Shown: positions 1 to 64,000 of the stretch, piece after piece
How positions within the stretch are numbered: position 1 is the stretch's first letter
How the letters are laid out: each line of letters opens with the position of its first letter
From: Actinobacteria bacterium OV320
GTDB lineage: Bacteria > Actinomycetota > Actinomycetes > Streptomycetales > Streptomycetaceae
DNA length: 64,000 nucleotides
Direction of reading: 5' to 3'
Assembly: GCA_001298545.1 (NCBI GenBank)
Contig: LJCX01000030.1
Span: 124,001-188,000 of the forward strand
Notes under the pieces: model-generated
Databases searched by the model: none
Told to the model about the DNA's origin: nothing
Seen by the model: only the letters and a program-made list of their open reading frames with translations
Program-made: the position numbers and the translations under genes

Positions 1-226
1 CCTGTCCGCGACATCACGTCAACACTTTGTTGAAAATTCCGGGTAACGAAACCCGGCCGTCCCCCACCGGCCCGACACCGGCCCACCGGCCCCACCATCC
101 GCCGCCGATCGACCTCGGAGACTCCCCCAGGAGAGCGCTCGGGCCTCTCAGGCCTCTTTCTCCCGGTTGAGATAGTTGTAGACCCACAACTAGCCCAAGT
201 AAGCCGAGCCGAGGTATCTTGGCTGC
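1..226. other. Non-coding segment upstream of the integrase
   Basis: No convincing gene is seen here. There is a GC-rich hairpin at 39-56 (CCGGGT/ACCCGG) and a shorter inverted repeat at 173-192. In phages with large serine integrases attP normally lies beside the integrase gene, so this segment is the best place in the window for attP or a hybrid att site. That is inference, because no second copy of a core can be compared. Confidence 0.4.
173..192. repeat. Inverted repeat upstream of integrase (att or operator candidate)
   Basis: Perfect 7-bp arms TAGTTGT and ACAACTA are separated by 6 bp and lie 35 bp before the integrase start. Serine integrase att sites have imperfect dyad symmetry about a 2-bp core, and an operator controlling integrase would look similar. 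The sequence does not separate these. Confidence 0.35.
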
Positions 227-1870
227 ATGACCACCACCACCGACGTGCCAGGGCTCGTCGACCCCTGGAACGAAGACACCCTCGATGCCCTCGGATGGGG
301 CGAAGCCGAGATCCTTGAACTGAGGGACCTGAAGCGCCGGGCGGCATTGCTTCCCGCGAACGCGACCAGGGCTCTGCTGTCCCTGCGCCTGTCGGTCCTG
401 ACCGAGGAGACAACCTCTCCGGTACGCCAGGAACTCGACCTGTACCGGATGGCCGTCGAGCGCAACTCTCGGCCGGTCGGTGTGGCCCGAGACCTTGGCG
501 TGTCGGCAACCAAGGTGCCGCCATGGAAGCGAAAGGAGCTGGGCGACTGGATTAAGAACCGGTCCCCCGAGTTTGACGAGATCCTCTTCTGGAAGCTCGA
601 CCGATTCGTTCGCCGGATCTCTGACCTTCACCTGATGATCGGCTGGTGTAAGGAATACGAAAAGACCCTCGCTGCCAAGCACGATCCGATTGACCTGAGC
701 ACTGAATTCGGTCAGTTCATGGTCACGATCATTGCCGGTATGGCTCGTATCGAGGCAGCCAACACGGGTGTCCGAGTCGAGTCCCTGTGGCAGTTCGCCA
801 GGTCTTCAAGGCGATGGGTCATCGGCAAGCCGGTCTACGGCTACACCACCGAGAAGGACGCCGAGGGGCACCGAATCCTCGTCATCGAGCCCACTCAGGC
901 TCGTGTCCTCAGGTGGGTCTACCGAGCAGTGACCAGGTACAAGAACCCCATCTCTCTGTACCGGGCCTGCAAGATCCTTACGAGGGCAGGCATTCTTCCC
1001 CCGAACAAGGGGGCCTGGAGTTCAGGGAACCTCAAGGTCATCCTGATCAATCCGGCACTGATGGGATACCGGGTCTATCGTCCGAAGGGGCTCAAGCAGG
1101 GGAAGCCGTCTCTCATCTCCTACGACACAGACGGAACACCGATCAAGATCGCCGAGGGGATCTTCACTCCGGAAGAGTTCGCCAACCTTCAGAAGGTACT
1201 TACCGATAGGGCGAATAAGGGAATCAAGACCCAAGGCAAGAATGCGACCCCTTATCTCGACATCATGAAGTGCGGACGATGCGGCTCGAACTGGTACCTC
1301 TCTCAGAAGACTTGGACTCTCAGGGACGGAACCAAGAAGACTGAACCCCGACTTCGCTGCGCTTCGTTCGTCGGTGGTAACGCCTGCGGTATGGCTGCAT
1401 TCCATGAGCCGGACAAGGTCTTCTCTCTGGTCAAGGACACCATCCTTGAGGACATCGGAGACTACGAAGTTGTTCATCGCGAGTACGCCAAGGGAAGTGA
1501 GAACCTGGCTCGAAAGCTCGAACTCGAAGCGTCGATCAGTCACTACATGAAGGAGCTGGAGCCGGGCGGAAGGTTCAAGGTCGGTGGCTTCATCGAGAGG
1601 CAAGCCATGGAGACCCTGACTTCCATCAACAATGAGCTGGAGCAGATTGACCCTGACTCTGTTGAAGACCGTTGGATCTATGAGAGCAAGGGAATGACCT
1701 ACCGAGCCCACTGGGAAACCGAGGGCCGAGTCAAGATGGAGGAAGACCTCAGGCGGGCCGGTATCACCTTCGTGATCCAGGAGGACGGGTACGGAGACCT
1801 ACTCATCCCCGAGGACGTCAAGGAACGACTGATCGTCAGGCGGGACTACTTCCAGGAACAGAAGATCTAG
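227..1870 (+). CDS. int: Large serine recombinase (phage integrase)
   Basis: 547 aa, the size of phiC31-type integrases. The catalytic serine is probably Ser56 in RLSVLTEETTSP, preceded by an N-terminal extension of about 45 residues. The resolvase fold continues with FWKLDRFVRR near residues 125-135. The recombinase domain follows, and a zinc ribbon (CGRCG, then two further Cys) lies at about 348-392 before a coiled-coil-like C-terminal part. It would integrate phage DNA at attB and, with a directionality factor, excise it. I could not identify that factor. The ATG has only a distant GAGG upstream. A strong terminator follows the stop. It is the first gene of the window and is rightward, whereas the replication arm beyond 3 kb is leftward. 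Confidence 0.95.
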   Translation: MTTTTDVPGLVDPWNEDTLDALGWGEAEILELRDLKRRAALLPANATRALLSLRLSVLTEETTSPVRQELDLYRMAVERNSRPVGVARDLGVSATKVPPWKRKELGDWIKNRSPEFDEILFWKLDRFVRRISDLHLMIGWCKEYEKTLAAKHDPIDLSTEFGQFMVTIIAGMARIEAANTGVRVESLWQFARSSRRWVIGKPVYGYTTEKDAEGHRILVIEPTQARVLRWVYRAVTRYKNPISLYRACKILTRAGILPPNKGAWSSGNLKVILINPALMGYRVYRPKGLKQGKPSLISYDTDGTPIKIAEGIFTPEEFANLQKVLTDRANKGIKTQGKNATPYLDIMKCGRCGSNWYLSQKTWTLRDGTKKTEPRLRCASFVGGNACGMAAFHEPDKVFSLVKDTILEDIGDYEVVHREYAKGSENLARKLELEASISHYMKELEPGGRFKVGGFIERQAMETLTSINNELEQIDPDSVEDRWIYESKGMTYRAHWETEGRVKMEEDLRRAGITFVIQEDGYGDLLIPEDVKERLIVRRDYFQEQKI

Positions 1871-1878
1871 AACGACAA

Positions 1879-1917
1879 AAAGCCCCCACCTAGCCACAGA
1901 GGCCGGGTGGGGGCTTT
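1879..1917 (+). terminator. Intrinsic terminator after integrase
   Basis: Twelve-base arms (AAAGCCCCCACC/GGTGGGGGCTTT) start 9 bases after the integrase stop. The A and T tracts on the two sides make it usable in both directions. Confidence 0.85.
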
Positions 1918-1929
1918 GTTGTATTGGTG

Positions 1930-2004
1930 TCACTGAGAGACACGGATCAGAACCTTCTCTCCGTTCTCCATGACCTTGTAAACGCGCACACCTTTGAGTT
2001 CCAT
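1930..2004 (-). CDS. Possible 24-residue peptide
   Basis: An ATG-initiated leftward ORF, MELKGVRVYKVMENGEKVL with a short tail, ends just before the integrase terminator. A GGAG ribosome site lies 6 bases upstream and overlaps a copy of the GTTGACATTC repeat (2014-2023). Coding is uncertain because of the size. The composition is protein-like, charged and without rare codons. Confidence 0.3.
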   Translation of the reverse strand: MELKGVRVYKVMENGEKVLIRVSQ

Positions 2005-2013
2005 ACTATCTCC

Positions 2014-2023
2014 GAATGTCAAC
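2014..2023 (-). promoter_or_regulatory. GTTGACATTC operator repeat without -10 box
   Basis: Exact copy of the repeat on the minus strand, extended as GGA. At 18 bp after TTGACA there is CTCAAA, which is not a -10 element, so this copy looks like a pure protein-binding site. Confidence 0.55.
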
Positions 2024-2089
2024 TAGAGGGGGAAACGAAAGGGGCCCCCGGATGTTCCGGAGGCCCGTGGGCGTGCGTACCCTGTCGCC

Positions 2090-2332
2090 ATGACAGGTAT
2101 CGATGGGGAAGCCAAGGCACGCACCTTCGCCACCAGGGCGGAACTTCTAGACAAGTTGGGCCGCAAAGAGGCCCTGTGGCACCGTGCGGCGATCGACGCG
2201 CAGGAGCGGCGGGCAGAGTTCGACAAGGCTGCGCAAGACGTCATGGCGGGTGCCAACAGCGTCACCGTTGGGCGGACGACGTACACCGTTGTGGTTGACG
2301 AAGATACTGACGTGACGACAGATCACAGCTAA
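2090..2332 (+). CDS. Hypothetical 80-aa helical protein
   Basis: Unrecognised. The N-terminal 55 residues are charged and helical (RAELLDKLGRKEALWHRAA) and the end is acidic. There is no clear ribosome site before the ATG at 2090. A GC-rich hairpin lies just upstream (about 2041-2075) and another (2343-2367) separates it from the next rightward gene. It is one of three small rightward genes between integrase and the leftward arm, a position where temperate phages often keep integration- or excision-related genes. No function can be assigned. Confidence 0.55.
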   Translation: MTGIDGEAKARTFATRAELLDKLGRKEALWHRAAIDAQERRAEFDKAAQDVMAGANSVTVGRTTYTVVVDEDTDVTTDHS

Positions 2333-2391
2333 CCTGGGTCAAGTGCCCGGTAACAGGGCCGGGCATGACACCCAGTTAGGACAATCGAAAA

Positions 2392-2736
2392 ATGACCCAA
2401 GCGGACAACCCTTCGGGGTTGGGAATGTCGCTTGACTCTCGCCCCACCCAAGGCCAGAGGCAAGCATCTGTCGATGTCACAACGCCACTGCCTCCCGGGT
2501 GGGGTTCGTTCTGTTCAGTGCCAGATCCTCGCCGTGAGAACTCGTTCGGTCGCTGGTACGCCTGCGCTCCTTGGCTGGTGCACCCCTTGCAGAGGGCGGC
2601 CGAGGGCGCACTGAGCAAGCAGTTCTCAGAGATGCTGGTTCAGACCGTAGTTGCCGCCACGTGGATCGAGCTGCACGCCGCTGTGGCGGACCAGATGGAC
2701 ATCTACGAGACCCTCATGGGGCGGGCATGGGAATGA
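2392..2736 (+). CDS. Hypothetical 114-aa protein
   Basis: Unrecognised. The first half is rich in Pro, Ser and Gln with aromatic stretches (PPGWGSF, FGRWYACAPW). The second half is helical. There is a modest AGGA site upstream. Its TGA overlaps the next start (ATGA), so the two are probably co-translated. Confidence 0.6.
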   Translation: MTQADNPSGLGMSLDSRPTQGQRQASVDVTTPLPPGWGSFCSVPDPRRENSFGRWYACAPWLVHPLQRAAEGALSKQFSEMLVQTVVAATWIELHAAVADQMDIYETLMGRAWE

Positions 2737-2993
2737 CCCACAACCCCCCTGAGACAGCCTCCAGTGCCCTCCCACGGGTGGGACCGCGCTACCTACCAGC
2801 CGCACTCTCCGGTGAGCTTCACTGGGGGATCTGGGACCGCGAATTGGACTCCTGGTGCTCCCTGCACGACGGCGGAGTGTTCCTGCCGTTGGAGTGGAAG
2901 ACCAAGGAAGAGGTGGAAGCCTGGTTGTACCTCTGCCGGATGACATGGCGGAGTGGCCTGGTCGACTCTCCAGAAGGCTGGGACGGCTACTGA
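2733..2993 (+). CDS. Hypothetical 86-aa Trp-rich protein
   Basis: Starts at an ATG overlapping the stop of the previous gene. ATG 2727 is an in-frame alternative. The C-terminal half is rich in Trp and acidic residues (LHWGIWDRELDSWCSLHDG, then EWKTKEEVEAWLYLC). No family is recognised. A bidirectional terminator follows at once and separates it from the convergent Lsr2 operon. Confidence 0.6.
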   Translation: MTHNPPETASSALPRVGPRYLPAALSGELHWGIWDRELDSWCSLHDGGVFLPLEWKTKEEVEAWLYLCRMTWRSGLVDSPEGWDGY

Positions 2994-3009
2994 ACCAGAG
3001 TGCACGCCA

Positions 3010-3040
3010 AGAGGCCCCAGGGAGATCCCCTGGGGCCTCT
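3010..3040. terminator. Bidirectional terminator between convergent genes
   Basis: Thirteen-base arms (AGAGGCCCCAGGG/CCCTGGGGCCTCT) with a 5-base loop lie between the rightward genes ending at 2993 and the leftward operon ending at 3053. Confidence 0.8.
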
Positions 3041-3052
3041 AGCGTTTGGGTC

Positions 3053-3229
3053 CTACTTCACCAGGTCCTGATTCCTGAGGAGCGATTCGAGGTCACTGTC
3101 GGGATCGAGGAGCCAGTCAACTACAGCGATGATCAGCTCTCCGTCTTCCTCCACGGTGAGGCCGTCAGCGTCCTGAAGCTCGTAGACCTTGGCTCGGAGC
3201 TGTTCAGCCTTCGTCCTGATGTCACTCAC
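3053..3229 (-). CDS. Small acidic protein downstream of Lsr2-like gene
   Basis: 58 aa, GTG start overlapping the stop of the Lsr2-like gene (GTGA), so translationally coupled. The sequence begins MSDIRTKAEQLRAKVYELQD and continues with an acidic stretch. It is helical and has no recognised domain. It is the last gene of the leftward arm. Pairing with an Lsr2-like protein suggests, but does not show, a partner or modulator role. Confidence 0.65.
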   Translation of the reverse strand: MSDIRTKAEQLRAKVYELQDADGLTVEEDGELIIAVVDWLLDPDSDLESLLRNQDLVK

Positions 3230-3675
3230 TTCTCGTCCTCGTTCAGCTCACCCTTGCTCTTGGCGGCCTCGTACTTGTCCCGGATCTCCCCCGGGATCAT
3301 CCCCTGGGCGTTGACCTCGATACCGACCCGGTTCGCCCAGCGACGGATCTTCTTGGCGTCAGACGTCTTCGCCTTGGTCGGCTTCTCGGGCTCGATACCA
3401 AGCTCCTCCAGCTTCTCGACAAGTTCCTGAGTGAGCTTCTGGTAGGCGGTCTGCGCCTCGTCCCAGTCAGCGGCGATCTTGTCGAGTTCTTCGAGCTGCT
3501 CGGAAGTGACTTCAACGTCGCCCTCGTACTGGACTCCATCGACCTCAAGGGACAGAACCGTACGGGTGGAACGCTTGATCGGGGACACTCGGTTGCTCTC
3601 TTCCGGCTTGGGGTCGGTGGTCTTGCTGGCAGTGGTCTTCTTAGCGGCTGTCTTCTTAGCTGCGGTCTCGGCCAT
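3226..3675 (-). CDS. Lsr2-like nucleoid protein
   Basis: 149 aa. The N-terminus is basic and Ala/Lys/Thr-rich (AAKKTAAKKT). Residues about 40-100 carry the beta-strand plus helix seen in Lsr2 dimerisation domains (LEVDGVQYEGDVEVTSEQLEELD). Residues about 112-140 match the Lsr2 DNA-binding domain: IRRWANRVG, a short polar stretch and IPGEIRDKYEAA, in place of the usual IR.WA...G.....G.IP..V...Y. Lsr2 proteins bridge AT-rich DNA and silence foreign genes. Phage copies may tune host silencing or the lysis-lysogeny choice. It is expressed leftward, probably from the promoter at 3682-3710, and is coupled to a 58-aa partner. Confidence 0.85.
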   Translation of the reverse strand: MAETAAKKTAAKKTTASKTTDPKPEESNRVSPIKRSTRTVLSLEVDGVQYEGDVEVTSEQLEELDKIAADWDEAQTAYQKLTQELVEKLEELGIEPEKPTKAKTSDAKKIRRWANRVGIEVNAQGMIPGEIRDKYEAAKSKGELNEDEK

Positions 3676-3681
3676 GAGAGA

Positions 3682-3710
3682 AACCTATCCCCTTCAGACT
3701 CAGAAGACAA
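3682..3710 (-). promoter_or_regulatory. Candidate promoter of the Lsr2-like gene
   Basis: TTGTCT, 17 bp, TAGGTT on the minus strand. The -10 ends 6 bases before the ATG, so the mRNA would be almost leaderless. Unlike most promoters in this arm it lacks the GTTGACATTC repeat, so it would escape that control. Confidence 0.45.
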
Positions 3711-3733
3711 CTCCTAATGAGATGTGAACCAGC

Positions 3734-4147
3734 TCACAGGCTGATCTCTGCCTTCTTTCCGTTCTCTCTCCAGACCACACGCGCCACACGCGCGATGCGA
3801 AGGAGTCGACCACACCCGTTGCAAGGTGCACGAGTCAGGTAGACAGTCCCACCGATCAGGTCGTTCTCCGTACTGTTGATCAGAAGGTTGTTCTCGGCAT
3901 GGACTGAGATGCAGTTCCCGTAGCTACCTCCCGGAGGCTGTTCCTCATAGGAGAGGAGTCCCCGAGGGCAGGCCCCGTCGAGGCACGAAGCCTCGCCCGG
4001 AGCCACACCGTTCACACCGGAGCCTCGAAGGCGTCCCAGCTTGTTGACCAGGAGAGCGCCCACCTTCGAGCGCAGACACTCTCCTCGGGCAGAGATGCCC
4101 TCTACTACGTCGAGCCAGTAGGTGTCGACGTCTGGACGAACGCTCAT
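3734..4147 (-). CDS. dCMP deaminase
   Basis: 137 aa from an ATG whose region overlaps the redoxin stop. The zinc-dependent deaminase signature is present: VHAEN (His ligand and catalytic Glu) near residues 85-90 and PCNGC near 113-118. An additional Cys-rich insert (CLDGACPRG) lies before it, as in many dCMP deaminases. It converts dCMP to dUMP, feeding ThyX at 9.0-9.7 kb, and fits the adjoining polymerase and ribonucleotide reductase genes. It is the last gene of a cluster with redoxin and DNA polymerase. Confidence 0.85.
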   Translation of the reverse strand: MSVRPDVDTYWLDVVEGISARGECLRSKVGALLVNKLGRLRGSGVNGVAPGEASCLDGACPRGLLSYEEQPPGGSYGNCISVHAENNLLINSTENDLIGGTVYLTRAPCNGCGRLLRIARVARVVWRENGKKAEISL

Positions 4148-4374
4148 ATCATCAGTGCGTCTTTGATCTCGCCGGTTCCAACGAACTGCTTGAACGAGCC
4201 GTCGTCCTGGTGGACGCGCACGGTCGGCACAGCAGAGACCCCGTCGGGGATGCCCTTCTCCCGGATGTTCCACTCCTCGACAGTCCAGTCCCGGTCGACG
4301 GCCGCCTTGAACAGAGCAGGCTTGAGCTGTCGGCAAGGCTGGCAAGTAGGACTGGTGTAGATAGTGATGTTCAT
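4144..4374 (-). CDS. nrdH: NrdH-like glutaredoxin
   Basis: 76 aa with the redox-active CQPC at residues 13-16 after an ITIYTSPT strand, and the cis-proline motif SAVPTVRV at about 47-54. It is expected to supply electrons to ribonucleotide reductase (10.4-12.4 kb). Its ATG overlaps the polymerase stop (TAATG) and its own stop overlaps the deaminase start, so the three genes are coupled. Confidence 0.85.
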   Translation of the reverse strand: MNITIYTSPTCQPCRQLKPALFKAAVDRDWTVEEWNIREKGIPDGVSAVPTVRVHQDDGSFKQFVGTGEIKDALMI

Positions 4375-6482
4375 TAGTGCTTGCTCGCTTCCTCAAGTTC
4401 ATAAATGGAGCCCCAAGACTCCCTAGCGATTTCAGGGTCAGTCGGGATCATCAGACCCCGCACCTCTTCCTGCATCATCTTGGCCGTGAGGTTGGCCCCG
4501 AATAGGGACTTACCCTTCGGCAACGTGAAGAGGATTTCGTCGTGGATCGGGAGCAACATCCGCTCCTTGAGCCCGGCCGCAGCGAGACGGAGAATCGCAC
4601 GGCACGTAATGTCGCGAGATCCAGACTGAACGAAGTAGTTCGTGCCACGGAAGGCAGAGCGACGATCGACCATGAGACGACGACCCGAAGGCGTCGTGAT
4701 GAAGCCCTGTCGACGGGCCTCCTTAGTCTTGTCCTCCATAAACTTGGCGACGCCGGGGAACGTCTTCTTGAACGACTCGATAATCTCGGATGCCTTCTCA
4801 AGACTGATACCAGCCTGAGTAGCCAGAGCGGGCGGGCCTCCCCCGAACACGACGAGGAAGTTACACATCTTGCCAATCTTGCGAGATACACCCGCACCAT
4901 CAGCGGTGACCTGGTGAAGGTCTTCATCATTGGCGAACGCGGCCAGCATTCGTTCGTCGCCAGACCAAGCGGCCAGGAACCGAAGTTCCATGTTCGCGTA
5001 GTCGGTCGAGCAGATGACCTCTTCGAGATCTGCCAGGAAGCAGTTACGAATCTCGGCCTCACCGGCCGGGAGCGTCTGTGCTGGAATCCCCTGAATAGAC
5101 ATCCTTGCCGTGGTGGCCTGGATGCTATTTATCGACGGGTGTACGTATCCCTTCGAGTCGACCTGACTGAGGAAGTTTTCCAGCCATGTCGTCCGTTTCT
5201 TGCGGGCCGACTTGGCACGGCGAACCGCCATAGCCATCAAGTCGCCTACCTTCTCCATCTGCGCGAGAAGGTCATCACTCAGGCTTAGTGCACCGGTCTT
5301 CTTAGACCGACTGATCCACGACTGATCCCCCTTGTGCATGTCTCCGTCGATGTAGAACACCTCAGGGTGCCTACGATCAAATGCTTCATCTCCCCCATCC
5401 CCCAGCCAGTAGTCCATGAGCTGCTTGATGGACCAAGGATTCTCGACACCCAGGTCCCGACAAACCTGAGTCCACTCGACCTCTCGCTGATAGAGAGTAT
5501 CGACCAGGTTCTCGGTGTACTCCTTATCCAGTCGAATACCTCGACGGGACATGTAGGAGCAAGCCTCAGCAACCTTGTGCTCGAAGGTCGGGAGGTCCAT
5601 CCATCCGATGCCCTCACCAATCCACGAACGCTTGTAGACGCTTGAGGGCAGGTTCTTCTTGAGGATACGGAACAGGCGGAAACAAAGGACCGGATCGAGT
5701 CCGGCGTACGTCATGTAGCCGCCATGATTCCAAGGCACGTACTTCCATACGTTTTCCTTGGTTATCCGAACCTCAGCCGGACGAAACACTTCCTCGACCG
5801 CGTCAGGATCAGTGACGAGAGTTGCCATAGCCGAGACGAACTTGTCGTCGTCCGGAGCCAGCATTCCCGTCTCGTCGGCCGCCCTCATGTGGTCGGCAGA
5901 GACCGAGACCTTAGCCCCAGACTCCAGCGTCACAACATAGTGAGAGAGGATGACTCCAGACTTCTGGGAATTCATCGAACGAGCAATGTCGTTCATCGAA
6001 CCCTTGATCTTGGCAGCCATACCGTTATCGATGTAAGCCTTGGTCAGACTGAACAACGAATGACCAGTACCGCCTTCCATCTCCTGACGGTTATCAACAA
6101 GGTGGGCGTAGATCTTGGTGTCGCGGACCTTAGGCCACAGCTCCTCCATCGTCAGATCAGTAGTGGCATCGAGCACCAACAAGTCGTACGGGGCGTTCTG
6201 GAAGATCAGTGTCTTGATATGCCTCAGGGCACCCACAGCGGCGGCCAGGAGCGCGCCGTGCAGCTCCACAGGGATGACATAGCTCTCGGTGGCATTGCCG
6301 AACTGGACCGTGCGGAGGCGGAAGGAGTCGGCCCACCAATCGAGGCCGGTGGTCTCGGTGTCGCAGCCGAGGAGCTGCTCGTTCAGCCGTACCCAGGTCA
6401 CGAACTCGGGGATGTCCTCGGGGTTGTCGAGGACGTTGATGTTGATCACGTCGCCCGCAATCTTCGTACAGAACCGAATCAA
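4374..6482 (-). CDS. Family A DNA polymerase with 3'-5' exonuclease domain
   Basis: 702 aa, TTG start behind AAGGAGG. The exonuclease domain shows D41/E43 (DTETTGL), D100 (FQNAPYD) and Y259...D263. Polymerase motif A is at 494-502 (DYANMELRF), motif B at 534-547 (R534, K538, F542, F546-G) and motif C at 647-649 (HDE). In motif B the usual Tyr before Gly is Phe546. There is no 5' nuclease domain, as is usual for phage enzymes. It replicates the phage genome with the primase and helicase encoded at 15.6-18.2 kb. A promoter-like repeat cluster lies at 6505-6560. Confidence 0.95.
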   Translation of the reverse strand: MIRFCTKIAGDVININVLDNPEDIPEFVTWVRLNEQLLGCDTETTGLDWWADSFRLRTVQFGNATESYVIPVELHGALLAAAVGALRHIKTLIFQNAPYDLLVLDATTDLTMEELWPKVRDTKIYAHLVDNRQEMEGGTGHSLFSLTKAYIDNGMAAKIKGSMNDIARSMNSQKSGVILSHYVVTLESGAKVSVSADHMRAADETGMLAPDDDKFVSAMATLVTDPDAVEEVFRPAEVRITKENVWKYVPWNHGGYMTYAGLDPVLCFRLFRILKKNLPSSVYKRSWIGEGIGWMDLPTFEHKVAEACSYMSRRGIRLDKEYTENLVDTLYQREVEWTQVCRDLGVENPWSIKQLMDYWLGDGGDEAFDRRHPEVFYIDGDMHKGDQSWISRSKKTGALSLSDDLLAQMEKVGDLMAMAVRRAKSARKKRTTWLENFLSQVDSKGYVHPSINSIQATTARMSIQGIPAQTLPAGEAEIRNCFLADLEEVICSTDYANMELRFLAAWSGDERMLAAFANDEDLHQVTADGAGVSRKIGKMCNFLVVFGGGPPALATQAGISLEKASEIIESFKKTFPGVAKFMEDKTKEARRQGFITTPSGRRLMVDRRSAFRGTNYFVQSGSRDITCRAILRLAAAGLKERMLLPIHDEILFTLPKGKSLFGANLTAKMMQEEVRGLMIPTDPEIARESWGSIYELEEASKH

Positions 6483-6504
6483 GCGGCTCCTCCTTATCTC
6501 GTTC

Positions 6505-6560
6505 GAATGCCAACCGGGGCCCTGCTCTCATGATGCAGGGTCCCCGATCCGAATGTCAAC
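6505..6560 (-). promoter_or_regulatory. Repeat-type promoter, hairpin and second repeat before DNA polymerase
   Basis: An exact GTTGACATTC copy (6551-6560) is followed after 18 bp by CATCAT (6530-6535). A strong stem (6516-6525 with 6535-6545) overlaps the -10. A diverged repeat (TTGGCATTCGAA, 6505-6514 region) follows just before the polymerase ribosome site. The two repeats flank the hairpin, as at 13000-13087. Confidence 0.6.
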
Positions 6561-6569
6561 CTACCCGAG

Positions 6570-6770
6570 CTAGAACGGTGGCTCGAACGCCTGCTTCGGT
6601 ACCTCGGTCTCTGTCAGCAGCCACAGCAGGCTCCCGTAAAACAGGTAGCCGGTCGCTCCGTCGATGTCGTACACCACCACGTACTTGTCGTGGAAGACGA
6701 CCTCGCCAACGCTCGCAAACTCCTCACCGTTGTTGAACTTGGCCGTAACACGGGTCGTAACTTCACTCAT
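6570..6770 (-). CDS. Hypothetical 66-aa protein
   Basis: ATG start inside the last codons of the upstream gene (8-bp overlap ATGAGTGA). The sequence has a strand-rich core (FASVGEVVFHDKYVVVYDI) followed by a hydrophobic stretch and an aromatic end. It may be a small beta-barrel. No family is recognised. It is the last gene before the polymerase promoter. Confidence 0.65.
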   Translation of the reverse strand: MSEVTTRVTAKFNNGEEFASVGEVVFHDKYVVVYDIDGATGYLFYGSLLWLLTETEVPKQAFEPPF

Positions 6771-6978
6771 CCTCGGACGAACCCCCAAGGACCAGATCCA
6801 GGTACACCAGCGTCAGATCCCCGGCCAGTAGTTCGGGCAGGCCGATGCCGACAGCGTGTCCGAAGATCTCTGCCGCAGAATCAACAGCCTTCTTGAACGT
6901 CTCAGCGGTCTCGGCGAGAGAGACGACGATCGGGTCAAACGAACCGTTCATGATGCTCTCAAACTCGTTCTCTTCCAT
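6763..6978 (-). CDS. Hypothetical 71-aa protein
   Basis: ATG 6978 chosen because AGGGAG lies 8 bases upstream. A GTG at 6984 overlapping the previous stop is the alternative. It is acidic, with an amphipathic helix (VSLAETAETFKKAVDSAAEIFG) and a hydrophobic C-terminal stretch. No known domain is seen. It is translationally linked to both neighbours. Confidence 0.65.
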   Translation of the reverse strand: MEENEFESIMNGSFDPIVVSLAETAETFKKAVDSAAEIFGHAVGIGLPELLAGDLTLVYLDLVLGGSSEDE

Positions 6979-6980
6979 AC

Positions 6981-7145
6981 TCACTTCTCCCTCTCGTAGA
7001 CAAGCCTGGTGGATTCGATCTGAACCTTCTGAAGGTTCGGATGCATGTAGTCATTCGTGGCAGCACGTACAGCGTCTACGAACTTTTCAAGGTCACCGAC
7101 GTCTATTGCTTCGCCGTAGTACTCCTGCTCGATACGAACCCTCAC
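6981..7145 (-). CDS. Hypothetical 54-aa protein
   Basis: GTG start overlapping the stop of the upstream gene (GTGA). Sequence MRVRIEQEYYGEAIDVGDLE, followed by a helix and a basic end. It is too short for a family assignment, but spacing, overlaps and codon use fit the surrounding leftward operon. Confidence 0.6.
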   Translation of the reverse strand: MRVRIEQEYYGEAIDVGDLEKFVDAVRAATNDYMHPNLQKVQIESTRLVYEREK

Positions 7146-7411
7146 AGGACCTCACTCGGAGCCTTGGGAGTGATGCTGTCGAAGTAGTGAGTTTCGATGG
7201 CGTCGAGTAGCTGAGTCACCAGTGATGCAGCCGCCAACATGTCGAGTTGGATAATCTCCTCAGTTGACCCACCGAACCCGTCTCGCCAGAGGGCCGAGGC
7301 AGAGATCGTGCGTTCACCGTTTCGGCTCACGGTCGGCTTTGCTTCAACCTCGGTGTATGTGACTCCGAGTTGGGTCGGAAACTGACTCAAAGGTTTCGCT
7401 CGCTCTCGCAT
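7142..7411 (-). CDS. Hypothetical 89-aa protein
   Basis: ATG start within the end of a small zinc-ribbon ORF. The middle contains strands and a central helix (IIQLDMLAAASLVTQLLDAIETHYF). Unrecognised. The stop overlaps the next start. Confidence 0.6.
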   Translation of the reverse strand: MRERAKPLSQFPTQLGVTYTEVEAKPTVSRNGERTISASALWRDGFGGSTEEIIQLDMLAAASLVTQLLDAIETHYFDSITPKAPSEVL

Positions 7412-7542
7412 GTGTTGCAGTTGGGTTCGTGCTCGTGAATGAGAATGCTGTGCTCGTCGGGGTAGACGTCGTCACACGTCTCGCTGATGAACCCACAGTT
7501 GGGGCACTTGAATCCGAACTTGACGTAGATGGCTTGGATCAG
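7387..7542 (-). CDS. Small zinc-ribbon protein with unclear start
   Basis: The frame encodes LIQAIYVKFGFKCPNCGF followed by a second Cys/His set (CDDV, HEHEPNCNTC), a convincing zinc ribbon. No ATG, GTG or TTG exists between the preceding in-frame TGA (7573-7575) and the ribbon. A CTG at 7542, 7 bases after GAGAG, or the ATC right after it, could start it. Alternatively the TGA of the 70-aa gene upstream, which is in the same frame and followed by C, could be read through. Confidence 0.5.
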   Translation of the reverse strand: MIQAIYVKFGFKCPNCGFISETCDDVYPDEHSILIHEHEPNCNTCESERNL

Positions 7543-7572
7543 TAACTCACTCTCTAGGGGAACTAACTCAGG

Positions 7573-7785
7573 TCAGTAGGAGAGCCCCCGCCTGCGGGCG
7601 GCCTCCTTGATCAGGGACCCCATGGCTCCTAGGGCCTCCTGCTTGTCGTGGTCGTAGCCCCAGCCCCCTGCCAGCTCCCCATGCCGGTCCTTGTCCCAAA
7701 AGTCGTCCACCATGTCTGTGAGGACGTCTAGCCAGTCATAGTCCATCCCCAGGAAGGGGTTCTCCTGCTCAGCAGGCTGAGTCAC
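7573..7785 (-). CDS. Hypothetical 70-aa acidic protein
   Basis: GTG start overlapping the TAG of the upstream gene. Acidic and Trp-rich (LGMDYDWLDVLTDMVDDFWD) with a C-terminal helix ending RRRGLSY. Unrecognised. Its UGA-C stop is in frame with the zinc-ribbon ORF downstream, so a small read-through product is possible. Confidence 0.65.
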   Translation of the reverse strand: MTQPAEQENPFLGMDYDWLDVLTDMVDDFWDKDRHGELAGGWGYDHDKQEALGAMGSLIKEAARRRGLSY

Positions 7786-8120
7786 TAGCGGTACGTCTCC
7801 AGTTCGATGGTGAGTGAGTTTGAAGCACAGGGACGGACGATGAGGGCGTAGTCGCCCTGCACCCTGAGTCGCCCTGACTCGCAGTACACCTGGATCTGTT
7901 GCCTCAGGTGGTCGCTGTCGGGCCGTGGGTAGAAGCCGATGCGTGAGCCCCGGGGCAGGGGTGCATTACTACGGAGGTAGTCAATGACGAAGGTGTCTGA
8001 GTCGGGGATGTTCCCCTTCAGCTCCTCGACCTGCTGACACTCAGCGGCTAGGTCACGACGTAGGCGGTGAAGCTCTTCCTGGGCCCACTTAGGCAGGCGT
8101 GACTCACGCGGGTCAGGCAC
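7785..8120 (-). CDS. Hypothetical 111-aa protein
   Basis: GTG start overlapping the previous gene. The N-terminal half is a basic/acidic helix (LHRLRRDLAAECQQVEELKG), probably coiled coil. The second half is strand-rich and has the look of a small beta-domain. No family is recognised. Confidence 0.65.
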   Translation of the reverse strand: MPDPRESRLPKWAQEELHRLRRDLAAECQQVEELKGNIPDSDTFVIDYLRSNAPLPRGSRIGFYPRPDSDHLRQQIQVYCESGRLRVQGDYALIVRPCASNSLTIELETYR

Positions 8121-8328
8121 TGGCGTCCTCCGACTTCCCGACGTTCGCCAGGGCGAGGATGCCCAGAGCGACAGCCGACGCGAAGCCCTCTGCGTACGAA
8201 GCCTTGATCAGGTCGAGCATGTCAGTCACGAAGATCTCTACGTCATCGGCCCACTCAGTGAAGTACTTCCCTTCGGCGTGCATCATGCGAGCGTTCTTCT
8301 CGATCTCGGCAATCGTCTCTGCGTCCAT
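8113..8328 (-). CDS. Hypothetical 71-aa protein
   Basis: ATG 8328 behind GAGGAG, overlapping the stop of the preceding gene (TGATG). Two helices, the second hydrophobic (GFASAVALGILALANVG), could be one membrane-associated segment. Unrecognised. Confidence 0.65.
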   Translation of the reverse strand: MDAETIAEIEKNARMMHAEGKYFTEWADDVEIFVTDMLDLIKASYAEGFASAVALGILALANVGKSEDASA

Positions 8329-8582
8329 CAGCACTCCTCGTAGGTACTCTCGAATACATCACGCTTACAGGGGTAAAACTCTCCTTGGACTCCACAGATG
8401 ATGTAGTCCCCGTACTCGAACTTGACCCAGGTGTCGTGAAGCCGGTCATAGACAAAGAACAACCTGTCTACGTCATTCAGCTTCACCAATCCATTAGTGA
8501 ACTCCGCCAGGGCCGACATAGAGACGTCTTCGGTCCACTGCATAGCCTCGACGGGGATTGGCCTCTTTACATAGCTGGGGAT
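8328..8582 (-). CDS. Phage protein of the YxxxPVxVEAMQW type, apparent ATC start
   Basis: 84 aa if started at ATC 8582: (I)PSYVKRPIPVEAMQW at the N-terminus and GDYIICGVQGEFYPCKRDVF at the C-terminus. Both are typical of a widespread small phage protein whose members usually begin M-x-x-Y-x-K-K-P-V-x-V-E-A-M. The ribosome site GGAGGGG sits 4-6 bases before the ATC. The only conventional option is a GTG at 8618, buried in the upstream gene and adding 12 Arg-rich residues that look like out-of-frame translation. Function unknown. Confidence 0.7.
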   Translation of the reverse strand: MPSYVKRPIPVEAMQWTEDVSMSALAEFTNGLVKLNDVDRLFFVYDRLHDTWVKFEYGDYIICGVQGEFYPCKRDVFESTYEEC

Positions 8583-8583
8583 A

Positions 8584-8748
8584 TTACCCCTCCTCGTATT
8601 CCTCGACTTTGATCTCACCGCTCGGATACATGAAGAAGTCTTGGTGCTTGTCTCCGTGAATTAGGGCCATGTTGACGAACTGCTCAGGCGTACGCCATTC
8701 CAAGTCATCGACACTGGAAATCGTGCACTGGAAAGTCAGTCGCTTCAT
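8584..8748 (-). CDS. Hypothetical 54-aa protein
   Basis: ATG start overlapping the stop of a 30-codon gene (ATGA). Begins MKRLTFQCTISSVDDLEW, with an acidic end. Its last codons contain the ribosome site of the next gene. Unrecognised. Confidence 0.6.
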   Translation of the reverse strand: MKRLTFQCTISSVDDLEWRTPEQFVNMALIHGDKHQDFFMYPSGEIKVEEYEEG

Positions 8749-8837
8749 TCGCCGCCCTCTCGGTTAAGCCAACGCTGAACCAGGTCCCTCAGGCTCTCGT
8801 TCTGCTCCTGGTCTATGAGTTCTTCGTCTTCATTCAT
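8745..8837 (-). CDS. Hypothetical 30-aa peptide
   Basis: Starts ATGAATGAAGAC behind GGGAGG. Sequence MNEDEELIDQEQNESLRDLV plus a short basic end, one charged helix. It overlaps both neighbours by 4 bases, which argues for real translation. Confidence 0.5.
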   Translation of the reverse strand: MNEDEELIDQEQNESLRDLVQRWLNREGGE

Positions 8838-9040
8838 CGGGCACCTCCCGGAACGAAGTCAGACGTAACCTCGTGGGTAAGGTGCAGTAGGAACACCTTG
8901 ACTTCAGCGTCTGGATACCTAAGCAGGATTCCCTTGACTCGGTTGCGTACGTTCTTCTCGTCAGAGGCGAACCTCAGATCTCCCGAGCCGTGGTTATACC
9001 CATTCTGAGAAGACCAGATAAGGAACTTGGGGTAACTCAA
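8834..9040 (-). CDS. Hypothetical 68-aa protein
   Basis: TTG start overlapping the end of ThyX. The sequence has strand/helix alternation (FLIWSSQNGYNHGSGDLRF, then a basic helix and a strand). Unrecognised. It probably lies in the ThyX transcript. Confidence 0.6.
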   Translation of the reverse strand: MSYPKFLIWSSQNGYNHGSGDLRFASDEKNVRNRVKGILLRYPDAEVKVFLLHLTHEVTSDFVPGGAR

Positions 9041-9735
9041 GGTGCAACACGTCCATTCACGTTGAATGCCTTCATTGCTTCAGGGGCCACCAGATTGGTG
9101 ATGACTTCCTCCACCTTCATGGCGGCCTGCTCGATCTCGTACAGGGGGAACGTCGGAACCGTGGAATCAGGGTGAGCCCAGCGGAGCGACAGGAAGTTCA
9201 GTGCCGACCGCAGGTTCACGGTCCAGATAAACGAGGTGTAGAGGCTCAGAGGAAGCACGTTGCGGGCCACCTCTCGGGCAATGCCACGGTCAAGCTGGAA
9301 CTGGTATTCCTCCCATGAAGTCTTGGCAGCCCTCATGCCACAGGCCCTGGCAATGTACTGCTGCTGGTAATCCCCCGGCTCGAACGAGTAGGCACCCGGC
9401 TTACCGATCTGCCGTAGAGGCCGCTGCATGTCCGGAACATAGAAGACCGGCTCCAGGACCTTGTATCGACCGGACACCTCATTGAATGAGGACATCCGAT
9501 GCCGGAACCATTCACGGGCAACGAAGATCGGAACATCGATCTTGAACTGCATTGTCACAGCCTCGAAAGGCGAACCGTGCCGATCACGGGCCAGCATATT
9601 GAGGAGGCCCTTATTGGCCTGCTCGCTACCGGTACTGCCTGAGGAGACACGGGCTGCTCGAACGATCGAGTCGTCGTCACCCATGTGGTCGAGGAGGTCT
9701 ACGCCCATATCCGAGCGGAAGGTAATGCCAGTCAT
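9037..9735 (-). CDS. thyX: Flavin-dependent thymidylate synthase ThyX
   Basis: 232 aa from ATG 9735. ATG 9738 is adjacent and AAGGG is upstream. The ThyX signature is intact: R78-H79-R80 followed by MSSFNEVSGRY. It makes dTMP from dUMP using FAD and methylene-tetrahydrofolate, completing the route from the phage dCMP deaminase and ribonucleotide reductase. A repeat copy with a long hairpin precedes the gene. Confidence 0.95.
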   Translation of the reverse strand: MTGITFRSDMGVDLLDHMGDDDSIVRAARVSSGSTGSEQANKGLLNMLARDRHGSPFEAVTMQFKIDVPIFVAREWFRHRMSSFNEVSGRYKVLEPVFYVPDMQRPLRQIGKPGAYSFEPGDYQQQYIARACGMRAAKTSWEEYQFQLDRGIAREVARNVLPLSLYTSFIWTVNLRSALNFLSLRWAHPDSTVPTFPLYEIEQAAMKVEEVITNLVAPEAMKAFNVNGRVAP

Positions 9736-9754
9736 CATTTCCCTTGGGGTAACG

Positions 9755-9793
9755 GAGGGGCAGGGGAGTCGTCCCGCCCCTCCGAATGTCAAC
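9755..9793 (-). promoter_or_regulatory. Repeat copy plus hairpin upstream of thyX
   Basis: GTTGACATTC (9784-9793) is followed at once by a GGAGGGGC...GCCCCTCC stem (about 9755-9783). No -10 element lies 17-19 bp after TTGACA, so this copy is a binding site and not a promoter. The hairpin may end transcription from the gene upstream. Confidence 0.5.
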
Positions 9794-9818
9794 CTAGTAG
9801 ATCAAGAAAAGGTGAGGC

Positions 9819-10316
9819 TTAGCCCCAGATCGGCTTCTCGTCGGAACCCTTCGGCGGGAACCAACCCGACCACGCCTTACCGTTCTTGTTGCCGGACTTG
9901 TAGGAGAAGTGGGCCGGAACGTTGTCCGGTCGAGCCGGGCCGTTACCGCCACCGCCGTTGTTGTACTGGACCTGGCCGTTCTGGAAGGACGGCTTACCGG
10001 CAGGCTGCTCCGGGGTGTTGATGGTGGTGCTGTACTTCTGGATCTTCGCCGCCTTGTCCATGAGGGCCGCCAGTTCACCGCCCTCCTCGTCGAGCTTGGC
10101 GTTCATCTCGGTGATGTTCGCGGCGCGAATGACGAGAAGCGATGCGTCGTAGCCCGCGCCGCCCTTGAAGGAGAGGGTGACGCCCTCCGGGGCAGTGGTA
10201 GCGACGGGGGCGGCGTTGGTCTCAGTCACAGGCGTGGTCTCCTCAGTGTTGGTGGTGAACTCGTCGTTGGCCGGGGCAGTGGCGAACGGGTCAGTGTAAG
10301 TCAAGTACAGCTCCAT
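9819..10316 (-). CDS. Hypothetical protein, possible nucleic-acid binding
   Basis: 165 aa. Start ATG 10316 follows a promoter and 5' hairpin. N-terminal 45 residues are Thr/Pro/Ala-rich and disordered. Then comes LSFKGGAGYDASLLVIRAAN, a helix, a Gln/Asn/Gly linker (VQYNNGGGGNGP) and an end rich in aromatic and Lys residues (FSYKSGNKNGKAWSGWFPP). Order and position between RNR and thyX suggest a replication accessory or ssDNA-binding role, but this is inference only. Confidence 0.75.
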   Translation of the reverse strand: MELYLTYTDPFATAPANDEFTTNTEETTPVTETNAAPVATTAPEGVTLSFKGGAGYDASLLVIRAANITEMNAKLDEEGGELAALMDKAAKIQKYSTTINTPEQPAGKPSFQNGQVQYNNGGGGNGPARPDNVPAHFSYKSGNKNGKAWSGWFPPKGSDEKPIWG

Positions 10317-10327
10317 AAGCGTTAGTT

Positions 10328-10386
10328 GAGGGGGTCTCTCTCCCCCTCTATTTCCATTATGACATTCAGTTGATCCGAATGTCAAC
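10328..10386 (-). promoter_or_regulatory. Repeat-type promoter with 5' stem-loop
   Basis: TTGACA (10380-10385), 18 bp, CATAAT (10356-10361), then a stem GAGGGGG/CCCCCTC (10328-10348) that would lie at the 5' end of the mRNA before the ATG at 10316. A partial inverted copy of the repeat (GAATGTCA) sits in the spacer. Confidence 0.75.
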
Positions 10387-10388
10387 CA

Positions 10389-12386
10389 CTACTTGATAGG
10401 GCAAGCCCCGGTAGCACAGTTCTCATCGACTCCGTCCCCGATCTGGGTGACGACAGCTTCTTCGAACTCTTCTCGGGTCAGGCGCTGGTAAGGGGCCTGC
10501 TCGTACGAACCTTCAGGAAGAACGGTGCTCCCCTTGAGTCGCCGCAGGTATCGAAGGATCGACCGGGACAGGGATTCCTTGGTCACCTCGTTCGGATCGA
10601 AGTTGACCGTGAACGAGACTGCACTGTCTACGAAGTTCTCTTGGTAGAACGCCTGCACTGCAAGCATCTGATCAGCCTTGAGATCAGCCGCAGACTCAAC
10701 GATCTCGTCAGGGTCCAGTCCGAGCTTTGCGACCTCTTCCATCAGGAGATCCTTGGTCGGGATCGTCACCACCTTCGTGAAGGGGGCGTAGACACAATCC
10801 TCAACGTGGTAACCCTGGGCTTCATACTCGGCAAGCTGTGCGATCTGCTTCGGGTCCGTAGACGAGAAGCGGATACGCCGCAGGAAGTACCGGGCGAAGA
10901 TCGGGTGGATACCCTCACTCACTCCACTCAGCTTGGATATGGAGCCCGTTGGAGCAATCGTCGTCAGCTTGACCGGAACCGGGATACGAAGTTCCCGAGC
11001 GTACTCCTGGGCGCTCTTCTCGACGTGCTTGTACAGATCCCTGAGAAGGCTCCTCATCCAACTACCGGGGATGTCAGAGAACTTCAGACCGTTCAGATTG
11101 GCGAACCACTGAACACCCAGATGTCCAAGACCGATTCGCCGGTCTCGCTCCATGACCTTCTGCTGTTCGGGATAGGTGATGTCCCCGAAGGTGGCACGCA
11201 CCAGGTACCGAGTCATGAGCCGATGAGCGGCATACAGCTTGCTCTCGTCCTCGCCCCTCCAAAGGGCTGCGAGGTTCACGTGCCCGAGCGTGCAGGAACC
11301 CAGCTCGGGAAGCGGCTGCTCGCCACACGGGTTGGTCGCTACCGTCTTGTTGGGCTCGTCCACATTGGACAAGTCCTCGTTCCAGAATCCAGGTTCGCCG
11401 TTGTGGTGCATTCCATCGATCACGGCTTCATAGACCGCCTGGGCATGACCCCAGGTCCGATAGCCCATAGCCTCAACGAAGTCGTTGTCGATAACAACAC
11501 TGATGTTGGTTGTCCAGTGGCCGCCATCCTTCTTGGCGTTGATGAACTTGAAGATCTCCGGATCGGTCCAATGCATCATCGCCATTCGTGCGCTTCGGCG
11601 ATTACCTCCCGAGACGACACACTCAGCAATGTAGTGATCGATTTCCATGGCCTCGACGCCGGTAATCGTCCGGCCTTCCGAACCGGCATAGTTCATGATG
11701 GCCGCAACCTCGTGCAGCATCTTGGCCAGAGGCAGAGGACCTGAAGCCGTACCGCCGAACGTTCGGAGAGGGGCACCAGCGTGCCTGACTCCCGACACGT
11801 CATAGACCCGGTTCGAGTTCTTCACGTCGGGCCGCAAGTACGTCTCGATCAGGTCGACCAGGGCTGCTGCCCAACCCTCTCGGGAGTCCTCAACCTTGTA
11901 GGTGCCAGGCCATTCATGGGAGTAGTCGTCGGACAGCAGTCCGGCCGAATCCATGGCATGGAAATCGAGGTGGTCAGGGTCGGTGACGATGTGCACGTTC
12001 AGCTCACGAAGTACGTCCTCCGGAGGCTGACAGTCGAGTCCGTATCGGGAACCGACTCCACCACCTTCCATCAGTCGCATGAAGGTGAACATGACGTGAT
12101 CGGCCAGGCCCTTACTCCACGGAGCGACATGGCAGTTGTAGAGGAACTGCCGACCAGGAACACCCGAGGCCCAGAGGTGACGACCAGCCGGAATGATCTC
12201 CAGATTGGTCATCATCTCGATGAGCTTTTCCCGCTCACCCTCTTCGATGAACTTGCTATCAACGAGACCGAGGTTCCCGTCGACTACGCGCTGAACTGTC
12301 TGCGGCCATTCTTCCAACGTGCCATCCGGAAGGGGACGAGCATAGGTGCGCTTGAAGACGTCATTACCGGTCTGCGTGAACTTCAA
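10389..12386 (-). CDS. nrdJ: Adenosylcobalamin-dependent ribonucleotide reductase (class II)
   Basis: 665 aa, TTG start after AGGAG. Key motifs: N352-P-C354-G-E356-Q with the active-site Asn, Cys and Glu, APTGSISKLSG at 478-488, an early Cys in FLYNCH near 85, and a Cys near the C-terminus (GACPIK) able to re-reduce the site. The single-polypeptide monomer type fits class II enzymes of actinophages, which need host B12. It supplies deoxynucleotides along with NrdH, deaminase and ThyX. The gene ends 3 bases before a promoter repeat. Confidence 0.93.
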   Translation of the reverse strand: MKFTQTGNDVFKRTYARPLPDGTLEEWPQTVQRVVDGNLGLVDSKFIEEGEREKLIEMMTNLEIIPAGRHLWASGVPGRQFLYNCHVAPWSKGLADHVMFTFMRLMEGGGVGSRYGLDCQPPEDVLRELNVHIVTDPDHLDFHAMDSAGLLSDDYSHEWPGTYKVEDSREGWAAALVDLIETYLRPDVKNSNRVYDVSGVRHAGAPLRTFGGTASGPLPLAKMLHEVAAIMNYAGSEGRTITGVEAMEIDHYIAECVVSGGNRRSARMAMMHWTDPEIFKFINAKKDGGHWTTNISVVIDNDFVEAMGYRTWGHAQAVYEAVIDGMHHNGEPGFWNEDLSNVDEPNKTVATNPCGEQPLPELGSCTLGHVNLAALWRGEDESKLYAAHRLMTRYLVRATFGDITYPEQQKVMERDRRIGLGHLGVQWFANLNGLKFSDIPGSWMRSLLRDLYKHVEKSAQEYARELRIPVPVKLTTIAPTGSISKLSGVSEGIHPIFARYFLRRIRFSSTDPKQIAQLAEYEAQGYHVEDCVYAPFTKVVTIPTKDLLMEEVAKLGLDPDEIVESAADLKADQMLAVQAFYQENFVDSAVSFTVNFDPNEVTKESLSRSILRYLRRLKGSTVLPEGSYEQAPYQRLTREEFEEAVVTQIGDGVDENCATGACPIK

Positions 12387-12398
12387 AGTGTGGGTCTC

Positions 12399-12986
12399 CT
12401 AAAGGTTGTTCATGTGGTGGGTAAGCATCTTGACCGCGAAGGCAAGCTGCTTGGCATTGGTCCGGCATCGCCGGGGGAACCGGTACAGCTTGGTCAGCTC
12501 TGCACGAGAGGCAGTGTCGAGACGAGAGAACGCGATGTTCAGGTCAGCCTTGTCCGAGTAGGACACCGAGTCGGGGTTCTTGTAGTCCCGCTTGTTGGCG
12601 GGCTGCTTGCCCTGCTCCAGGAGAGGCAGCAGGTACCCGGCCTCCAGGAGCTTCCAGACGTCGATCTCCTGGTACGTGTACTGGCCGTACACGGCCCTCT
12701 CGCGGGCCTCGAAGTCCAGCTCCTTGGCCAGGGTCTCGGCGCGACGTACAAGCGCCCCGAGGGCGGCCACAGGGTCCAGGGCGTGTGCCTGGGCCAGTCG
12801 CACCGCTCGGTCCTGGCCCTCGTCCTCATCGAGGAAGGTGTCCATCAGTCGGCCGACCAGGTCACCGACGGCCACCGAGCCGTACCACTTCTCGGAGACG
12901 CGTTCTGCGGCCTTGATCGCCAGGGTGTACGTGGTGTCGAAGGCGTCAGCCCTGACTTCCTCAGCGGGGTTGGTCCAGGTGATCAC
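12399..12986 (-). CDS. Hypothetical 195-aa protein upstream of RNR
   Basis: GTG start with AAAGGA 6 bases upstream. Mostly helical. An acidic central part (MDTFLDEDEGQD) is followed by a basic C-terminus with a Cys-Arg pair (KLYRFPRRCRTNAKQLAFAV). It ends 13 bases before the RNR start and is probably co-transcribed. No domain is recognised. The basic end could bind nucleic acid. Confidence 0.75.
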   Translation of the reverse strand: MITWTNPAEEVRADAFDTTYTLAIKAAERVSEKWYGSVAVGDLVGRLMDTFLDEDEGQDRAVRLAQAHALDPVAALGALVRRAETLAKELDFEARERAVYGQYTYQEIDVWKLLEAGYLLPLLEQGKQPANKRDYKNPDSVSYSDKADLNIAFSRLDTASRAELTKLYRFPRRCRTNAKQLAFAVKMLTHHMNNL

Positions 12987-12999
12987 TTGCAGTCCTTTC

Positions 13000-13087
13000 G
13001 AATGTCAACCGAGGGGGCCGAGAAAAAGCCGGATGCTTCCCGGCCCCTCTACTTCAAGTATGTCAGCCGTCAGATCCGAATGTCAAC
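13000..13087 (-). promoter_or_regulatory. Two repeats flanking an attenuator-like hairpin
   Basis: The first copy (13078-13087) has TTGACA, 18 bp, CATACT (13057-13062). The leader then forms either a long stem (13011-13020 with 13041-13049) or a shorter internal terminator, GCCGG/CCGGC followed by TTTTT (13023-13044). The second copy (13000-13009) has no -10 and ends at the ribosome site of the 195-aa gene. The mutually exclusive stems suggest attenuation. Confidence 0.65.
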
Positions 13088-13832
13088 CTTGGTGGCGTGC
13101 AGGGGAGATCGCCGAGCCGTCGAGCCTCTGGTTGCCTCGCGACCACTTCCCGCAGTCGTCACAGCGGTAGCGCTGGAACACCGAGACCGAGGTGTACGCC
13201 TTGCCTTCCTTGCGGAGAGCCTTGCTGCCACAGTTCGGGCAGAGGTCATCGACTCCCCCGTGATACAGCCGGTAGTTCGGGTGCGAGGGGATCCAGGGAA
13301 GGAGAGCGTCATAGACCTTCTCGGTAAGGACGACGTCCTGTTCGTTGTAGGTCTTCATCAGCTCCCAGGCCTCTTCGTTGCCTGCCATACAGTCGATCCA
13401 GAGCTGGAAGCCAGTGTGAGAAGTCTTGGCCCCGAGTCCGAGTTGCTGGGCCACATGGTCCAGCTTGTTGGACGTAAACCGGAACTGCTTCTTTGCGACG
13501 TTCAGAAGGTCGACGTGAGCGAACGGAGAAGGCGGAGTAAGTCCTTCGGCAAGGAACTCTCGATTCAGGTGAGGGATGTCGAACCTCTTGCCGTTGTAGT
13601 GGATCACAGCATCTGCATCGTCCAGGATCTCGTGGGCAGCCTCGACCATGGCCGTCTTGCCGTGGTGGTGCGTGCTGTAGAAGCTCACCGGCTCCTGGCC
13701 GTACCACTTGGCGGAGAAGCACATCACCTCCCCAGTCTCGACAAGCTGAGTGAGCGAGACGTTCTGCTTGAACATCCCCCACACGTAAGCGAGGTTCGGA
13801 CTGGTCTCAATGTCGATCGTGGCTATCTTGAT
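13083..13832 (-). CDS. DnaQ-like DEDDy 3'-5' exonuclease with C-terminal zinc ribbon, apparent ATC start
   Basis: 249 aa from ATC 13832. The N-terminus then reads (I)KIATIDIETSP, the exonuclease I motif with D7 and E9. Exo II is NGKRFDIPHLN and exo III is YNEQDVVLTEKVY (Tyr and Asp, DEDDy class). The C-terminal 45 residues contain CPNCG and CDDCG, a zinc ribbon. No ATG, GTG or TTG lies between the in-frame TAG upstream and the exo I motif. The first conventional start (ATG 13784 or GTG 13790) would delete D7/E9. Likely roles are proofreading, repair or RNA/DNA end trimming. Its stop overlaps a promoter repeat. Confidence 0.85.
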   Translation of the reverse strand: MKIATIDIETSPNLAYVWGMFKQNVSLTQLVETGEVMCFSAKWYGQEPVSFYSTHHHGKTAMVEAAHEILDDADAVIHYNGKRFDIPHLNREFLAEGLTPPSPFAHVDLLNVAKKQFRFTSNKLDHVAQQLGLGAKTSHTGFQLWIDCMAGNEEAWELMKTYNEQDVVLTEKVYDALLPWIPSHPNYRLYHGGVDDLCPNCGSKALRKEGKAYTSVSVFQRYRCDDCGKWSRGNQRLDGSAISPARHQG

Positions 13833-13844
13833 GGGGGCCTACTT

Positions 13845-13910
13845 TCAGTAGTGAATCCACAACGCAATCTGAGCTGTGATGATGACGAAAGGGAGTATGA
13901 AGTACTTCAC
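13845..13910 (-). CDS. 21-residue membrane micropeptide
   Basis: GTG start overlapping the stop of the upstream gene (GTGA). Sequence MKYFILPFVIITAQIALWIH plus Tyr, a single hydrophobic helix. The size is below normal annotation limits, but the coupling and hydrophobicity are notable. Role unknown. Confidence 0.45.
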   Translation of the reverse strand: MKYFILPFVIITAQIALWIHY

Positions 13911-14125
13911 TTGCCGGTGGAGTCCTTGATGGCCTGCTTCAGAGCCTTGCGAATGGCCTTGGCGTCCTCGACGGTTATGTTCTGGTAGAGGCTCTTCGCG
14001 TCGGTGCTGACGTCTCGGTGAGACGTGTTTCGAGTCTTGAGGTCGAACACGATGGGGGCCCCATCCCCACCGAAGCCCCCGTAAATGCCGACCTCGACGC
14101 CGTTGTTCATCTTGATCTCAGACAT
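13907..14125 (-). CDS. Hypothetical 72-aa protein
   Basis: ATG behind TAGGAGAG. N-terminal strands with Gly turns (VEVGIYGGFGGDGAPIVFDL) and a basic C-terminal helix. Unrecognised. Likely co-transcribed with the exonuclease. Confidence 0.65.
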   Translation of the reverse strand: MSEIKMNNGVEVGIYGGFGGDGAPIVFDLKTRNTSHRDVSTDAKSLYQNITVEDAKAIRKALKQAIKDSTGK

Positions 14126-14134
14126 GTTTCTCTC

Positions 14135-14332
14135 CTACTTGGTGTAGTCGTCCAGAAGGTTTCGACAGAAGTTCTGTGCACTCACGAGCTGAGCCGAATC
14201 AGGCTGACTCGCAGCCCAACCGATGGTGTCGAGAAGCCACCGAATATCATCCTCGGCATCAACCAGCCAACTCGCCAAGGCTCGGGCTGAGGAGTGGTAG
14301 TACTCCTCTTCTCGTTCTTCACGACTTTTCAT
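14135..14332 (-). CDS. Hypothetical 65-aa helical protein
   Basis: ATG after GGTGA. The N-terminus is charged (MKSREEREEEYYHSS) and the rest is an amphipathic helix with several Trp. No family is recognised. Confidence 0.6.
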   Translation of the reverse strand: MKSREEREEEYYHSSARALASWLVDAEDDIRWLLDTIGWAASQPDSAQLVSAQNFCRNLLDDYTK

Positions 14333-14335
14333 GAT

Positions 14336-14425
14336 TCACCACAGACCCAGGGAGTGTTCAACGAATAGCCCCAGAGGGACAACCACGCCAAAGGTGATGG
14401 CAGCGGATACCAGGAACTCTTTAAT
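14336..14425 (-). CDS. 29-residue membrane peptide with apparent ATT start
   Basis: The frame IKEFLVSAAITFGVVVPLGL is a clear transmembrane helix with a short polar end. The only plausible start is ATT 14425, exactly 6 bases after GGGAGG and overlapping the TAA of the RNA ligase gene. An internal CTG is a weaker option because it sits too close to its site. Confidence 0.4.
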   Translation of the reverse strand: MKEFLVSAAITFGVVVPLGLFVEHSLGLW

Positions 14426-15050
14426 TGGAGACCTCCCACTTACCCGAGTCGTTGTTGTCGAGCGTCACCTTCGAGACCTGACGAGAGGCCGTGTGGTAGA
14501 CACAGATACCTTCGGGGTCCGTGAAGCCGGGGGCCGCTACCGACCCGTTCTCCTGGAGCCAGTACAGGGCCTCCTCGATGTGCTCCGATCCGAACATCCC
14601 CTCATAGAGAACCGGGACCGTATTGATCCGGCTGCCGTCGAACACCGCAGCATCGTCGTGATTCAGGTGGCCGTACCGCTCTGTATTGAACAGAGAGAAC
14701 CTGCGCTCTTCGAGCCCATAGTTTCTCTGGATTCCTCGGCCCCACCACTCACCGAAGTGGGTGCCTTCACCGAGGAGTCGAACCAGATCACGCGCATGGT
14801 CGTAGACCCATGCAGCGAACCCGTAATTGTCGGTCGTCTTTCCGGGGTAGATCAGGCGCTTCCGACTCTGCGCGGATACCACGTAGCGGACTCCGTCCAC
14901 CACAAGGGAGTGCGACTCGGGCGGGTAGTCCTCCCAACCCAAAGTCAGCTCGCTGATGTGAATCGCAGCGTTCGTGCCGTCGAGCTTTTCAGTGACGACA
15001 ATGTCTCGGAACAGCCGGGTCGTCTTGGGCCAGGGCGCGAACTCGTGCAT
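14421..15050 (-). CDS. RNA ligase (nucleotidyltransferase family)
   Basis: 209 aa. Motif I with the adenylated lysine is E21-K22-L-D-G-T-N27. Motif IV is PEGICVY (E180) and motif V carries K194 and K204 (SKVTL, DSGK). The size and the absence of an OB domain fit small Rnl2-like RNA ligases. Phage RNA ligases repair tRNAs cut by host anticodon nucleases, and this phage carries its own tRNA cluster at 32.1-32.9 kb. It starts at ATG 15050, overlapping the DUF3310 gene. Confidence 0.85.
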   Translation of the reverse strand: MHEFAPWPKTTRLFRDIVVTEKLDGTNAAIHISELTLGWEDYPPESHSLVVDGVRYVVSAQSRKRLIYPGKTTDNYGFAAWVYDHARDLVRLLGEGTHFGEWWGRGIQRNYGLEERRFSLFNTERYGHLNHDDAAVFDGSRINTVPVLYEGMFGSEHIEEALYWLQENGSVAAPGFTDPEGICVYHTASRQVSKVTLDNNDSGKWEVSN

Positions 15051-15565
15051 CAGATGGACTCCAGTCGAGCGATCTCACGGTTGATGTAGAACTGGGCTTT
15101 CTTCAGGTCCTCAACCTCTCGGTCCTGGTCCTTCTTTCCGGCCCGCGCGATGTACTTGACGGCATTGCCACGGTTGAAGTTCAGGTTCTCGGTGATGTCG
15201 ATGACCTCGGCCCCGTTGGACCAGCCGTCGGCATAGTGGCTCGGGGGGTTAACGACGTCCGCCTCCTGGGCCGCCTCTTCGAGGATTTCCTTCTCCCAGT
15301 CGGCCAGCCCTTCTGTACGAATGTCAACCTTGTGCGCAAAGAGATAGGACTCGGAACTGTCCTGGTGTCGCATCTCCTCGGCGTTGAATCCCGTTTCCGC
15401 GCCATCGTTGAAGTGGACCGCGTAGGGGTACAGGTCACCCTCGGCAATCTTGGTGATGCAGCCAAGCTCCCCGGCACGAGCCTTCAGGATGACACTGTCA
15501 CTGTTCTCGGTGGGGGTGATCACCACCCAGTCGCCAACCGCAAAGCCATTCAGAGCGTCAGTCAC
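15050..15565 (-). CDS. DUF3310 protein with N-terminal SH3-like part
   Basis: 171 aa, GTG start overlapping the primase stop. Residues 1-75 are strand-rich (FAVGDWVVITPTENSDS). Residues about 105-170 form the DUF3310 domain: NPPSHYADG, then NFNRGNAVKYIARAGKK and a final helix. This domain is common near phage replication genes and is often annotated as a nucleotide kinase, without firm evidence that I know. A copy of the GTTGACATTC repeat is embedded in the coding sequence (15319-15328). Confidence 0.8.
   Translation of the reverse strand: MTDALNGFAVGDWVVITPTENSDSVILKARAGELGCITKIAEGDLYPYAVHFNDGAETGFNAEEMRHQDSSESYLFAHKVDIRTEGLADWEKEILEEAAQEADVVNPPSHYADGWSNGAEVIDITENLNFNRGNAVKYIARAGKKDQDREVEDLKKAQFYINREIARLESI
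15319..15328 (-). promoter_or_regulatory. GTTGACATTC repeat inside the DUF3310 gene
   Basis: Exact decamer encoding V-D-I within the gene, in transcription orientation, with no -10 downstream. As an intragenic site it could only act as a roadblock-type binding site, or it is chance. Confidence 0.4.
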
Positions 15566-16314
15566 TTCATTCCTACCTTCTCACGGAGGAAGTCTTCTCC
15601 GTGTGCCTTAACCGACTTGTTTACGTCCAGTCCCGGATCCATCGGGATGATTCGAGCTACCGGGATCTTCTCGGCAACGAACGTCGCGAACTTCATTCCG
15701 GCGTCATCACCATCGGCCAGGACCCACACGATTCGGTAACCCTCGAAGAGTTCCGTGAAGTGAGGCTTCCAACCATTGGCACCCTGGATTCCCACAACAG
15801 GAATCCCGCACTGCTTAGTGGTCCAGGTGTCGGGCTCTCCCTCACAGATGGCGATCTCGTCGTGATACCGAGCAAGGTCACTGGTGTTGTAGATGTGGCC
15901 TACGTCGCCCGGCATCGAGTTCATCTTGCCGTGGCCGACATGAGTTTCCTTCTCCAGGAACTCACCGTTCTGGTCCTTCACACACTCAGACCGGACGCAC
16001 CGGAACCTGAGCTGTGCAACCGACAGTTCCCCGAGCGGGCCGTAGCGAAGGTAGGGAACCGCCATCATCCCCCGGTACATCTCAAAGCCACTAGGAACGG
16101 AAGCCCCTACGAACCCCAGCCCCATGGTCTTTCCGGTCTCCGGGGATATCCCCCGATGCAGCTCCAAATACTCTGCTGCTGGGCTTGCTTCGAACTGTCC
16201 GCTGAATATCTTGCTGGCTTCCAGGTGAAAGCTCGCCCGCGATGCGCTGGGCCTCACTAAAAGTGCACCCTTCCTTATCTCTAATGATCGAGTAGGCGTC
16301 GCCAGAGAAACCAC
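15562..16314 (-). CDS. DNA primase, C-terminal (TOPRIM) part read in the +1 frame
   Basis: The frame open from 16314 holds the TOPRIM core: EIAICEGEPDTWT (catalytic Glu), VVGIQGANGWK and VWVLADGDDAG (DxD). The N-terminal part upstream of ASKIFSGQF looks non-coding. There is no good start of its own and the primase zinc domain is in the other frame, so the product is probably made by a +1 shift from the ORF at 16091-16504. A split primase (genes 57/58) is known in L5-like mycobacteriophages. The stop overlaps the DUF3310 start. Confidence 0.85.
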   Translation of the reverse strand: MVSLATPTRSLEIRKGALLVRPSASRASFHLEASKIFSGQFEASPAAEYLELHRGISPETGKTMGLGFVGASVPSGFEMYRGMMAVPYLRYGPLGELSVAQLRFRCVRSECVKDQNGEFLEKETHVGHGKMNSMPGDVGHIYNTSDLARYHDEIAICEGEPDTWTTKQCGIPVVGIQGANGWKPHFTELFEGYRIVWVLADGDDAGMKFATFVAEKIPVARIIPMDPGLDVNKSVKAHGEDFLREKVGMK

Positions 16315-16504
16315 ATGCCTGGCACTTGACGGCCCCTCGATCGAAGTTCACTGCGGCCGATGGCCGCTCCTCGACGTGGGATGGGCACAGGCAGGAAATC
16401 CATCCGTCCTTGTACTCAGGCTCTTCCCAGTCCGGGTAATACCTCAGCAGTACGGCCCTGATGGGTCCTCCGTGCTTTTGCTCAGTACTCGATCCGAAGC
16501 GCAT
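16091..16504 (-). CDS. DNA primase, N-terminal zinc-binding part
   Basis: 137 aa from ATG 16504 behind GAGGA. It carries a CHC2-type zinc ribbon: CLCPSH at about 40-45 and KCQACGF about 20 residues later. Coding quality stops at IAGEL. The remaining residues to the stop look out of frame. At that point the DNA reads GAG-CTT-TCA. Slipping one base forward on CTT-T gives IAGEL-HLEASKIF and joins the TOPRIM frame. TCA is a rare codon in high-GC actinobacteria, and CTT-T is also the slip site of bacterial prfB. Confidence 0.85.
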   Translation of the reverse strand: MRFGSSTEQKHGGPIRAVLLRYYPDWEEPEYKDGWISCLCPSHVEERPSAAVNFDRGAVKCQACGFSGDAYSIIRDKEGCTFSEAQRIAGELSPGSQQDIQRTVRSKPSSRVFGAASGDIPGDRKDHGAGVRRGFRS

Positions 16505-16637
16505 AAGCGATGTCCTCACGGTCTTCGACACGGCCGACGATCACCGGGAACTTGCGCCCGGCCTGGCTCATCAGGTTCCACGTGGGGTCGAGCTGGCTGC
16601 GGTCGATCGGCTCGCCGGGGATGGTCAGGTTCTGCAT
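16482..16637 (-). CDS. Hypothetical 51-aa protein
   Basis: ATG after GAGGGCAG. Sequence begins MQNLTIPGEPIDRSQLD, with strands near the end (KFPVIVGRVEDREDI). First gene of the primase transcript, downstream of the promoter at 16656-16686. Overlaps the primase start. Unrecognised. Confidence 0.6.
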   Translation of the reverse strand: MQNLTIPGEPIDRSQLDPTWNLMSQAGRKFPVIVGRVEDREDIAYALRIEY

Positions 16638-16655
16638 GTCTCTGCCCTCATTCTC

Positions 16656-16686
16656 ATGGTAGACATTCGTAGATTCGAATGTCAAC
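16656..16686 (-). promoter_or_regulatory. Repeat-type promoter with paired inverted half-sites
   Basis: TTGACA (16680-16685), 18 bp, TACCAT (16656-16661). The spacer holds an inverted copy (GAATGTCTAC), so two half-sites face each other over 8 bp across the promoter, a good operator for a dimer. Confidence 0.7.
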
Positions 16687-16708
16687 TGACTGCCGTAAAA
16701 AGAAGGAC

Positions 16709-17128
16709 CTACTTAGGTCCGTTGGGGGTGTAGCGACGGCCGAGGATCGTATCGACCGGGTAGTTCTCTAGGTAGTTGGCTGCACTACGCAGAGTCTCAG
16801 GGTTGTCTCTAGCGCTACGCAGGATGCCCTTGTTGCATGCCTTGCAGAGAAGACCTCGTACGGCTTCTGTCCGGTGACAGTGGTCGACCTGAAGGTTGTA
16901 CTTCCGGGCACCACCGCAGATCGCACAGCAGCCTCGCTGAGCATCCAAGATGGCCTGATACTCGTCCTCGGTGAGCCCGTAGGTCTCCAGGAGATGAGCC
17001 GACCGGTTATAGACGCGACTCCGAGACCTCTTGCACGTAGCGCATACTCGGCCTCGTTCACCCTGGAAGAACTTCTCCGCTCGATTTCGGCTGCACTTTA
17101 CGCAGGTTCGATATCCCTTACGTGTCAC
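16709..17128 (-). CDS. Recombination endonuclease VII
   Basis: 139 aa from GTG 17128, 8 bases after GGAGG. Upstream TTG/GTG are possible but overlap a membrane peptide. N-terminal Cys pairs (CVKC, CATC) form a zinc site. The endonuclease VII core follows: YGLTEDEYQAIL, CCAICGG, LQVDHCHRT, RGLLCKACNKGI. It cleaves branched DNA such as Holliday junctions during recombination and before packaging. Located between the primase and helicase genes, as in L5-like phages. Confidence 0.9.
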   Translation of the reverse strand: MTRKGYRTCVKCSRNRAEKFFQGERGRVCATCKRSRSRVYNRSAHLLETYGLTEDEYQAILDAQRGCCAICGGARKYNLQVDHCHRTEAVRGLLCKACNKGILRSARDNPETLRSAANYLENYPVDTILGRRYTPNGPK

Positions 17129-17225
17129 TCTTACTTCCTCCACCAATGCAGATCAGTACGAACATTGAATACACCCCGGCCACAAACCCGACGAACAGTA
17201 GCCCCAACACCTGTGTTGCGTGCAT
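17118..17225 (-). CDS. 35-residue membrane peptide
   Basis: ATG overlapping the TAA of the upstream gene (TAATG). Sequence begins MHATQVLGLLFVGFVAGVYS and has one long hydrophobic helix, then a polar tail. It overlaps the endonuclease VII start. Unrecognised. Confidence 0.5.
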   Translation of the reverse strand: MHATQVLGLLFVGFVAGVYSMFVLICIGGGSKSDT

Positions 17226-17416
17226 TACTTCCCTTCCTCTTCTCCTCGGTCAACCAGAACCAGTCGCCATGCAGAAACCCTGTCGTCGCTGATGTCGTCC
17301 ACACGTACACCCCACCGCATCGGGTCAGCCCACTTCTTGACCATGTCCGCAAAACGGAACCGGTCTTCCTCGCACTTATCTTTATCGAAGTAAGTCTCAA
17401 GGACGGTCTCGTGCAT
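17225..17416 (-). CDS. Hypothetical 63-aa protein
   Basis: ATG after AAGGTAG. Sequence begins MHETVLETYFDKDKCEEDRF. The end is strand-like (RVSAWRLVLVDRG). Unrecognised. Next to the helicase, likely one transcript. Confidence 0.6.
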   Translation of the reverse strand: MHETVLETYFDKDKCEEDRFRFADMVKKWADPMRWGVRVDDISDDRVSAWRLVLVDRGEEEGK

Positions 17417-17426
17417 GGCTTCTACC

Positions 17427-18239
17427 TTAGTAAGCGGCCGTACTGAACGGCGCGTCAGTGATGGACATATGCTCTCCGTCCCATCCAAGCTCAACATAGT
17501 TCTGGCCGCTTGGATCTGCACGTCCGGCACGGTTCTTTACCGCCGAGACTCCGAGGGTTTCGGGGTTGGGCTTGAACAGAGTCACCACCAGGGCGGGCAC
17601 TCGGGTGATCTGGCCCTTCACTCCAGACATCGAGATCGGCGCATTGCCGTCGTTGTTGGGGCCGGTCACATGGTGCAGGCCGGTCACGTTGGCCTGGGTC
17701 TGTCGGGCCATGTCAGCGGCCCAGTCCATCAGGCCCTCAAGGCCCGAGAAGGGGTCGTCTCCGTCGCCGCCACCTGCCCTGATATTGGTGACATTGTCGA
17801 GAATGATCTGATGAGGGTACTGGTTGTACAGCTCGAAGTAGGACTGAAGCGAATTCTCTACGTCGGCTTGCGAAGGCGAGGCCGCGTAGTTGAAGCGCAC
17901 AGGGTGCGCATTCAGGCCGGGTATGAACTCGTCAATGCTGTTGTTCTTGACTGCCTCCATGGCCTTGTCCATGGAGATCTCACCGATGATGGCGATAGAT
18001 CGTGAGAGCTGAACGAATGCGTCAGAGTCGCAGGAGAAGTAGAGAGCCGGGATCGGACTGCTGGCCTTGAGAAGGTTGTTGAGGACGAAGGCACTCTTGC
18101 CGGTTCCGCCTGCGGCGCAGACCAGGGCGAGTTGTCCTCGCAGGAACCTGATCCCCGCCTTGTCGAGTGCCTTGTATGCCGGGGGCAACGGGTGTCCCGC
18201 GTCGCCCTTTGCTCGAATGCTCTGTGTGAGTGAGTAGAT
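17427..18239 (-). CDS. RecA-fold replicative helicase / ATPase, apparent ATC start
   Basis: 270 aa if begun at ATC 18239, 7 bases after GAGAAGGG. Residues 1-30 then read (I)YSLTQSIRAKGDAGHPLPPAY, in good continuity with the family. Walker A is CAAGGTGKSAF at about 45-55, Walker B QIILDNV near 150, and a sensor-like TGLHHVTG follows. The only conventional start (TTG 18188) lacks a ribosome site and removes this part. DnaB/RecA-like single-domain ATPases fill the helicase role in L5-like phages (gp65). Encoded between primase and Cas4-like nuclease. Confidence 0.85.
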   Translation of the reverse strand: MYSLTQSIRAKGDAGHPLPPAYKALDKAGIRFLRGQLALVCAAGGTGKSAFVLNNLLKASSPIPALYFSCDSDAFVQLSRSIAIIGEISMDKAMEAVKNNSIDEFIPGLNAHPVRFNYAASPSQADVENSLQSYFELYNQYPHQIILDNVTNIRAGGGDGDDPFSGLEGLMDWAADMARQTQANVTGLHHVTGPNNDGNAPISMSGVKGQITRVPALVVTLFKPNPETLGVSAVKNRAGRADPSGQNYVELGWDGEHMSITDAPFSTAAY

Positions 18240-18257
18240 GTTTGGACCCTTCTCGAT

Positions 18258-18285
18258 ATCTAACTAACTAACTAACTAACCAACA
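18258..18285 (-). repeat. (TTAG)n stop-rich tetranucleotide repeat
   Basis: On the minus strand GGTTAG is followed by four more TTAG units, beginning with the stop codon of the upstream gene. Stops occur in all three frames. Related stretches occur at 30460, 42252, 55292 and 62350. Confidence 0.7.
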
Positions 18286-18686
18286 GACCCTGTAGCGTCC
18301 CGGCCGTAGAAGTCGGGGATTGCACCCTCGTGCGGAACATCTTCCTTGTCCCGGACGTGAGGACCGGTGTCGGGGAGGTCCGACAGGAGGCCCTTGGCGT
18401 GGAGTACCCGAGTCAGGTTGGTCATCTTGCTCAGAGTCTCATCGATCGTCTTCTGCATGACCTCGATGGTTCGCTCCTGCTCGGCAACCTTCTCCTGAAG
18501 AGTGAGGACTTCAGCTTCCGCATCGAGCTGGGCGTACACCCCGTACTGCATGGCCTGTGCCACCTGCGCGGCGGCTTCTCCGCGAGTAATCAGACCGGTC
18601 GGGTCGGGGTCGGACTGGTAAGCGATCTCGGCAACAGTCTCGATGTCGGTCTCGTCGGTGATGAGTTCGATGAAGTCGTTGATCAT
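18276..18686 (-). CDS. Hypothetical coiled-coil protein
   Basis: 136 aa. The N-terminus is acidic. Residues about 55-95 form a coiled coil (LDAEAEVLTLQEKVAEQERT). The C-terminus is Gly/Asp-rich. The ATG sits only 6 bases after a -10 box, so the mRNA may be leaderless. First gene of the helicase transcript. Function unknown. Confidence 0.7.
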   Translation of the reverse strand: MINDFIELITDETDIETVAEIAYQSDPDPTGLITRGEAAAQVAQAMQYGVYAQLDAEAEVLTLQEKVAEQERTIEVMQKTIDETLSKMTNLTRVLHAKGLLSDLPDTGPHVRDKEDVPHEGAIPDFYGRDATGSVG

Positions 18687-18692
18687 AATCTC

Positions 18693-18723
18693 AGCCTAGC
18701 TTCTCTTCGATCCGAATGTCAAC
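18693..18723 (-). promoter_or_regulatory. Repeat-type promoter, near-leaderless
   Basis: TTGACA (18717-18722), 18 bp, TAGGCT (18693-18698), then the ATG at 18686. No room for a ribosome site downstream of the expected start of transcription. Confidence 0.7.
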
Positions 18724-18739
18724 CGTGCCGGTCGATCAT

Positions 18740-19561
18740 TCAGGCCTCGCTCTTGTAGTCACATGACATCTGCACCGGGCATCGTGCACACGCTTCGCCT
18801 GGGTTGGGCCGGAACTCGCCCGCCTTGACTCCTTCGTCCATCTTGCCGAACCACTCGACCAACTTGTCTCGATCGGGATTCAGCGGGATCGAACGCGAAG
18901 TCCTCCCAGTCTTGCCCAGCCAATAGTCCCCCCACTCGACTCCAGCGTCATGCAACTCATTCATAGCGAGTGCGTAAAGCTCTAGCTGAGTGTGTTCGGT
19001 TGGCTTGAGTCCAGTCTTAACATCCCGGACACCAGGTCCCTTCTTCTTCGGGTGGTTCACTATCTGGTCGATGTATCCGAGGACGTTCACTTCCCCCAGC
19101 GACAGTTCAAACTTTATCTCGACCGAACCGTTCCAGATAGTCTGTTCGGGTTGATCTTCTGTCCACCTCAGGTATGACGTGACCTGCTCTTGTCCTACCT
19201 TGAAGCGACGTTCGATGTCCTGGGGTAGCCCCTTGTAGGGCCCTGAGTTGAACCACATGTCCGGGTTCGGCTGCTTTTCGAGTGACTTGTTGATCATCGC
19301 GCTGTACGCATCCTGGTACTTGGTGCGTAGTACCTCCTCGGTGAGCGTGCGCCCCGAGTTCTCGAAGTCCTCAACCACCGCATGTACAGCCACACCCTGT
19401 TCGAGCCAGGCACCACGTATCTCGGGCACCCGCTTGACGCGGGCCAGGAGGAAGCCGTACCCGCACTCCCACCATTGCCGGGTCTGCGAGTAGGACCGAG
19501 CCCGGCTCCTGTAGGACTCGTACCGCTTCTGCTCGTCGTCGGTCAGTTCCAAAGGCCACAC
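18740..19561 (-). CDS. Cas4-like RecB-family nuclease
   Basis: 273 aa, GTG start. PD-(D/E)XK features: GVAVHAVVEDF (His), LGEVNVLGYIDQIVNH (Asp) and VRDVKTGLKP (D-x-K with the catalytic Lys). The C-terminus has C-x-x-C-x(5)-C (CARCPVQMSC), which with an earlier Cys fits the iron-sulphur cluster of Cas4/AddB-like nucleases. In L5-like phages a Cas4-family exonuclease lies beside the immunity repressor, as it does here. No CRISPR array is present, so a role in recombination or DNA end processing is more likely. Confidence 0.88.
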   Translation of the reverse strand: MWPLELTDDEQKRYESYRSRARSYSQTRQWWECGYGFLLARVKRVPEIRGAWLEQGVAVHAVVEDFENSGRTLTEEVLRTKYQDAYSAMINKSLEKQPNPDMWFNSGPYKGLPQDIERRFKVGQEQVTSYLRWTEDQPEQTIWNGSVEIKFELSLGEVNVLGYIDQIVNHPKKKGPGVRDVKTGLKPTEHTQLELYALAMNELHDAGVEWGDYWLGKTGRTSRSIPLNPDRDKLVEWFGKMDEGVKAGEFRPNPGEACARCPVQMSCDYKSEA

Positions 19562-19573
19562 CCTCTCAACAAA

Positions 19574-19602
19574 GAAGGGGCCCCGTTACTGCGGGCCCCT
19601 TC
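19574..19602 (-). terminator. Terminator between candidate repressor and Cas4-like gene
   Basis: GAAGGGGCCC arms on both sides of an 8-base loop. On the minus strand the stem is followed by TTTGTT. It isolates the repressor transcript from the replication genes. Confidence 0.8.
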
Positions 19603-19618
19603 GCCTTAACGCATCCTG

Positions 19619-20170
19619 CTAGATGCTCGCCCAGTTCACTGGGCGGACGTACACACGTTTCTGCTCTTCGGTCAGCTCGTCAGAAGTCCGGAGGATCAGG
19701 TCCCCGTCCGACTCCTCGCGGTCGACGTACTTCCATCCGCCAGTCGAGGACCACTGGTTCGGAGGCTCGTTGCGGTCGTAGGTCAGTACCTTGTCCTGCG
19801 GGTCCCCTAGCTCTCGGTAGAAGTAGCGCAGACGAGACATCTTCCAGTCTTCGAGCTTCTTGAATCCGGACAGCACGTACTCGATGTGGTGGGCGATGTA
19901 CGCCCTCTGTCCGGCCTTGGCGTGCTCTGGTTCCACGTCTCTCCATGGACTGAGACGCATGATCTCTGACTTGAGATTCTGGGGAAGTACCTCCTTTCGG
20001 TTCTTCGTGTGCTTATAGATAGCTGCTCGGGACACCCCGAACTCCTTCGCTACCTTCACGACGTTCATTCCGTCGATAGAGAGGAGTTCGTAGACAGCCT
20101 CGCTTCGGATGTGCCCGTTCTCGTCACGGCCTCGCGAAACGATCTTCGCGATTAGCGCATCCTTATCCAT
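19619..20170 (-). CDS. HTH DNA-binding protein, candidate immunity repressor
   Basis: 183 aa. A helix-turn-helix lies at about 35-56 (MNVVKVAKEFGVSRAAIYKH). The rest is helical then strand-rich, with many aromatic residues. Position next to the Cas4-like gene, its own downstream terminator, and the size (L5 gp71 is also 183 aa) suggest the phage repressor. That would make it the protein binding the GTTGACATTC repeats. This last step is inference. AGAAGGAA precedes the ATG. It follows a 70-aa gene and probably shares its transcript. Confidence 0.7.
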   Translation of the reverse strand: MDKDALIAKIVSRGRDENGHIRSEAVYELLSIDGMNVVKVAKEFGVSRAAIYKHTKNRKEVLPQNLKSEIMRLSPWRDVEPEHAKAGQRAYIAHHIEYVLSGFKKLEDWKMSRLRYFYRELGDPQDKVLTYDRNEPPNQWSSTGGWKYVDREESDGDLILRTSDELTEEQKRVYVRPVNWASI

Positions 20171-20191
20171 AACAGGATAATTCCTTCTCTT

Positions 20192-20404
20192 CTAGTAGTC
20201 CGAGATCCATTCACCTCGCGACCACTTGGACACTAGGCGACTGTACCGCCCCTGAATGTATACCGGACTTCGTCGGCTCGGAATGTCTAGCGGAGTCATG
20301 ATCCTACCATCCTTACTACCGATGAGTAGTCTCACCGGGCTGGCTATTTGCTTGCGTACTCCAGGCCGGATTCGATCCGACTGCATCACGCATGAGGCGT
20401 TCAC
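20192..20404 (-). CDS. Hypothetical basic 70-aa protein
   Basis: GTG start. ATG 20386 is the alternative. Rich in Arg, Ser and Pro (RIRPGVRKQIASPVRLLIG) and a C-terminus YIQGRYSRLVSKWSRGEW. No family is recognised. It lies directly upstream of the candidate repressor. Confidence 0.55.
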   Translation of the reverse strand: MNASCVMQSDRIRPGVRKQIASPVRLLIGSKDGRIMTPLDIPSRRSPVYIQGRYSRLVSKWSRGEWISDY

Positions 20405-20422
20405 CTCACCGGAGCCCCTGAT

Positions 20423-20779
20423 TCAGTAGATGATGCGACCGTGAATCACGACCTGAAGGAGTACATCGATGTCGAACGCATCGAGGTCCACTTCATCCAC
20501 ATCGAACATCACGAACCTGCAATGCGTGACCAGTCGCGCACTCGCCCCCTTGACCTCCCCTTTGGCGATGAGTCGAACAGCCCGCATCACCATCTCATGG
20601 GTGATGCACCACGGCTTCCAGCACTCTTCGTATGCGTCCCAGTTCTCGACAATGAACTCCCACCCTTTCGGACCGGAGACAACCGGGCTAAGTGCACCCC
20701 AGTGTGCGTAGTTACTGAAGCCACTACCCACGATCATCATCTCGGTGTGCTCGGGTGTCGCGGCCTTGACCCTGCTCAT
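20423..20779 (-). CDS. Hypothetical 118-aa protein
   Basis: ATG 20779 is 6 bases after the -10 of a repeat-type promoter. Helix-strand composition with MVMRAVRLIAKGEVKG and a C-terminal acidic stretch (DVDEVDLDAFDID). Unrecognised. First gene of the transcript leading to the candidate repressor. Confidence 0.7.
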   Translation of the reverse strand: MSRVKAATPEHTEMMIVGSGFSNYAHWGALSPVVSGPKGWEFIVENWDAYEECWKPWCITHEMVMRAVRLIAKGEVKGASARLVTHCRFVMFDVDEVDLDAFDIDVLLQVVIHGRIIY

Positions 20780-20783
20780 GTTC

Positions 20784-21038
20784 TTAACCTATCCCCTCAG
20801 AGATTCGAATGTCAACTGGCAGCGCAAGATCAAAAAACTCCTGCCCCTGATCCCACCCCTGGAACAGAGCCTCGGACAGCAGGCAGGCCACCGTGTGAGG
20901 GACGGCGTACGCCTGTGCGTCCACCTCGATGGCGGCCAGGGCCACGGCCAGGGCGAAGATGTCGTTGTCGATCCCCGCCTCCAGCCCAGCCTTGTAGGCA
21001 TACGCCTCGTCCTCCATGAACGCCTTCATTGCCGACAT
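20784..21038 (-). CDS. Hypothetical 84-aa protein
   Basis: ATG overlapping the stop of the DUF2637-HTH gene (TGATG). Acidic-helical start (MKAFMEDEAYAYKAGLEAG) and hydrophobic middle (IFALAVALAAIEV). Its final codons encode the promoter repeat. Unrecognised. Confidence 0.65.
   Translation of the reverse strand: MSAMKAFMEDEAYAYKAGLEAGIDNDIFALAVALAAIEVDAQAYAVPHTVACLLSEALFQGWDQGQEFFDLALPVDIRISEGIG
20786..20816 (-). promoter_or_regulatory. Repeat-type promoter upstream of the repressor operon
   Basis: TTGACA (20810-20815), 18 bp, TAGGTT (20786-20791), ATG at 20779: near-leaderless. It lies inside the last codons of the preceding gene (P-V-D-I-R-I-S). If the downstream HTH protein binds the repeat, the site would give autoregulation. 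Confidence 0.7.
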
Positions 21039-21652
21039 CACGCATCCGCCATTCGCTTCTCGACATCCTTGAGCGAGACCAGGTTGGCCCGCCCGCGCAT
21101 CCCCTTGACCGGCAGGTGACCCCGGCCGATCCAGGTCCGTACCGTCCGAATGTTGACTCCGGTAAGCGCATGAGCCTCTGTAGCTGTCACCAGCGCGTCA
21201 GGCTCAGGTACGGGCTCCTCCTCCTGGTCCTCCTCGGCCTGGTCCTCCTCGACGTCGGCCACCAGCTCCTCGACGGCAGGCTTCTTGCTCTGCGCATGGA
21301 CCATGAAGGCACCTCCCAGGAAGGCCACCGCAGGCCACCCAGCAACAAGGACGCGGAGCCACACCGGAAGGTTGCTCAGGTCCAGAACCCCGGCCGTCGC
21401 CACGTTGGCTCCGAGCGAAGCGGCCAGCGACAGAGCGAACCAGATCCATGCACCACGCTTCGACGCATCGGTCCGGATCATCTTCCAGGCCATGACCATG
21501 AGCAGGTCGACCGAGACGGGGTAGGCCCACGCCTTCCATCCGTGCTGGCCCGCCGCATCGGCGATGTCATGGATGTGAGAGAACGAGAGGGCTGCCGCAA
21601 TGGTGGCCTGAATCAGGATCGGGTCACGAAGTCTTCCCAGAACCTTACGCAT
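21038..21652 (-). CDS. DUF2637 membrane protein fused to an HTH domain
   Basis: 204 aa, ATG behind GGAGGGG. Residues 1-120 show the DUF2637 pattern of Streptomyces Spd-like membrane proteins: SFSHIHDIADAAGQHGW, YPVSVDLLMVMAWKM, WFALSLAASLGANVATAG and a last helix near VLVAGWPAVAFLGG, about four membrane segments. An acidic linker (EEDQAEEDQEEEP) leads to a MerR/excisionase-type HTH at about 153-204 (TATEAHALTGVNIRTVRTW). DUF2637 proteins are typical of actinobacterial plasmids. It would place a DNA-binding domain at the membrane. Confidence 0.8.
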   Translation of the reverse strand: MRKVLGRLRDPILIQATIAAALSFSHIHDIADAAGQHGWKAWAYPVSVDLLMVMAWKMIRTDASKRGAWIWFALSLAASLGANVATAGVLDLSNLPVWLRVLVAGWPAVAFLGGAFMVHAQSKKPAVEELVADVEEDQAEEDQEEEPVPEPDALVTATEAHALTGVNIRTVRTWIGRGHLPVKGMRGRANLVSLKDVEKRMADA

Positions 21653-21852
21653 CACTCAACCCCTCCCAAACGGGAATCCCACGAGTCTCCCGGCAGTCTG
21701 TGAAGCCACACGGCAATGCACTTACGCGCCTCCTCGGCACTGCACGGAGGCTCTTCGCCCACCGACGCATACCGCTGATCCCACATTTCGATCAGGTCCC
21801 CGGCCGCCTCAATCAGCTTGTCAGCAACGGCCTGCTTAACTTCTCGCTTCAC
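21652..21852 (-). CDS. Hypothetical 66-aa protein
   Basis: GTG start overlapping the previous stop (GTGA). Helical (VKQAVADKLIEAAGDLIEMW) with two Cys. The stop overlaps the membrane-HTH gene. Unrecognised. Confidence 0.6.
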   Translation of the reverse strand: MKREVKQAVADKLIEAAGDLIEMWDQRYASVGEEPPCSAEEARKCIAVWLHRLPGDSWDSRLGGVE

Positions 21853-22061
21853 GACGCATCCCAATCTCTGAAGAACCAGCCGATCATAATTGCCCGGCCA
21901 TCCCGATCACACCAGACTCGACGGGTAACTCCGTTGTCGTACCGGTGTCCTACGAACTTGGGAAGCGTCTGGAACTTGTTCATGTAGTCAGGGTGGAAGT
22001 ATCCGACTCCGATTCTCACACCCCTTCCGTTACGAAGGGCTTGGACTTCCCAATCAGCCAT
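21849..22061 (-). CDS. Hypothetical 70-aa protein
   Basis: ATG after GGAGG. Rich in aromatic and Arg residues (GYFHPDYMNKFQ, RVWCDRDGRAIMIGWFF), likely a small beta-sheet domain. Ends D-A-S with the junction sequence ATGCGTCGTGA. Unrecognised. Confidence 0.6.
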   Translation of the reverse strand: MADWEVQALRNGRGVRIGVGYFHPDYMNKFQTLPKFVGHRYDNGVTRRVWCDRDGRAIMIGWFFRDWDAS

Positions 22062-22092
22062 TGCGCATCAACCTCCATAGGTAAGCCAGGAT

Positions 22093-22121
22093 GACAACAG
22101 GCGGAGTTGCCTCCGCCTGTC
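22093..22121 (-). terminator. Hairpin after the 152-aa membrane protein gene
   Basis: GACAGGCGGAG with CTCCGCCTGTTGTC around a 5-base loop, just downstream (leftward) of the gene ending at 22140. No long T tract follows on the minus strand. Confidence 0.6.
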
Positions 22122-22139
22122 ATCAACTAAGCATCACGC

Positions 22140-22598
22140 TTAGAAGTTGCCGTTACTCAGCATCTCGCCCTTGACGTTGTAGACCGTGACAAGACCGTTG
22201 TCCGACTCCTTCCAGTCAGCGAAGGCCGAAGCGAGGAGCTTCCCCGTCGGCGCATCATCACTGACAAAGTCACCCTTGAAGTCCGTGTAGATCGACGCAG
22301 TGTCCAAGATGTCATTGAACTTGTCGGCACCCTGAACCTTGGTGACATGCTTCACCGCAGCCTTCTCGGCCGGAGTCCCGTTCTTGTTGACGAACTCCTT
22401 GAACTGCTCGGTCTGCGACTTCTCGACAGGCGTCTCCTTGACGGCCTCCTCCTTCTTCGAAGGCTTGACCTCCGCACTCTGCTCGACGGAAGGCTTCGAC
22501 GACGCATCCGAAGACGTGTCCTCACCGCCACCGGATATACCGGCAACCACGATGACAGCCACGACGCCGCCGAAGATCCATGCAGCCTTGCGAGCCAT
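22140..22598 (-). CDS. Membrane-anchored hypothetical protein
   Basis: 152 aa from ATG 22598 after GGGAG. One N-terminal membrane helix (WIFGGVVAVIVVAGI), then a low-complexity Ser/Glu/Lys/Pro linker of about 45 residues and a compact C-terminal domain (FKEFVNKNGTPAEKAAVKHV and beyond). The domain would be outside the cell. Flanked by hairpins on both sides, so it may be a single-gene transcript. Similar host proteins occur widely in actinobacteria. Role unknown. Confidence 0.75.
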   Translation of the reverse strand: MARKAAWIFGGVVAVIVVAGISGGGEDTSSDASSKPSVEQSAEVKPSKKEEAVKETPVEKSQTEQFKEFVNKNGTPAEKAAVKHVTKVQGADKFNDILDTASIYTDFKGDFVSDDAPTGKLLASAFADWKESDNGLVTVYNVKGEMLSNGNF

Positions 22599-22650
22599 TA
22601 CATACTCTCCCGAGTTGTTCTTGGTCCCACACTCATTAATGCAGGATGAA

Positions 22651-22680
22651 GAGGGACCGGTCCCTAAGAACCGGTCCTTC
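22651..22680 (-). terminator. Hairpin upstream of the membrane protein
   Basis: GGACCGG (22654-22660) pairs with CCGGTCC (22671-22677). A shorter self-complementary GGGACCGGTCCC is an alternative. Lies between genes 22696 and 22598. Confidence 0.55.
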
Positions 22681-22695
22681 AACACCACGCATCAC

Positions 22696-23004
22696 CTAGA
22701 GTTGTTCGTCAGCCTTGTCCTTCTCCCGAGCCCGAAGATACCTCTCCTTGTCCACCCGAAGTCGCTTCTCAGGAGTCAACCCAGGCTCCAGGTACTCGTG
22801 ATTTCTGATGACGAGAAGTGCCGCCTTCTCCATTCCCGCACACTCGGCATTCAGGGACTTGAGCTTGGGGCCGCTGACCTTTCGATCCTTGGCGTTCTCG
22901 ACCATGGCCCATGCGTTTATCACGATCGACGCATAGTCCTTGTTGACCTCGTCTTCGAGTTCCAGGAAGAGGTGTTGCCGCTCGTTGGCCGGGGTCCGTT
23001 CCAT
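22696..23004 (-). CDS. Hypothetical 102-aa protein
   Basis: ATG in the junction GCGTGATG. Helical, charged (ERQHLFLELEDEVNKDYAS and a long basic C-terminal helix), probably coiled coil. Unrecognised. Confidence 0.65.
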   Translation of the reverse strand: MERTPANERQHLFLELEDEVNKDYASIVINAWAMVENAKDRKVSGPKLKSLNAECAGMEKAALLVIRNHEYLEPGLTPEKRLRVDKERYLRAREKDKADEQL

Positions 23005-23207
23005 CACGCATCCCAACCGGCGATAACCTCGCCCAGCTTGGCGTGAAGGTCTCGCACATCCTCCTCGTCAAACTGCACCTTGCCGTATGAGGCAGACCCG
23101 ACCGTTCCCTTAACGACCGCGTTGTTGCGTCCGTTCACCTCCGCGAGAAAGAGTTCCGCCCTCCGCTCATCGCGAGGGGTGATGGTGATTTCCTTGAACT
23201 GTGCCAC
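23004..23207 (-). CDS. Hypothetical 67-aa protein
   Basis: GTG after GGAGGAACA. Strand-helix-strand composition (FKEITITPRDERRAELFLAE, then a Gly-rich strand and a helix). Ends in the GATGCGTGATG junction with the next gene. Confidence 0.6.
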   Translation of the reverse strand: MAQFKEITITPRDERRAELFLAEVNGRNNAVVKGTVGSASYGKVQFDEEDVRDLHAKLGEVIAGWDA

Positions 23208-23252
23208 TGTTCCTCCGTTTCCGAGACTGCTAGGTGACGCATGCTATCGGGT

Positions 23253-23423
23253 CTAGGGCTCGTAGGTGCGTCCCGAATCGATGTCTTCGGCGTATACGTC
23301 GTTCCGGCCCTCGGCCGTCAGCCGGTCGACCAGCTCTCGCGCGGCCTCCTCGGTCATGTCGACGCCGATAGGCTCCGACGCGTCCCCGAACACGGCCCAC
23401 AGAACGGCCCAGGTCTTCGGCAT
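23253..23423 (-). CDS. Hypothetical 56-aa protein
   Basis: ATG after AAGGAGAATGCGTA. Sequence begins MPKTWAVLWAVFGDASEPIG, followed by an acidic helix. Unrecognised. Confidence 0.6.
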   Translation of the reverse strand: MPKTWAVLWAVFGDASEPIGVDMTEEAARELVDRLTAEGRNDVYAEDIDSGRTYEP

Positions 23424-23572
23424 TACGCATTCTCCTTGCGGTTGTTCCAGCCACGGCACAGGCCGTAGCGGGCGAGTCGGGACCGGCGAAAGTCGCGCCG
23501 GTAATGAGGGGTGGAAGTGGGCCAAGAGCGCCGACGACGACGGGCCTTGAATGCCCGGACCGTATCACTCAT
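23423..23572 (-). CDS. Very basic 49-aa protein
   Basis: Starts MSDTVRAFKARRRRRSW and continues with many Arg residues, ending R-K-E-N-A. About 15 Arg in 49 residues suggest nucleic-acid binding. ATG and stop overlap both neighbours (ATGA and TAATG). Confidence 0.55.
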   Translation of the reverse strand: MSDTVRAFKARRRRRSWPTSTPHYRRDFRRSRLARYGLCRGWNNRKENA

Positions 23573-23808
23573 GACGCATTCTCACGGGGGAAAATCAGGG
23601 TGGCTGAAATAACCCATTCGGACTTAACGTCCTCCCACCACTGGCCGGTTTCGTGGTCCCGCACGGTCATCATCGATCCACGACTGATGACGTCACCCTG
23701 GACGCGCTCACCGGACGGTTTCACCGCATGGATGACCATGATTCGACCGGTGGCCATACGCCTCCACCACATCTCGGATATCTTCGCCGGGGTCGGCTTG
23801 ATAATCAT
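23569..23808 (-). CDS. Hypothetical 79-aa protein
   Basis: ATG after AAAGGGAATGCGCA. Strand-rich with Trp pairs (MWWRRMATGRIMVIHAVKP), perhaps a small beta-barrel of the SH3 or OB type. Unrecognised. Confidence 0.6.
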   Translation of the reverse strand: MIIKPTPAKISEMWWRRMATGRIMVIHAVKPSGERVQGDVISRGSMMTVRDHETGQWWEDVKSEWVISATLIFPRENAS

Positions 23809-23901
23809 TGCGCATTCCCTTTCGAATTCCATCACTACAGCAGTGATGCCGGGACAACGGACGACCTAAGCCGTCCGCTCTCCGTGGTCACTGACGCATT
23901 A

Positions 23902-24114
23902 CTACTTACCGACGTACTTGAAAGGACGCATGGTCGGATGGCAGTTCTCCTCGAACTTCCGAAGAGACGTAATCGCATCGGCCTGCTGAGACCACATCTT
24001 GGTCATGTCCTCACCCTTGAAGTCGATGAGATACACGTCGGTCCACCCTTCCGAGCCAGTGAACGCAACGACCGTGCGCCCCTCCCGGTCGAATGCAGCA
24101 GCTACAGAACTCAT
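23902..24114 (-). CDS. Hypothetical 70-aa protein
   Basis: ATG after AGGAAATGCGTA. Strands first (EGRTVVAFTGSEGWTDVYLI), then a helix, ending in Lys/Tyr. A small hairpin terminator (CGGACG/CGTCCG near 23850-23870) follows. Unrecognised. Confidence 0.6.
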   Translation of the reverse strand: MSSVAAAFDREGRTVVAFTGSEGWTDVYLIDFKGEDMTKMWSQQADAITSLRKFEENCHPTMRPFKYVGK

Positions 24115-24130
24115 TACGCATTTCCTATCG

Positions 24131-24340
24131 TTAGATAGCGACGAAGGTGTAAGGCTGAGTGCCGATCGAGAATAGCGCAAAACCGTCGCGCCGCAACTCT
24201 TCGAGAAGGCCCTCAACGAATTTCGACGCCTCCTCGATCGATCCATTGTTCTGGACCCAGGCCCCGTACACAAAGAACCTGACGTGCTGATGGTCGACAT
24301 CCCAATGGGTCGTCTCGTCCTGGAAGACTCGGTACCTCAT
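24131..24340 (-). CDS. Hypothetical 69-aa protein
   Basis: Starts in the junction TATGCGTAATG. Strand-strand-helix-strand composition (VRFFVYGAWVQNNGSIEEA, then FVEGLLEELRR). Unrecognised. Confidence 0.6.
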   Translation of the reverse strand: MRYRVFQDETTHWDVDHQHVRFFVYGAWVQNNGSIEEASKFVEGLLEELRRDGFALFSIGTQPYTFVAI

Positions 24341-24600
24341 TACGCATACTCCAGATCATCGGCGTAGAACTCAGCGTGCTCATCCTCGATCACGGCCCAC
24401 GCCTTAGCGCATTCCTCACGAGTATCGAACTTGCGAGCGTCGACAAACCCCTGAGAGTCGATGCTGAGAATCGACATCTCTCGCGGGAACACCGCATACC
24501 ATCCGAAGAAGTCAGTGTCCCCCAGTTCTTCAGCCTGCCAGCATTCGAGCGACAGTCCATGCAGGTACTCGGCCCAGTTAGACGAGAACTTCCTACTCAT
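24340..24600 (-). CDS. Hypothetical 86-aa protein
   Basis: ATG in the junction AATGCGTGATG. Acidic, aromatic-rich (NWAEYLHGLSLECWQAEELG; FFGWYAVFPREMSI). Ends E-Y-A. Unrecognised. Confidence 0.6.
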   Translation of the reverse strand: MSRKFSSNWAEYLHGLSLECWQAEELGDTDFFGWYAVFPREMSILSIDSQGFVDARKFDTREECAKAWAVIEDEHAEFYADDLEYA

Positions 24601-24935
24601 CACGCATTCCCCTTCGGGTTACGGATCAGGGTATTAGAGATCGACGTGTCACGGTTCCTGATGAATCCGAGTCGGCCGTAGAAACGCACCAGACCGGCCT
24701 TACTCGAACCCCAAGAAGTGTCCGGGGTGAGAGCGATACGGTGCCCTTTCTCGTCGGCCACCGCACAGATACGACGCATGACCTCAGTGCCCGTACCCTG
24801 TCTCTTGTTCTCTACCTGAATGCTCATCACCTTGACGACATGGGTGATCTCACTCCAGTAGATATGAAGCCTCACCCCGGGGAATTCCCGTTCGAGAGCA
24901 TCCGACAGATTCGCATAGAACTCGTCGTCAGACAC
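24600..24935 (-). CDS. GNAT-family N-acetyltransferase-like protein
   Basis: 111 aa from GTG 24935 (junction GCGTAGTG). Motif A of GNAT enzymes is VKVMSIQVENKRQGTGTEVM, with the acetyl-CoA loop RQGTGT. The C-terminal part SSKAGLVRFYGRLGFIRN fits motif B (FYxxxGF). Substrate unknown. Phage acetyltransferases may modify host proteins or inactivate toxins or defence factors. Confidence 0.8.
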   Translation of the reverse strand: MSDDEFYANLSDALEREFPGVRLHIYWSEITHVVKVMSIQVENKRQGTGTEVMRRICAVADEKGHRIALTPDTSWGSSKAGLVRFYGRLGFIRNRDTSISNTLIRNPKGNA

Positions 24936-25201
24936 TACGCATTGCCCTTCTCGAATCCTCGGAACGCTCCGCCGAATACCTGCCCGACCGGTTCGAACCA
25001 ACCGGCCCCGTTCATCCGGTAAGCCAGTACCTCACCCGTAGACAGCTCACGGGCATGGAACATCACGGCCCACTGGTTTTCCAGGTGAAGCGCATGTATT
25101 GCCTTGGTCAGTCCTCGCCGGTCGATCTCCTCGTGAATACCGAGGCTCTCTTCCCACTCCTGCTTTCCCCGGCTCATCTTTGCTGTGATCCTGAAACGCA
25201 T
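24935..25201 (-). CDS. Hypothetical 88-aa protein
   Basis: ATG-CGT start after GGATAGG. Strands and one helix (IDRRGLTKAIHALHLENQW), ending F-E-K-G-N-A in the ATGCGTAGTG junction with the acetyltransferase gene. Unrecognised. Confidence 0.6.
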   Translation of the reverse strand: MRFRITAKMSRGKQEWEESLGIHEEIDRRGLTKAIHALHLENQWAVMFHARELSTGEVLAYRMNGAGWFEPVGQVFGGAFRGFEKGNA

Positions 25202-25241
25202 TACCTATCCGCCCTTTCGTTGGCTGATACAGGATGAAGAA

Positions 25242-25261
25242 GGGGAGACTCACCACTCCCC
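25242..25261 (-). terminator. Hairpin after the secreted protein gene
   Basis: GGGGAG/CTCCCC around an 8-base loop, followed on the minus strand by TTCTTC. Ends the transcript of the gene at 25276-25548. Confidence 0.6.
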
Positions 25262-25275
25262 CTCAACACCACGCA

Positions 25276-25548
25276 TCAGACGCCGTTACGGCATCCCTGC
25301 TTGACGTAGCTGATCTGTGCCTTGACCGTGCGCTTACGGCCGTCATCCCAGGTGTCTGAGACCATGTCCCGGTACATCAGACGCCCGGCCCTGGTGGAGC
25401 GCATGTCGATGCACGGCGCATAGTCGCGAGTCCCGGAAATCACCTGAACTCGGTATGAGGGACCGGAGTTGGCGGAGGCCGAGGACACGGCCCCAACCGT
25501 GGTGAGAAGTGCTGTGAGCGAAGCGAGAGTTGCGAGCGTCTTACGCAT
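25276..25548 (-). CDS. Small secreted protein
   Basis: 90 aa. ATG 25548 after AAAGG. Residues 1-32 form a classical signal peptide (MRKTLATLASLTALLTTVG, then A-S-A). The mature part of about 58 residues has two Cys (APCID and QGCRNG), probably one disulphide. No family is recognised. A phage gene for a secreted protein in the early arm is a candidate for lysogenic conversion. Confidence 0.7.
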   Translation of the reverse strand: MRKTLATLASLTALLTTVGAVSSASANSGPSYRVQVISGTRDYAPCIDMRSTRAGRLMYRDMVSDTWDDGRKRTVKAQISYVKQGCRNGV

Positions 25549-25558
25549 GATGAGCCTT

Positions 25559-25759
25559 TCAGTCATTCCATGAGCGGTTTGCAGGACGCACCCAAAGGGG
25601 CTCCGGAGATATGGCGTATGCCTGCTGACGGAATCGGTCTCGTTCCTGAGAGTGATAACTCAGTTCCTGCTTGCAGTCCACGCCGTCCAGCACGCCGAGA
25701 GCGAACTTCTCAGCCAACCGGGCATGGTGTAGTGCGGTTTCCAGGAGTGCATCACGCAT
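25559..25759 (-). CDS. Hypothetical 66-aa protein
   Basis: Starts ATG-CGT. Helical with His/Arg/Gln (LETALHHARLAEKFALGV; YHSQERDRFRQQAY). Unrecognised. Short spacing to both neighbours. Confidence 0.6.
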   Translation of the reverse strand: MRDALLETALHHARLAEKFALGVLDGVDCKQELSYHSQERDRFRQQAYAISPEPLWVRPANRSWND

Positions 25760-25782
25760 GATCAGTTCCTTTGCTTCAGAGG

Positions 25783-26319
25783 TCAGTTCGAGAATATGTG
25801 GTAGACGCCTACGCTCTCAAATTCGAGGTGAAACTCCCCGCCGCTCAAGTCGTCCTCAGCCTTGTCACGCATGATTGCGTCGTAGTGGGGCCGGGCCCAC
25901 TCAGGAAGTTCGGACTGGTCGTACTGCTCGCTCTGCTCGTAATACGCCATCAGCGCATCGACTTCGCCCCCGAAAAGCTCGGTCTCATACTTGCCGAGGT
26001 ACCGGTCTTCGATGCGCTCCTTAGCCGAGTCAGGGTCATTCCCTTCCTCACCCATGACGTATGCCGTGACGAAGTACCCGTGCTCTTCGATCAGCTCAGC
26101 AGTAGCGACGACAGTCTCAATCGACGCATACTCACCAAGGTCGACCATGCCGTCGTAGTCGTGGATCGCCCAGTTTTCGGCACCCTGGATAGGAGACTTT
26201 TCGAGCATCAACTCGATTGCGTGGTCTATCGAGTTTTCATTCTGAGACGCATCTATCCACTCGCCGTGCAGAACTCCGGCGTTGTAGGAAGCGAGGCAGG
26301 CCACGTAAATCTGAATCAT
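25783..26319 (-). CDS. ardA: ArdA-like antirestriction protein
   Basis: 178 aa, strongly acidic. The N-terminus IYVACLASYNAGVLHGEWID is the ArdA signature. GMVDLGEYASIETVVATAEL and EDRYLGKY also fit the family. ArdA is an elongated DNA mimic that blocks type I restriction enzymes. Expressed leftward from the early end of the genome, so it would be made soon after infection. A pair of facing repeat variants (26363-26390) lies upstream. Confidence 0.88.
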   Translation of the reverse strand: MIQIYVACLASYNAGVLHGEWIDASQNENSIDHAIELMLEKSPIQGAENWAIHDYDGMVDLGEYASIETVVATAELIEEHGYFVTAYVMGEEGNDPDSAKERIEDRYLGKYETELFGGEVDALMAYYEQSEQYDQSELPEWARPHYDAIMRDKAEDDLSGGEFHLEFESVGVYHIFSN

Positions 26320-26362
26320 GGTGAACCTTCCGTTTGCACATCGACCATTCGATATGACGTGA

Positions 26363-26390
26363 CGGAAGACATTCAGAGCGAATGTCTACC
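26363..26390 (-). promoter_or_regulatory. Paired inverted operator variants upstream of ardA
   Basis: On the minus strand GTAGACATTC faces GAATGTCTTC over 5 bp. This is the repeat with one base change per half-site. No good -10 is seen, so it looks like an operator and not a promoter. Confidence 0.5.
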
Positions 26391-26418
26391 ATCATCACGC
26401 ATCAAGCAGTCCAGGGGC

Positions 26419-27228
26419 TTAGTCCCGACCGTACGGGTACTTCTCCTGGTAGCACGGCTCGCAGAGTCCGCCGCACTCGCACTCACACTGGCACTCGATC
26501 GACTCCAGTTCGTCACTGGTCATGAACCCGACCGAGTAGGTGGTGTCGATTGCGACCGATGCGCATTCGCCCTCGCAGACCGAGTAAGAGTCGGCGCACT
26601 CACGGCACACCGCACCGTCAAGCTCAGTCTTAAGGATCTCGTGGCACTCAGCGCATTCACGACGACCCAGGCTTTCGAGTGCAGCCTCAACGTCCCAGGA
26701 CTCACAGTCCGGGCAGTCACCGTGACCCGCATCGTGAAGTGCTTCCATCACCTCAGAGGCAAGATCCTCAGGGATGTTGTAGCAGTTCTCCAGAACCTTG
26801 AGAGCGTTCTCGTGCTCCAGTTCTGAGAGACGCATGTCATCGAGAACCGGGTAATCCGAGAGTGCGCGCTCAAAGCTCGCAACCTTGTTGCGGATGCCAA
26901 TGTTGCCGTAGTCGTAGGCAATCTTACCTTCGTACTCTACGCATCCCTCGTAGAACTCGATGCCCTTACGCTTGGTCTTTTCGAGTTCCTGGGTGATGAC
27001 TTCCCAGTTTGTCTTCTCCAGGGCGAACGTGCAGAAGTGGCCGTAGGACACATCCGACGCATCCTGCCATGCGACCGGTCCCGAGTTGTCCATGACGAAC
27101 GCGAAGCCGGTCCAGTCGTGTTCCTGGGCAAGCTCGATCGCGCCCTGCTCAGAGTAGTAGCCACCCCCATACCGCTGGTTGAAGTAGTTGAGTGCAGAGT
27201 CCTGGATCTTGACAGTCCTGGTGTGCAT
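26419..27228 (-). CDS. Cys-rich zinc-binding protein
   Basis: 269 aa from ATG 27228 (AAGGGATGCGTT before it). The N-terminal 180 residues are helical and acidic. The C-terminal 90 hold many Cys pairs (CPDC, CAEC, CREC, CECECGGLCEPC), enough for three or four zinc sites. Acidic overall, so protein binding is as likely as DNA binding. No family is recognised. Confidence 0.75.
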   Translation of the reverse strand: MHTRTVKIQDSALNYFNQRYGGGYYSEQGAIELAQEHDWTGFAFVMDNSGPVAWQDASDVSYGHFCTFALEKTNWEVITQELEKTKRKGIEFYEGCVEYEGKIAYDYGNIGIRNKVASFERALSDYPVLDDMRLSELEHENALKVLENCYNIPEDLASEVMEALHDAGHGDCPDCESWDVEAALESLGRRECAECHEILKTELDGAVCRECADSYSVCEGECASVAIDTTYSVGFMTSDELESIECQCECECGGLCEPCYQEKYPYGRD

Positions 27229-27271
27229 AACGCATCCCTTCGAGAGCAAATAGGCATCCTGAAATGATGTG

Positions 27272-27300
27272 GAGGCAAACATTCGTTTCGAATGCTTACC
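27272..27300 (-). promoter_or_regulatory. Diverged paired repeats upstream of the Cys-rich gene
   Basis: GGTAAGCATTC faces GAATGTTTGCC over 5 bp on the minus strand, the same inverted layout as at 26363-26390 but more diverged. No clear -10. Confidence 0.4.
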
Positions 27301-27311
27301 CCCAAGACACA

Positions 27312-27458
27312 TCAGACTGCGAGAATGGCCGTGACTTCGGACTCCGGGTACCAGCCGATAGCGTCGTCCTCCCACAGAATTGCGATCTCAACCGAGTTCT
27401 TGATGGTGCGGCGGCCGACCGTGAGACCGGACATGGTGGCGTTCTGGACCTTACGCAT
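27312..27458 (-). CDS. Hypothetical 48-aa protein
   Basis: Starts ATG-CGT-AAG, where the same ATGCGTAA is also the last two codons and stop of the gene upstream (8-bp overlap). Strands (TIKNSVEIAILWEDDAIGW). Unrecognised. Confidence 0.6.
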   Translation of the reverse strand: MRKVQNATMSGLTVGRRTIKNSVEIAILWEDDAIGWYPESEVTAILAV

Positions 27459-27666
27459 TGGTGTTCTCCTCGATCTTGGTGTAACGAACCTTGGTATAGA
27501 CGGACTCGTTCTGGTGGACGACTGCGAGGTGCTCTTCACAGAGGTCGGAGACCTCGCCATTCCAGATGCCACCCCAGACCTCAACGTGAGTGGTGGCGGG
27601 AACCGCCTGCCATCCGTGAAGGTGAACGTCGCAGTTGTAGCCGGTCGGGCTGTTGCTGTTACGCAT
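27451..27666 (-). CDS. Hypothetical 71-aa protein
   Basis: ATG-CGT start after AGGACACCACTG. Contains Cys/His residues (NCDVHLHGW, LCEEHLA) that might bind a metal. Ends N-T-N-A. Unrecognised. Confidence 0.6.
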   Translation of the reverse strand: MRNSNSPTGYNCDVHLHGWQAVPATTHVEVWGGIWNGEVSDLCEEHLAVVHQNESVYTKVRYTKIEENTNA

Positions 27667-27884
27667 CAGTGGTGTCCTCCGTGAACGGCGTCGCAAGTGC
27701 CTTCGGTGTACGCATTGGGGCAGGAGATCAGACCGGCCGCGTAGCGGAACTGGTTACGCAGCTTGTCATTCGATCGGGCCGCACGTCGGGCCATGACCCG
27801 AGCGTGATAGGCATCGTAGGACTCTTGGTTGTCGGTCTTGCGAGGGGCGATCTCGTCGCGTCCCTTGACGATGGTCACAGCCAT
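27666..27884 (-). CDS. Hypothetical 72-aa protein
   Basis: ATG after GGAGTAGCGAC. A basic helix in the middle (RVMARRAARSNDKLRNQF), then C-x(8)-C and a His-rich end (VHGGHH), perhaps a metal site. Unrecognised. Confidence 0.6.
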   Translation of the reverse strand: MAVTIVKGRDEIAPRKTDNQESYDAYHARVMARRAARSNDKLRNQFRYAAGLISCPNAYTEGTCDAVHGGHH

Positions 27885-27898
27885 GTCGCTACTCCAGT

Positions 27899-28315
27899 TC
27901 AGGAAAGCTGTTCGGATACCGGGCGGCCAACAGAGTAGGGATACATTGCGCATCCAGTGTCTTCGGTCTCGGTAATGCAGTAGCCAGAGAGGCGGACGTG
28001 AGCCCGGCCCTTGGTTACCTGCCTCACACTCTCTACCTCGTAACGCAGCTCGTAAGACTTGCCCTCGATTACCTGAGTTACGGTCCGGATCTCACCGACG
28101 AAGTAGATAAGCTCTTCGTCTTCCTCGTTGTCGGCCACCAATACCGGCCCACTCGGAACGAAGAACTCAAGCCCGGTAGAGTATTCACGCATTCCATCGC
28201 TGAACGTCGTCACGGTCACCGTTTCCCAGTGGCCGAGACTCCCGTCATTGAACTTGGAAGGGACGAAGATACGCATCCCAGACACAAGCTCACGGGCGCT
28301 CAGTTCACGCAGCAT
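27899..28315 (-). CDS. Hypothetical 138-aa protein, first gene of the leftward arm
   Basis: ATG after AAGGATTCAAC. Strand-rich throughout (MRIFVPSKF; EYSTGLEFFVPSGPVLVAD; AHVRLSGYCI), a beta-sandwich or barrel by composition. No family is recognised. It is the first gene reached by the leftward promoters at 28.7-29.0 kb, so it is probably one of the earliest proteins made. Confidence 0.7.
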   Translation of the reverse strand: MLRELSARELVSGMRIFVPSKFNDGSLGHWETVTVTTFSDGMREYSTGLEFFVPSGPVLVADNEEDEELIYFVGEIRTVTQVIEGKSYELRYEVESVRQVTKGRAHVRLSGYCITETEDTGCAMYPYSVGRPVSEQLS

Positions 28316-28373
28316 GTTGAATCCTTACGCTAGTTGGGGTCAGCAGGTACGTCCTAGACGCATCCCGCAATCC

Positions 28374-28389
28374 CCCCGCTAGTGCGGGG
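28374..28389. terminator. Hairpin at the start of the gene-poor region
   Basis: CCCCGC-TAGT-GCGGGG, with TTTCT following on the plus strand. It would stop rightward read-through. Leftward transcripts would carry it in their leader. Confidence 0.55.
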
Positions 28390-28728
28390 TTTCTCTCGGT
28401 TTCTTATTGGTGCGCCTGACTTTTCAGCGGGAGACATCTTCCCAATGCCATCTTCGCCGGTCGTTACGGGCCGCATAGAGCGGGAGTCCGTTTCCGAGCT
28501 TCGAAGCCTGGGGAAGGCTGCCACTTAGATTATGTCTTTGAGACTCCCGAGAGAGGGAGTCCTGTCCTCCCGTGAGGGAGGCATGATCGCGGCGCACACT
28601 ATTTAGCTATCAAGGATCGAGCGCTTCCTTTGTACTCACCCCTTTCGGGGGCTTTCCTCCGGGCATTCAGGCATTCGGCGCTTCCGAATGTTTACTGCGT
28701 TCCCTCCGTTCTTCCGACTTCGTTTCCG

Positions 28729-28760
28729 ACTCTATCACCTTCGGGCCTTCGAATGTCAAC
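28729..28760 (-). promoter_or_regulatory. Leftward early promoter with operator repeat
   Basis: TTGACA (28754-28759), 19 bp, TAGAGT (28729-28734). First repeat-type promoter upstream of the leftward arm. Confidence 0.6.
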
Positions 28761-29009
28761 CCTTGGTTTCTAGCGTTTGGGCCGTTCTTTCTGGCCCGGT
28801 TGAACCGTATCACGCTCGGTTTACAACCCGAAGGCATTCATCCCGAGTCTTACAGCTTGCGCCCGATCACCCTCTCAGGTTCGGTACCCGTCGTCGCCTT
28901 GGTAGGCCGTTACCCATACCAACAAGCTGTTAGGCCGAGAGACCTTTATTCGTGCCTCCCATGGGATGCCCCACGGGAACGGTTCCTCTCGTGTTACTGC
29001 GCTGGGCCG

Positions 29010-29040
29010 ACACTCTCACCACAAGGGCTCGAATGTCAAC
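29010..29040 (-). promoter_or_regulatory. Second leftward repeat-type promoter (weak -10)
   Basis: TTGACA (29034-29039) and, 18 bp on, GAGTGT (29010-29015). The surrounding GGTGAGAGTGTCGG resembles GGTGATAGAGTCGG of the promoter at 28729-28760, so the two may be diverged copies. Confidence 0.45.
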
Positions 29041-29599
29041 CGGTGGACTCACAACTTTCGGCGTTTCGGTACTGGCGTAATGAGAGTGGCGCTAAACCGG
29101 CCAGGTAGCCCGTGTGATCCCCGAGCACTCTCACCCTTCTATGACAACGGTTCTGCCGGGTGGTTCCATCACTGCCCGGCAGTCTGTGAGTCCGTGCGCA
29201 ACCACTTCCCAACCCTTCGATTCCCTCGCTTCGCTGTCTGTACCGACTAGGCGGGGGGTAACACCGGATACCGCGCCGTTAGGCCGGTCTGTGGTCGCGC
29301 TATGGAGTTGAGCTAAGAACGGTGCCTCCCGCAGTCCCCGCCGTCCTGGCCGGTTCGTTGTGGTGACAGGGAGAACAATCCATGAACCTCGGTCGAATGT
29401 CTACCCGGCATGGTTGGTCAGGAGACGGGCACGCGCGCGTTGGGCCGACATCGTCGCAGGTCACGGCCATGATCATCTCTTGTCTACAGCTAGTGATCTC
29501 ACAACTACTTTAAGTGCAAACGTGCAGGTCAAAGGGTGTGCTCAATGGTTGGTACAAAGAAAGTTCGCAGCTGTGGCCACTGACCATGATCAATGTCCG

Positions 29600-30330
29600 T
29601 TCTGCCCCGCAATAAAGACGATCGTTAGGCTTGCTAAGGATAGGAGGGAGGGGGGGTACCCCCTTCGAATCCACGGAATCGCAGGTCAGATGGGGTATTC
29701 AACTAGACCCCCCCTTACAAAACCGCAGGTCAGATTGCTTGATATTGCCTCCCCCTTGCATACCAAGGCCCATACCTAGATAGACCCCCTTCTGAGAGAC
29801 CCCCCAGCTACATAACCCCTGGTCATAGCCACACTTACCCCTACCTCTGAATCGAAGATAGTGGGGTATGTGGTACAAAGCACAGTACAATGACTTAATC
29901 GTTAGGCTCGCTAACTATGCACATAGATCACAGTGATAGAGGCACACACTTAGCCACACTACATAGGCTTGCTAATTACATATACATTCACCATGCACAC
30001 ACATTCCTTAACATGTCTAATTACATTCGTTAGGCACGCTAATTACCACGATGCATTCACGACACACCTACATTCGTTCGCATGTCTAATTACCTACCCA
30101 TGGGGGTGGGGGGGTATCCGGATATGTGTCACGCGAGGATCGGGACGTCATATGGTCTGAGATCCTGTACGGGTTCCCGTGATTCAACTGGGCCTCAAGG
30201 CGGGGGCCTCTCCCTCAGTGTGACGAAGGACACAGGCCGGCTGGAGCCCAACGGGCACAAGGGCTACTGGCCAGTAACCAGCCAAGAGCGCCCCTGGAGC
30301 CAGACTCTTATTCCACAGTGGAACACCATG
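29600..30330. other. AT-rich, C-tract-rich non-coding region; candidate virion-end (cos) region
   Basis: No credible gene. 29640-29830 has several runs of C or G (GGGGGGTACCCCC, ACCCCCCC) and a repeated CGCAGGTCAGAT. 29870-30100 is clearly AT-rich compared with the rest of the window and carries the TTAGGC..GCTAA repeats. It lies between the leftward early arm and the rightward HNH-terminase arm, where siphovirus genomes of this plan have their cohesive ends. Position supports cos or an origin. No overhang can be defined. Confidence 0.5.
29625..30042 (+). repeat. Four copies of TTAGGCnnGCTAA
   Basis: Copies at 29625-29637, 29902-29914, 29963-29975 (one change) and 30030-30042. The unit is a near-palindrome (TTAG...CTAA). 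CATGTCTAATTAC also occurs twice (30012-30024, 30081-30093). Such iterated sites suit an initiator or terminase. Confidence 0.7.
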
Positions 30331-30344
30331 ATTACTAGTGAGAG
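30319..30344 (+). repeat. 26-bp direct repeat, copy 1
   Basis: Begins TGGAACACCATGATTACTAG. 24 of 26 bases match the copy at 31698-31723. The pair brackets the hairpin array, the HNH gene and the sigma-like gene. Confidence 0.8.
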
Positions 30345-30376
30345 CTTCGAACGACAGAGAGAAGCGACACCAAGAC

Positions 30377-30559
30377 GCCGCCAAAACGGCGGCTACCTAG
30401 TCAGCGCCCTGAAGGCGCTTCTACTGATGGCGGCCCTCGAAGGCCGCCTACTAGGTATCTAACTAACTAAGTAAGTCATCGCCCAGAAGCGATGACATTA
30501 GTAGGGAGTCATCCTCAGATGGATGACTCTTCTTTATCGGCCAGCGGGCAGAGCTGGCC
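30377..30559 (+). ncRNA. Array of six tandem hairpins upstream of the HNH gene
   Basis: Six near-perfect stem-loops follow one another: 30377-30393 (GCCGCC/GGCGGC), 30403-30419 (AGCGCC/GGCGCT), 30429-30448 (GGCGGCC/GGCCGCC), 30475-30496 (GTCATCGC/GCGATGAC), 30507-30528 (AGTCATCC/GGATGACT), 30539-30559 (GGCCAGC/GCTGGCC). Stems are 6-8 bp and loops 5-7. CCTAGT (30395-30400) can pair with ACTAGG (30449-30455), closing hairpins 2 and 3 into a junction. It could be a structured leader RNA, a processing array or a packaging-site element. Whether it is transcribed is not shown. Confidence 0.6.
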
Positions 30560-30583
30560 TCTATTAGGGTTGGTGATTCTCAG

Positions 30584-30907
30584 ATGGCTTGGAGTCTTGA
30601 TCCCAGTAGTGGGGAATGCCTTCCCTCTAATTGGTCTTCGACCAGATCAATCATCTGGCGAAGAGATAGTGGTCTCTGTCAGAAGCTCCGGTATGACACC
30701 GGAACTCTTTGCCTCGCTCCGGGCGAGGCCGTAGACCATATACGGTCCCGCTCTGAAGGTGGGGACCACAGTCACTCCAATCTTCAGGTGCTCTGCAAGT
30801 ACCACCACGACCAGAAGACGGCCCAGGAGTCGGCTGCTGGGAAGCAGAAACAGCGGACCAACGTCCGGCTACCCGTCAGGCGGAATGGCCCGCTGGGGGC
30901 CTTGTAG
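30584..30907 (+). CDS. HNH endonuclease (packaging-associated type)
   Basis: 107 aa. Typical order: LPSNWSSTRSIIWRRDSGLC near 14-34, then PGEAVDHI (first His of HNH) and HSNLQVLCKYHHDQKT (Asn and final His). C-x-x-C pairs of many homologues are partly missing. Small HNH nucleases at the start of the late operon assist terminase and cos cleavage in many siphoviruses. This one follows the candidate cos region and hairpin array. Confidence 0.85.
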   Translation: MAWSLDPSSGECLPSNWSSTRSIIWRRDSGLCQKLRYDTGTLCLAPGEAVDHIRSRSEGGDHSHSNLQVLCKYHHDQKTAQESAAGKQKQRTNVRLPVRRNGPLGAL

Positions 30908-31048
30908 GTTCCCTGGGCACCCGAGTGCCCCTCAAGCCTTCCAGGCCTGCGAGGCGTGCGCCGAGCTGCTCCAGGCGGCCACCCGCCCTCGACCTGGCCC
31001 CGGAGGGGCCTGCATGCGCGTAAGCGCGCGCGGGGCCTTCGGCCCACG

Positions 31049-31106
31049 GTTGACATTCGGATGGAGTCTGAGGGATAATGGAACTAGAGGGACAGGTCGT
31101 CCCTCT
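31049..31106 (+). promoter_or_regulatory. Main rightward promoter with operator and 5' stem-loop
   Basis: GTTGACATTC (31049-31058): TTGACA 31050-31055, 18 bp, GATAAT 31074-31079, the best match in the window. The expected transcript starts with a perfect hairpin AGAGGGAC/GTCCCTCT (31086-31106), then GAGGATGC before the ATG at 31129. It probably starts the late arm and would be shut off by the same repressor as the leftward arm. Confidence 0.8.
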
Positions 31107-31128
31107 CTTTGTTGTCTCTTGAGGATGC

Positions 31129-31689
31129 ATGGCTGTTAACGAACTGATTCAGATTGCCGGTGGGGATGTCGCCTTCTACGAGACCTGCAACCAGGTGGCC
31201 AAGAATGTCCACTCTAAGTGGGAGTCCATCTCTCCTGACGATCTGACTCAGATGATCGCCATCAAGACGATGGAGAACGCGCCGACCCTCGTCAAGAACC
31301 TGCGTACGGCTGATGACCCTCTCACGTACCTGGGTCGCTCGATGTACAAGGCGGGCGTCCTTGGTGCTTCTACCGAGGTGTACGGCCGGAAGGTAGGCGG
31401 ATTCAGTGCCGCCTCTGACGATAACCCTGACTGGTACGAGGAAGCGTCGTATGGGACTCCCGAGGGCATCTACTCCACTGAGGCTATTCGGGCGGCCCTT
31501 CAGGCTCTCGACTGGTCCGACCAGAACGACCCACTGATGGTCCTGGTCGAGGATGGACTACTGAAGCTGAGTGACCGGGATCGCGAGATCATCATCGACT
31601 TCTTCGTCAACGGTGAGAAGCCCGCTTACCGAGTCCACGTTACTCGTGCGGTGGATCGCCTTACTAAGTTCGTCAATGGGTGGGCGTAA
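31129..31689 (+). CDS. Sigma-70-like / HTH protein at the head of the late arm
   Basis: 186 aa. The C-terminal 45 residues (LSDRDREIIIDFFVNGEKPA, then HVTRAVDRLTKF) resemble sigma factor region 4. The first 80 residues include SPDDLTQMIAIKTMENAP, plausible for region 2-like helices. It may be a phage sigma-type regulator of late genes. A DNA-recognition role in packaging is the alternative. Transcribed from the strongest repeat-type promoter and followed by a terminator, so it is a nearly isolated unit, fitting a regulator. Confidence 0.65.
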   Translation: MAVNELIQIAGGDVAFYETCNQVAKNVHSKWESISPDDLTQMIAIKTMENAPTLVKNLRTADDPLTYLGRSMYKAGVLGASTEVYGRKVGGFSAASDDNPDWYEEASYGTPEGIYSTEAIRAALQALDWSDQNDPLMVLVEDGLLKLSDRDREIIIDFFVNGEKPAYRVHVTRAVDRLTKFVNGWA

Positions 31690-31697
31690 TTCTTCAC

Positions 31698-31723
31698 TGG
31701 AACACCTTCATTACTAGTGAGAG
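31698..31723 (+). repeat. 26-bp direct repeat, copy 2
   Basis: 24 of 26 bases match 30319-30344. Starts 9 bases after the sigma-like gene. Confidence 0.8.
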
Positions 31724-31794
31724 AGGATAACGGCTTGAGTGCGTCAGGGCCTCTCCACCCATTGATGGGGTTGAGCCACTGGGTTGAGTGTCAT

Positions 31795-31822
31795 AGCCAC
31801 TCCCCGGTGGCTCCCCCTTTTT
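31795..31822 (+). terminator. Terminator after the sigma-like gene
   Basis: AGCCAC/GTGGCT stem followed by CCCCC and TTTTT. Confidence 0.75.
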
Positions 31823-31849
31823 ACGTCTAGGGAGACCAAGGAATGATCG

Positions 31850-32008
31850 ATGCGTGATCTAGGGCGTTCGCGGCCGAAGGCTTCTTTCGACCAGAAGGCG
31901 GACCGTAAGATCCGGGCACGCCGGAAGAACGAACTTCAGATGCATGATGAGTACTGGGATCTCCGGACTCAGGTCGAGGCTCTTCGCGAGGATGAAGAGA
32001 ACGACTAG
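31850..32008 (+). CDS. Small basic coiled-coil protein
   Basis: 52 aa, ATG-CGT start, AAGGA upstream. Sequence MRDLGRSRPKASFDQKADRK, then a basic helix and an acidic heptad-like end (DLRTQVEALREDEEND). Lies between two terminators. Unrecognised. Confidence 0.55.
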   Translation: MRDLGRSRPKASFDQKADRKIRARRKNELQMHDEYWDLRTQVEALREDEEND

Positions 32009-32023
32009 GAGTGCTAGAACACA

Positions 32024-32050
32024 CCCCGTCCCTTGTGGTCGGGGTTTTTT
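32024..32050 (+). terminator. Terminator directly before the tRNA cluster
   Basis: CCCCG/CGGGG stem with TTTTTT, ending one base before the first tRNA-like sequence. Confidence 0.8.
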
Positions 32051-32051
32051 G

Positions 32052-32125
32052 GGGACTGTACGACTCGGGGGTAAGAGCGGCCGGACGTAATCCGGTGGAT
32101 GCGGGTTCAAGTCCCGCCAGGACCC
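32052..32125 (+). tRNA. tRNA-like gene, anticodon GTA (Tyr), aberrant acceptor and D arm
   Basis: The T arm is perfect (GCGGG-TTCAAGT-CCCGC) and the anticodon arm plausible (GCCGG-ACGTAAT-CCGGT, anticodon GTA at 32087-32089). The acceptor arms pair in only 5 of 7 positions and the D arm has a bulged base. Position 33 is C rather than U, and bacterial tRNA-Tyr normally has a long variable arm, absent here. It may be a decayed tRNA or one with unusual structure. Confidence 0.5.
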
Positions 32126-32129
32126 ACAA

Positions 32130-32203
32130 GCTTCCCTAGCTCAGTTGGACAGAGCGCCGGAGTGAAATCCCGGAGGTCAATGGTTCGAATCCATTGGGTG
32201 GCA
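32130..32203 (+). tRNA. tRNA-Phe(GAA)
   Basis: Acceptor GCTTCCC/GGGTGGC with one mismatch, D arm GCTC...GAGC, anticodon loop GTGAAAT with GAA, T arm AATGG-TTCGAAT-CCATT, discriminator A. CCA is not encoded. Confidence 0.85.
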
Positions 32204-32298
32204 CGGGGTGATAATGCTGTACCGCACCAGGAGACTTCGCCAAAAAGACAACAGAGGTTGCGGTCGCGATTCCCGATTCTGCGATAACGAATCGGACT

Positions 32299-32371
32299 GG
32301 TTCGGTAGCTCAGTCGGTAGAGCGGGGGATTCTTAATCCCATGGTCACGGGTTCAAGTCCTGTCCGAACCA
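32299..32371 (+). tRNA. tRNA-Lys(CTT)
   Basis: Acceptor GGTTCGG/CCGAACC perfect. Anticodon loop TTCTTAA. T arm ACGGG-TTCAAGT-CCTGT. Discriminator A. Confidence 0.9.
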
Positions 32372-32379
32372 CAGAGTGC

Positions 32380-32631
32380 CTAGCGCTTCGCTCGGTTTCT
32401 CGCATTCATCCTTTCCCTACGACAAGGATTGCAGATCGCTACCTTCCCGTAAGGAGTGCCTTTGCTTGGTCCGTACTCGGACCATTCCTTGTAAACCTCA
32501 CAGTTTTTGCAGTACCGGCCCACGTCATCCCATAGCACCGGATCGTGCACCGTGGGGTCTTCGACGGTTCTGCATACAGTGCAGATCTGATGCTTGGCAG
32601 GTGTAGTGAGCCACCATGGGTTTTGATTCAT
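32380..32631 (-). CDS. Zinc-finger protein inside the tRNA cluster
   Basis: 83 aa from ATG 32631. Three Cys pairs (CTVC near 18, CKNC near 42, CNPC near 70) and a basic end (RRERMNARNRAKR). The pattern fits a small zinc-binding protein related to the N-terminal part of endonuclease VII or HNH proteins, without the catalytic His. It runs against the tRNAs on both sides, so it may be a late insertion. No ribosome site; leaderless expression is possible. Confidence 0.6.
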   Translation of the reverse strand: MNQNPWWLTTPAKHQICTVCRTVEDPTVHDPVLWDDVGRYCKNCEVYKEWSEYGPSKGTPYGKVAICNPCRRERMNARNRAKR

Positions 32632-32665
32632 GGCGTCGAGAGTAGCACCTGAATGCTCCACCCAA

Positions 32666-32740
32666 TGGTCATTAGCTCAGTCCGGTTAGAGCACCGCCCT
32701 GATAAGGCGGGGGTCCCTGGTTCAAATCCAGGATGATCAA
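32666..32740 (+). tRNA. tRNA-Ile(GAT)
   Basis: Acceptor TGGTCAT/ATGATCA, D arm GCTC...GAGC, anticodon arm CCGCC-CTGATAA-GGCGG, T arm CCTGG-TTCAAAT-CCAGG. Confidence 0.88.
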
Positions 32741-32857
32741 CTGAGACGGTTCATAACTGTCTCTACTGTAGTGAACTCTTGTGCCGTCCGGAGGCACGCC
32801 TACAAAGGCTCTGGTGGCAGACCAGGTGGGTTCGCGAAAGGGGGGTCGCTCCCCTGA

Positions 32858-32930
32858 TGACTTGTAGCTCAATTGGCAGAGCAACGGATTGTTAATCCGT
32901 GGGTTCCTGGTTCGAGTCCAGGCAGGTCAG
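32858..32930 (+). tRNA. tRNA-Asn(GTT)
   Basis: Acceptor TGACTTG/CAGGTCA, anticodon arm ACGGA-TTGTTAA-TCCGT, T arm CCTGG-TTCGAGT-CCAGG, discriminator G. Confidence 0.9.
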
Positions 32931-33013
32931 CGATAGGGTTCCCGGCATGAGCCTAGCGGGATAAAGCAAAGCGGGCGAGGCGGCCCCGCCCTAATCCAGC
33001 GAAAGAAGGTTCT

Positions 33014-33388
33014 ATGTGGGATTACAGGGCTTCGGTCCTCAAGGTCAAGGATGGTGACACGCTACGTGTTCTCCTCGACCGAGGGTTTGATGAGACCAAG
33101 GAGATTGATCTCCGCCTGTTCGACACATGGGCACCCGAGAAGACTGATTCAGGGGGGCCTGAGACCAAGGCTCACGCCACTGAGTGGGTCGATGAACGAT
33201 CCGAGGGCCGGTGGCCTTTCGTGGTAATCCTTGAGCGAACTAAGCGAGGAGACCACGAGGTCTCGACTCTGGGACGTTATGTCGGCACACTGCTCGACCC
33301 TCAGGGGGACAGTCTGAACTCGGCTGTCACAGCATTTGTAAGCGCCCGGGGATACGGGCACGGAACAGGATTTGAAGGGGGTGCTTGA
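33014..33388 (+). CDS. Staphylococcal-nuclease-like protein
   Basis: 124 aa. VLKVKDGDTLRVLLDRGF matches the first strands of the SNase OB fold. R34 and E42 (DLRLFDTWAPE) and R88 (TLGRYVG) match the catalytic Arg-Glu-Arg trio of the family. No signal peptide, so it acts inside the cell, perhaps in host DNA breakdown or packaging. Overlaps the terminase small-subunit start (TGATG). Confidence 0.85.
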   Translation: MWDYRASVLKVKDGDTLRVLLDRGFDETKEIDLRLFDTWAPEKTDSGGPETKAHATEWVDERSEGRWPFVVILERTKRGDHEVSTLGRYVGTLLDPQGDSLNSAVTAFVSARGYGHGTGFEGGA

Positions 33389-34101
33389 TGATTCGCAGTG
33401 GTCCCCCGCCTAAGGACCCGAAGATGAAGCGGAGGCGGAACAAGGATCTGGTTGAGTCGATCGAGCTTTCCTCCTCCCCTATAGGGTCTGTGAAGTCGAA
33501 TCCCGCTGTTGACCCTACGTGGCACAGCATTGTCCGTCAGCTCTACATGAGCTATGCGGCTAGTCCGCAGGCGGTATTCTTCGAGCCTTCTGACTGGGCT
33601 CAGCTCCGGTACGTGTGTGCGTTCATCTCCTCGACCCTCTACAAGGGCGAGTACGACGCTGACTACCCGGACGAGTACAAGATCGGTCTTGATGCTGCGG
33701 CCTCCGCCATCTCTGCCCTCGAAGACTTCCTGACGACCGAGGCCACTCGTCGTCGGCTTCGGGTCTCGATTGATCCGAGTAAGACAGTCTGGACTGAACC
33801 GCTCGACTACTGGCATGACCTTGCAACTGACTGGTTCCTGTCTCTTCGGCAGTCTGGCCAGTCGATGTACTACCAGTCGACAGACATTGCCTTTGCGGTA
33901 CTCGTCGCTGAGATCATCCATCGCCATGTCGCTTCCGGCATGAACGGAAAGATGATGGCCACGATCACCAAGGCTTGCAGTCTCCTTCTGACTACAGAGT
34001 CCGCTCGAAGGCTCGCACAGATGGAGCTTGCCAAGGCTGCTGACGATTCGATGGACGCCCACATTACTTCGCTTATGGAGGAGTACGCACGAGACATTTA
34101 A
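33388..34101 (+). CDS. terS: Terminase small subunit
   Basis: 237 aa. ATG 33388 is used because TGA of the nuclease overlaps it. An upstream in-frame TTG at 33385 is less likely. Begins IRSGPPPKDPKMKRRRNKD, the Gly-Pro-Pro-Lys and basic start common to actinophage small subunits. The rest is helical with SDWAQLRYVCAFISSTLYKG. It recognises the packaging site and hands DNA to the large subunit, which follows after 9 bases. Confidence 0.8.
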   Translation: MIRSGPPPKDPKMKRRRNKDLVESIELSSSPIGSVKSNPAVDPTWHSIVRQLYMSYAASPQAVFFEPSDWAQLRYVCAFISSTLYKGEYDADYPDEYKIGLDAAASAISALEDFLTTEATRRRLRVSIDPSKTVWTEPLDYWHDLATDWFLSLRQSGQSMYYQSTDIAFAVLVAEIIHRHVASGMNGKMMATITKACSLLLTTESARRLAQMELAKAADDSMDAHITSLMEEYARDI

Positions 34102-34110
34102 GGGGGATGA

Positions 34111-35739
34111 GTGAAGCCGGTTCTTACCGTCAAGGATGACTACATTCCCCAGTGTGACTCGTGCAAGACCTTCGGCAACAAGATGTGCGAACACCGCACT
34201 CTTGGGTGGGGGATTCTTCGTTGGGCCGGTGAACACTTCCGGTCTGACTGGCGGTACACCCGATCACAGCGACGGACAATCCTTCGCTGGTACGAGGTCG
34301 ACGAGAACGGCAAGTTCGTCTATCAGACGGGCACACTTCAGCTTGCCAAGGGTTCCGGTAAGGGACCATTCTTCGCGACTCTCGCCGCCGTCGAATTCCT
34401 GGGGCCTGTCAGGTTCTCCCACTTTGACGACGACGGTCGGGCTGTCGGCAAGCACCCCCAGGAGCCCTGGGTTCAGCTCTTCGCCGTGAATCAGGACCAG
34501 GTCAAGAACGTGACCCTGACCCTGAACAGTCTCTTCAACCAGGCTGCCATTGCGAAGTATGCGATGGACCCCGGTATTGAACGCTGGCACGCCCGCCAGA
34601 CCGACGGCACGTTCTGTCTACTCGAAGCCAAGACGGCTTCTTACCGCTCTGCGGAAGGTGGCCGACCATCGGCCCTTTTCATGGACGAAACGTGGCACTG
34701 GAACGAGTCGAACAACATGGTGAACGTCTACCACACGGCCACGGCTAACGCCGCCAAGGTCGGCGGACGCACCCTCATGGCTACCAACGCCTACATCGTC
34801 GGTGAGGACAGCATTGCTGAACGGGTCCACACGGCCTGGCAGCGACAGCAGGACGGCAAGCAGCGACGTACCGGCATGTACTACGAGGCTAGGTCCGCTG
34901 ACCCCACCTTCGACCTGGAGGATGAAGCCCAGCTCCGGGAAGCCATTGCTACGGCGTACGGCGACTGCCACTGGGTGAACATCGACGCCATCGTTGACCA
35001 GTGCTACTCGGGTGTCATCACTCGGGACGAAGTCCTGAGGAAGTACCTGAACCTGGTTACGGCCGCCGAGGACGCCCTAGTCGATCCTGTGGCTTGGGAC
35101 AACTGCGGGGTCGAACTCGAACTCAAGCGTGGAGACCGGATCGTAATTGGTCTGGACGGAGGCGAGTCCGACGACGCGACAGCCATTGTGGCTCTCCGCG
35201 TGAACGACTCGTTCTTCCAGCCGATAGCCATTTGGGAGAAGCCGGACGGCCCTGAAGGTCAGCTCTGGCGAGTCGACAAGGAAGCCGTCTCGGAGACTAT
35301 TGATTGGATCTTCGCCAATTATCGGGTTGTCGGCTTCCTCTCTGATACAGCCTACTGGGAAACCTACGTTCACCAGTGGAACGAGAAGTATCAGTCTCGG
35401 CTAGACGTCAAGGCTTCTGGACGATCCCATGTCGCCTACGACATGCGAGGTAACCAGAAGGAAATCACCGAGATGAACGTTGCCCTCGTTGGTGCCATCG
35501 AGAACGGCATGGTCAAGCACTCAGGTAATTACGGCCTATCACGACACGTCAAGAACGCTAAGCGCCGGAACAACAAGTACGGCACTTCGTTCGGTAAGGC
35601 GAACAGAGACTCGCAGTACAAGGTAGACGCCTATGCGGCTGCCTTGCTCGCTTTCATTGCCCGTACGCGTCTCATCGCGTCCGGCAAACAGTCGAAGCCT
35701 CGAACTGTCGGAAAGCTGCAAACGAGAGGTGGATTCTAG
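34111..35739 (+). CDS. terL: Terminase large subunit
   Basis: 542 aa, GTG start after AAGGGGG. Walker A-like AKGSGKGP at 79-86, Walker B ALFMDE at 188-193 (D192, E193). The C-terminal nuclease domain shows VIGLDGGESDDATAI near 348 and conserved VDAYAAALLA near 517. An N-terminal Cys cluster (CDSCKTFGNKMC) may bind zinc. Cuts and pumps the genome into the prohead. Confidence 0.93.
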   Translation: MKPVLTVKDDYIPQCDSCKTFGNKMCEHRTLGWGILRWAGEHFRSDWRYTRSQRRTILRWYEVDENGKFVYQTGTLQLAKGSGKGPFFATLAAVEFLGPVRFSHFDDDGRAVGKHPQEPWVQLFAVNQDQVKNVTLTLNSLFNQAAIAKYAMDPGIERWHARQTDGTFCLLEAKTASYRSAEGGRPSALFMDETWHWNESNNMVNVYHTATANAAKVGGRTLMATNAYIVGEDSIAERVHTAWQRQQDGKQRRTGMYYEARSADPTFDLEDEAQLREAIATAYGDCHWVNIDAIVDQCYSGVITRDEVLRKYLNLVTAAEDALVDPVAWDNCGVELELKRGDRIVIGLDGGESDDATAIVALRVNDSFFQPIAIWEKPDGPEGQLWRVDKEAVSETIDWIFANYRVVGFLSDTAYWETYVHQWNEKYQSRLDVKASGRSHVAYDMRGNQKEITEMNVALVGAIENGMVKHSGNYGLSRHVKNAKRRNNKYGTSFGKANRDSQYKVDAYAAALLAFIARTRLIASGKQSKPRTVGKLQTRGGF

Positions 35740-35752
35740 GAGGAGATGATGA

Positions 35753-37240
35753 ATGGCTGCTAAGCAGAAGGTCGATACGAATGCTCGTATCACCAACGCC
35801 CTTGCTCAGATCAACAAGGACAAGGATCGACTTGTGATGGTGGACCGCTACGTTCGCGGTCTGCATCCCGCTCCTTTCATGCCTCGTAACGCGAACTCTG
35901 AGTTCAAGGAACTGGCCAAGCGGTCGATTCACAACATCATCCCTCTACTGGTTGATGCGCCTACCGATGCTCTCGCTGTAGAGGGTTATCGAAGGCCCGA
36001 CGTCACCGGTAACCCGGCCGAGTGGAAGTACTGGCAGTCCAATCGAATGGATCAGCGCCAGTCTCTCGTTCACCGGGCTGCCCTTGAGTGCGGACAGTCG
36101 TACGTCTCGGTCCGTAAGAGCCTTCTCGATCAGAAGGTTCCGGAGATTCGTATTCATCCGGCAGTTCGTACGTTCGCCGCCTTCGATGACCCGCTCTTCG
36201 ATGCCGCCCCTATGTACGCCCTCATAATCGAAGAGGAGTCCAAGGGTGAAGGCAGTCCTGGTCGAGCTACGTTCTTCGATGAGAAGTTTCAGTACGAGGT
36301 CGAGCTGTCGGAGTCTTCCTTCAAGGTAGGCAAGCGTACGGCTCACGGAATGCCTCACTGTCCGGTGGTTCGCTTCGTTCCGAAGATGGATCTCCTGGGC
36401 CGTGCTTACGGCATCGTCGAGACTGTTGTGCAGATGCAGGACAAGCTGAATCAGATGTACCTCAGTCTGATGATTGCCCAGCACTACACCGGCTTCGCCA
36501 TTCGCACGGCTACCGGCCTCGCGCCGGTCGAGATGCTGGACGACTTGGGTAACCCGATGTACGGCGAGGATGGACAGCCTCTGTTCATCGCCCCGGTTAT
36601 CGACCCTTCGACCATGCTCATCTCTCCGAACCCCGAGACCAAGTTCGGAACGCTGCAAGCAGCTCCTACCGAAGACTTCATGAAGGCCATTGAGATGGTG
36701 GTCCAGCACATGTGTGCTGTGACCGAGACGCCGCCTCACTACCTTCTGACGGGAACTCTCTCCAACCTGAGTGCTGACGCCCTGGCGGCGGCCGAGTCTG
36801 CCTTCTCTCGCAAGATTGACGAGATCCGGCACTCGTTCGGTGAGTCCTGGGAACTGGTCCTTCGTCTCTGTGCACTGATTGCCGGTGACCAGAAGGGCTA
36901 CGAGATCGAGGATGCTCAGGTCCAGTGGGCCGACAAGGGCAACCGCTCGCTCGCTCAGGCAGTCGACGCCGGACTCAAGCTGACTCAGATGGGGGTCCCG
37001 ACGACGATTGTCCTGTCCAAGATTCCTGGCTTCACCCAGCAGGACATTGACGAGGTCAAGGCCCTCCTGGAGGACCAGGACGGGGTCAACTCGATGGCGG
37101 ACAAGTTCGCTAGCCGGGTGGCCAAGAACAACGCCAAGGCCGAAGCGAATCCCGGTACTGCTGCCGTCAAGGCCCCCAAGGAGGGTGCTTCGACAGGCAA
37201 GGGTGCCGCTGATCCTTCCCTGGCAGGTAAGGCGGCCTAA
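35753..37240 (+). CDS. Portal protein
   Basis: 495 aa, ATG after AGGAGATGATGA. Typical siphovirus portal (SPP1 gp6/HK97-like group): NIIPLLVDAPTDALAVEGYR near 65, central strands, GRAYGIVETVVQMQDKLNQM near 220 (the wing-stem helix) and a Pro/Ala/Lys-rich C-terminus. Forms the dodecameric DNA channel. Overlaps the MuF-like gene by one base (TAATG). Confidence 0.92.
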   Translation: MAAKQKVDTNARITNALAQINKDKDRLVMVDRYVRGLHPAPFMPRNANSEFKELAKRSIHNIIPLLVDAPTDALAVEGYRRPDVTGNPAEWKYWQSNRMDQRQSLVHRAALECGQSYVSVRKSLLDQKVPEIRIHPAVRTFAAFDDPLFDAAPMYALIIEEESKGEGSPGRATFFDEKFQYEVELSESSFKVGKRTAHGMPHCPVVRFVPKMDLLGRAYGIVETVVQMQDKLNQMYLSLMIAQHYTGFAIRTATGLAPVEMLDDLGNPMYGEDGQPLFIAPVIDPSTMLISPNPETKFGTLQAAPTEDFMKAIEMVVQHMCAVTETPPHYLLTGTLSNLSADALAAAESAFSRKIDEIRHSFGESWELVLRLCALIAGDQKGYEIEDAQVQWADKGNRSLAQAVDAGLKLTQMGVPTTIVLSKIPGFTQQDIDEVKALLEDQDGVNSMADKFASRVAKNNAKAEANPGTAAVKAPKEGASTGKGAADPSLAGKAA

Positions 37241-38148
37241 TGAGTAAGCAGATCGATAGCGACAGGGCAGCGGAACTTTACTCCGCTGCTCTTCGCGACA
37301 TCAGCGCCAACACTATCGGTCAGGCTCTCAGGTACTTTCACTCAGTCCCTCCTTCGGCACTACTCAAGGACCCTGACAAGTACTTCGATGAGTGGTTTGA
37401 GATTGTCGATGAAGCCAGGCAGCGAGCTTGGAACATCGGGCAGGCTTACTACCGCCTCGATACGGCTATCTGGACCGGCACTACGCCGGACGACGGCACA
37501 GGTGAATTGCTCACCTTGAAGCAACTCTGGATCTACTTCCTGAAGCGAATTGGTACTAAGAAGTTTCGTAGTTCACTTCCTAACTCTGAGATCAGTCTGA
37601 CTGACTCAGTGTGGGACGACTACGACCTTGACTACTCTCGACGTAATGCGGCGTCTACCTACTACACAAGAGCCGCTTATCGCTTGAAGAAGTTCGAGGA
37701 TGCCAGTCGACTGAAGGAGTTCGTAGACAAGGACGACTACCTCAAGCAGCTCGACAAGGTCATGCAAACCGTCACCACGGACATGGCCCGTGAGTCACAG
37801 AGGCTCGCCCACAACGGTGGTCGGGATGCAGTCCTTCAGGGGGCTCAGAACACCAAGGCCAAACGAGTCGGGTATCTGCGAGTTCCGCGAGGTCTTTATA
37901 CCTGCGGGTTCTGCATCATGCTCGCTTCACGTGGGGCCATCTACAACACCAAGGCTTCGGCCGGACTCAAGGGTGTTGGTCGTGAATACCACGCTGGGTG
38001 TGACTGTGAAGTCCGAGCCATCTACGAGGGGCAGACACTTCCTGCGGTGAACAAGCAGGCCGAAGACGCCTGGAAGGACTTCACTCGAACCAAGGGTGGA
38101 GGAGCCTCCGACTTCAATAAGTGGTGGGCCGAAAAGACTAATGAGTAA
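37240..38148 (+). CDS. MuF-like capsid maturation / head morphogenesis protein
   Basis: 302 aa. The C-terminal part has the MuF-type zinc signature TCGFCIMLASRGAIY, then HAGCDCEVRAIYEGQ (two C-x-x-C-like pairs with His). It follows the portal and precedes the scaffold, the standard position. Role: minor head protein; in some phages it carries effector domains, none seen here. Confidence 0.85.
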   Translation: MSKQIDSDRAAELYSAALRDISANTIGQALRYFHSVPPSALLKDPDKYFDEWFEIVDEARQRAWNIGQAYYRLDTAIWTGTTPDDGTGELLTLKQLWIYFLKRIGTKKFRSSLPNSEISLTDSVWDDYDLDYSRRNAASTYYTRAAYRLKKFEDASRLKEFVDKDDYLKQLDKVMQTVTTDMARESQRLAHNGGRDAVLQGAQNTKAKRVGYLRVPRGLYTCGFCIMLASRGAIYNTKASAGLKGVGREYHAGCDCEVRAIYEGQTLPAVNKQAEDAWKDFTRTKGGGASDFNKWWAEKTNE

Positions 38149-38159
38149 GAGGGAGAGAG

Positions 38160-38798
38160 ATGCCTGAAGAGAACGTAGAGGTTGAAGTCGAGATGGTCGA
38201 GCCTGAAGAGGGCGTCATGGTCGACGTCCCCGACGAGAACGAGGGCCAGGAGCCCGAGGCCGAGACCGAGGTTGAACCTGAGGTCGAGGAAGAGCCCGTC
38301 GAGGAGGCCCCTAAGAAGGTCAAGCGGCCCGTGCGTACGCCCAAGGTCAAGGCCCCCGTCGAGGAGCCCGCCGAGGAGGCCCAGGACGAGCCTGAGGCCG
38401 TCGAGGAGGAGTCCGAAGAGGAAGAGGCGGAGGAAGAGACAGTTGCCGACCTGGCGGCCGTCCTCGCCCGCCTGGAGGCCATCGAGGCCCTCCTCACTGC
38501 GGAACCTGGCGAGACCGAGCCGGTTGTTGACGAGGAGGCGGTTTCCCGCGCCGAGGCAGCCGAGCTGAAGCTACTGGCCTTCAAGGTCGGTACGCGACAT
38601 GGACTCTCCGAAACGCTCATCGAGCGTCTTCGGGGTGAGGACGAGGAGTCCCTTACTGAGGACGCCGTGAAGCTCTCCGGTGAAACCGGATCGGGTGGCG
38701 GTGGCCTTGGAAAGGGCGGACTCGATCCTGATGAGGATGTGTTCGACCCGAAGAAGTTCATCAAGAACCTTCGGAAGCAGAACAACGGCGGCCTCTAA
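38160..38798 (+). CDS. Scaffolding protein
   Basis: 212 aa, extremely acidic (runs of E-E-E interrupted by V and P) with a basic patch KKVKRPVRTPKVKAP and a C-terminal helix plus Gly-rich tail ending KKFIKNLRKQNNGGL. Location just before the capsid gene, charge and low complexity fit a scaffold. No protease is visible, so it would be released intact or cut by a host enzyme. Confidence 0.85.
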   Translation: MPEENVEVEVEMVEPEEGVMVDVPDENEGQEPEAETEVEPEVEEEPVEEAPKKVKRPVRTPKVKAPVEEPAEEAQDEPEAVEEESEEEEAEEETVADLAAVLARLEAIEALLTAEPGETEPVVDEEAVSRAEAAELKLLAFKVGTRHGLSETLIERLRGEDEESLTEDAVKLSGETGSGGGGLGKGGLDPDEDVFDPKKFIKNLRKQNNGGL

Positions 38799-38813
38799 GC
38801 CCCATTCCTAACC

Positions 38814-38835
38814 AAGCCCCTTAACGGGGCTTTTT
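38814..38835 (+). terminator. Terminator between scaffold and capsid
   Basis: AAGCCCC/GGGGCTT with TTTTT. It may lower or separate scaffold and capsid transcript levels, so the capsid gene may have its own RNA supply. Confidence 0.8.
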
Positions 38836-38865
38836 CTATGCCCACTTCCTTTAGGAGGAATCAGT

Positions 38866-39843
38866 ATGGCTAACACTATCTACAATGGTGAGAAGGTCGC
38901 GGCTGCGGCCCTTGCCAACATTGAGGCGTCTGTCGTTCTCGCTGCAACGGTTCAGAAGACCTCCGGTGCTGAGTTCGTCGGTGCTGCTGGCCACACGGTC
39001 AACATTCGTCGGCCGTCGATGCTCACCGGCTTCGAGGAGAACATTGACTGGACTGCCGGTCAGCGTCTTGCCGGTGGCGTCATCAAGACCGAGTCTCTGA
39101 ACGAGCAGGTTCTTCCGGTCGTCCTGGACACCCACGCCTACTCGGCGGTTGACCTGTCCGACGCCGAACTGTCCCTCTCGCTGACCAGCTACCTGTCCCA
39201 GGTCATCGTCCCGCAGACTGACGCGCTCGTGAACCGCCTTGAGCGCAAGGTTGCTGCGGCCCTCGCCTCGCTCCCGGACGACTCGCGAGGTGCGGTTGAC
39301 ATCTCGGCCGCCGTCGCGGCGGGGGACTACGTCAAGGCAGCCCAGCTCATCCGATTCCGGATCAGCTTCCTGGCCTCCGACCTGACCGCGAAGAACATTC
39401 CGGTCGGCGGTCGCTTCCTGGTCCTGGGTTCCCAGATCGCCGGGTTCCTGATGAACGACCCGAACCTGACCCAGGTCGCCAACGCCGGTACCGACTCGGC
39501 TCTCCGTGAGGCCGTGATCGGCAAGCTGTACGGCTTCACGCTGGTCCAGGACAACCGTGTCGACCCGCTCTCGATGTACGCCTACCACCCGTCGGTGATC
39601 CAGCTCGTGACTCACGCGCCGGTCGTCCCCGAGTCCGCCAAGGGTTCCAGCCAGTCTTCGGACGGCTACGCGATCCGTGCCATCAAGGACTACAACTCGT
39701 CCACGGCGTCCGAGCGTTCGTTCCTCTCGGCCTACGTCGGTGCCACTCTCGTGACCGACCGAGTTCGGAACGCCGATGGCTCGGTCAACCCGACCCCGTC
39801 CGTCATCCGTGGCCTCAAGGTGGCTATCGACGTCACCCCTTGA
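38866..39843 (+). CDS. Major capsid protein
   Basis: 325 aa, ATG after TAGGAGG. HK97-fold by position and pattern. P22-coat-like features: an N-terminal helix (VAAAALANIEASVVLAATVQ), GHTVNIRRP, VDLSDAELSLSLTSYLSQVI (the usual D-x-S-D motif) and NRLERKVAAALASL. Codon use is the most GC3-rich of the arm, as expected for high expression. Stop overlaps the next start (TGATG). Confidence 0.93.
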   Translation: MANTIYNGEKVAAAALANIEASVVLAATVQKTSGAEFVGAAGHTVNIRRPSMLTGFEENIDWTAGQRLAGGVIKTESLNEQVLPVVLDTHAYSAVDLSDAELSLSLTSYLSQVIVPQTDALVNRLERKVAAALASLPDDSRGAVDISAAVAAGDYVKAAQLIRFRISFLASDLTAKNIPVGGRFLVLGSQIAGFLMNDPNLTQVANAGTDSALREAVIGKLYGFTLVQDNRVDPLSMYAYHPSVIQLVTHAPVVPESAKGSSQSSDGYAIRAIKDYNSSTASERSFLSAYVGATLVTDRVRNADGSVNPTPSVIRGLKVAIDVTP

Positions 39844-39998
39844 TGACCCTCTCTTCCCCGATCCTCGGTGATCTGACCACGATGAGTGCTCCGATTGCCG
39901 AGGAAGGAAGCGGAGGGGTTACACCTGCTCCCAAGACTGTACGTAAGCGTGCTCCTCGGAAGCGGACGACCAAGAAGGATGACACCAAGGAGGAGTAA
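39843..39998 (+). CDS. Small protein after the capsid gene
   Basis: 51 aa. ATG overlaps the capsid stop. First half hydrophobic-polar (MTLSSPILGDLTTMSAPIAE), second half very basic (VRKRAPRKRTTKKDD). Perhaps a head decoration or DNA-contacting protein. Its end contains the AAGGAGG site of the next gene. Confidence 0.6.
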   Translation: MTLSSPILGDLTTMSAPIAEEGSGGVTPAPKTVRKRAPRKRTTKKDDTKEE

Positions 39999-40508
39999 TT
40001 GATTTGCGACCCGATCGGCACTGTTGCCGAGCTTGAGGCGCGAGTCGGACGATCCTTTGTTACGGACGAAGAAAAGGGCATGGCGGTGGCAGCTCTTGAA
40101 GATGCTGCCGCCATTGCCCGTGTCTACGGCAATCCCTACTGGGGCTGCTACGCGGTCAGCACGATGTCTACTGCTGAACCTCTGGTGGTCAACGGGGTTG
40201 CCGTCCGTTCTACAGGAATGAACGTTCCTGCTGGAGTCAAGGCCGTAGTACTCGCAATGGCCGCTAGAGCCATCCGCAACCCGGACGGTTTCGTTTCTGA
40301 GACTGCCGGTGAATACACCTACCGGTACAGCGAGAACACGGCCAATGGCATCTCCCCTTCACAGGGTGAGATCACCATGCTTGAGAAGCTGGCACAGAAG
40401 GACAAGATCCGCACTGTTGCATTCGAGCGGGCTATCAAGGTTGCTCGCAGTCGCGAGTACCCGTACGAGGAGAATGGCAATGTCGTCTGGGATGAGAGTT
40501 CCGGATGA
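39999..40508 (+). CDS. Head-to-tail connector (adaptor)
   Basis: 169 aa, TTG start abutting the preceding TAA. VAELEARVGRSFVTDEEKGMAV and the helical bundle beyond it match gp6/gp15-type adaptors that bind the portal. Position after the capsid is standard. Confidence 0.82.
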   Translation: MICDPIGTVAELEARVGRSFVTDEEKGMAVAALEDAAAIARVYGNPYWGCYAVSTMSTAEPLVVNGVAVRSTGMNVPAGVKAVVLAMAARAIRNPDGFVSETAGEYTYRYSENTANGISPSQGEITMLEKLAQKDKIRTVAFERAIKVARSREYPYEENGNVVWDESSG

Positions 40509-40831
40509 GTATTTGGAATCGTGCTCCTGTTGAAGCAGTCCTCTATGAGAGGGCTGAAGTCGATGATGGCTATGGCGGAACCGTTCCTGGTCTCGGCCCT
40601 GGCCATCCTCTCAAGGTTTTCGCACAGCAGATCTCAGACGGAACGGGGTCCGATGACAACTGGGCCGCCCCCGTCATGATGAAGATCTACTCAAAGACCA
40701 ATCCTTGTGACCGATGGTCCGAGGTTCATATGGATGGCGATGTCTGGACGGTTGTTCAGCAGCCTAAGTGGCGTCGGAACTCTCCGAGAACCACCCACTA
40801 CGTTGCCACGATCGAAAAGAGGGGTGGCTGA
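40505..40831 (+). CDS. Head closure (stopper) protein
   Basis: 108 aa, ATGA overlap with the adaptor gene. All-beta composition (EAVLYERAEVDDGYGGTVPG; WSEVHMDGDVWTVVQQP), as in the stopper family that seals the filled head. Confidence 0.78.
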   Translation: MSIWNRAPVEAVLYERAEVDDGYGGTVPGLGPGHPLKVFAQQISDGTGSDDNWAAPVMMKIYSKTNPCDRWSEVHMDGDVWTVVQQPKWRRNSPRTTHYVATIEKRGG

Positions 40832-41136
40832 TGAAGCTCGTTCTCTTCGACTACCAGTGCAGAACCGTCCCCGCCAAGGCCATAGAGACTGATGAAGCTC
40901 TCCGCAAGGAGGCATTCAAGCGGGCCCACAACACTAAGACGGCTGCTGCCGAGTTCTCCAACACCGGACACTTCCGAGGGTCTGTTCACGTGAAGAAGCA
41001 CGAGAAGGGCTACTCGGTTGACATTGACGACGAGGCCGCCCTTTCGATCATTTTCGGTCACGAATACGACGGCTGGGCCGAAGGTCACGCACCGTTCGAG
41101 GGCCACCCCGAAATCATCGCAGCACTACTCGCCTAG
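40831..41136 (+). CDS. Neck/tail component (HK97 gp10-like position)
   Basis: 101 aa, start overlapping the previous stop (TGATG). Helix then strands (FRGSVHVKKHEKGYSVDIDD), typical of the small protein between stopper and tail terminator. Function by position only. Confidence 0.72.
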   Translation: MKLVLFDYQCRTVPAKAIETDEALRKEAFKRAHNTKTAAAEFSNTGHFRGSVHVKKHEKGYSVDIDDEAALSIIFGHEYDGWAEGHAPFEGHPEIIAALLA

Positions 41137-41144
41137 GAGATGCC

Positions 41145-41582
41145 TTGAAGGATTCGTATCTACTTACAGACTCGGAAGCGATCGCTCTTGAGGCACTACG
41201 CGAATACGTCCCTCTCTTCAACGACACCGAGATTAAGTATGTCGTCAAGATGCCGGACGAGTGGCTTCACCTGCTGCCGATTGTGATGGTCAGGCGAACG
41301 GCTGGTACTTCCGAGGACCCCAGCTACCTGGACCAAGCAGTCTTCACCGTGCACTGCTTTGCGTCGACTCGCCGAGATGCTTCGCTTCTCAGCCGACTGG
41401 TTCGTAAGGGACTGGTCGATGCTTCCAAGGCCCCCTTCGTCTCCACGATCGAGGGCGGATCGATGTTCCGTTTCAGGGAGATCGGCGGTCCTTTCTACTC
41501 AGCCGGTAATGACAACGTCCATCACCCTGACGTATTCCGCTTCGTTGCCTCTTACCAACTCATGTTCCGCCCAGTCGTCTGA
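41145..41582 (+). CDS. Tail terminator protein
   Basis: 145 aa, TTG start after AGGAG. Alternating strands and helices (LLPIVMVRRTAGTSEDPSYL; FRFREIGGPFYSAGNDNVHH), ending RFVASYQLMFR, the usual final strand of tail terminators. Caps the tail tube and joins it to the head. Confidence 0.82.
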   Translation: MKDSYLLTDSEAIALEALREYVPLFNDTEIKYVVKMPDEWLHLLPIVMVRRTAGTSEDPSYLDQAVFTVHCFASTRRDASLLSRLVRKGLVDASKAPFVSTIEGGSMFRFREIGGPFYSAGNDNVHHPDVFRFVASYQLMFRPVV

Positions 41583-41597
41583 CTGGGTTCTTCTACG

Positions 41598-41616
41598 GGC
41601 CTCCGGGCCCTCTTTT
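41598..41616 (+). terminator. Terminator before the major tail gene
   Basis: GGGCC/GGCCC with a 4-base loop followed by CTCTTTTG. Confidence 0.6.
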
Positions 41617-41640
41617 GCTGTGCCCTAAAGGAGGACATCT

Positions 41641-42243
41641 ATGACTGCTCCCGTCAACTCCAGCTCGACTGAGGTCATTGCCCCGGCGACTGGCTTCATC
41701 TACGTCGCACCTGCCAACACCCCGGCCCCGACGTGGCCGTTCATTCCGAACCACGATGGTCCGGTTGAGACTGCCTGGAAGTCGATCGGCAATACGTCTC
41801 TCGACAACGGCGTTGAAATGACGATGGACGGTGATGACCCCGAGGTTCTGGGTTCGTGGCAGGACCCGGCTCTTATCACGACCAACCCGGCGAAGACCTA
41901 TAGCCTCACGATGAACCTTGAGGACATCACGATCGAGACCCTGAACCTCTACTACGGTGGTCAGGTTTCCTCTTCGGCCGATGTCTTTGTCATTCCGTCT
42001 ACGCCGACTCCGTCTGAGCGGGCCCTTTTCATTGCGGCCTCTGATGGTTCTCAGATGGTGGGCTTCCACTACCCGCGTGCGTCGATCATCGGTTCGGACT
42101 CCATCACTCTGGACCCGGCCGCGATCACCGAGGTTCCGGTTACCGCAACGATTCTGTCGGCCGGTTCCGGTGCTGGATTCACTGGCATGGGCCAGGTCTT
42201 CAAGAAGTGCGACGTTCCGACTGTCAACCCGACCCTGCCGTAA
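41641..42243 (+). CDS. Major tail protein
   Basis: 200 aa, ATG after AAAGGAGG. Ig/beta-sandwich-like tube protein: AWKSIGNTSLDNGVEMTMDG, then LTMNLEDITIETLNLYYGGQ and PVTATILSAGSGAG. Flanked by terminators on both sides, as for highly expressed tube proteins. Confidence 0.9.
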   Translation: MTAPVNSSSTEVIAPATGFIYVAPANTPAPTWPFIPNHDGPVETAWKSIGNTSLDNGVEMTMDGDDPEVLGSWQDPALITTNPAKTYSLTMNLEDITIETLNLYYGGQVSSSADVFVIPSTPTPSERALFIAASDGSQMVGFHYPRASIIGSDSITLDPAAITEVPVTATILSAGSGAGFTGMGQVFKKCDVPTVNPTLP

Positions 42244-42281
42244 GTGGACCCGACTAACTATCTAACTAAATAAGTAAGACC

Positions 42282-42325
42282 AGCCCCCTCTCTCGTTCTC
42301 CCTTTCCGGGAGAGGGGGCTTTTTT
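42282..42325 (+). terminator. Strong terminator after the major tail gene
   Basis: AGCCCCCTCTC/GAGAGGGGGCT with TTTTT. Preceded by the stop-rich element (CTAACTA)2-like at 42252-42275. Confidence 0.88.
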
Positions 42326-42367
42326 CATGTCTGAAAGGGAGATTAACGCGATGAAAGGGAGAGCGTT

Positions 42368-42697
42368 ATGACTAGCCTGAAGTTCACCGACCTTATTGCT
42401 GAGGCCGAGAAGTCCGACAAGAACGTTGAGATCGAGGCTGCGGATGGTTCCGTGGTCAAGCTCCGTGAGTTCTCCAACCTTCCCGGTGCCGACTTCAAGA
42501 CTGTTCTGAAGTACATCGATATCCTTCAGGACGAAAAGGTGAAGGAGACCTCGAAGATTGACGCGATGGACCTTTGCCTGATCGCCGCCTGCGACAAGAA
42601 GGACACCATGAAGGAAATGCTCGAACTCCTTCCGCTGTCCGGCCGCGAGGCCATCTTCAACGCTTGGATGGAGGCGGCTGAGGTCCCGGAATCCTAA
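42368..42697 (+). CDS. Tail assembly chaperone, upstream part (G-like)
   Basis: 109 aa, helical. SVVKLREFSNLPGADFKTVL and EMLELLPLSGREAIFNAWME are typical of actinophage chaperones. The next frame is open from just before the stop, so a fraction of ribosomes is expected to shift -1 and make a fusion with the 42709 ORF. Confidence 0.85.
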   Translation: MTSLKFTDLIAEAEKSDKNVEIEAADGSVVKLREFSNLPGADFKTVLKYIDILQDEKVKETSKIDAMDLCLIAACDKKDTMKEMLELLPLSGREAIFNAWMEAAEVPES

Positions 42698-42708
42698 TTC
42701 TCCGCAAG

Positions 42709-43197
42709 ATGCTTGATGACAATGGAGGGGAGATCACTGCTGACCTGATGAGGTTCTACGGAGTCGATATCCGAGACCTCTTCACGGGCGGCATGTCTCC
42801 CCGCTTTTGTCTCGCTCTCGTGGAGAACCTTCCCATCGAGTCTGCTACCTACTCCAGTCACATTGCCGAAGGTGATCGTGGATCAAGAGGGTGGGACCGC
42901 AATACCTATGTGATGGCTGATCTGATCGACGCCATCAACATCCTTCACACGACTCTTGTCCGGGTGAACACCAACAACCCGAAGAAGGTTAAGGATCCGG
43001 ACCCGTACGAGCGTCCTGGAGCCAAGGAACGTACTCGCAAGGCCAAGACTTCCAATCCGTTCGCCAACGCTCTTTCTGCCAGTGAGTCTGTCGATATCGA
43101 CGCTGGTGGAGAGATCAAGTCTTTCTCCATATCCCCCGACATTCTCAAGCGCTCTCAGAAGAGCCAGTCGGAGGGCCAACCATTCACAGTTAATTAG
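42709..43197 (+). CDS. Tail assembly chaperone, downstream part (T-like), probably frameshift-expressed
   Basis: 162 codons from ATG 42709. The frame is open from 42682 and reads ILILRKMLDDNGGEITADLM. Such extensions normally begin before any start. No ribosome site precedes the ATG. Joining needs a -1 shift within 42682-42694, around GTC-CCG-GAA-TCC. No classical slippery heptamer is seen. Chaperones of this kind coat the tape measure during assembly. Confidence 0.8.
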   Translation: MLDDNGGEITADLMRFYGVDIRDLFTGGMSPRFCLALVENLPIESATYSSHIAEGDRGSRGWDRNTYVMADLIDAINILHTTLVRVNTNNPKKVKDPDPYERPGAKERTRKAKTSNPFANALSASESVDIDAGGEIKSFSISPDILKRSQKSQSEGQPFTVN

Positions 43198-43207
43198 GAG
43201 GTGAGAT

Positions 43208-46200
43208 ATGGCTAACGGACCCGGTGGAACCGAAGTCGGTCGAGTCTATATTCGAGTACTGCCCGACACGTCAGAGTTCAAGGCCAAGCTGAAGGCTGCC
43301 CTCAAGGGCGTGAATGAAGAGGTCGAAGTTGACGTCGTCGCCAACACGGCTAAGGCTGAAGCCCGTATTAAGGCCTTGGGCAAGAGAGCTAAGGTCACTG
43401 TAATCGCTGATGCTGACACGAAGATGGCTCAGGCGAAGATTGAGAGGGTTGAACAAAGCCGTAAGATGCGACTCCTCGTAGACGCCAACATTAAGGATGC
43501 TTCAGCTCGGATCGATTCACTCGTTCGAGAGAAGCGTCAGGCAGTTCTTCGCGTAATGCTGGAACAGAACGAGGCAAAGGCTCAGCTTGCAGCACTCGAC
43601 CGAAAGCGCACAACCACGATCGAGGCCCATCTTAATGATGAGTCAATCGCCAAGGCCGAAGCTCGTATCAAGTCGCTCAACCGTAGACGCGAACTCGCTC
43701 TCACTCTCGACACGGCTCAGGTAACCAAGAGGTTCAACCGCCTCAAGGCTCAGATGAGGCACCTCACGGCCCAGCTCGACATTGAGACCGATCCTGCTGC
43801 CATCGCTCGTATCCGCGCCCAACTTGCTGAAGCATCCCGAGGATTCACCCTCATGGGCGACATCAAGATCAAGGGACGAGAGAAGGTTGCTGCTCAGCTC
43901 GAAGCACTGAGGAAGCGCTACGAGATTGTCATTGAGGCTCGATCCAATCGAGTTGATCAGACTCTTGCTGGTCTCGAATCTCGTATGGCCGCCCTGCGGG
44001 AACAGGCCAAGGTCACTGTCGACGTTAACTTCAACCGAGCTGAGATCGAGGCTCAGTGGGAGTCGGTTAAGGCCCAGCTTCAGGACCTTGAACTTCGGGT
44101 CTCGACTGAAATGGATGACAGCCGTGCATTCATGGAGTATGAGACTTTCAAGGCAAAGTTCGAGGATATCCGAGCTGAGATCATTCCCACTCTCAACACT
44201 CTTCACGCTAAGGCTGAGACCGAGGAACTTCGGGCCTGGATCAACAATAAGCGAGTCGAGTTCATCGCCTCGATCAACAGTCGGTTGGCTACTGCTCAGC
44301 TTGAGATGCTCAGCCGTGACTACAAGTTGGAACTCAATGCGGTCGTAAGGGATGCAGCAGCCAGGGTAACGATCGAGAATCTTGCTCGTGACCGTAATGC
44401 GTACTTCAAGGCCGTCCTTGACACCAAGAAGGCAATGGTTCAGTTCGCCACCCTCGACCATGACCGGATCGCTTCAGTGCATGTCCGGCTTGAGAATGCT
44501 CTCAAGGCTCAGGCCGAGCTGATCGCCCTGGGTAAGACTCGCACGGCTGAATACAGGGCTGAGGTGAAGAATGCCGGTAAGGCTGAAGCCGAACTGGAAT
44601 ACCTCACTCGGGACCGTACCGTTCACATCAAGCTCAAGAGGGACTGGAGGAGCAAGCTCTTCGCCGCGCTCTCTAAGGACCTTGAGACCACCGGACGGAA
44701 GACGAGGCTCCTTTCAAGGATCTTCACCAATCTCGGTGGGGCCGTCAGTAAGACTGCACAACTGATCAGCGGTGGTCTGGTTACCGCCGTTGGTAAGGCG
44801 ACTACGTTCTTCGGTGGTGCCGGGGAAGGGATAACCGAACTCGGACAGCAGATGGTCTCTTCGGCTACTAAGGGCCTGGGAGCCATGGTTGCCTCTGGTG
44901 CTCAGGCTGGCATCATCCTGGCCCTCCTGGTCGCAGTCGTGGGCGTCGCTATCGCCATGTTCGCCGGTCTGACGGCTGCAATCCTTGCGGTTGCTGCTGC
45001 CCTTCTCGGCATGGTCCTCGTGATTGCGATGCTGGCTACCGTCCTGATTGGTGCGGCTCTTGGTGCTGTGGCTCTGGCTGCACTGCCTATCGCATTCATT
45101 GCCGGTGCCGCTCTCATGCTGGCCAAGAGCAAGGAACTCAACAAGGAGTTCAACAAGCTCACGCAGACCTTCAAGGATGTAATGAAGAAGGCTGCTCGTC
45201 CCATGATTAAGGAGTTCCAGAAGGAGCTTCCTAAGCTGCGCAAGTGGCTTTGGGGTATGGAGGATGACTTCAGCGGAGCTTTCAAGGCTGCGTCTAAGCA
45301 CCTTGAGGACTTCAGGGTTGGCATCCAGAACTTCGTAGAGGGACTCCTTCCGGGCCTGACCAAGGGAATGAACTCGGAAGGGTTCGCCAAGTTCACTAAG
45401 GCGTTCTCCGGAGCGCTTGGGGACATTGGTAAGGCCATCGGGGACTCGTTCAATATTTTGGCTCAGAACGGTGACAAGTTCGCTGGTGTCATCAAGGAAA
45501 TTGGGCGAGGTCTGGGCGAAGTACTCCCGAGCCTATCTCGATTCCTGTCTTCTCTGGCCACTGGTGCTAAGTCAACAGGTCAGATCGCTGACGGCGTCGC
45601 CGGTATGTTTGATGAGCTTTCCGAGAGCTTCAATAAGGCACTGGCGTCAGACGGATGGAAGCAGGCTGTTTCCGGATTCTCCGACATGCTCACTGACTTC
45701 GGTGATGCCATTGGTGAGGGTTTCGAGACCGCAATGAAGTCTGGCGACAAGTTCCGGGACGCCTTCAAGGCTCTTGGTGACTTTATGCAGGGGATCTCTG
45801 AGCCTCTGGCCGAGTTCACTGGTTCGGCTGCGGGACAGTTCGCTGACGTCATGCCTTCTGTGACTAAGGGCATGCAGGAGATCATTCCTGCGATGCAGAA
45901 GTTCACCGAAGCGTTCGCTGCGTTCGCTCCTGATGTGGTCACCGAGGTCTCGGACGCTATTGCCGGTCTGTTCAAGTACCTCGCTCGTCCCGATGTAGCT
46001 AAGACGTGCAGGGACATCACGATAGCGTTCATGGAGTTCGCCAGGGAGGCTCTTGGTCCGGAAACGCTTGATGCGATCCTGGGTATCTCTGACGCGGTTA
46101 CTCAGGTACTGAAGATCATTGGTCCTCTGCTGCCTTACATCATCAAGCTGACTTCAGGGGCTGGTGCCTTCGAGTACATTGCCGACCTGATAAGGAAGCT

Positions 46201-47281
46201 CGTTGACTGGTGGAACATGCTCCCCGGAGCTATTTCTGCGGCCAAGGATGCTATCGGTCAGTGGGCAGCCGAGATGGACGCGAAGCTTTCTTCCACCCTG
46301 AAGGGCTGGGAGCAGATCAAGTGGATTTTCAAGGCCATGATCGACTTCATAAAGATGGAGTTCATGCTTCTCGTCGCGGCGATACAGACTCAATGGATGC
46401 TCATCTGGACTGCCGCTCAGATTGTCTGGGCTTTGATCTGGGCAGTCGTTCAGTCCGCCCTTGCAATCATCGTTGGTCTCTTCAACGTCTTCGTTGACCA
46501 TATAGTTTCCTCCTGGAATCTCCTGGTCACTGTTGCTGTTACTGCCTGGAACTTCATCCTGACAACGATCAAGGGTGTCGTCGAAATCCTCAAGGGAATC
46601 TTCGCCATCTTTGTCGGCGTCATCACAGGTGACTGGGGCAAGATAAAGCAGGGAGCCCTAACTGTCTGGTCGGGAATCAAGACGATCGTCAGTGGTGCCA
46701 TCACCTACATCAAGGGACTTGGCTCCGCCGTGGCTACGTACTTCAAGGAGCGTTGGAACAGCATCAAGTCTGCGGCCTCTGGGGCCTGGTCCTCGATCAA
46801 GAGCGCGTTCTCTGGTGCGATGTCCAGCATTAAGTCTGCCGCAAGTGATGCCGTTGATTGGATCATCGGCAAGTTCAATTCCTTGAAGGACAAGGCGGGT
46901 GACCTCCTTTCGAGTCTCAACCCGGCGAACCTGTTCTCCGCGACGCTTGACCTGGACGTAAACCTGAATACGGGCTCGATGTCACTTCCCAAGGCACTCT
47001 CTGTGCCGATCGGATATGACAGCCCGAGTTCAGGAACGTTCTCCTCGCTCTCTGCGGATAACCCGTGGAAGCAGGATGTCAGCACGCTTTCGGCTGGTAT
47101 CGATCAGGCGAACAACGCCTTCAATTCCAGTCTGGCCATTGCCGGAAGGTACGAACCGTCTAGCTCTACTACCACTGACCTCGTATCTCGTCGGGGCGTC
47201 GGAGTCACGGTTTACGCCGAGACCAACGCTGACCCGGTCGAGATCGGACGTGAAGTGGCTTGGGCACTTAGGAGGAAGTAA
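43208..47281 (+). CDS. Tape measure protein
   Basis: 1357 aa, ATG after TAGGAGG. At about 0.15 nm per residue it predicts a tail near 200 nm. Residues 1-470 are a tandem array of about 33-residue degenerate units (A-x-A-x-I-x-x-L-x-R-x-R). Hydrophobic helices at about 560-650 (VGVAIAMFAGLTAAILAVAA) and a Trp-rich hydrophobic stretch near 1050-1130 are typical of tape measures that enter the host membrane. The end holds S-x-x-S-I-K-S-A repeats. Confidence 0.95.
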   Translation: MANGPGGTEVGRVYIRVLPDTSEFKAKLKAALKGVNEEVEVDVVANTAKAEARIKALGKRAKVTVIADADTKMAQAKIERVEQSRKMRLLVDANIKDASARIDSLVREKRQAVLRVMLEQNEAKAQLAALDRKRTTTIEAHLNDESIAKAEARIKSLNRRRELALTLDTAQVTKRFNRLKAQMRHLTAQLDIETDPAAIARIRAQLAEASRGFTLMGDIKIKGREKVAAQLEALRKRYEIVIEARSNRVDQTLAGLESRMAALREQAKVTVDVNFNRAEIEAQWESVKAQLQDLELRVSTEMDDSRAFMEYETFKAKFEDIRAEIIPTLNTLHAKAETEELRAWINNKRVEFIASINSRLATAQLEMLSRDYKLELNAVVRDAAARVTIENLARDRNAYFKAVLDTKKAMVQFATLDHDRIASVHVRLENALKAQAELIALGKTRTAEYRAEVKNAGKAEAELEYLTRDRTVHIKLKRDWRSKLFAALSKDLETTGRKTRLLSRIFTNLGGAVSKTAQLISGGLVTAVGKATTFFGGAGEGITELGQQMVSSATKGLGAMVASGAQAGIILALLVAVVGVAIAMFAGLTAAILAVAAALLGMVLVIAMLATVLIGAALGAVALAALPIAFIAGAALMLAKSKELNKEFNKLTQTFKDVMKKAARPMIKEFQKELPKLRKWLWGMEDDFSGAFKAASKHLEDFRVGIQNFVEGLLPGLTKGMNSEGFAKFTKAFSGALGDIGKAIGDSFNILAQNGDKFAGVIKEIGRGLGEVLPSLSRFLSSLATGAKSTGQIADGVAGMFDELSESFNKALASDGWKQAVSGFSDMLTDFGDAIGEGFETAMKSGDKFRDAFKALGDFMQGISEPLAEFTGSAAGQFADVMPSVTKGMQEIIPAMQKFTEAFAAFAPDVVTEVSDAIAGLFKYLARPDVAKTCRDITIAFMEFAREALGPETLDAILGISDAVTQVLKIIGPLLPYIIKLTSGAGAFEYIADLIRKLVDWWNMLPGAISAAKDAIGQWAAEMDAKLSSTLKGWEQIKWIFKAMIDFIKMEFMLLVAAIQTQWMLIWTAAQIVWALIWAVVQSALAIIVGLFNVFVDHIVSSWNLLVTVAVTAWNFILTTIKGVVEILKGIFAIFVGVITGDWGKIKQGALTVWSGIKTIVSGAITYIKGLGSAVATYFKERWNSIKSAASGAWSSIKSAFSGAMSSIKSAASDAVDWIIGKFNSLKDKAGDLLSSLNPANLFSATLDLDVNLNTGSMSLPKALSVPIGYDSPSSGTFSSLSADNPWKQDVSTLSAGIDQANNAFNSSLAIAGRYEPSSSTTTDLVSRRGVGVTVYAETNADPVEIGREVAWALRRK

Positions 47282-48214
47282 ATGCCAGAACCCAGTGAGG
47301 TCCCTAACTGGACCCTGACCCGTGAAGGAGTCCGCCTTGGCGGCCTTCCTTACATGGTGCAGGAAGTTTCGGGCCTCCTGGATCTCCCTGAAGTTCGCAA
47401 CAATGATGTCGAACTGATTCAGAGGGACGGACTGTGGGCCGGGGAAGATTACCTCGGCTCACGGTCTATCACCATCACCATTCGCTGTGTCGGTACGTCG
47501 GAGGATGACCTTTCCAACAAGGTGGCCATTCTCCGTCGTGCCTTCCGGTCTACCCGTACCGAGGTGCCTTTGTACTTCGCGATTCCGGGTATTGCTGATG
47601 GGGCCCCCTCGAAGGTCATGGGGAGGACCAGGAAGTTTGAGAGTGTCGCAGACTTGAACTATGGACGCTTCAATGCGGCCTTTGATATTCAGATCGATTG
47701 CACTGACCCGCACATCTACCCTCTCGCCGGGTTTGGTGTCCGTCGCCACATCTATCGAGGCAAGGATTACCACGAGGGTGGAGCCGAATGCCCCTTCCAC
47801 TTCACAAGCAAGGGCCTGTGGATTCGTGCGACTGAGCCTGGTGAGGATGTCACTGCTCAATGCCACAATGGTAGTGAGGACACTGTTCCTCTCACTGTCG
47901 CAATCGAGGGGCCCCTAGACGGCCCCGTTTTCAGGAACCTCACCACTGACCAGTTTGTGAGTGTCCCTAGTCTCCAGTTGGCTACTGGCTCGACTCTGAA
48001 CATCACGCCTAATGCCACTGGCGACAACTGGCGGATCACGGTTAGCCGACCAGGAGACGTCTCTTTGATTCCGGAGTCTTCGTGGGGAGATGCCTCTTCT
48101 TACTTCAAGCTCCCTCCCGGTCTCACCGAGCTGGCTATCGAGTCAGCTAATGAGACGGTTGTCGAGTATGAGACTCACGCAGTGGTGTCGTGGGTTCCAG
48201 GTGTTTATGTGTAA
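47282..48214 (+). CDS. Distal tail protein (Dit-like)
   Basis: 310 aa, starts right after the tape measure stop with GGAGG upstream. N-terminal LTREGVRLGGLPYMVQEVSG, DYLGSRSITITIRCVG and strands are typical of Dit/minor tail proteins of actinophages. The C-terminus is beta-rich, perhaps a carbohydrate-type module. Forms the hub at the tail end. Confidence 0.82.
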   Translation: MPEPSEVPNWTLTREGVRLGGLPYMVQEVSGLLDLPEVRNNDVELIQRDGLWAGEDYLGSRSITITIRCVGTSEDDLSNKVAILRRAFRSTRTEVPLYFAIPGIADGAPSKVMGRTRKFESVADLNYGRFNAAFDIQIDCTDPHIYPLAGFGVRRHIYRGKDYHEGGAECPFHFTSKGLWIRATEPGEDVTAQCHNGSEDTVPLTVAIEGPLDGPVFRNLTTDQFVSVPSLQLATGSTLNITPNATGDNWRITVSRPGDVSLIPESSWGDASSYFKLPPGLTELAIESANETVVEYETHAVVSWVPGVYV

Positions 48215-48225
48215 CGGAGGAATGA

Positions 48226-50751
48226 ATGGATAGCTACGTCAACTTCCAAGACGACGCGTATTACCCCGCTGACCAGTTCAGGCGGATGATTGGCCGAACT
48301 CAGGACAATGCAACGGGATTTGATGGGATCGACTCCTTCAAGCCGACTAACACTGCTGGGCTCACTTGGGCCGTCGAGGTTGCCCGAGGCCGGGCCCTCG
48401 TGTCGGACAATGCCGGTGGTACCTACTGGGTCGAGAAGACCACCAGTTCTACGGTTCCGACTCACGGAATTGTCGACGGCTACGTGGTCCTGGTCGTGCT
48501 CGACAAGAAGGCTGGCGACACGTCCAATGCCATGACTCTCGACGTGATCCGTACTACCGATCCGATTCCGGCTCGCTCCCTGATGATCTGCAAGTTCCAT
48601 GACACGGGCACCGGTATCCGGATCGATGAGGACAGCCGCTATACGACCGCTGGACAGTTCGTGGTCTCCCCTTCCGGCCCTGCTCGATTCGGTCCTCCGA
48701 CCGACACCATGGGACTCGGTCAGTTCTCCCCTGGCTCCCAGTACACGGACCTTGTGGCGGGTGTTCGCTGGATCAAGGATCAGAACGGCACCTGGGTACG
48801 TAGTGATGCTGGGGCGGGCTCTATCGACTCGGTCAATGGCAACTTCGGCCCGAATGTCACACTGACTGCTGCCAACGTTGGTGCCGTGCCGGATGTCATT
48901 CCTCGGGTGACGACCAACGATAAGAACCTCTCGACCGACACCGCTAAGTGGAACGGCTTCTCGGGTGGTGGGTACACCACCATTACGGGTGCCGGTGGTA
49001 TTTCCACCAACGTGGAAGCCATCGTCAAGGATCTCCGTCTTGGCACTGGTGGTTCTCTCGCTGGAGGTAGCGGAGGTGTCGTAGCTTTCCCCAATGCCAC
49101 TGTTGCCCCGACTGGCACCCCTGCTGGTGCTGTCATGTGGGCCCAGGGCGGGAAGCTCTACTTCAAGAACGCTACCGGCTCCGCCTCTGCCGTTGGTCAG
49201 TCCGCCTCAGGTATCGACGTCAAGAGTTACGGAGCCGTGGGCGATGGCGTCACCGACGACGCTCCAGCCATTCAGGCCGCCCTCAATGCGGTCCGGGATG
49301 CCGGGGGTGGGATGGTCACGGTTCCTTATGGGACTTACAAGCTCACTACCCTGCCTCTTCGTATCTACAAGAACACTCACCTTCGTCTCGTCAATGGTGC
49401 GACGTTCGTTCGCGGAGACGTAATCAAGACGATGATCGTCAATGGTATTGCTGATGCTTCCGGCTACAACGGCCAGGGAAACATCATCATTGAGGGTGGC
49501 GTCTGGGATATGCGAGGTACCGGACTGACTAGCCCGGCAAACTGCATTTCGATCGGTCACGCTACGAATGTTCGCATCCGGGACGCACAGTTCAAGGACA
49601 TCCCTGGTTATCACGGTATCGAGTTCAACTCGACTCACACCGCCATTGTCGAGAACTGCCGCTTCGAGGGATTCACCGACACCGGAGGCCGTGACTTCTC
49701 TGAGGCCATTCAGATCGACCTTGCCAAGGGATCTGGTCAGTTCGGTAGCTTCGGAGTCTACGACAGCACTCCTTGCGTTTTCGTTTCGGTGACGAACTGC
49801 TACTTCGGTGCGGGCTGGCCTCGCGGAATCGGATCTCACTCCACGGTAAACGGAAAGACCCACAAGGACATCAACATCGAGGGGAACTACTTCTACACTC
49901 TCCAGCAGATGGCGATTGCCTCGTACAACTGGGACAACGTCACGATCGCCAACAACACGATCGACTTCTGTGGTGCAGGTATCCGAATCAAGAACATCAA
50001 CGGAAGTGTTCCTGCCGATACTCAGGACTCCACCGGAACGGTTACCAACCGGAGTATGGCTAACTACGGGATCACTATCACCGGAAACACGATTCGAAGC
50101 ACAGGATCTTACGCTCCTGCTATTCGAGTCGCTGGAGACACAGACACCGACGGAACTGAGCGTTGGATCAACTATGTGACGATCACCGGAAACACGATCA
50201 ACGGTACCGACGGAACTGGTGACACCGGTAGCGGTATTCAACTCTCCTATGTGTGGGGTGCCACTGTAACCGGCAACTCTATTGCCAGTACTGGCGGTAA
50301 TGGTATTCAGGCGGCCTACGGCGGCAACGTCATCATCTCTGACAACATCATCAGTTCTTCCGGTAACTACGCCCTCCTCTCTCGAATGATCAACATGTCC
50401 AAGCTTCAAGGCAACATCGTCAAGACGTGTTCTACATACGGGATCATGGTCAGTGGTGGCAGTTACGCAATGGTGATGGACAACTTCGTGCGAGATGCCA
50501 CGACCTACGGAATCCGCGTCTCGGGCTACGACCCTGACGGGGCCGGGCCCAGTGGTGTTTCCCCGGTAAATGATGTCGTAGTTGTCGGCAACTCCGTGTC
50601 CGGTAGTTACACGGTAGGGATCTCTATTGCCTCTTCGACTAACTACTCCCGTCGATACGGAAACGACTGCCGCTCGTCCACTATTGAGGACTGGTCGGAA
50701 ACGATCCGAAGCAACCCTAAGGACACCAACTCTGTGGTTGGAAAGGACTAA
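48226..50751 (+). CDS. Beta-helix tail spike/fibre protein 1
   Basis: 841 aa. Residues 1-130 (YVNFQDDAYYPADQFRRMIG and following) form a tail-attachment part shared with the next gene. At about 329 a pectate-lyase-like domain begins (IDVKSYGAVGDGVTDDAPAI) with the G-D-G-x-x-D-D motif, followed by right-handed beta-helix rungs (repeats of ITGNTI, DNIIS). Likely binds or cleaves cell-surface glycans. No catalytic set can be assigned safely. Confidence 0.88.
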   Translation: MDSYVNFQDDAYYPADQFRRMIGRTQDNATGFDGIDSFKPTNTAGLTWAVEVARGRALVSDNAGGTYWVEKTTSSTVPTHGIVDGYVVLVVLDKKAGDTSNAMTLDVIRTTDPIPARSLMICKFHDTGTGIRIDEDSRYTTAGQFVVSPSGPARFGPPTDTMGLGQFSPGSQYTDLVAGVRWIKDQNGTWVRSDAGAGSIDSVNGNFGPNVTLTAANVGAVPDVIPRVTTNDKNLSTDTAKWNGFSGGGYTTITGAGGISTNVEAIVKDLRLGTGGSLAGGSGGVVAFPNATVAPTGTPAGAVMWAQGGKLYFKNATGSASAVGQSASGIDVKSYGAVGDGVTDDAPAIQAALNAVRDAGGGMVTVPYGTYKLTTLPLRIYKNTHLRLVNGATFVRGDVIKTMIVNGIADASGYNGQGNIIIEGGVWDMRGTGLTSPANCISIGHATNVRIRDAQFKDIPGYHGIEFNSTHTAIVENCRFEGFTDTGGRDFSEAIQIDLAKGSGQFGSFGVYDSTPCVFVSVTNCYFGAGWPRGIGSHSTVNGKTHKDINIEGNYFYTLQQMAIASYNWDNVTIANNTIDFCGAGIRIKNINGSVPADTQDSTGTVTNRSMANYGITITGNTIRSTGSYAPAIRVAGDTDTDGTERWINYVTITGNTINGTDGTGDTGSGIQLSYVWGATVTGNSIASTGGNGIQAAYGGNVIISDNIISSSGNYALLSRMINMSKLQGNIVKTCSTYGIMVSGGSYAMVMDNFVRDATTYGIRVSGYDPDGAGPSGVSPVNDVVVVGNSVSGSYTVGISIASSTNYSRRYGNDCRSSTIEDWSETIRSNPKDTNSVVGKD

Positions 50752-50754
50752 CGA

Positions 50755-53109
50755 ATGCCTTCGTACATCAACTTTCAGGATGACACTACTTACCCTGGAG
50801 CCAAGTTCCGCCGAATGGTGGGTAGGCAGCTTGATCTAGCCCAGGGGTTTGACGACCCCGCCTCGTTCAAGGTCAAGGTGTCTAACGACAATCCCGGCAA
50901 GCTTGAAGCTGCTGTCGGTGTTGCTTGGATTAAGGATCAGGTCGGAGGCATCTACTTCGTAGAACGGGACCTGTCCCCTCTCTACGTAGCGACGTCGGGC
51001 ACTTCGGGGACCATCGTTCTCCGGGTCAAGGACTCGGCCCTTTTCGACGGCCCCAATGAACTCCTGTTGCAGGCCATTCCCACTGGGTCCGCGATTCCTG
51101 TCCGGTCGCTTCTCCTCGCCACCTATACAGGTTCGGGGTCGGATGCTGTTCTGACTGATGTTCGTTTCACTACTCCGGGGCAGTTCATCGTGTCCCGGAG
51201 TGGTCCAGCGAACTATGGGGTCCCGAATGTGGTTGCAATGGGACTGGACGCTTTCTCTCCCGGTACTCAGTACACCAATCTCACTACCGGCCTCCGGTAC
51301 GTGAAGGCGACTGATAACACCTGGAAGATCGATCAGGGGCAGAAGGGAGACACGGGCTCTCAGGGGCCCGCAGGTCCCACGGGTGCTACGGGGCCTGCTG
51401 GGGCTACTGGACCCAAGGGCGATAAGGGAGATCCGGGTAGTGCAGTTCTCCCCGGCGCTCTGCTCGTGGCCTCTTTCCAGGCCTCCGCGAAGGACAAGGC
51501 TGCTGCTGATTACCTCTGTGACGGCGTCGCGGACGACGTCCAGCTCCAGGCCGCCATCAACGCCGCCAAGGCTGCGGGTGGTGGCGTCGTTCAGCTCACG
51601 GGCGGCATCTTCAACGTGGCCGCCACGCTGACCATTACCGGCAACGCCGACGAGGACAATGCCGACACGATCACCCTTCGAGGTGTGGGGGCTCAGGCCA
51701 CCACTCTCGATATGGCTGCCAACGTCAACGGTATCGAGCTGACCAACTGGGCCATGGCCAACATCGAGGATCTCGGTATCGTCGTATCTGGTTCCGGTAG
51801 CGGTATTCACAGCACTGCTGTTCTTGCCGGTAACGAGGTCAGCTTCTGGCACTCCTCGTTCAGGAACCTCCGTCTCAATGGTGGGTTCACTTCGACCAAC
51901 ACTGGTTGGGGAATGGACCTGTCGATGCCTTGGCGCTCTTCGTTCGAGAACATCGAGATCGAGGGAACCAGGAACGGGATGCGCCTGAGCAATCAGGGAA
52001 CTGTTCAGAACGCGGGAGACTGCACGTTCACTCGCATGTTCATTGAGATCGTCGGTACCGGTGGTACGGCTATCCACATCTCGTCTCCATCGAACAACAT
52101 GAACCAGAACAACTTCAGCATGGTTGAGATCGGGGCCAACGGATCGGGATGCACCGGCATTCTGATTGATGGTGCCAGTGGTGGTGCTAGCCAGCGCTTC
52201 TGGGGACTCAACATGGAACAGTTCCAGACTGGCATCAACGTTGCTAGCGGCGAGTCCAACGTCTTTGAGTGCAACTACATCACTGGTGACACTGGTGACG
52301 CTACCAACAGGATGTTTGTCTGTGGTTCGAACGCCTACGGCAACACGTTCAGTGCTAAGTGGTGCAATGTCGAGTCCAACGGAACTCTCAAGGTGATCGA
52401 GGACAACAACACCACTTCGAATGTACCGAACATCTTCGAGGGTATTCGGATCGAGAACAACAACAGTGGCACCGTTACGTACTCCACCAGTAGCAGCACT
52501 GTTCTTCGTGACATCACCACGTTCAACACCGGCAATGCGATGCCTGCCGGACTGCTCCGCTACCCGGTGAGTGACGTCAACCTGTCCGAGTTCCACCAAG
52601 TCGACCAAGGCTTCCTGGCCTGGACTGCTGACCCGGCTGTGATCTCGGGATCCGGGTTCGTCCTCAACAGCGGAGTCGTGTACCTGTCGAGGATCAAGGT
52701 CGTCAACCGACTGACTGTCATCTCTAACCTGATGTACTACGTTGCCGTCGCCGGTACGAGCCTGACGGCTGGGCAGAGCTTCGTTGGCCTGTACAACTCC
52801 AGTGGCACCCTGCTGGCCAGCTCTGCTGATCAGACCTCCGCCATGGGGACGACCGGTGCCAAGACGGCGGCTATCACGCCCCAGACCCTTTCGGTTGGGT
52901 ACTACTACGTCGCCTTCCTAGCCAATGGCACGGGCACGGCGGTGAACGTCTCCGGTGCTGGTGGAAACACTGGCGTGACCAACATCAACTTGGCTACCGG
53001 CTCCAGCCGGTCTCTCCAGACGGCAGCGGGCAACACTGCGCTTCCGGCGTCCATCACTCTGGGGTCTCAGACGCCGAACATTGCGGTCCGCTGGGCTGGT
53101 CTCAAGTAA
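50755..53109 (+). CDS. Beta-helix tail protein 2 with collagen-like stalk
   Basis: 784 aa. Residues 1-130 are homologous to protein 1 (YINFQDDTTYPGAKFRRMVG). Residues about 197-230 are Gly-X-Y triplets (GPAGPTGATGPAGATGPKG), a collagen-like stalk. A beta-helix begins with CDGVADDVQLQAAINAA near 260. The C-terminal 130 residues are strand-rich (GLYNSSGTLLASSAD), likely the receptor-binding head. It probably trimerises. The two genes look like a duplication that diverged in the binding part. Confidence 0.88.
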   Translation: MPSYINFQDDTTYPGAKFRRMVGRQLDLAQGFDDPASFKVKVSNDNPGKLEAAVGVAWIKDQVGGIYFVERDLSPLYVATSGTSGTIVLRVKDSALFDGPNELLLQAIPTGSAIPVRSLLLATYTGSGSDAVLTDVRFTTPGQFIVSRSGPANYGVPNVVAMGLDAFSPGTQYTNLTTGLRYVKATDNTWKIDQGQKGDTGSQGPAGPTGATGPAGATGPKGDKGDPGSAVLPGALLVASFQASAKDKAAADYLCDGVADDVQLQAAINAAKAAGGGVVQLTGGIFNVAATLTITGNADEDNADTITLRGVGAQATTLDMAANVNGIELTNWAMANIEDLGIVVSGSGSGIHSTAVLAGNEVSFWHSSFRNLRLNGGFTSTNTGWGMDLSMPWRSSFENIEIEGTRNGMRLSNQGTVQNAGDCTFTRMFIEIVGTGGTAIHISSPSNNMNQNNFSMVEIGANGSGCTGILIDGASGGASQRFWGLNMEQFQTGINVASGESNVFECNYITGDTGDATNRMFVCGSNAYGNTFSAKWCNVESNGTLKVIEDNNTTSNVPNIFEGIRIENNNSGTVTYSTSSSTVLRDITTFNTGNAMPAGLLRYPVSDVNLSEFHQVDQGFLAWTADPAVISGSGFVLNSGVVYLSRIKVVNRLTVISNLMYYVAVAGTSLTAGQSFVGLYNSSGTLLASSADQTSAMGTTGAKTAAITPQTLSVGYYYVAFLANGTGTAVNVSGAGGNTGVTNINLATGSSRSLQTAAGNTALPASITLGSQTPNIAVRWAGLK

Positions 53110-53113
53110 GTGG

Positions 53114-53175
53114 GTTGACATTCGGATGACCTTGCTGTCATGATTAGAAGAGAGGGGCCGCCAAGGTGGCCCCTC
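53114..53175 (+). promoter_or_regulatory. Repeat-type promoter with 5' stem-loop inside the tail operon
   Basis: GTTGACATTC 53114-53123: TTGACA 53115-53120, 18 bp, CATGAT 53139-53144, then a stem GAGGGGCC/GGCCCCTC (53152-53175) at the expected 5' end of the mRNA, and a GTG start at 53198. It would give the last tail and lysis genes their own regulated transcript. Confidence 0.75.
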
Positions 53176-53197
53176 CTTCCCTAGCGAGAGGAGAAGT

Positions 53198-54340
53198 GTG
53201 GCTGCAAGTACATACAAGGTGCTTCTGTATGACATCAGAACTCAAGAGATCTATGCCGAGATCCCAACCTCGGACATACAGTACGACTATGAGTTGGATG
53301 CCGATGGTTCCGCAACTATCTCTTTCCCTCTGACTGCCACCAAGGTAAACGGCAACCAGATCAAGCCTGCTGACATCTTTCCTGTCCGGACTGCTGTTGC
53401 TATCCAACGAGGAAGCGAACTGGTATGGGGCGGGTTGGTCTGGCAGTACAAGGTTGACCTGTCGAACGGGTTCATCACGATGGATGCGGGCGGGTACTTC
53501 TCCTACTACAAGTACCGTCATACGCCCACCGCAGGCAAGCGATTCCGCCAGACGGAAACCGTCGACATCATCAAGTCGTTCCTCCTTGACATCAACTCAC
53601 GCAATGGAATCCAAACAAACCTCTCCGGTCTTCAGCAGGTCGATGCGAGACGAAATAAGTACTGGGCTCCTTACGAGTATGTTTCGATCGCAGATGTGAT
53701 TGTCGATATGGCTGATGAAGTGCTTCCAGCCCGCGCCTGGGATCTAATCTGGGGCTTCGGAGGGGGATTCTTCTTCTACTTTGAGCCGTACTTCGTCAAC
53801 TCTACGCACATCGGCAACCGGATGTGGAACACGCTTGACCGTAAGCCGACATACAACGGAGTCACTCTCGTACAGTCAGAGAACTGCGAATTCACCGAGC
53901 TGAGTGTCGACGGAAACTCGATGGCGAACCTGTCGTTTGTAGTGGGAGCGTCCGGCACGGACGTGTCACAGACCCGCCACTACGAAGCTCGTAACATCGC
54001 CCTCTCCTGGTCGCTCCCCTACTTGGAGAAGGTCACATCCGTATCAGGCGAGAAGGAACAGTCAACCCTCCCTATGAGGGCCAAGTCGGAACTGACCGCT
54101 GCGTCGATTCCGATCATCATGCCCACAGCAGTCACGTACCCGAATGCATTCAGCCCTAAGCAGTTCAAGCCGGGGGATCAGATCAAGGTAACCACCAATG
54201 ACGAGTTCCTAGAGCTGGACCAGGCCGAGTACGTAGTCACCAAGGTAACTGTCGACGTTTCGTCGGACGGCAGTGATCGGATATCCCTGGATATGATCCA
54301 GGCTGAGCTTTTCAAGGATGTGGATACAGCAGATGCCTAG
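53198..54340 (+). CDS. Minor tail protein (gp37-like tail component)
   Basis: 380 aa, GTG start after GAGGAGAA. VLLYDIRTQEIYAEIPTSDI, then GSATISFPLTA and GGLVWQYKVDLSNGFITMDA match the hub/baseplate proteins called Siphovirus ReqiPepy6 Gp37-like. Beta-rich. First gene after the internal promoter. Its end overlaps the next start. Confidence 0.8.
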   Translation: MAASTYKVLLYDIRTQEIYAEIPTSDIQYDYELDADGSATISFPLTATKVNGNQIKPADIFPVRTAVAIQRGSELVWGGLVWQYKVDLSNGFITMDAGGYFSYYKYRHTPTAGKRFRQTETVDIIKSFLLDINSRNGIQTNLSGLQQVDARRNKYWAPYEYVSIADVIVDMADEVLPARAWDLIWGFGGGFFFYFEPYFVNSTHIGNRMWNTLDRKPTYNGVTLVQSENCEFTELSVDGNSMANLSFVVGASGTDVSQTRHYEARNIALSWSLPYLEKVTSVSGEKEQSTLPMRAKSELTAASIPIIMPTAVTYPNAFSPKQFKPGDQIKVTTNDEFLELDQAEYVVTKVTVDVSSDGSDRISLDMIQAELFKDVDTADA

Positions 54341-55013
54341 GCCCGGACAAACGAAGCCGGATCTCGTGTCCGAGCTGAGGCGAATGCAGGACCGGCTAAG
54401 TGCCGTCGAAAGACGTCCCGTCCTTGGTTCGGCATTTGATACGTACCCGTGCATGGAATGGGAGACGACTTCTCGTCCTCGACAGGCAGGGAACGTGTGG
54501 ACATCATGTGGCATCGCCAACGTGACTGGAGTGAGCTTCGATCGAGTTGAAGCCAAGTTCACAGCCGACCGGATCATCCCCGCACGCAGTGAAGTCGAGA
54601 TTCGCATTGCAGCATTCCGGCACCCGCACGACACCTTTGCGAAGGAATGTATCGGGGCCTCTAGCGCTGTCCGACTTACCGGCAACTACAGTGTCGTCGG
54701 CACGAAGTCTGGAATGGGCGGAGGTAAGTGGCGATGGATTCACGGCCTCCCGTACGGATGGGATGCCGATGAGGCTGGGGACAGCAGCTCGATCTACACG
54801 ATTGAGCTACAGCATCGTAATCCTGATGACTGCACTCAGACCTCAGACAGCACATGGGACGGTGCCTACAAGATCTCCAATATGCACTATTGCGCTGGCT
54901 TGCCCGAGGAGCAGATTCCGGATGCCAGCGAGTCTGGCTGGTTCTGGTACGCCGGAGGCGATTACGAGGTGGTTCGACAAGCGGACACCGAAGAGGCATT
55001 CATGACCTACTAA
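54333..55013 (+). CDS. Minor tail protein, hypothetical
   Basis: 226 aa from ATG 54333 (MPRPGQTKPDLVSELRRMQD). An in-frame ATG at 54318 has no proper site. The N-terminal coiled coil carries a beta-rich remainder with GTKSGMGGGKWRWIHGLPYG. Often the last baseplate protein in streptophages. Overlaps the previous stop by a few bases. Confidence 0.72.
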   Translation: MPRPGQTKPDLVSELRRMQDRLSAVERRPVLGSAFDTYPCMEWETTSRPRQAGNVWTSCGIANVTGVSFDRVEAKFTADRIIPARSEVEIRIAAFRHPHDTFAKECIGASSAVRLTGNYSVVGTKSGMGGGKWRWIHGLPYGWDADEAGDSSSIYTIELQHRNPDDCTQTSDSTWDGAYKISNMHYCAGLPEEQIPDASESGWFWYAGGDYEVVRQADTEEAFMTY

Positions 55014-55021
55014 GGAGATCT

Positions 55022-55279
55022 ATGAACTGGATTGAAGTTTTTTTGGGAGGAGGAGCCGGTGCAGTAATTACCGGCCTTGGGGCTCTATACAAGTCCGTAA
55101 AGGATGAGTCCACAAAGGAGAGATCAGAGGTACTTGAGTGGAACGACCGCCTTGAGCACAAGGTGAACGCACTCATGGAGAGCAATGACCTACTGGTTCG
55201 GGAAGTCCATGGACTGAGAACCCGCGTGTTCGATCTGGAGCTGTTCATCCGTAAGCACGATCTTGAGCCGCCCGAGTAA
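55022..55279 (+). CDS. Membrane-anchored coiled-coil protein (holin-associated candidate)
   Basis: 85 aa, ATG after AAGGAGATCT. N-terminal hydrophobic segment (WIEVFLGGGAGAVITGLGAL), then a coiled coil (RLEHKVNALMESNDLLVREV). Resembles in layout the XhlA-type proteins that help holins. A terminator follows, preceded by the stop-rich element. Confidence 0.65.
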   Translation: MNWIEVFLGGGAGAVITGLGALYKSVKDESTKERSEVLEWNDRLEHKVNALMESNDLLVREVHGLRTRVFDLELFIRKHDLEPPE

Positions 55280-55309
55280 GTCCTCCCAAGTATCTAACTA
55301 ACTAAGTAA

Positions 55310-55336
55310 GGGGTCCTGCCTGCCCAGGGCCCCTTT
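55310..55336 (+). terminator. Terminator before the lysin gene
   Basis: GGGG-CCTG/CAGG-CCCC stem with TTT, directly after TATCTAACTAACTAAGTAAG. Confidence 0.7.
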
Positions 55337-55360
55337 GGTGTGTTCGAGAAAGGAATATGT

Positions 55361-56830
55361 ATGACTAACGGTGTCAAGGAACTCATAGCACTAGCGGTGT
55401 CTCAGGTGGGCATCAAGGAGAAGTACTCCAATGGCCACTGGGTCAATAACTCCAAGTACAACCAGTGGTTCGGACGCATTCCGGGTTACGGCGAGGACGG
55501 CTACGGCTATCCCTGGTGTGCTGCATTTCAGTCGTGGCTTCTCGACAAGACCGGCCTGAAGGCTCTAGGTCCTCGAACTGCCTCTTGCCTGGCTACGGTG
55601 GCGTGGTTCAAGGCTCGCAAGCGATGGTCTGCCTATCCCGCTCTGGGAGCACAAATTCTCTTCGGTCCCGGAGGCGGAACTCACGTCGGTCTCGTAGTCG
55701 GATACGACCGGAGCTACGTCTACACCGTGGAAGGAAATACCAACGTCTCGGGTGGGGCAGAAGGAGATGGAGTCTGGCGTAAGACTCGGGTACGTCGAGA
55801 TACAAACGTCTACGGCTACGGGTATCCGGACTACTCTGGTGGGTCCCTCTCTGCTGATCCTGATGCCAGTAAGTTCGGCTACAAGTACAAGGAAGTCGCC
55901 ACTGTTGCCGACCTGACTCCGAAGGCTACTGCCCCGGCTAAGACTCGGGTTGTAACCGTCAAGGCTGGCCAGACTCTCAGCGCGATTGCTGTTGCGGCTG
56001 GAATCACTCTCGCCACCCTTCTCAGTCTGAACACTGGGATCAAGGACCCCGACAAGGTCCAGGCCGGGGACAAGGTCACTCTTCCGGCCGCTGTCCCTTC
56101 TACTCCGAAGGTGACCACTACTCCCACTCCTAAGGTCACACCCAAGCCGACTGTAAAGCCGAAGCCGAAGCCGACCAAGACCACCCCCAAGTTCACTGCT
56201 TTCCCTGGGGCTAAGTACTTCGGTCCCGGCAAGAGCAACAAGTATGTCACTCAGCTCGGTACCGCACTGATCAAGCACGGCTACAAGGACTTCTACAAGG
56301 TCGGGGCCGGGCCCAAGTGGTCTGAGTCTGACCGGCAGGCCGTTCAGGCTTTCCAGCGTTCTCAGGGATGGTCTGGCACCTCTGCCGACGGTATCCCCGG
56401 TAAGGAGACCTGGGATCGACTGATCACCGGCAAGAACATTCAGCCCCGAGTGAAGGCAGTTCGGGCTACGAGGATGAGTGCCTCTACCGGAAGGGCTTCT
56501 CTCACCTACTCGAACAACCTCGATGGGTGGATTCGTGAAGCTCTCGTCGTCATGAAGGCTCACGGGATTCCCGGTACCTACGAAGGTATCCACCGGAACA
56601 TCATCCGGGAGTCTGGTGGCAATCCTCGGATCTGTAACACCACTGACATCAACGCTCAGAGGGGAACGCCTAGTTGCGGTCTTCTCCAGACCATCGCCCC
56701 GACGTTCAAGGCTTATCACGTCTCGGGAACTTCCTGGGATGTGTTCGACCCGGTAGCGAACATCGCCGCCGCTTGTAACTACGCCGCTCACAACTACGGG
56801 TCTATCGACAACGTGAACGGCCCTTACTAA
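55361..56830 (+). CDS. Modular lysin: CHAP, LysM, peptidoglycan-binding and transglycosylase-like domains
   Basis: 489 aa from ATG 55361 after AAAGGAA. CHAP domain 1-150 with C53 (YPWCAAF) and H108 (GGGTHVGLVVG). LysM about 195-245 (VKAGQTLSAIAVAAGI). A Pro/Thr/Lys linker. A peptidoglycan-binding fold about 285-355 (DRQAVQAFQRSQGW). An SLT-like domain about 385-489 with IIRESGGNPRICN (catalytic Glu) and SCGLLQTIAPTF. Two different cutting activities plus two binding modules in one chain. No signal peptide, so holin-dependent release. Confidence 0.9.
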   Translation: MTNGVKELIALAVSQVGIKEKYSNGHWVNNSKYNQWFGRIPGYGEDGYGYPWCAAFQSWLLDKTGLKALGPRTASCLATVAWFKARKRWSAYPALGAQILFGPGGGTHVGLVVGYDRSYVYTVEGNTNVSGGAEGDGVWRKTRVRRDTNVYGYGYPDYSGGSLSADPDASKFGYKYKEVATVADLTPKATAPAKTRVVTVKAGQTLSAIAVAAGITLATLLSLNTGIKDPDKVQAGDKVTLPAAVPSTPKVTTTPTPKVTPKPTVKPKPKPTKTTPKFTAFPGAKYFGPGKSNKYVTQLGTALIKHGYKDFYKVGAGPKWSESDRQAVQAFQRSQGWSGTSADGIPGKETWDRLITGKNIQPRVKAVRATRMSASTGRASLTYSNNLDGWIREALVVMKAHGIPGTYEGIHRNIIRESGGNPRICNTTDINAQRGTPSCGLLQTIAPTFKAYHVSGTSWDVFDPVANIAAACNYAAHNYGSIDNVNGPY

Positions 56831-56843
56831 AAAGGAGATCATC

Positions 56844-57143
56844 ATGTCTGTTCTTAACTGGGTCAAGAAGAACCCCACTCTCGTCTACGCTGTCGCTGCT
56901 TCTCTTGTTCCCCTTGTCGCTTCGTTCGGTCTCCACTTCGACCAGGAACGAGTTCTCGGCATCGTGTCGGCCGCCCTGACCCTGGTTGCCGGTGGCTTCG
57001 TTCGTCGGTCGAGCCTGAAGGCTACGGCTGAGGCCCTGAAGAGGGTTCCTGCGGGCTATCTCAAGCTCTCCGACCTCTTCCCCCAGGCCGAGTACGGGAC
57101 GCCGAACAACTACCTGTCCGAGGACGCCGAGGAGACTAAGTGA
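56844..57143 (+). CDS. Holin
   Basis: 99 aa, AAAGGAG upstream. Two hydrophobic segments (LVYAVAASLVPLVASFGL and VLGIVSAALTLVAGGFV) and a charged C-terminus. Follows the lysin by 13 bases. Makes the membrane holes that free the lysin. Confidence 0.85.
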   Translation: MSVLNWVKKNPTLVYAVAASLVPLVASFGLHFDQERVLGIVSAALTLVAGGFVRRSSLKATAEALKRVPAGYLKLSDLFPQAEYGTPNNYLSEDAEETK

Positions 57144-57991
57144 GGAAGCTTGCTGTGGGGGCCGCTGGCGTTGTGCTGGCGGCCTCCGGGCTCGTAGCCC
57201 AGTCCATCCCCTCCGAGGCCCCTGACGCGTCCGTGAAGGACGCTCGCAAGGTGCTGAAGCAAGAGGCAGCCATCCCCGGTACGTCGTGGTCTGTGGACCC
57301 TGAGACAGACAAGCTCGTCGTCACGGCCGACAAGACAGTCAAGGGTGATGACCTCGATCAGCTCAAGGACGTCGTAGACGAGCTGGGGGACAACGTCGAG
57401 CTAGAGCAGTCCAAGACTGTCATTCAGCCGTACGCCGTTGGTGGTGACGCTATCTACGCCTCGGAGCGATGTTCGGCCGGACTCAACGTCCTCATGGCCG
57501 GTAACCCGTTCCTCCTGACGGCAGGCCACTGCGGTAAGACCGGAAGCCTCTGGAGCGATAAGAAGGGACTCACGGTCGGAACCATGGTCGAGAGTGTCTT
57601 CCCTGTCGATGACTATGCACTCATCAAGTACGAGGATTCCACTACCCCTGAAAGTGCAGTGAACCTGTACGAGGGGGTCAACAAGGTCTTCACGGTCGGC
57701 ACTCCCACTGAAGGAATGCAGGTCGAGCGAAGCGGTTCAACGACCGGTGTTCAGCGAGGCCGCATCACTGGTCTCAATGCCACGGTGAACTACGGCAACG
57801 GTATCTCCGTTGACGGGCTCATTCAGACTGATGTCTGTGCTGAACCTGGGGACAGTGGTGGTCCTCTCTTCTCGGGAGGTATGGCACTCGGTCTCCTGTC
57901 TGGTGGTTATGGCAACTGCAAGACTGGTGGCGCTACCTACTACCAGTCCCTCAACGAGGTGTTCAGTAAGTACAACCTGACGCTCCCGTAA
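57140..57991 (+). CDS. Secreted streptogrisin-like serine protease
   Basis: 283 aa, GTG start overlapping the holin stop (GTGA). Signal peptide 1-21 (LAVGAAGVVLAASGLVA). Pro-region about 22-98 with GTSWSVDPETDKLVVTADKTV-like features of alpha-lytic/streptogrisin pro-peptides. The mature part from about 99 begins AVGGDAIYASERCSAG, like S. griseus proteases. Triad H130 (TAGHC), D158 (VDDYALI), S239 (GDSGGP). Cys pairs C111-C131 and C233-C260. All catalytic parts are intact. It could help remove surface proteins at release, or change the lysogen's surface or secretome. Confidence 0.92.
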   Translation: MRKLAVGAAGVVLAASGLVAQSIPSEAPDASVKDARKVLKQEAAIPGTSWSVDPETDKLVVTADKTVKGDDLDQLKDVVDELGDNVELEQSKTVIQPYAVGGDAIYASERCSAGLNVLMAGNPFLLTAGHCGKTGSLWSDKKGLTVGTMVESVFPVDDYALIKYEDSTTPESAVNLYEGVNKVFTVGTPTEGMQVERSGSTTGVQRGRITGLNATVNYGNGISVDGLIQTDVCAEPGDSGGPLFSGGMALGLLSGGYGNCKTGGATYYQSLNEVFSKYNLTLP

Positions 57992-58008
57992 CGAGTACAC
58001 TGCCGACC

Positions 58009-58167
58009 ATGGAATTCACAGGAGATATCCAGGACATCGAGGTTCGGTATACCTGCCGGGCATGCCTCGAAGACTTCACGAACACATTTACGCCTGGGAA
58101 AGCCATCCCCGAACAAGTTGTGCACGAGGAGTGCCCAGAGGACCCGTCCTGGCAAACCAGTAAGTAA
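58009..58167 (+). CDS. Small Cys-containing protein
   Basis: 52 aa, last gene of the rightward arm. Begins MEFTGDIQDIEVRYTCRACL and later has HEEC, a possible single zinc site (C-x-x-C with H-x-x-C). No strong ribosome site. Unrecognised. Confidence 0.5.
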   Translation: MEFTGDIQDIEVRYTCRACLEDFTNTFTPGKAIPEQVVHEECPEDPSWQTSK

Positions 58168-58180
58168 CTGAAGCACAAGA

Positions 58181-58230
58181 AAGCCCCCGCCTTCCCGGAT
58201 GATCTCCAGGAGGACGGGGGCCTTTTCTTT
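58181..58230. terminator. Bidirectional terminator between the arms
   Basis: AAGCCCCCG pairs with CGGGGGCCTT over a 22-base middle. TTTTCTTT follows on the plus strand and AAGAAA precedes it, so both converging transcripts can end here. Confidence 0.8.
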
Positions 58231-58231
58231 G

Positions 58232-58552
58232 TTAGGCAGTTCGTTCGATCAGGAACGGCGTCTTCTCATTGTTTCCCCTGACTCCGGAAACCGACTGCCG
58301 GGAGAAGATGTGATCCAACACGATCTCTACGGCCAATCCCTTACGAGGACCCTTGCACTTGATGAGAGTGCTGTCGGCCAGGCAACCGCACTCCGGATTG
58401 CAGTTCATCATCTTGTCCAGAGTTACAGCGGTTCCGATGTCGACCGAGTCTCGCCACTCTTCGATGTGAGCAATGACGGCTTTATCGATGTCCGGACGCG
58501 TTTCGTATATGTCCTGAGTGGTCACCGTGATGTGAGCCTGGAACTGATTCAT
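58232..58552 (-). CDS. Hypothetical 106-aa protein
   Basis: ATG after GGGGGAAGAG. An N-terminal strand (FQAHITVTTQDIYE), a helix, then a Cys cluster (MNCNPECGCLADS) that could bind zinc. Last gene of the leftward block in 58-63 kb. Unrecognised. Confidence 0.7.
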   Translation of the reverse strand: MNQFQAHITVTTQDIYETRPDIDKAVIAHIEEWRDSVDIGTAVTLDKMMNCNPECGCLADSTLIKCKGPRKGLAVEIVLDHIFSRQSVSGVRGNNEKTPFLIERTA

Positions 58553-59223
58553 GCTCTTCCCCCTGGATACCAGTGCTTCTTACGGAGGTACTCTTCCATG
58601 CCGTGTTTTCTGGCTCCGAGCCTCAGAGCCCCTTCGCTGACCCTGGTAAGGCTGCTCCATTCGGCAATCGTCTTACTCATTCCGAAGGCCGTGAAGAGTT
58701 CAAGGCCCATCGTGACCTTTCGCTCTTCCCCGTCGACGTTCATCATTCCGAATCCGGGGTGGTCTGGTGCCCGTATAGATCCTGCTCTGGCAGCGAGGGG
58801 AGTAGTCGTCGCCCTCTCCTCGTCCCACCCCATGGCAAGCCTTCGAGCAAGAACATCGTCAGGGACTCGACCCTTCTGCTTTGGTATGAGCCTCTCAGAA
58901 ACCTCCCGGATTACCGGGCGATCGACGTTCCCACTGAACCACCAAACCTCGGTGGGTTTCCCCGAGGGCACCTCATTACCCCTGACTCTCCAGATGACCA
59001 TCTGAGCGTCATCGGTAGCCTCGGGCCACTCATCCTCTGAGGACGCCGCGAAGGCGGCCTTGTAGCTGATCTCGTCCATCTCGCGAACAAGGCGGGTCCT
59101 ACCTTTGCCGGTACGGACCCGAGAGGCCAGTTCCCTCTTTACACTCTCGGCGTTGGGCGAGTACTCCATGTCGTCCATAGAGTACCCACCCCCGTCCGGA
59201 ACGTAGATATAGAAGACGGACAC
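58549..59223 (-). CDS. Hypothetical protein with C-terminal HTH-like segment
   Basis: 224 aa, GTG start overlapping the previous gene's TAG. Residues about 175-215 (LFTAFGMSKTIAEWSSLTRV, then EGALRLGARKHGMEEYLR) match the HTH seen after HNH domains in homing nucleases and in phage regulators. No nuclease motif is seen. It could be a regulator. The ATGA overlap to the next gene implies co-translation. Confidence 0.65.
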   Translation of the reverse strand: MSVFYIYVPDGGGYSMDDMEYSPNAESVKRELASRVRTGKGRTRLVREMDEISYKAAFAASSEDEWPEATDDAQMVIWRVRGNEVPSGKPTEVWWFSGNVDRPVIREVSERLIPKQKGRVPDDVLARRLAMGWDEERATTTPLAARAGSIRAPDHPGFGMMNVDGEERKVTMGLELFTAFGMSKTIAEWSSLTRVSEGALRLGARKHGMEEYLRKKHWYPGGRA

Positions 59224-59871
59224 CTACACGCCCCTTCGAGAACCAGGACTTCCGATGGTCTTCGGCTTCGGAGGGATCTTCAGTTCGTAAGGGCCGACCG
59301 GGTTGGAGGCCAGGTACTTGACGTACAGCTCTCGGAGTTGGCTCCGAACGGCTCGCCTGATCACTGCTGGAAGATCCTTGTTAACGCTGTACTCAGAAGC
59401 CATGGCCATATCCAGCATCTTGGCCAGGCTCTTACTCTTCACTGTCTGCTTGCAGGCGTCACAGCAGTTCCACGGGGAGGAGTAATCAAGGTCCACTCCG
59501 GGATTCACCGGGTCCACCATCCGAATCGGCTTCCGAGGGATGAATACCCACTTCGATTCCGGAGAGTGGCAGAAGTCGCAGGTTGTTTCCGCGCTGACTG
59601 GGTCTCCCTCTACCGGTACCGCTTCATGGCCGTAGTCGTATTCGGCGGAAGAAAGTACCTGTCCGTCTGGAGTGATGTACTCAAGGGAGTGGATGTAGAC
59701 GATCTTCTCTTCATCGAACTCGTTTGTCCGATCGACGATAGAGAAGAGAGTCAGAGGATTCTTGCACTCACGGCAGACCATGAAGGGGCCGATCTGACCG
59801 AGCCTGGCCTTACCCTTCGGCTCCTGCTGCTCGCCGCCCTCGCGGGCCTTCCTGCGTCCACGCTTGCCCAT
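59224..59871 (-). CDS. Zinc-ribbon protein
   Basis: 215 aa. Three Cys pairs: CREC near 36, CDFC near 98, and CCDACK near 135. The start is Arg/Lys-rich (MGKRGRRKAREGGEQQE). The Cys pattern suggests two zinc sites and nucleic-acid or protein binding. No family is recognised. Confidence 0.7.
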   Translation of the reverse strand: MGKRGRRKAREGGEQQEPKGKARLGQIGPFMVCRECKNPLTLFSIVDRTNEFDEEKIVYIHSLEYITPDGQVLSSAEYDYGHEAVPVEGDPVSAETTCDFCHSPESKWVFIPRKPIRMVDPVNPGVDLDYSSPWNCCDACKQTVKSKSLAKMLDMAMASEYSVNKDLPAVIRRAVRSQLRELYVKYLASNPVGPYELKIPPKPKTIGSPGSRRGV

Positions 59872-59872
59872 A

Positions 59873-60202
59873 TCAGAAGCCTTCCATGCGGAACAGAGTC
59901 TTGATGTTGTGACGGGTGACCGTCAGGTTGGCTTCTGCCAGGGTGATTGCTTCGCTGTAGGCCGAGAGGTGCGAGAGAGCCCAGGCCGCCCAGTCCTCGT
60001 TAGAGACCTCCTCCGAGAAGACAACCTCTCGAAGCTCCTCCCTGGCGTCACCCTCGACCTTCATGGCCTGCATTGCCAGGACCACCGAGGGAGACTCCTT
60101 GCGGAGGGCTGCTTTCTTGGTGCGCTCCCCCTGAGACTGCAACTGGTCGAACAGTTCCCTGACCTGCTCTTCCGGACTTCCGACCTGCTCTTCGTCGCTC
60201 AC
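59873..60202 (-). CDS. Hypothetical 109-aa helical protein
   Basis: GTG start overlapping the ATPase stop. Acidic helix at the start (EEQVGSPEEQVRELFDQLQS), later ALSHLSAYSEAITLAEANL. All-helical. Position next to the ATPase may mean a partner. Unrecognised. Confidence 0.68.
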   Translation of the reverse strand: MSDEEQVGSPEEQVRELFDQLQSQGERTKKAALRKESPSVVLAMQAMKVEGDAREELREVVFSEEVSNEDWAAWALSHLSAYSEAITLAEANLTVTRHNIKTLFRMEGF

Positions 60203-61503
60203 TACGCCCCCTTGATGGCGAGTTCCGGAAGGTAGACCCTCTCGACGGGACGCCCCCCAGCACTCGGAATCTTTCGCACCTTGGCTCCGACCTTCGTAAT
60301 CAGAGCGTCTACTTCATGCCTGTGCCTACGATAGCTGAACACCTTGGTTGTCAGGTGCGTTCGCGTGAGTCCGTCTTCTCCTGCCTGCTCCAATGCCTTG
60401 GTGAGGAGTTCAGCATCCTCTTCGAGAGTGATCTTACTCTTCGGAGTAGAAGAGATGGTAGTGATGTTCTTTTCAATGTACCGAGCGGATTCAATCGAGT
60501 AGTCGACGATGGCCTTGGCCGCTTCGAGGTCTTCCTTGTAGATGTGCTGCCTCTCATTCATCAAGGCATATACGGCCGCGATTCGCATCACGTAGGGAAG
60601 GCGACGTGTAGTGAACTGCTTCATCGTCTCGGAGTCACCTTGAGTGTCATTGTACTCGGGGTAGATTTCGGAGATGTAGAACTGCTTGGCATCCTCGGTG
60701 AACGTCACTACTCCCTCTTCCTGGGCGAACGGAAGAGCCATGCGAAGTCGGTCAGTGATCTCACTCAGACGCTCATCGTAGTCAGAGGGGCGCTCAGGCC
60801 AGGGAAGCTCGTGAGGCATCTCAACGAACATCGGAAGGAAGCGGTTGTACGTACCGCCTGCCATGTCGTGAGACTTGAGCTTGGCACCAAACTCGGTAGG
60901 AGTCACATGTCCGAGGACAGTGATGTGAGGGTTGGTCGAGTGGTACGCGTCCTTGGTGTGGATCGCCAAGTCCTTGCCGTCCCAGGCGTCCCGCAGTACG
61001 GGGCCGAGGGTTCCACCCTGAGACTTGGACATGACGGCCGCGAACTCGGTAGACGTCACAAGCATCTGCTTGATCGACTCGACTTCGGGCAGTCCATCTA
61101 CCATTTCAAGGTTCTCGCCAACACCCATGTTGTCGCTGAGCTTGACGTCACGAACCGAGTAGGTGAGGCCCTCCCCCGTAGAGAGGGAAGGAGTGCGGCA
61201 GTTGGCCCAGAAGTACTCGTCAACGCCTGCCATGAACGAGGCAGTCACGTTGTCGGCGGTTCCCTTGCGGCCGATGCCGGTCTCTCCCATGAGGATGAAC
61301 CAGACGTTGACCGGCTGAGTGATGGGACCAGTGACCCTGCGACCGGTACCGATCATGCACGAGTACGTAGCGAGAGTGGTTGCCAGGATTCCGGCCGGGT
61401 CCGCCTCGGTGTGCGGGGTGACCAGATCGAGTATGTCTCCTGCGATCCCGTGCCACGCCTTACGCGAAAGAACCGGTCGATCCTTAGTGGGCTCGAAGGC
61501 CAC
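60202..61503 (-). CDS. DUF3987-type ATPase (primase/helicase-like)
   Basis: 433 aa, GTG start. P-loop variant LMGETGIGRKGTADN near 71-85. TEFAAVMSKSQGGTLGPVLR and HITVLGHVTPTEFGAKL fit the DUF3987 family, usually found beside primase-polymerases in phages and integrated elements. The C-terminal 80 residues contain a winged-helix-like part (GLTRTHLTTKVFSYRRHRHE). Its role here, apart from the main replication genes, is unclear: it may support prophage-state or plasmid-like replication. Confidence 0.8.
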   Translation of the reverse strand: MAFEPTKDRPVLSRKAWHGIAGDILDLVTPHTEADPAGILATTLATYSCMIGTGRRVTGPITQPVNVWFILMGETGIGRKGTADNVTASFMAGVDEYFWANCRTPSLSTGEGLTYSVRDVKLSDNMGVGENLEMVDGLPEVESIKQMLVTSTEFAAVMSKSQGGTLGPVLRDAWDGKDLAIHTKDAYHSTNPHITVLGHVTPTEFGAKLKSHDMAGGTYNRFLPMFVEMPHELPWPERPSDYDERLSEITDRLRMALPFAQEEGVVTFTEDAKQFYISEIYPEYNDTQGDSETMKQFTTRRLPYVMRIAAVYALMNERQHIYKEDLEAAKAIVDYSIESARYIEKNITTISSTPKSKITLEEDAELLTKALEQAGEDGLTRTHLTTKVFSYRRHRHEVDALITKVGAKVRKIPSAGGRPVERVYLPELAIKGA

Positions 61504-61718
61504 TACTTCACCTCGTCTTTAAGAGATTCGAACTGGAACTGATGAACTACTCGACCCACGTAGCCGTAAGGGGACCCTATCGGCTTCCTCCTGACGGCGA
61601 TGTTGACCCACACATCCCCATCGAACTCCGTCATCTCATGCTGAAAAACGTAGACCCAGGTTCCATACGTCTTCTTGAACTTCGTCACCGTTCGGCGTTC
61701 AAGACTCTCGCGGGCCAC
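61503..61718 (-). CDS. Hypothetical 71-aa protein
   Basis: GTG after AAGGGG, overlapping the upstream TAG. Basic N-terminus and strands (TWVYVFQHEMTEFDGDVWVN). Unrecognised. Coupled to the ATPase gene (TAGTG). Confidence 0.65.
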   Translation of the reverse strand: MARESLERRTVTKFKKTYGTWVYVFQHEMTEFDGDVWVNIAVRRKPIGSPYGYVGRVVHQFQFESLKDEVK

Positions 61719-62260
61719 TACTTCATCCCCTTGAACTCTTCGTAGATGGAAGGCCAGTCGGCATCACGAAGGTGCGCCCCCTCGATCTCGGTTGCATCTC
61801 CGAGCTTTGAGGTAGCCGACTCGATGAACGCTTCGAGCGAAGTGTAGGTCATGGCCTCCCACCACTCACTACCCATCTCCCTGTCGGAGAGGAGAGCCCG
61901 GATGACTCCTCGGGTGGCTGCGCTTTCCCCAGTCATCTCCTCGGTGATGCGCTCGATGCCTTCACGAGTGTGAGTGCGAGCGATGGACTCGGCAGTTACG
62001 TTCTTCTCCTTGACCCTCAAGAGGCCGTTGTCGAACGCGTACTTCTGAGCACTGTCGAAGGAGTCGAAACGAACCCCGTTGTGTACCGGGTGCTTCACGG
62101 TCTGGAAGTCCACACCGGTCGGCTTGCCGACACTCAGTTCCACACGGCCCTTGTGTCCCGCCTCGTTCCTCGCGATGGCAGGAGAAGTGACACCGACGTT
62201 CGTGTCAATGAACTGGTACCAGACGAGCCAGTCAGTTGCGTAGACGATTTCAGTAGCCAA
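61718..62260 (-). CDS. Hypothetical 180-aa protein
   Basis: TTG 62260 chosen because GGGGG lies 5 bases upstream. A GTG at 62272 is the alternative. Residues 1-70 are strand-rich (ATEIVYATDWLVWYQFIDTN), the rest helical with acid/base pairs (HTREGIERITEEMTGE). Likely first gene of the block. A promoter-like TTGAAA-17-TAGAGT and a hairpin leader precede it. Confidence 0.68.
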   Translation of the reverse strand: MATEIVYATDWLVWYQFIDTNVGVTSPAIARNEAGHKGRVELSVGKPTGVDFQTVKHPVHNGVRFDSFDSAQKYAFDNGLLRVKEKNVTAESIARTHTREGIERITEEMTGESAATRGVIRALLSDREMGSEWWEAMTYTSLEAFIESATSKLGDATEIEGAHLRDADWPSIYEEFKGMK

Positions 62261-62288
62261 AGGGACCCCCACACTAGATACGACAGAC

Positions 62289-62312
62289 GAAGGACCCCGG
62301 TTGGGGCCCTTC
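62289..62312 (-). terminator. Hairpin between the acidic membrane protein and the ATPase block
   Basis: GAAGG-CCCC/GGGG-CCTTC with a 4-base loop. Leftward RNA from 63291 would meet it after the stop-rich element at 62346-62366. RNA from the promoter at 62325-62353 would carry it as leader. Confidence 0.6.
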
Positions 62313-62324
62313 GAGCTGTCTATG

Positions 62325-62353
62325 ACTCTAGTACCTGGCGAGCCAAGTTTCAA
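62325..62353 (-). promoter_or_regulatory. Candidate leftward promoter for the ATPase block
   Basis: TTGAAA, 17 bp, TAGAGT on the minus strand upstream of the 180-aa gene. It lacks the GTTGACATTC repeat, so the block could be on in the prophage. Confidence 0.4.
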
Positions 62354-62370
62354 ACTAACTAAGTAAGTTC

Positions 62371-63291
62371 CTAGGTCGCTTCTGGGCCAGGCTCCGGGGT
62401 GGGCTCCTCGCTCGTCGCTTCCGGCGTCGGCTCCTCCTGGGGGACATCCCGGGGAGCTGCCTCGGTGAGAACGTCGGCGGCCTGGGCTGACTCCACTGTC
62501 TGTTCGGTCAGTTCCTCGGTGACCTCGGCGGCCTTCTCAGGCTCGGTGATCACTGCCGTCTCGGTGACCGACTCGTGGGTCTCAGGGTTGGTCACGGTGA
62601 CCTCGACCTTGGCCGGTTCCTCGGGTGTTGCATTGGTCGGGTCCTCGACCACTGCTGTGACGTTGACCAAGATCGGCTCCTCGTAGGCGACAAGGGTAAG
62701 TTCGCTGTCCGCCTTGGGTCCGGGCTGAGCCAAGACCGTGCCGGATATGACGGCTCGTCCCTGTGCGTCCATGTGAACCTTGACGACCGTGCCGGGGGCC
62801 TTGCGCTCCTCGGCCCTGGCCACGATCGGGAGCACCCAGTTAGGGACCTGTTCGAGGCCGGGGACTATCTCTTCCAGTCCTTCTCGGAGCTGGGACTTCG
62901 GAGTCTCAGACGGCGACGGCTTGGGGGTCTCGTCGTCGTCTGTCAGGAAGTCTGAGACGGCGTCGGCGATGCCACTGAAGAGGCCGCCATCGTCGTCCTC
63001 GTCCTTGCCCTTGTCCTGTTCCGGCTTGGGCCACAGTGAGGGACTCAGGGGGACCATCGGAACCTGTGGGGCTACCCAGCCGCCGTACGGTCTGATGTTG
63101 TTGGGGCCTTGGAAGGTCCCTGGAACATCTGGGTTGGGGTAGGGGGTCATTCCGGGCTTGGAAGACTCGTGAGAAGCGTCGTCCTTAGTCAGCCGGGTTC
63201 CGGCGCTGAGTTCGATCGCTCCCATCGAGACCAGGAGCAGGCATCCGAAGACGCCTGCCGAAATGAGCACCGGTGTGGGGGGTCTACGCAC
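62371..63291 (-). CDS. Membrane-anchored acidic protein
   Basis: 306 aa. One N-terminal membrane helix (PVLISAGVFGCLLLVSMGAI), then an extracytoplasmic Pro/Asp/Glu-rich region, a folded middle (ADAVSDFLTDDDE; VPNWVLPIVARAEERKAPGT and strands) and a low-complexity Glu/Thr/Pro tail. ATG has no strong ribosome site. Located at the end of the phage away from integrase, where lysogenic-conversion genes often sit. Possible surface modification or superinfection exclusion, but this is inference. Confidence 0.7.
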   Translation of the reverse strand: MRRPPTPVLISAGVFGCLLLVSMGAIELSAGTRLTKDDASHESSKPGMTPYPNPDVPGTFQGPNNIRPYGGWVAPQVPMVPLSPSLWPKPEQDKGKDEDDDGGLFSGIADAVSDFLTDDDETPKPSPSETPKSQLREGLEEIVPGLEQVPNWVLPIVARAEERKAPGTVVKVHMDAQGRAVISGTVLAQPGPKADSELTLVAYEEPILVNVTAVVEDPTNATPEEPAKVEVTVTNPETHESVTETAVITEPEKAAEVTEELTEQTVESAQAADVLTEAAPRDVPQEEPTPEATSEEPTPEPGPEAT

Positions 63292-63520
63292 TGGTGGTCC
63301 TTGTGGGGGTGGGGCTGTGGTACGGCGCTGTTGTCGTTGGTCAACGGTTCAACCATGGTGCCACAGGCATATGCATCCAATGCTCAGATTTTCACTATAT
63401 GAAAACACTGTTGCCAAAGTCTTATCGGCATCCTGACCAGGAACGTCCTCAGTTTCCTGAACTCGGTTTCAGGTGTCGGCTCGGGCGGCATGGTGGGACC
63501 CTTGAGATATGGGCGTAGGG
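63292..63520. other. Intergenic region
   Basis: No gene with credible start and composition. It includes a locally AT-richer part (63380-63440). No repeat copy is seen. It may hold divergent promoters for the two flanking genes. Confidence 0.4.
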
Positions 63521-63790
63521 ATGTCGTGGGGAGCCCTGGGGCACGGACAAGCCTGGGGCGAGTACCCATCGGTGGAAGAGTGCGCACGGGCCTTGAACCG
63601 CTCCTTGCGGCGCACGTTGTCCTACATGGGCCCGGACTTCCGGGGGTGCTTCTTGAAGCACTCGGTGCACGTGCTGAGAGTGGAGATGTGCACAGAGGGG
63701 CTGCATAGCGTCTGCCGTGGGAGGCGATGGCATGGGAGTCACGGGACGGCTTGGGTCGCTCTGTATCCCCACGGTGGAGGGGCAAGCTAG
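63521..63790 (+). CDS. Hypothetical 89-aa protein
   Basis: Rightward, ATG 63521 after GTAGGG; ATG 63509 is also possible. GC-rich third positions support coding. Contains YPSVEECARALNRSLRRTL, a helical segment, and a basic His/Trp-rich end. Overlaps no other credible gene. Unrecognised. Confidence 0.5.
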   Translation: MSWGALGHGQAWGEYPSVEECARALNRSLRRTLSYMGPDFRGCFLKHSVHVLRVEMCTEGLHSVCRGRRWHGSHGTAWVALYPHGGGAS

Positions 63791-63792
63791 AC

Positions 63793-63981
63793 CTACCTGA
63801 GAGGTACACGCCGGACCCGGTAGGTGGTGCCCTCAGGTTCCTCGGCAGGCTTGCTCCGGGTGGTCCTGGGGCGTGCCGGGCCGTCCTTCATGCCCAGCTC
63901 TTCGGTCACTCTGGTGCGCTGCTCAGGGGGCAGGGCAAAGATCATTTCAGCTAGGGCCGCCGTGTCGACATTTGGCATCAT
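63793..63981 (-). CDS. Hypothetical 62-aa protein
   Basis: Two tandem ATGs at the start. Helical N-terminal half (VDTAALAEMIFALPPEQRTR) and a basic Pro/Arg-rich C-terminal half. Convergent with the 63521 gene, 2 bases apart. Unrecognised. Whether it is phage or flanking DNA cannot be decided. Confidence 0.5.
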   Translation of the reverse strand: MMPNVDTAALAEMIFALPPEQRTRVTEELGMKDGPARPRTTRSKPAEEPEGTTYRVRRVPLR

Positions 63982-64000
63982 GCCTGGTCACCGGCCTGTT

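Follow-up and report, generated by a model that had tools for sequence, protein, structure and literature searches.

A cluster A-type repressor homologue and oriented TTGACA-containing sites in a prophage of Actinobacteria bacterium OV320

A decamer, GTTGACATTC, recurs along a 64,000-nucleotide stretch of Actinobacteria bacterium OV320 DNA (hereafter the window) and raises the question of which regulatory system reads it. The window corresponds almost exactly to a single prophage, with 55–62% G+C inside flanks of 69–76% G+C. It contains 14 exact copies of the decamer, 12 on the minus strand (2014–29040) and two on the plus strand (31049 and 53114), each at the position and on the strand given in the original prediction. 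The uniform orientation claimed there was likewise borne out: all 14 copies point with local transcription, no reverse-pointing exact copy is present in the window, and the backward-read decamer is absent from the whole 10.14-Mb genome, where 14 of the 17 exact copies fall in the window. The decamer is absent from the 15 Mycobacterium, Rhodococcus and Gordonia phage records searched.

At up to one mismatch the window yields 21 matches against 3.57 expected; none of 100 shuffles reached 21, and this excess rules out a chance origin. The seven one-mismatch matches taken alone show no clear excess over chance, and three of them (16659, 31203 and 42219) are oriented against local transcription. 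A weight matrix built from the sites gave 34 window matches, many of them surely spurious at its low threshold, and the k-mer ranking used on the repressor-bearing regions described below placed a different repeat, TAACTAACTA, first in the window. The base ahead of TTGACA is G at every one of the 14 sites, as is the base following the decamer, and the consensus is closer to GG-TTGACA-TTCGgA, which amends the continuation first proposed. The sites also favour gene ends: an upstream stop codon lies within 30 bp of nine of the 14 (8 of 12 on the minus strand, 1 of 2 on the plus strand), compared with 13% of random positions in a control using mechanical ORFs of at least 60 aa.

The candidate reader of these sites is the 183-residue product of 19619..20170 (minus strand). 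It matches phrog_357 (E 4.7e-23) and the structures 7r6r/7tz1 (E 3.2e-11; profile 4e-59), and its AlphaFold model (pLDDT 88.4, pTM 0.63) retrieved 7r6r as the sole PDB match at E<=0.001 in Foldseek, with a VIA Z of 17.6 over 162 residues at an rmsd of 7.1. Sequence, profile and predicted fold all identify the protein as homologous to the immunity repressor of cluster A (L5/TipsytheTRex); it is of the gp71/TipsytheTRex type, with an HTH domain and a stoperator domain. An exonuclease gene (18740..19561, minus strand; phrog_69, E 6.3e-33), Cas4-family in cluster A, lies directly downstream. Of 14 small repressor loci fetched, 12 have an exonuclease downstream of the repressor with one small gene between them, the exceptions being Taquito and Petruchio; in Bxb1 the exonuclease is six genes away. 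Relatives of the repressor at E<=1e-3 appear in 995 phage records, all from Mycobacterium, Rhodococcus or Gordonia phages.

The surrounding genome is organized along the same lines. The early arm runs polymerase, ribonucleotide reductase, sigma-like factor, primase, endonuclease VII, helicase, exonuclease and repressor, in agreement with Bxb1. As in the cluster A genome type, the structural and early arms are separate, and in the relative G392 the integrase lies between them. By DNA the prophage is not a cluster A member, because its similarity to phage DNA is confined to short pieces. G392 keeps all 13 sites that it covers, a conservation of little power because most site-flanking stretches are identical to those of the window.

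Downstream of the sites, the pattern NANNNT is found at a spacer of exactly 18 at nine of the 14 sites, while every other offset from 8 to 39 gives 0–3 sites. Scored against TATAAT, a -10 of at least 4/6 at 17–19 bp is present at 7 of 14 sites versus 3.1% of random positions (binomial p about 8e-8) and versus 27 of 226 sites in 12 relatives under the same scan. The approximately nine promoter-like sites of the original prediction, with a -10 at 18–19 bp, thus resolve into nine at 18 and one, 28751, at 19; its four sites lacking a -10 (2014, 9784, 13000 and 15319) also held up in the scan.

Eight of the sites are assigned as putative operator-promoters, each with its -10 at 18. On the minus strand, the sites at 20807..20816 (TAGGTT) and 18714..18723 (TAGGCT) have predicted start points, 20779 and 18686, that coincide with the ATG of ORFs 20423-20779 and 18276-18686, so that both mRNAs would be leaderless. 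The site at 16677..16686 (TACCAT) forms a dyad with the reversed near-site 16659 (plus strand), and that at 6551..6560 (CATCAT) precedes the DNA polymerase gene (4374-6482). At 13078..13087 (CATACT) the TGA of the site doubles as the stop codon of ORF 13083-13784, and the site at 10377..10386 (CATAAT) follows immediately after the ribonucleotide reductase gene stop. On the plus strand, 31049..31058 (GATAAT) marks the left end of the rightward arm and 53114..53123 (CATGAT) lies between tail genes. Transcripts from 13078, 10377, 31049 and 53114 are each predicted to begin AGAGGG, with start points at 13050, 10349, 31086 and 53151, respectively. Two further minus-strand sites are possible early promoters: 28751..28760, with TAGAGT at 19, and 29031..29040, with a weak GAGTGT at 18. 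We infer that the nine sites with 18-bp geometry are used promoters.

The same 5' hairpin is predicted on four of the mRNAs from these nine sites. Terminator scans mostly left the four hairpins unflagged, marking on the transcribed strand only 31086-31106, and 53151 fell outside the scanned regions. At 13050 a short stem is followed by TTTTTC, as seen by eye, and the T-run is missing in G392. Folding energies downstream of the sites, taken as a set, are not unusual.

The four sites without a -10 are all on the minus strand. Site 13000..13009 lies downstream of the 13078 promoter and 13 bp ahead of ORF 12399-12986; 9784..9793 occupies the gap ahead of the thymidylate synthase start (9735); and 2014..2023 has GGAG after its core and an ATG just downstream. 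These three are stoperator-like. The fourth, 15319..15328, lies within ORF 15050-15565 and is the least certain of the 14; it is retained in G392 despite differing bases just downstream. A near-site, GTTGGCATTCGAA (6505..6514, minus strand), is a possible stoperator between the 6551 promoter and the polymerase start. The variant GTAGACATTCG occurs twice on the minus strand, at 26380..26389, where it forms part of a dyad in the gap that separates ORFs 26419-27375 and 25783-26319, and at 29395..29404; both are uncertain.

The reading that we strongly favour is a cluster A-like immunity circuit, in which the 19619-20170 repressor acts at asymmetric sites both by blocking promoters and as a stoperator roadblock. 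This gp71 homologue would most likely bind as a monomer to the asymmetric GGTTGACATTCGgA. At nine or ten sites TTGACA would double as the -35 box, with a -10 at 18 (once 19) bp, and bound repressor would exclude RNA polymerase there because the two share the hexamer. At 2014, 9784, 13000, 15319 and perhaps 6505, bound protein with a constant facing to the polymerase would act as a roadblock, 13000 and 6505 forming a second lock within the leader of a repressed promoter. Binding by the repressor would thereby block initiation as well as elongation. The mixed operator and stoperator system originally proposed for this protein is well supported by the homologous repressor, the oriented gene-end sites and the coexistence of promoter and non-promoter sites.

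Alternatively, the non-promoter sites could be decaying promoter remnants under a plain multi-operator repressor devoid of stoperator function. Promoter-like sites are indeed the majority, and 13000 and 6505 each have one a short way upstream. However, all four sites without a -10 retain the full decamer, 9784 and 13000 are placed in gene gaps as cluster A stoperators are, and a Saccharopolyspora prophage likewise has sites that, by eye, immediately precede ribosome-binding sites or terminator-like repeats. We consider this explanation unlikely.

Of the 13 named relatives covered by an unbiased motif search, 12 gave repeats containing TTGAC and one, the phage Taquito, gave no counted motif; such repeats were also recovered from the prophages G051, Saccharopolyspora C22 and G1137 and, weakly, G908. 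The consensus base before TTGACA is C in each of the 12 named phages whose motif was resolved, and among these 12 no single spacer of 16–19 exceeds 20%. The bases after TTGACA vary by phage in relatives with homologous repressors, and most of their sites lack a -10. This bears on a second alternative, that the sites are no more than strong phage promoters with a common -35/extended element, recognized by a sigma-like factor of the phage (12399-12986 or 31129-31689), and that the repressor acts elsewhere. The -10 geometry at nine sites and the two encoded sigma-K-like proteins would fit such a scheme, but TTGACA is an ordinary housekeeping -35, the full decamer is kept at four sites without a -10, and the relatives' sites behave as just described; we regard it as distinctly improbable. 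Independent invention by an unrelated repressor that converged on a stoperator-like scheme agrees with the departure of the first base from published consensuses but is contradicted by the homologous repressor, the cluster A gene order and the common TTGAC core, and is barely credible.

The original description of an independent version of the L5 system, distinguished by its -35 hexamer and by a core other than TGTCAAG, is thus not sustained: the repressor is a gp71-type homologue, the early-arm order is that of Bxb1, and TGTCAAG reads CTTGACA on the opposite strand, which places the -35 hexamer within L5-type sites too. The published consensuses of Che12, Phlei, KatherineG and Rasputin end TGTCAAG, and positions 1 and 9–13 of the cluster A/CA consensus are reported to be invariant (PMC5559632). 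The sites here depart from its CTTGACA start. The claim of a new recognition sequence stands for the G before TTGACA; it does not extend to TTGACATTCA, already present seven times in phage Loser.

Other actinomycete prophages carry homologous repressors with different sites, including a TTAACA core in G1010 and G863. Among 22 repressor-bearing regions, the window included, seven have a TTGAC- or TTAAC-type motif; no counted motif was found in the other 15 (G836, G1131, G991, G883, G1114, G1008a, G1008b, G796, G892, G876, G1325, G031, Saccharopolyspora C43, and Longimycelium C2 and C4), and therefore not every homologue need work by such sites. G1131 and Saccharopolyspora C43 contain strong repeats of a different, partly palindromic kind. 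No clear motif emerged for Lentzea, IMGVR2802429328, Williamsia, Gordonia hankookensis, M. fragae or L107.

Residues W50 and D104 are required for immunity in TipsytheTRex (PMC9283540). In the alignment, W50 is replaced by K, D104 by W and Q46 by A in the window's repressor, and R45 and R108 are kept. In a post hoc, hand-picked set, an aromatic residue (W, F, Y or H) at position 50 pairs with C as first base in 15 of 15 cases (the 12 named phages, G051, G1137 and G908). M. rhodesiae, with motif CTTGACAGCTA and a W50 repressor, lies outside these 15. Where residue 50 is non-aromatic, the first base is not C in three of four: K with G here, L with G in Saccharopolyspora C22 and Q with T in G863 (three sites); G1010, Q with C, contradicts the rule. 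A recount over 58 repressor loci with at least six NTTGACA on the repressor strand, many from near-identical phages, found W, F or H at position 50 in 56, with a C majority in 51 and no majority in five; K and L occur at one locus each, both with G. Position 46 is Q alongside TTGAC in 15 of 15 cases (the 12 named phages, G051, C22 and G1137), and A alongside TTGACA in the window and G908 and alongside TTAACA in G1010 and G863. The altered recognition helix, which keeps R45 but has A in place of Q46 and K in place of W50, may set the altered first base. Evenly balanced, in our judgement, is the broader proposal that the 'fixed' half-site can be rewired within the gp71-type family, changes at positions 46 and 50 of the recognition helix accompanying C1 to G and TTGACA to TTAACA outside mycobacteriophages, and that the regulon here, instead of one operator and many stoperators, has come to consist of about nine promoters that share one geometry and are repressed together, two leaderless and four with a common 5'-terminal hairpin.

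Cluster A immunity is the model case of repression that may act by halting elongation, and in L5 the Pleft operator overlaps the -35. The prophage resembles L5 and TipsytheTRex in its two-domain repressor near an exonuclease gene, its many asymmetric, oriented gene-end and short-gap sites and its early-arm order. It differs in the G ahead of TTGACA, the K at the W50 position and a presumed Streptomyces host, and nine of its 14 sites are promoter-like, far more than in its relatives, few of whose sites lie in promoters. It has 14 exact sites versus the 20–30 reported for cluster A (PMC6550527). The Rhodococcus CA phages Rasputin and WC1 and the Gordonia A15 phages KatherineG and Strosahl share homologous repressors, the TTGACA core and oriented gene-end sites (PMC13313380, PMC5559632), but their sites begin with C and differ in the variable half (CTTGACAATAGACA, CTTGACAATCCCC). 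New here are the G before TTGACA, the nine sites at 18-bp geometry and the other actinomycete repressor–site pairings. The prophage and its actinomycete relatives enlarge the set of repressor–site pairs and include some that vary naturally where positions had been regarded as fixed, and the recognition code therefore becomes directly testable. Because one genome carries the same sequence both at promoters and away from them, blocked initiation could here be told apart from blocked elongation.

In phiC31, one repressor controls many dispersed promoters through conserved inverted repeats at early promoters; those sites are symmetric, unlike the ones here, and the repressor is unrelated. Stoperators are reported for R4/phiScoe (PMC10276819). 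These phages have a Streptomyces host, as is presumed here, and the R4 repressor is annotated as similar to L5 gp71, but it is far more distant (blastp E 8.4 at best; family profile 47 bits) and the gene order is different. R4 has an enriched repeat, CACTT(A/G)CACAG, which may not be its stoperator; the R4-type combination of repressor and repeat was not found in the window. No relatives came from a first scan of genome contigs or from a viral scan that used the Saccharopolyspora repressor as query. Relatives are rare: with the prophage's own genome counted, they turned up in 2 of 392 genomes at genus level, in 3 of 394 at family level and, by phrog_357, in 1 of 396 at phylum level; in the family of G781 they occur in 16 of 390 genomes.

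The decamer GTTGACATTC, with its core TTGACA, is present at all 14 places originally noted, 12 on the minus strand (2014 to 29040) and two on the plus strand (31049 and 53114). With at most one mismatch allowed, the window holds 21 copies against 3.57 expected, a number reached in none of 100 shuffles, and the whole 10.1-Mb genome of the host, probably a Streptomyces, contains 17 exact copies. Two of the three genomic decamers outside the prophage (G000 C28:330035 and C33:71433) are followed, by eye, by a -10-like hexamer, and may be ordinary host promoters. For nine of the 14 sites, an upstream stop codon (mechanical ORFs of at least 60 aa) lies within 30 bp; among the minus-strand sites this holds for 8/12, against 13% of random positions. 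At site 13078 the TGA within the site is itself the stop codon of the upstream ORF, site 13000 is followed 13 bp further on by a start codon, and site 15319 lies within an ORF. Near 28751 and 29031, no start or stop of a mechanical ORF (at least 60 aa) was found.

The prophage that carries these sites fills the window almost exactly, with a G+C content of 55–62% inside and 69–76% outside (2-kb steps of flank). An integrase gene (227-1870, phrog_95 match), probably of the serine type in our reading of its length and a DNA-invertase match, is followed on the minus strand by genes for dCMP deaminase, DNA polymerase, thymidylate synthase, ribonucleotide reductase, a sigma-K-like factor and RNA ligase, then for primase, endonuclease VII, a DnaB-like helicase, exonuclease and the repressor; beyond lie tRNAs and a structural arm on the plus strand. 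The early gene order is the same in Bxb1. DNA-level similarity to phages is confined to short pieces or absent. Two sigma-K-like proteins (phrog_354; 12399-12986 and 31129-31689) are each encoded downstream of a site.

The predicted repressor (19619-20170, minus strand; 183 aa) matches phrog_357, transcriptional repressor (E 4.7e-23), and the PDB entries 'Immunity repressor' 7r6r/7tz1 (E 3.2e-11, or 4e-59 using a 38-sequence profile). These are of the gp71 type of L5 and TipsytheTRex, whose repressors are 98% identical (PMC9283540). For the AlphaFold model (pLDDT 88.4, pTM 0.63), 7r6r was the sole Foldseek match at E<=0.001; VIA-align gave Z 17.6 over 162 residues with an rmsd of 7.1, and therefore the domains may be set differently in the model. 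By tblastn, relatives occur in 995 phage records, every one from Mycobacterium, Rhodococcus or Gordonia. The gap preceding the repressor gene contains two weak sites, at 20257 and 20284 (minus), which could reflect autoregulation or, possibly, chance.

The recognition sequence is new in one base. TGTCAAG, the L5 core from which it had been distinguished, is simply the reverse complement of CTTGACA, and when 13 named relatives were scanned by a de novo k-mer search that assumed no core, 12 showed repeats that include TTGAC, Taquito being the sole one without. Aligned on TTGACA, the preceding base is a consensus C in 12/12 of these phages and a G in 14/14 exact sites here. Only in this G is the original claim of a new recognition sequence borne out; the remainder falls within the known range, TTGACATTCA occurring seven times in Loser. 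Reported consensus sequences include GGTGGTTGTCAAG for Che12, GCTTGGGTGTCAAG for Phlei and GGGGATTGTCAAG for KatherineG (PMC5559632), as well as TGTCTATTGTCAAG for Rasputin (PMC13313380).

The TipsytheTRex repressor contacts guanines through R45 and Q46, whereas its W50 stacks on a base that is not part of the consensus; function is lost in R45A and W50A and kept in Q46A (PMC9283540). The equivalent residues here are R, A and K. An aromatic residue 50 accompanied a first base C in 15/15 cases of our own set, and a non-aromatic one a first base other than C in 3/4, G1010 being the exception; a wider recount of aromatic cases gave C in 51/56 loci, with 5/56 lacking a majority base. This association is post hoc, and the sequences are related.

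Similar systems extend to other actinomycetes. Repressor homologues were found among other SPECIFICITIES in 16/390 genomes of the Pseudonocardiaceae, the family of Saccharopolyspora indica (G781), and in 3/394 genomes of the host's family and 2/392 of its genus, its own genome counted in both. The S. indica prophage has eight copies of TTGACAATAA (G precedes in seven), G051, from the host's genus, eight of TTGACATCCA, G1137 14 of TTGACTAGTT (C precedes in 12) and G908 four of CTTGACATG. G1010 (L234-L235; five exact copies of CTTAACATTCA) and G863 (L218-L219; three of TTTAACAGTTC) have oriented motifs with the core TTAACA, not TTGACA; in the remaining homologue regions scanned, no motif was counted. 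Another homologue, on S. indica contig C43 (L170 2661-2720, 5989-6010), lies in 71% G+C DNA near palindromes GTCAATTTCG..CGAAATTGAC and may be a repressor that has been domesticated and uses symmetric operators. A similar protein is encoded in G1131, among different repeats.

Stoperators in Streptomyces are not new, since a repressor–stoperator system has been reported for phage R4 and the phiScoe phages (PMC10276819). An enriched repeat in R4 is CACTT(A/G)CACAG. The R4 repressor is far more distant from the 19619-20170 protein than the gp71 type, and among the literature matches listed for GTTGACATTC no title concerned such a phage (one concerned Shiga-toxin prophages); we therefore file the system as a gp71-type machine, new in its altered 'fixed' half-site and promoter-rich layout. 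Among the 19 papers matched on stoperators, five also mention Streptomyces and none mentions Saccharopolyspora.

That layout is seen in the -10 region. NANNNT follows at a spacer of exactly 18 at 9/14 sites, and at no more than three sites for any other offset from 8 to 39. At spacers of 17–19, 7/14 sites match TATAAT in at least four of six positions (background 3.1%), compared with 27/226 in 12 relatives (Fisher p 0.001, treating sites as independent and taking only exact CTTGACA with a score of at least 15 as the relatives' sites). At any single spacer from 16 to 19, NANNNT peaked in the relatives at 2/10 (Bxb1) or 4/22 (TNguyen7). None of 11 Saccharopolyspora sites reached 4/6 to TATAAT; by eye, three have TAAGCT at about 16. 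With +1 placed seven bases past the -10, four predicted transcripts (10349, 13050, 31086 and 53151) open with AGAGGG and are predicted to fold straight away into a hairpin, perhaps a 5' stabiliser, whose loop varies between them, and those from 18686 and 20779 start at the ATG of an ORF. These patterns are treated as hypotheses because they were noticed in the data themselves.

The repressor is identical in three IMG/VR contigs. One, G394, is the same DNA across the 20.5 kb compared. The relative G392 matches in pieces of 87–100% identity (19 kb compared) and keeps all 13 sites it covers, 29031 lying past its end. This conservation is weak evidence, as both sequences are identical around most sites. 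At 13000/13078 the spacing is altered and at 15319 the bases adjoining the core differ, with the decamers retained.

Inverted pairs ACATTC..GAATGT at 10362-10382, 16663-16682 and 26369-26385 (three against 0.10 expected) each amount to two half-sites facing each other, and could serve a regulator that is dimeric or a second one. A second repeat, TATCTAACTAACTAAGTAAG, lies on the plus strand at 18257, 30456, 42259, 55291 and 62348 (seven overlapping matches in five places at up to three mismatches; none in 100 shuffles). The G051 prophage has similar elements, and by eye inverted repeats come after several of them; TATCTAACTAACTAAGTAAG is perhaps a multi-frame stop ahead of a terminator.
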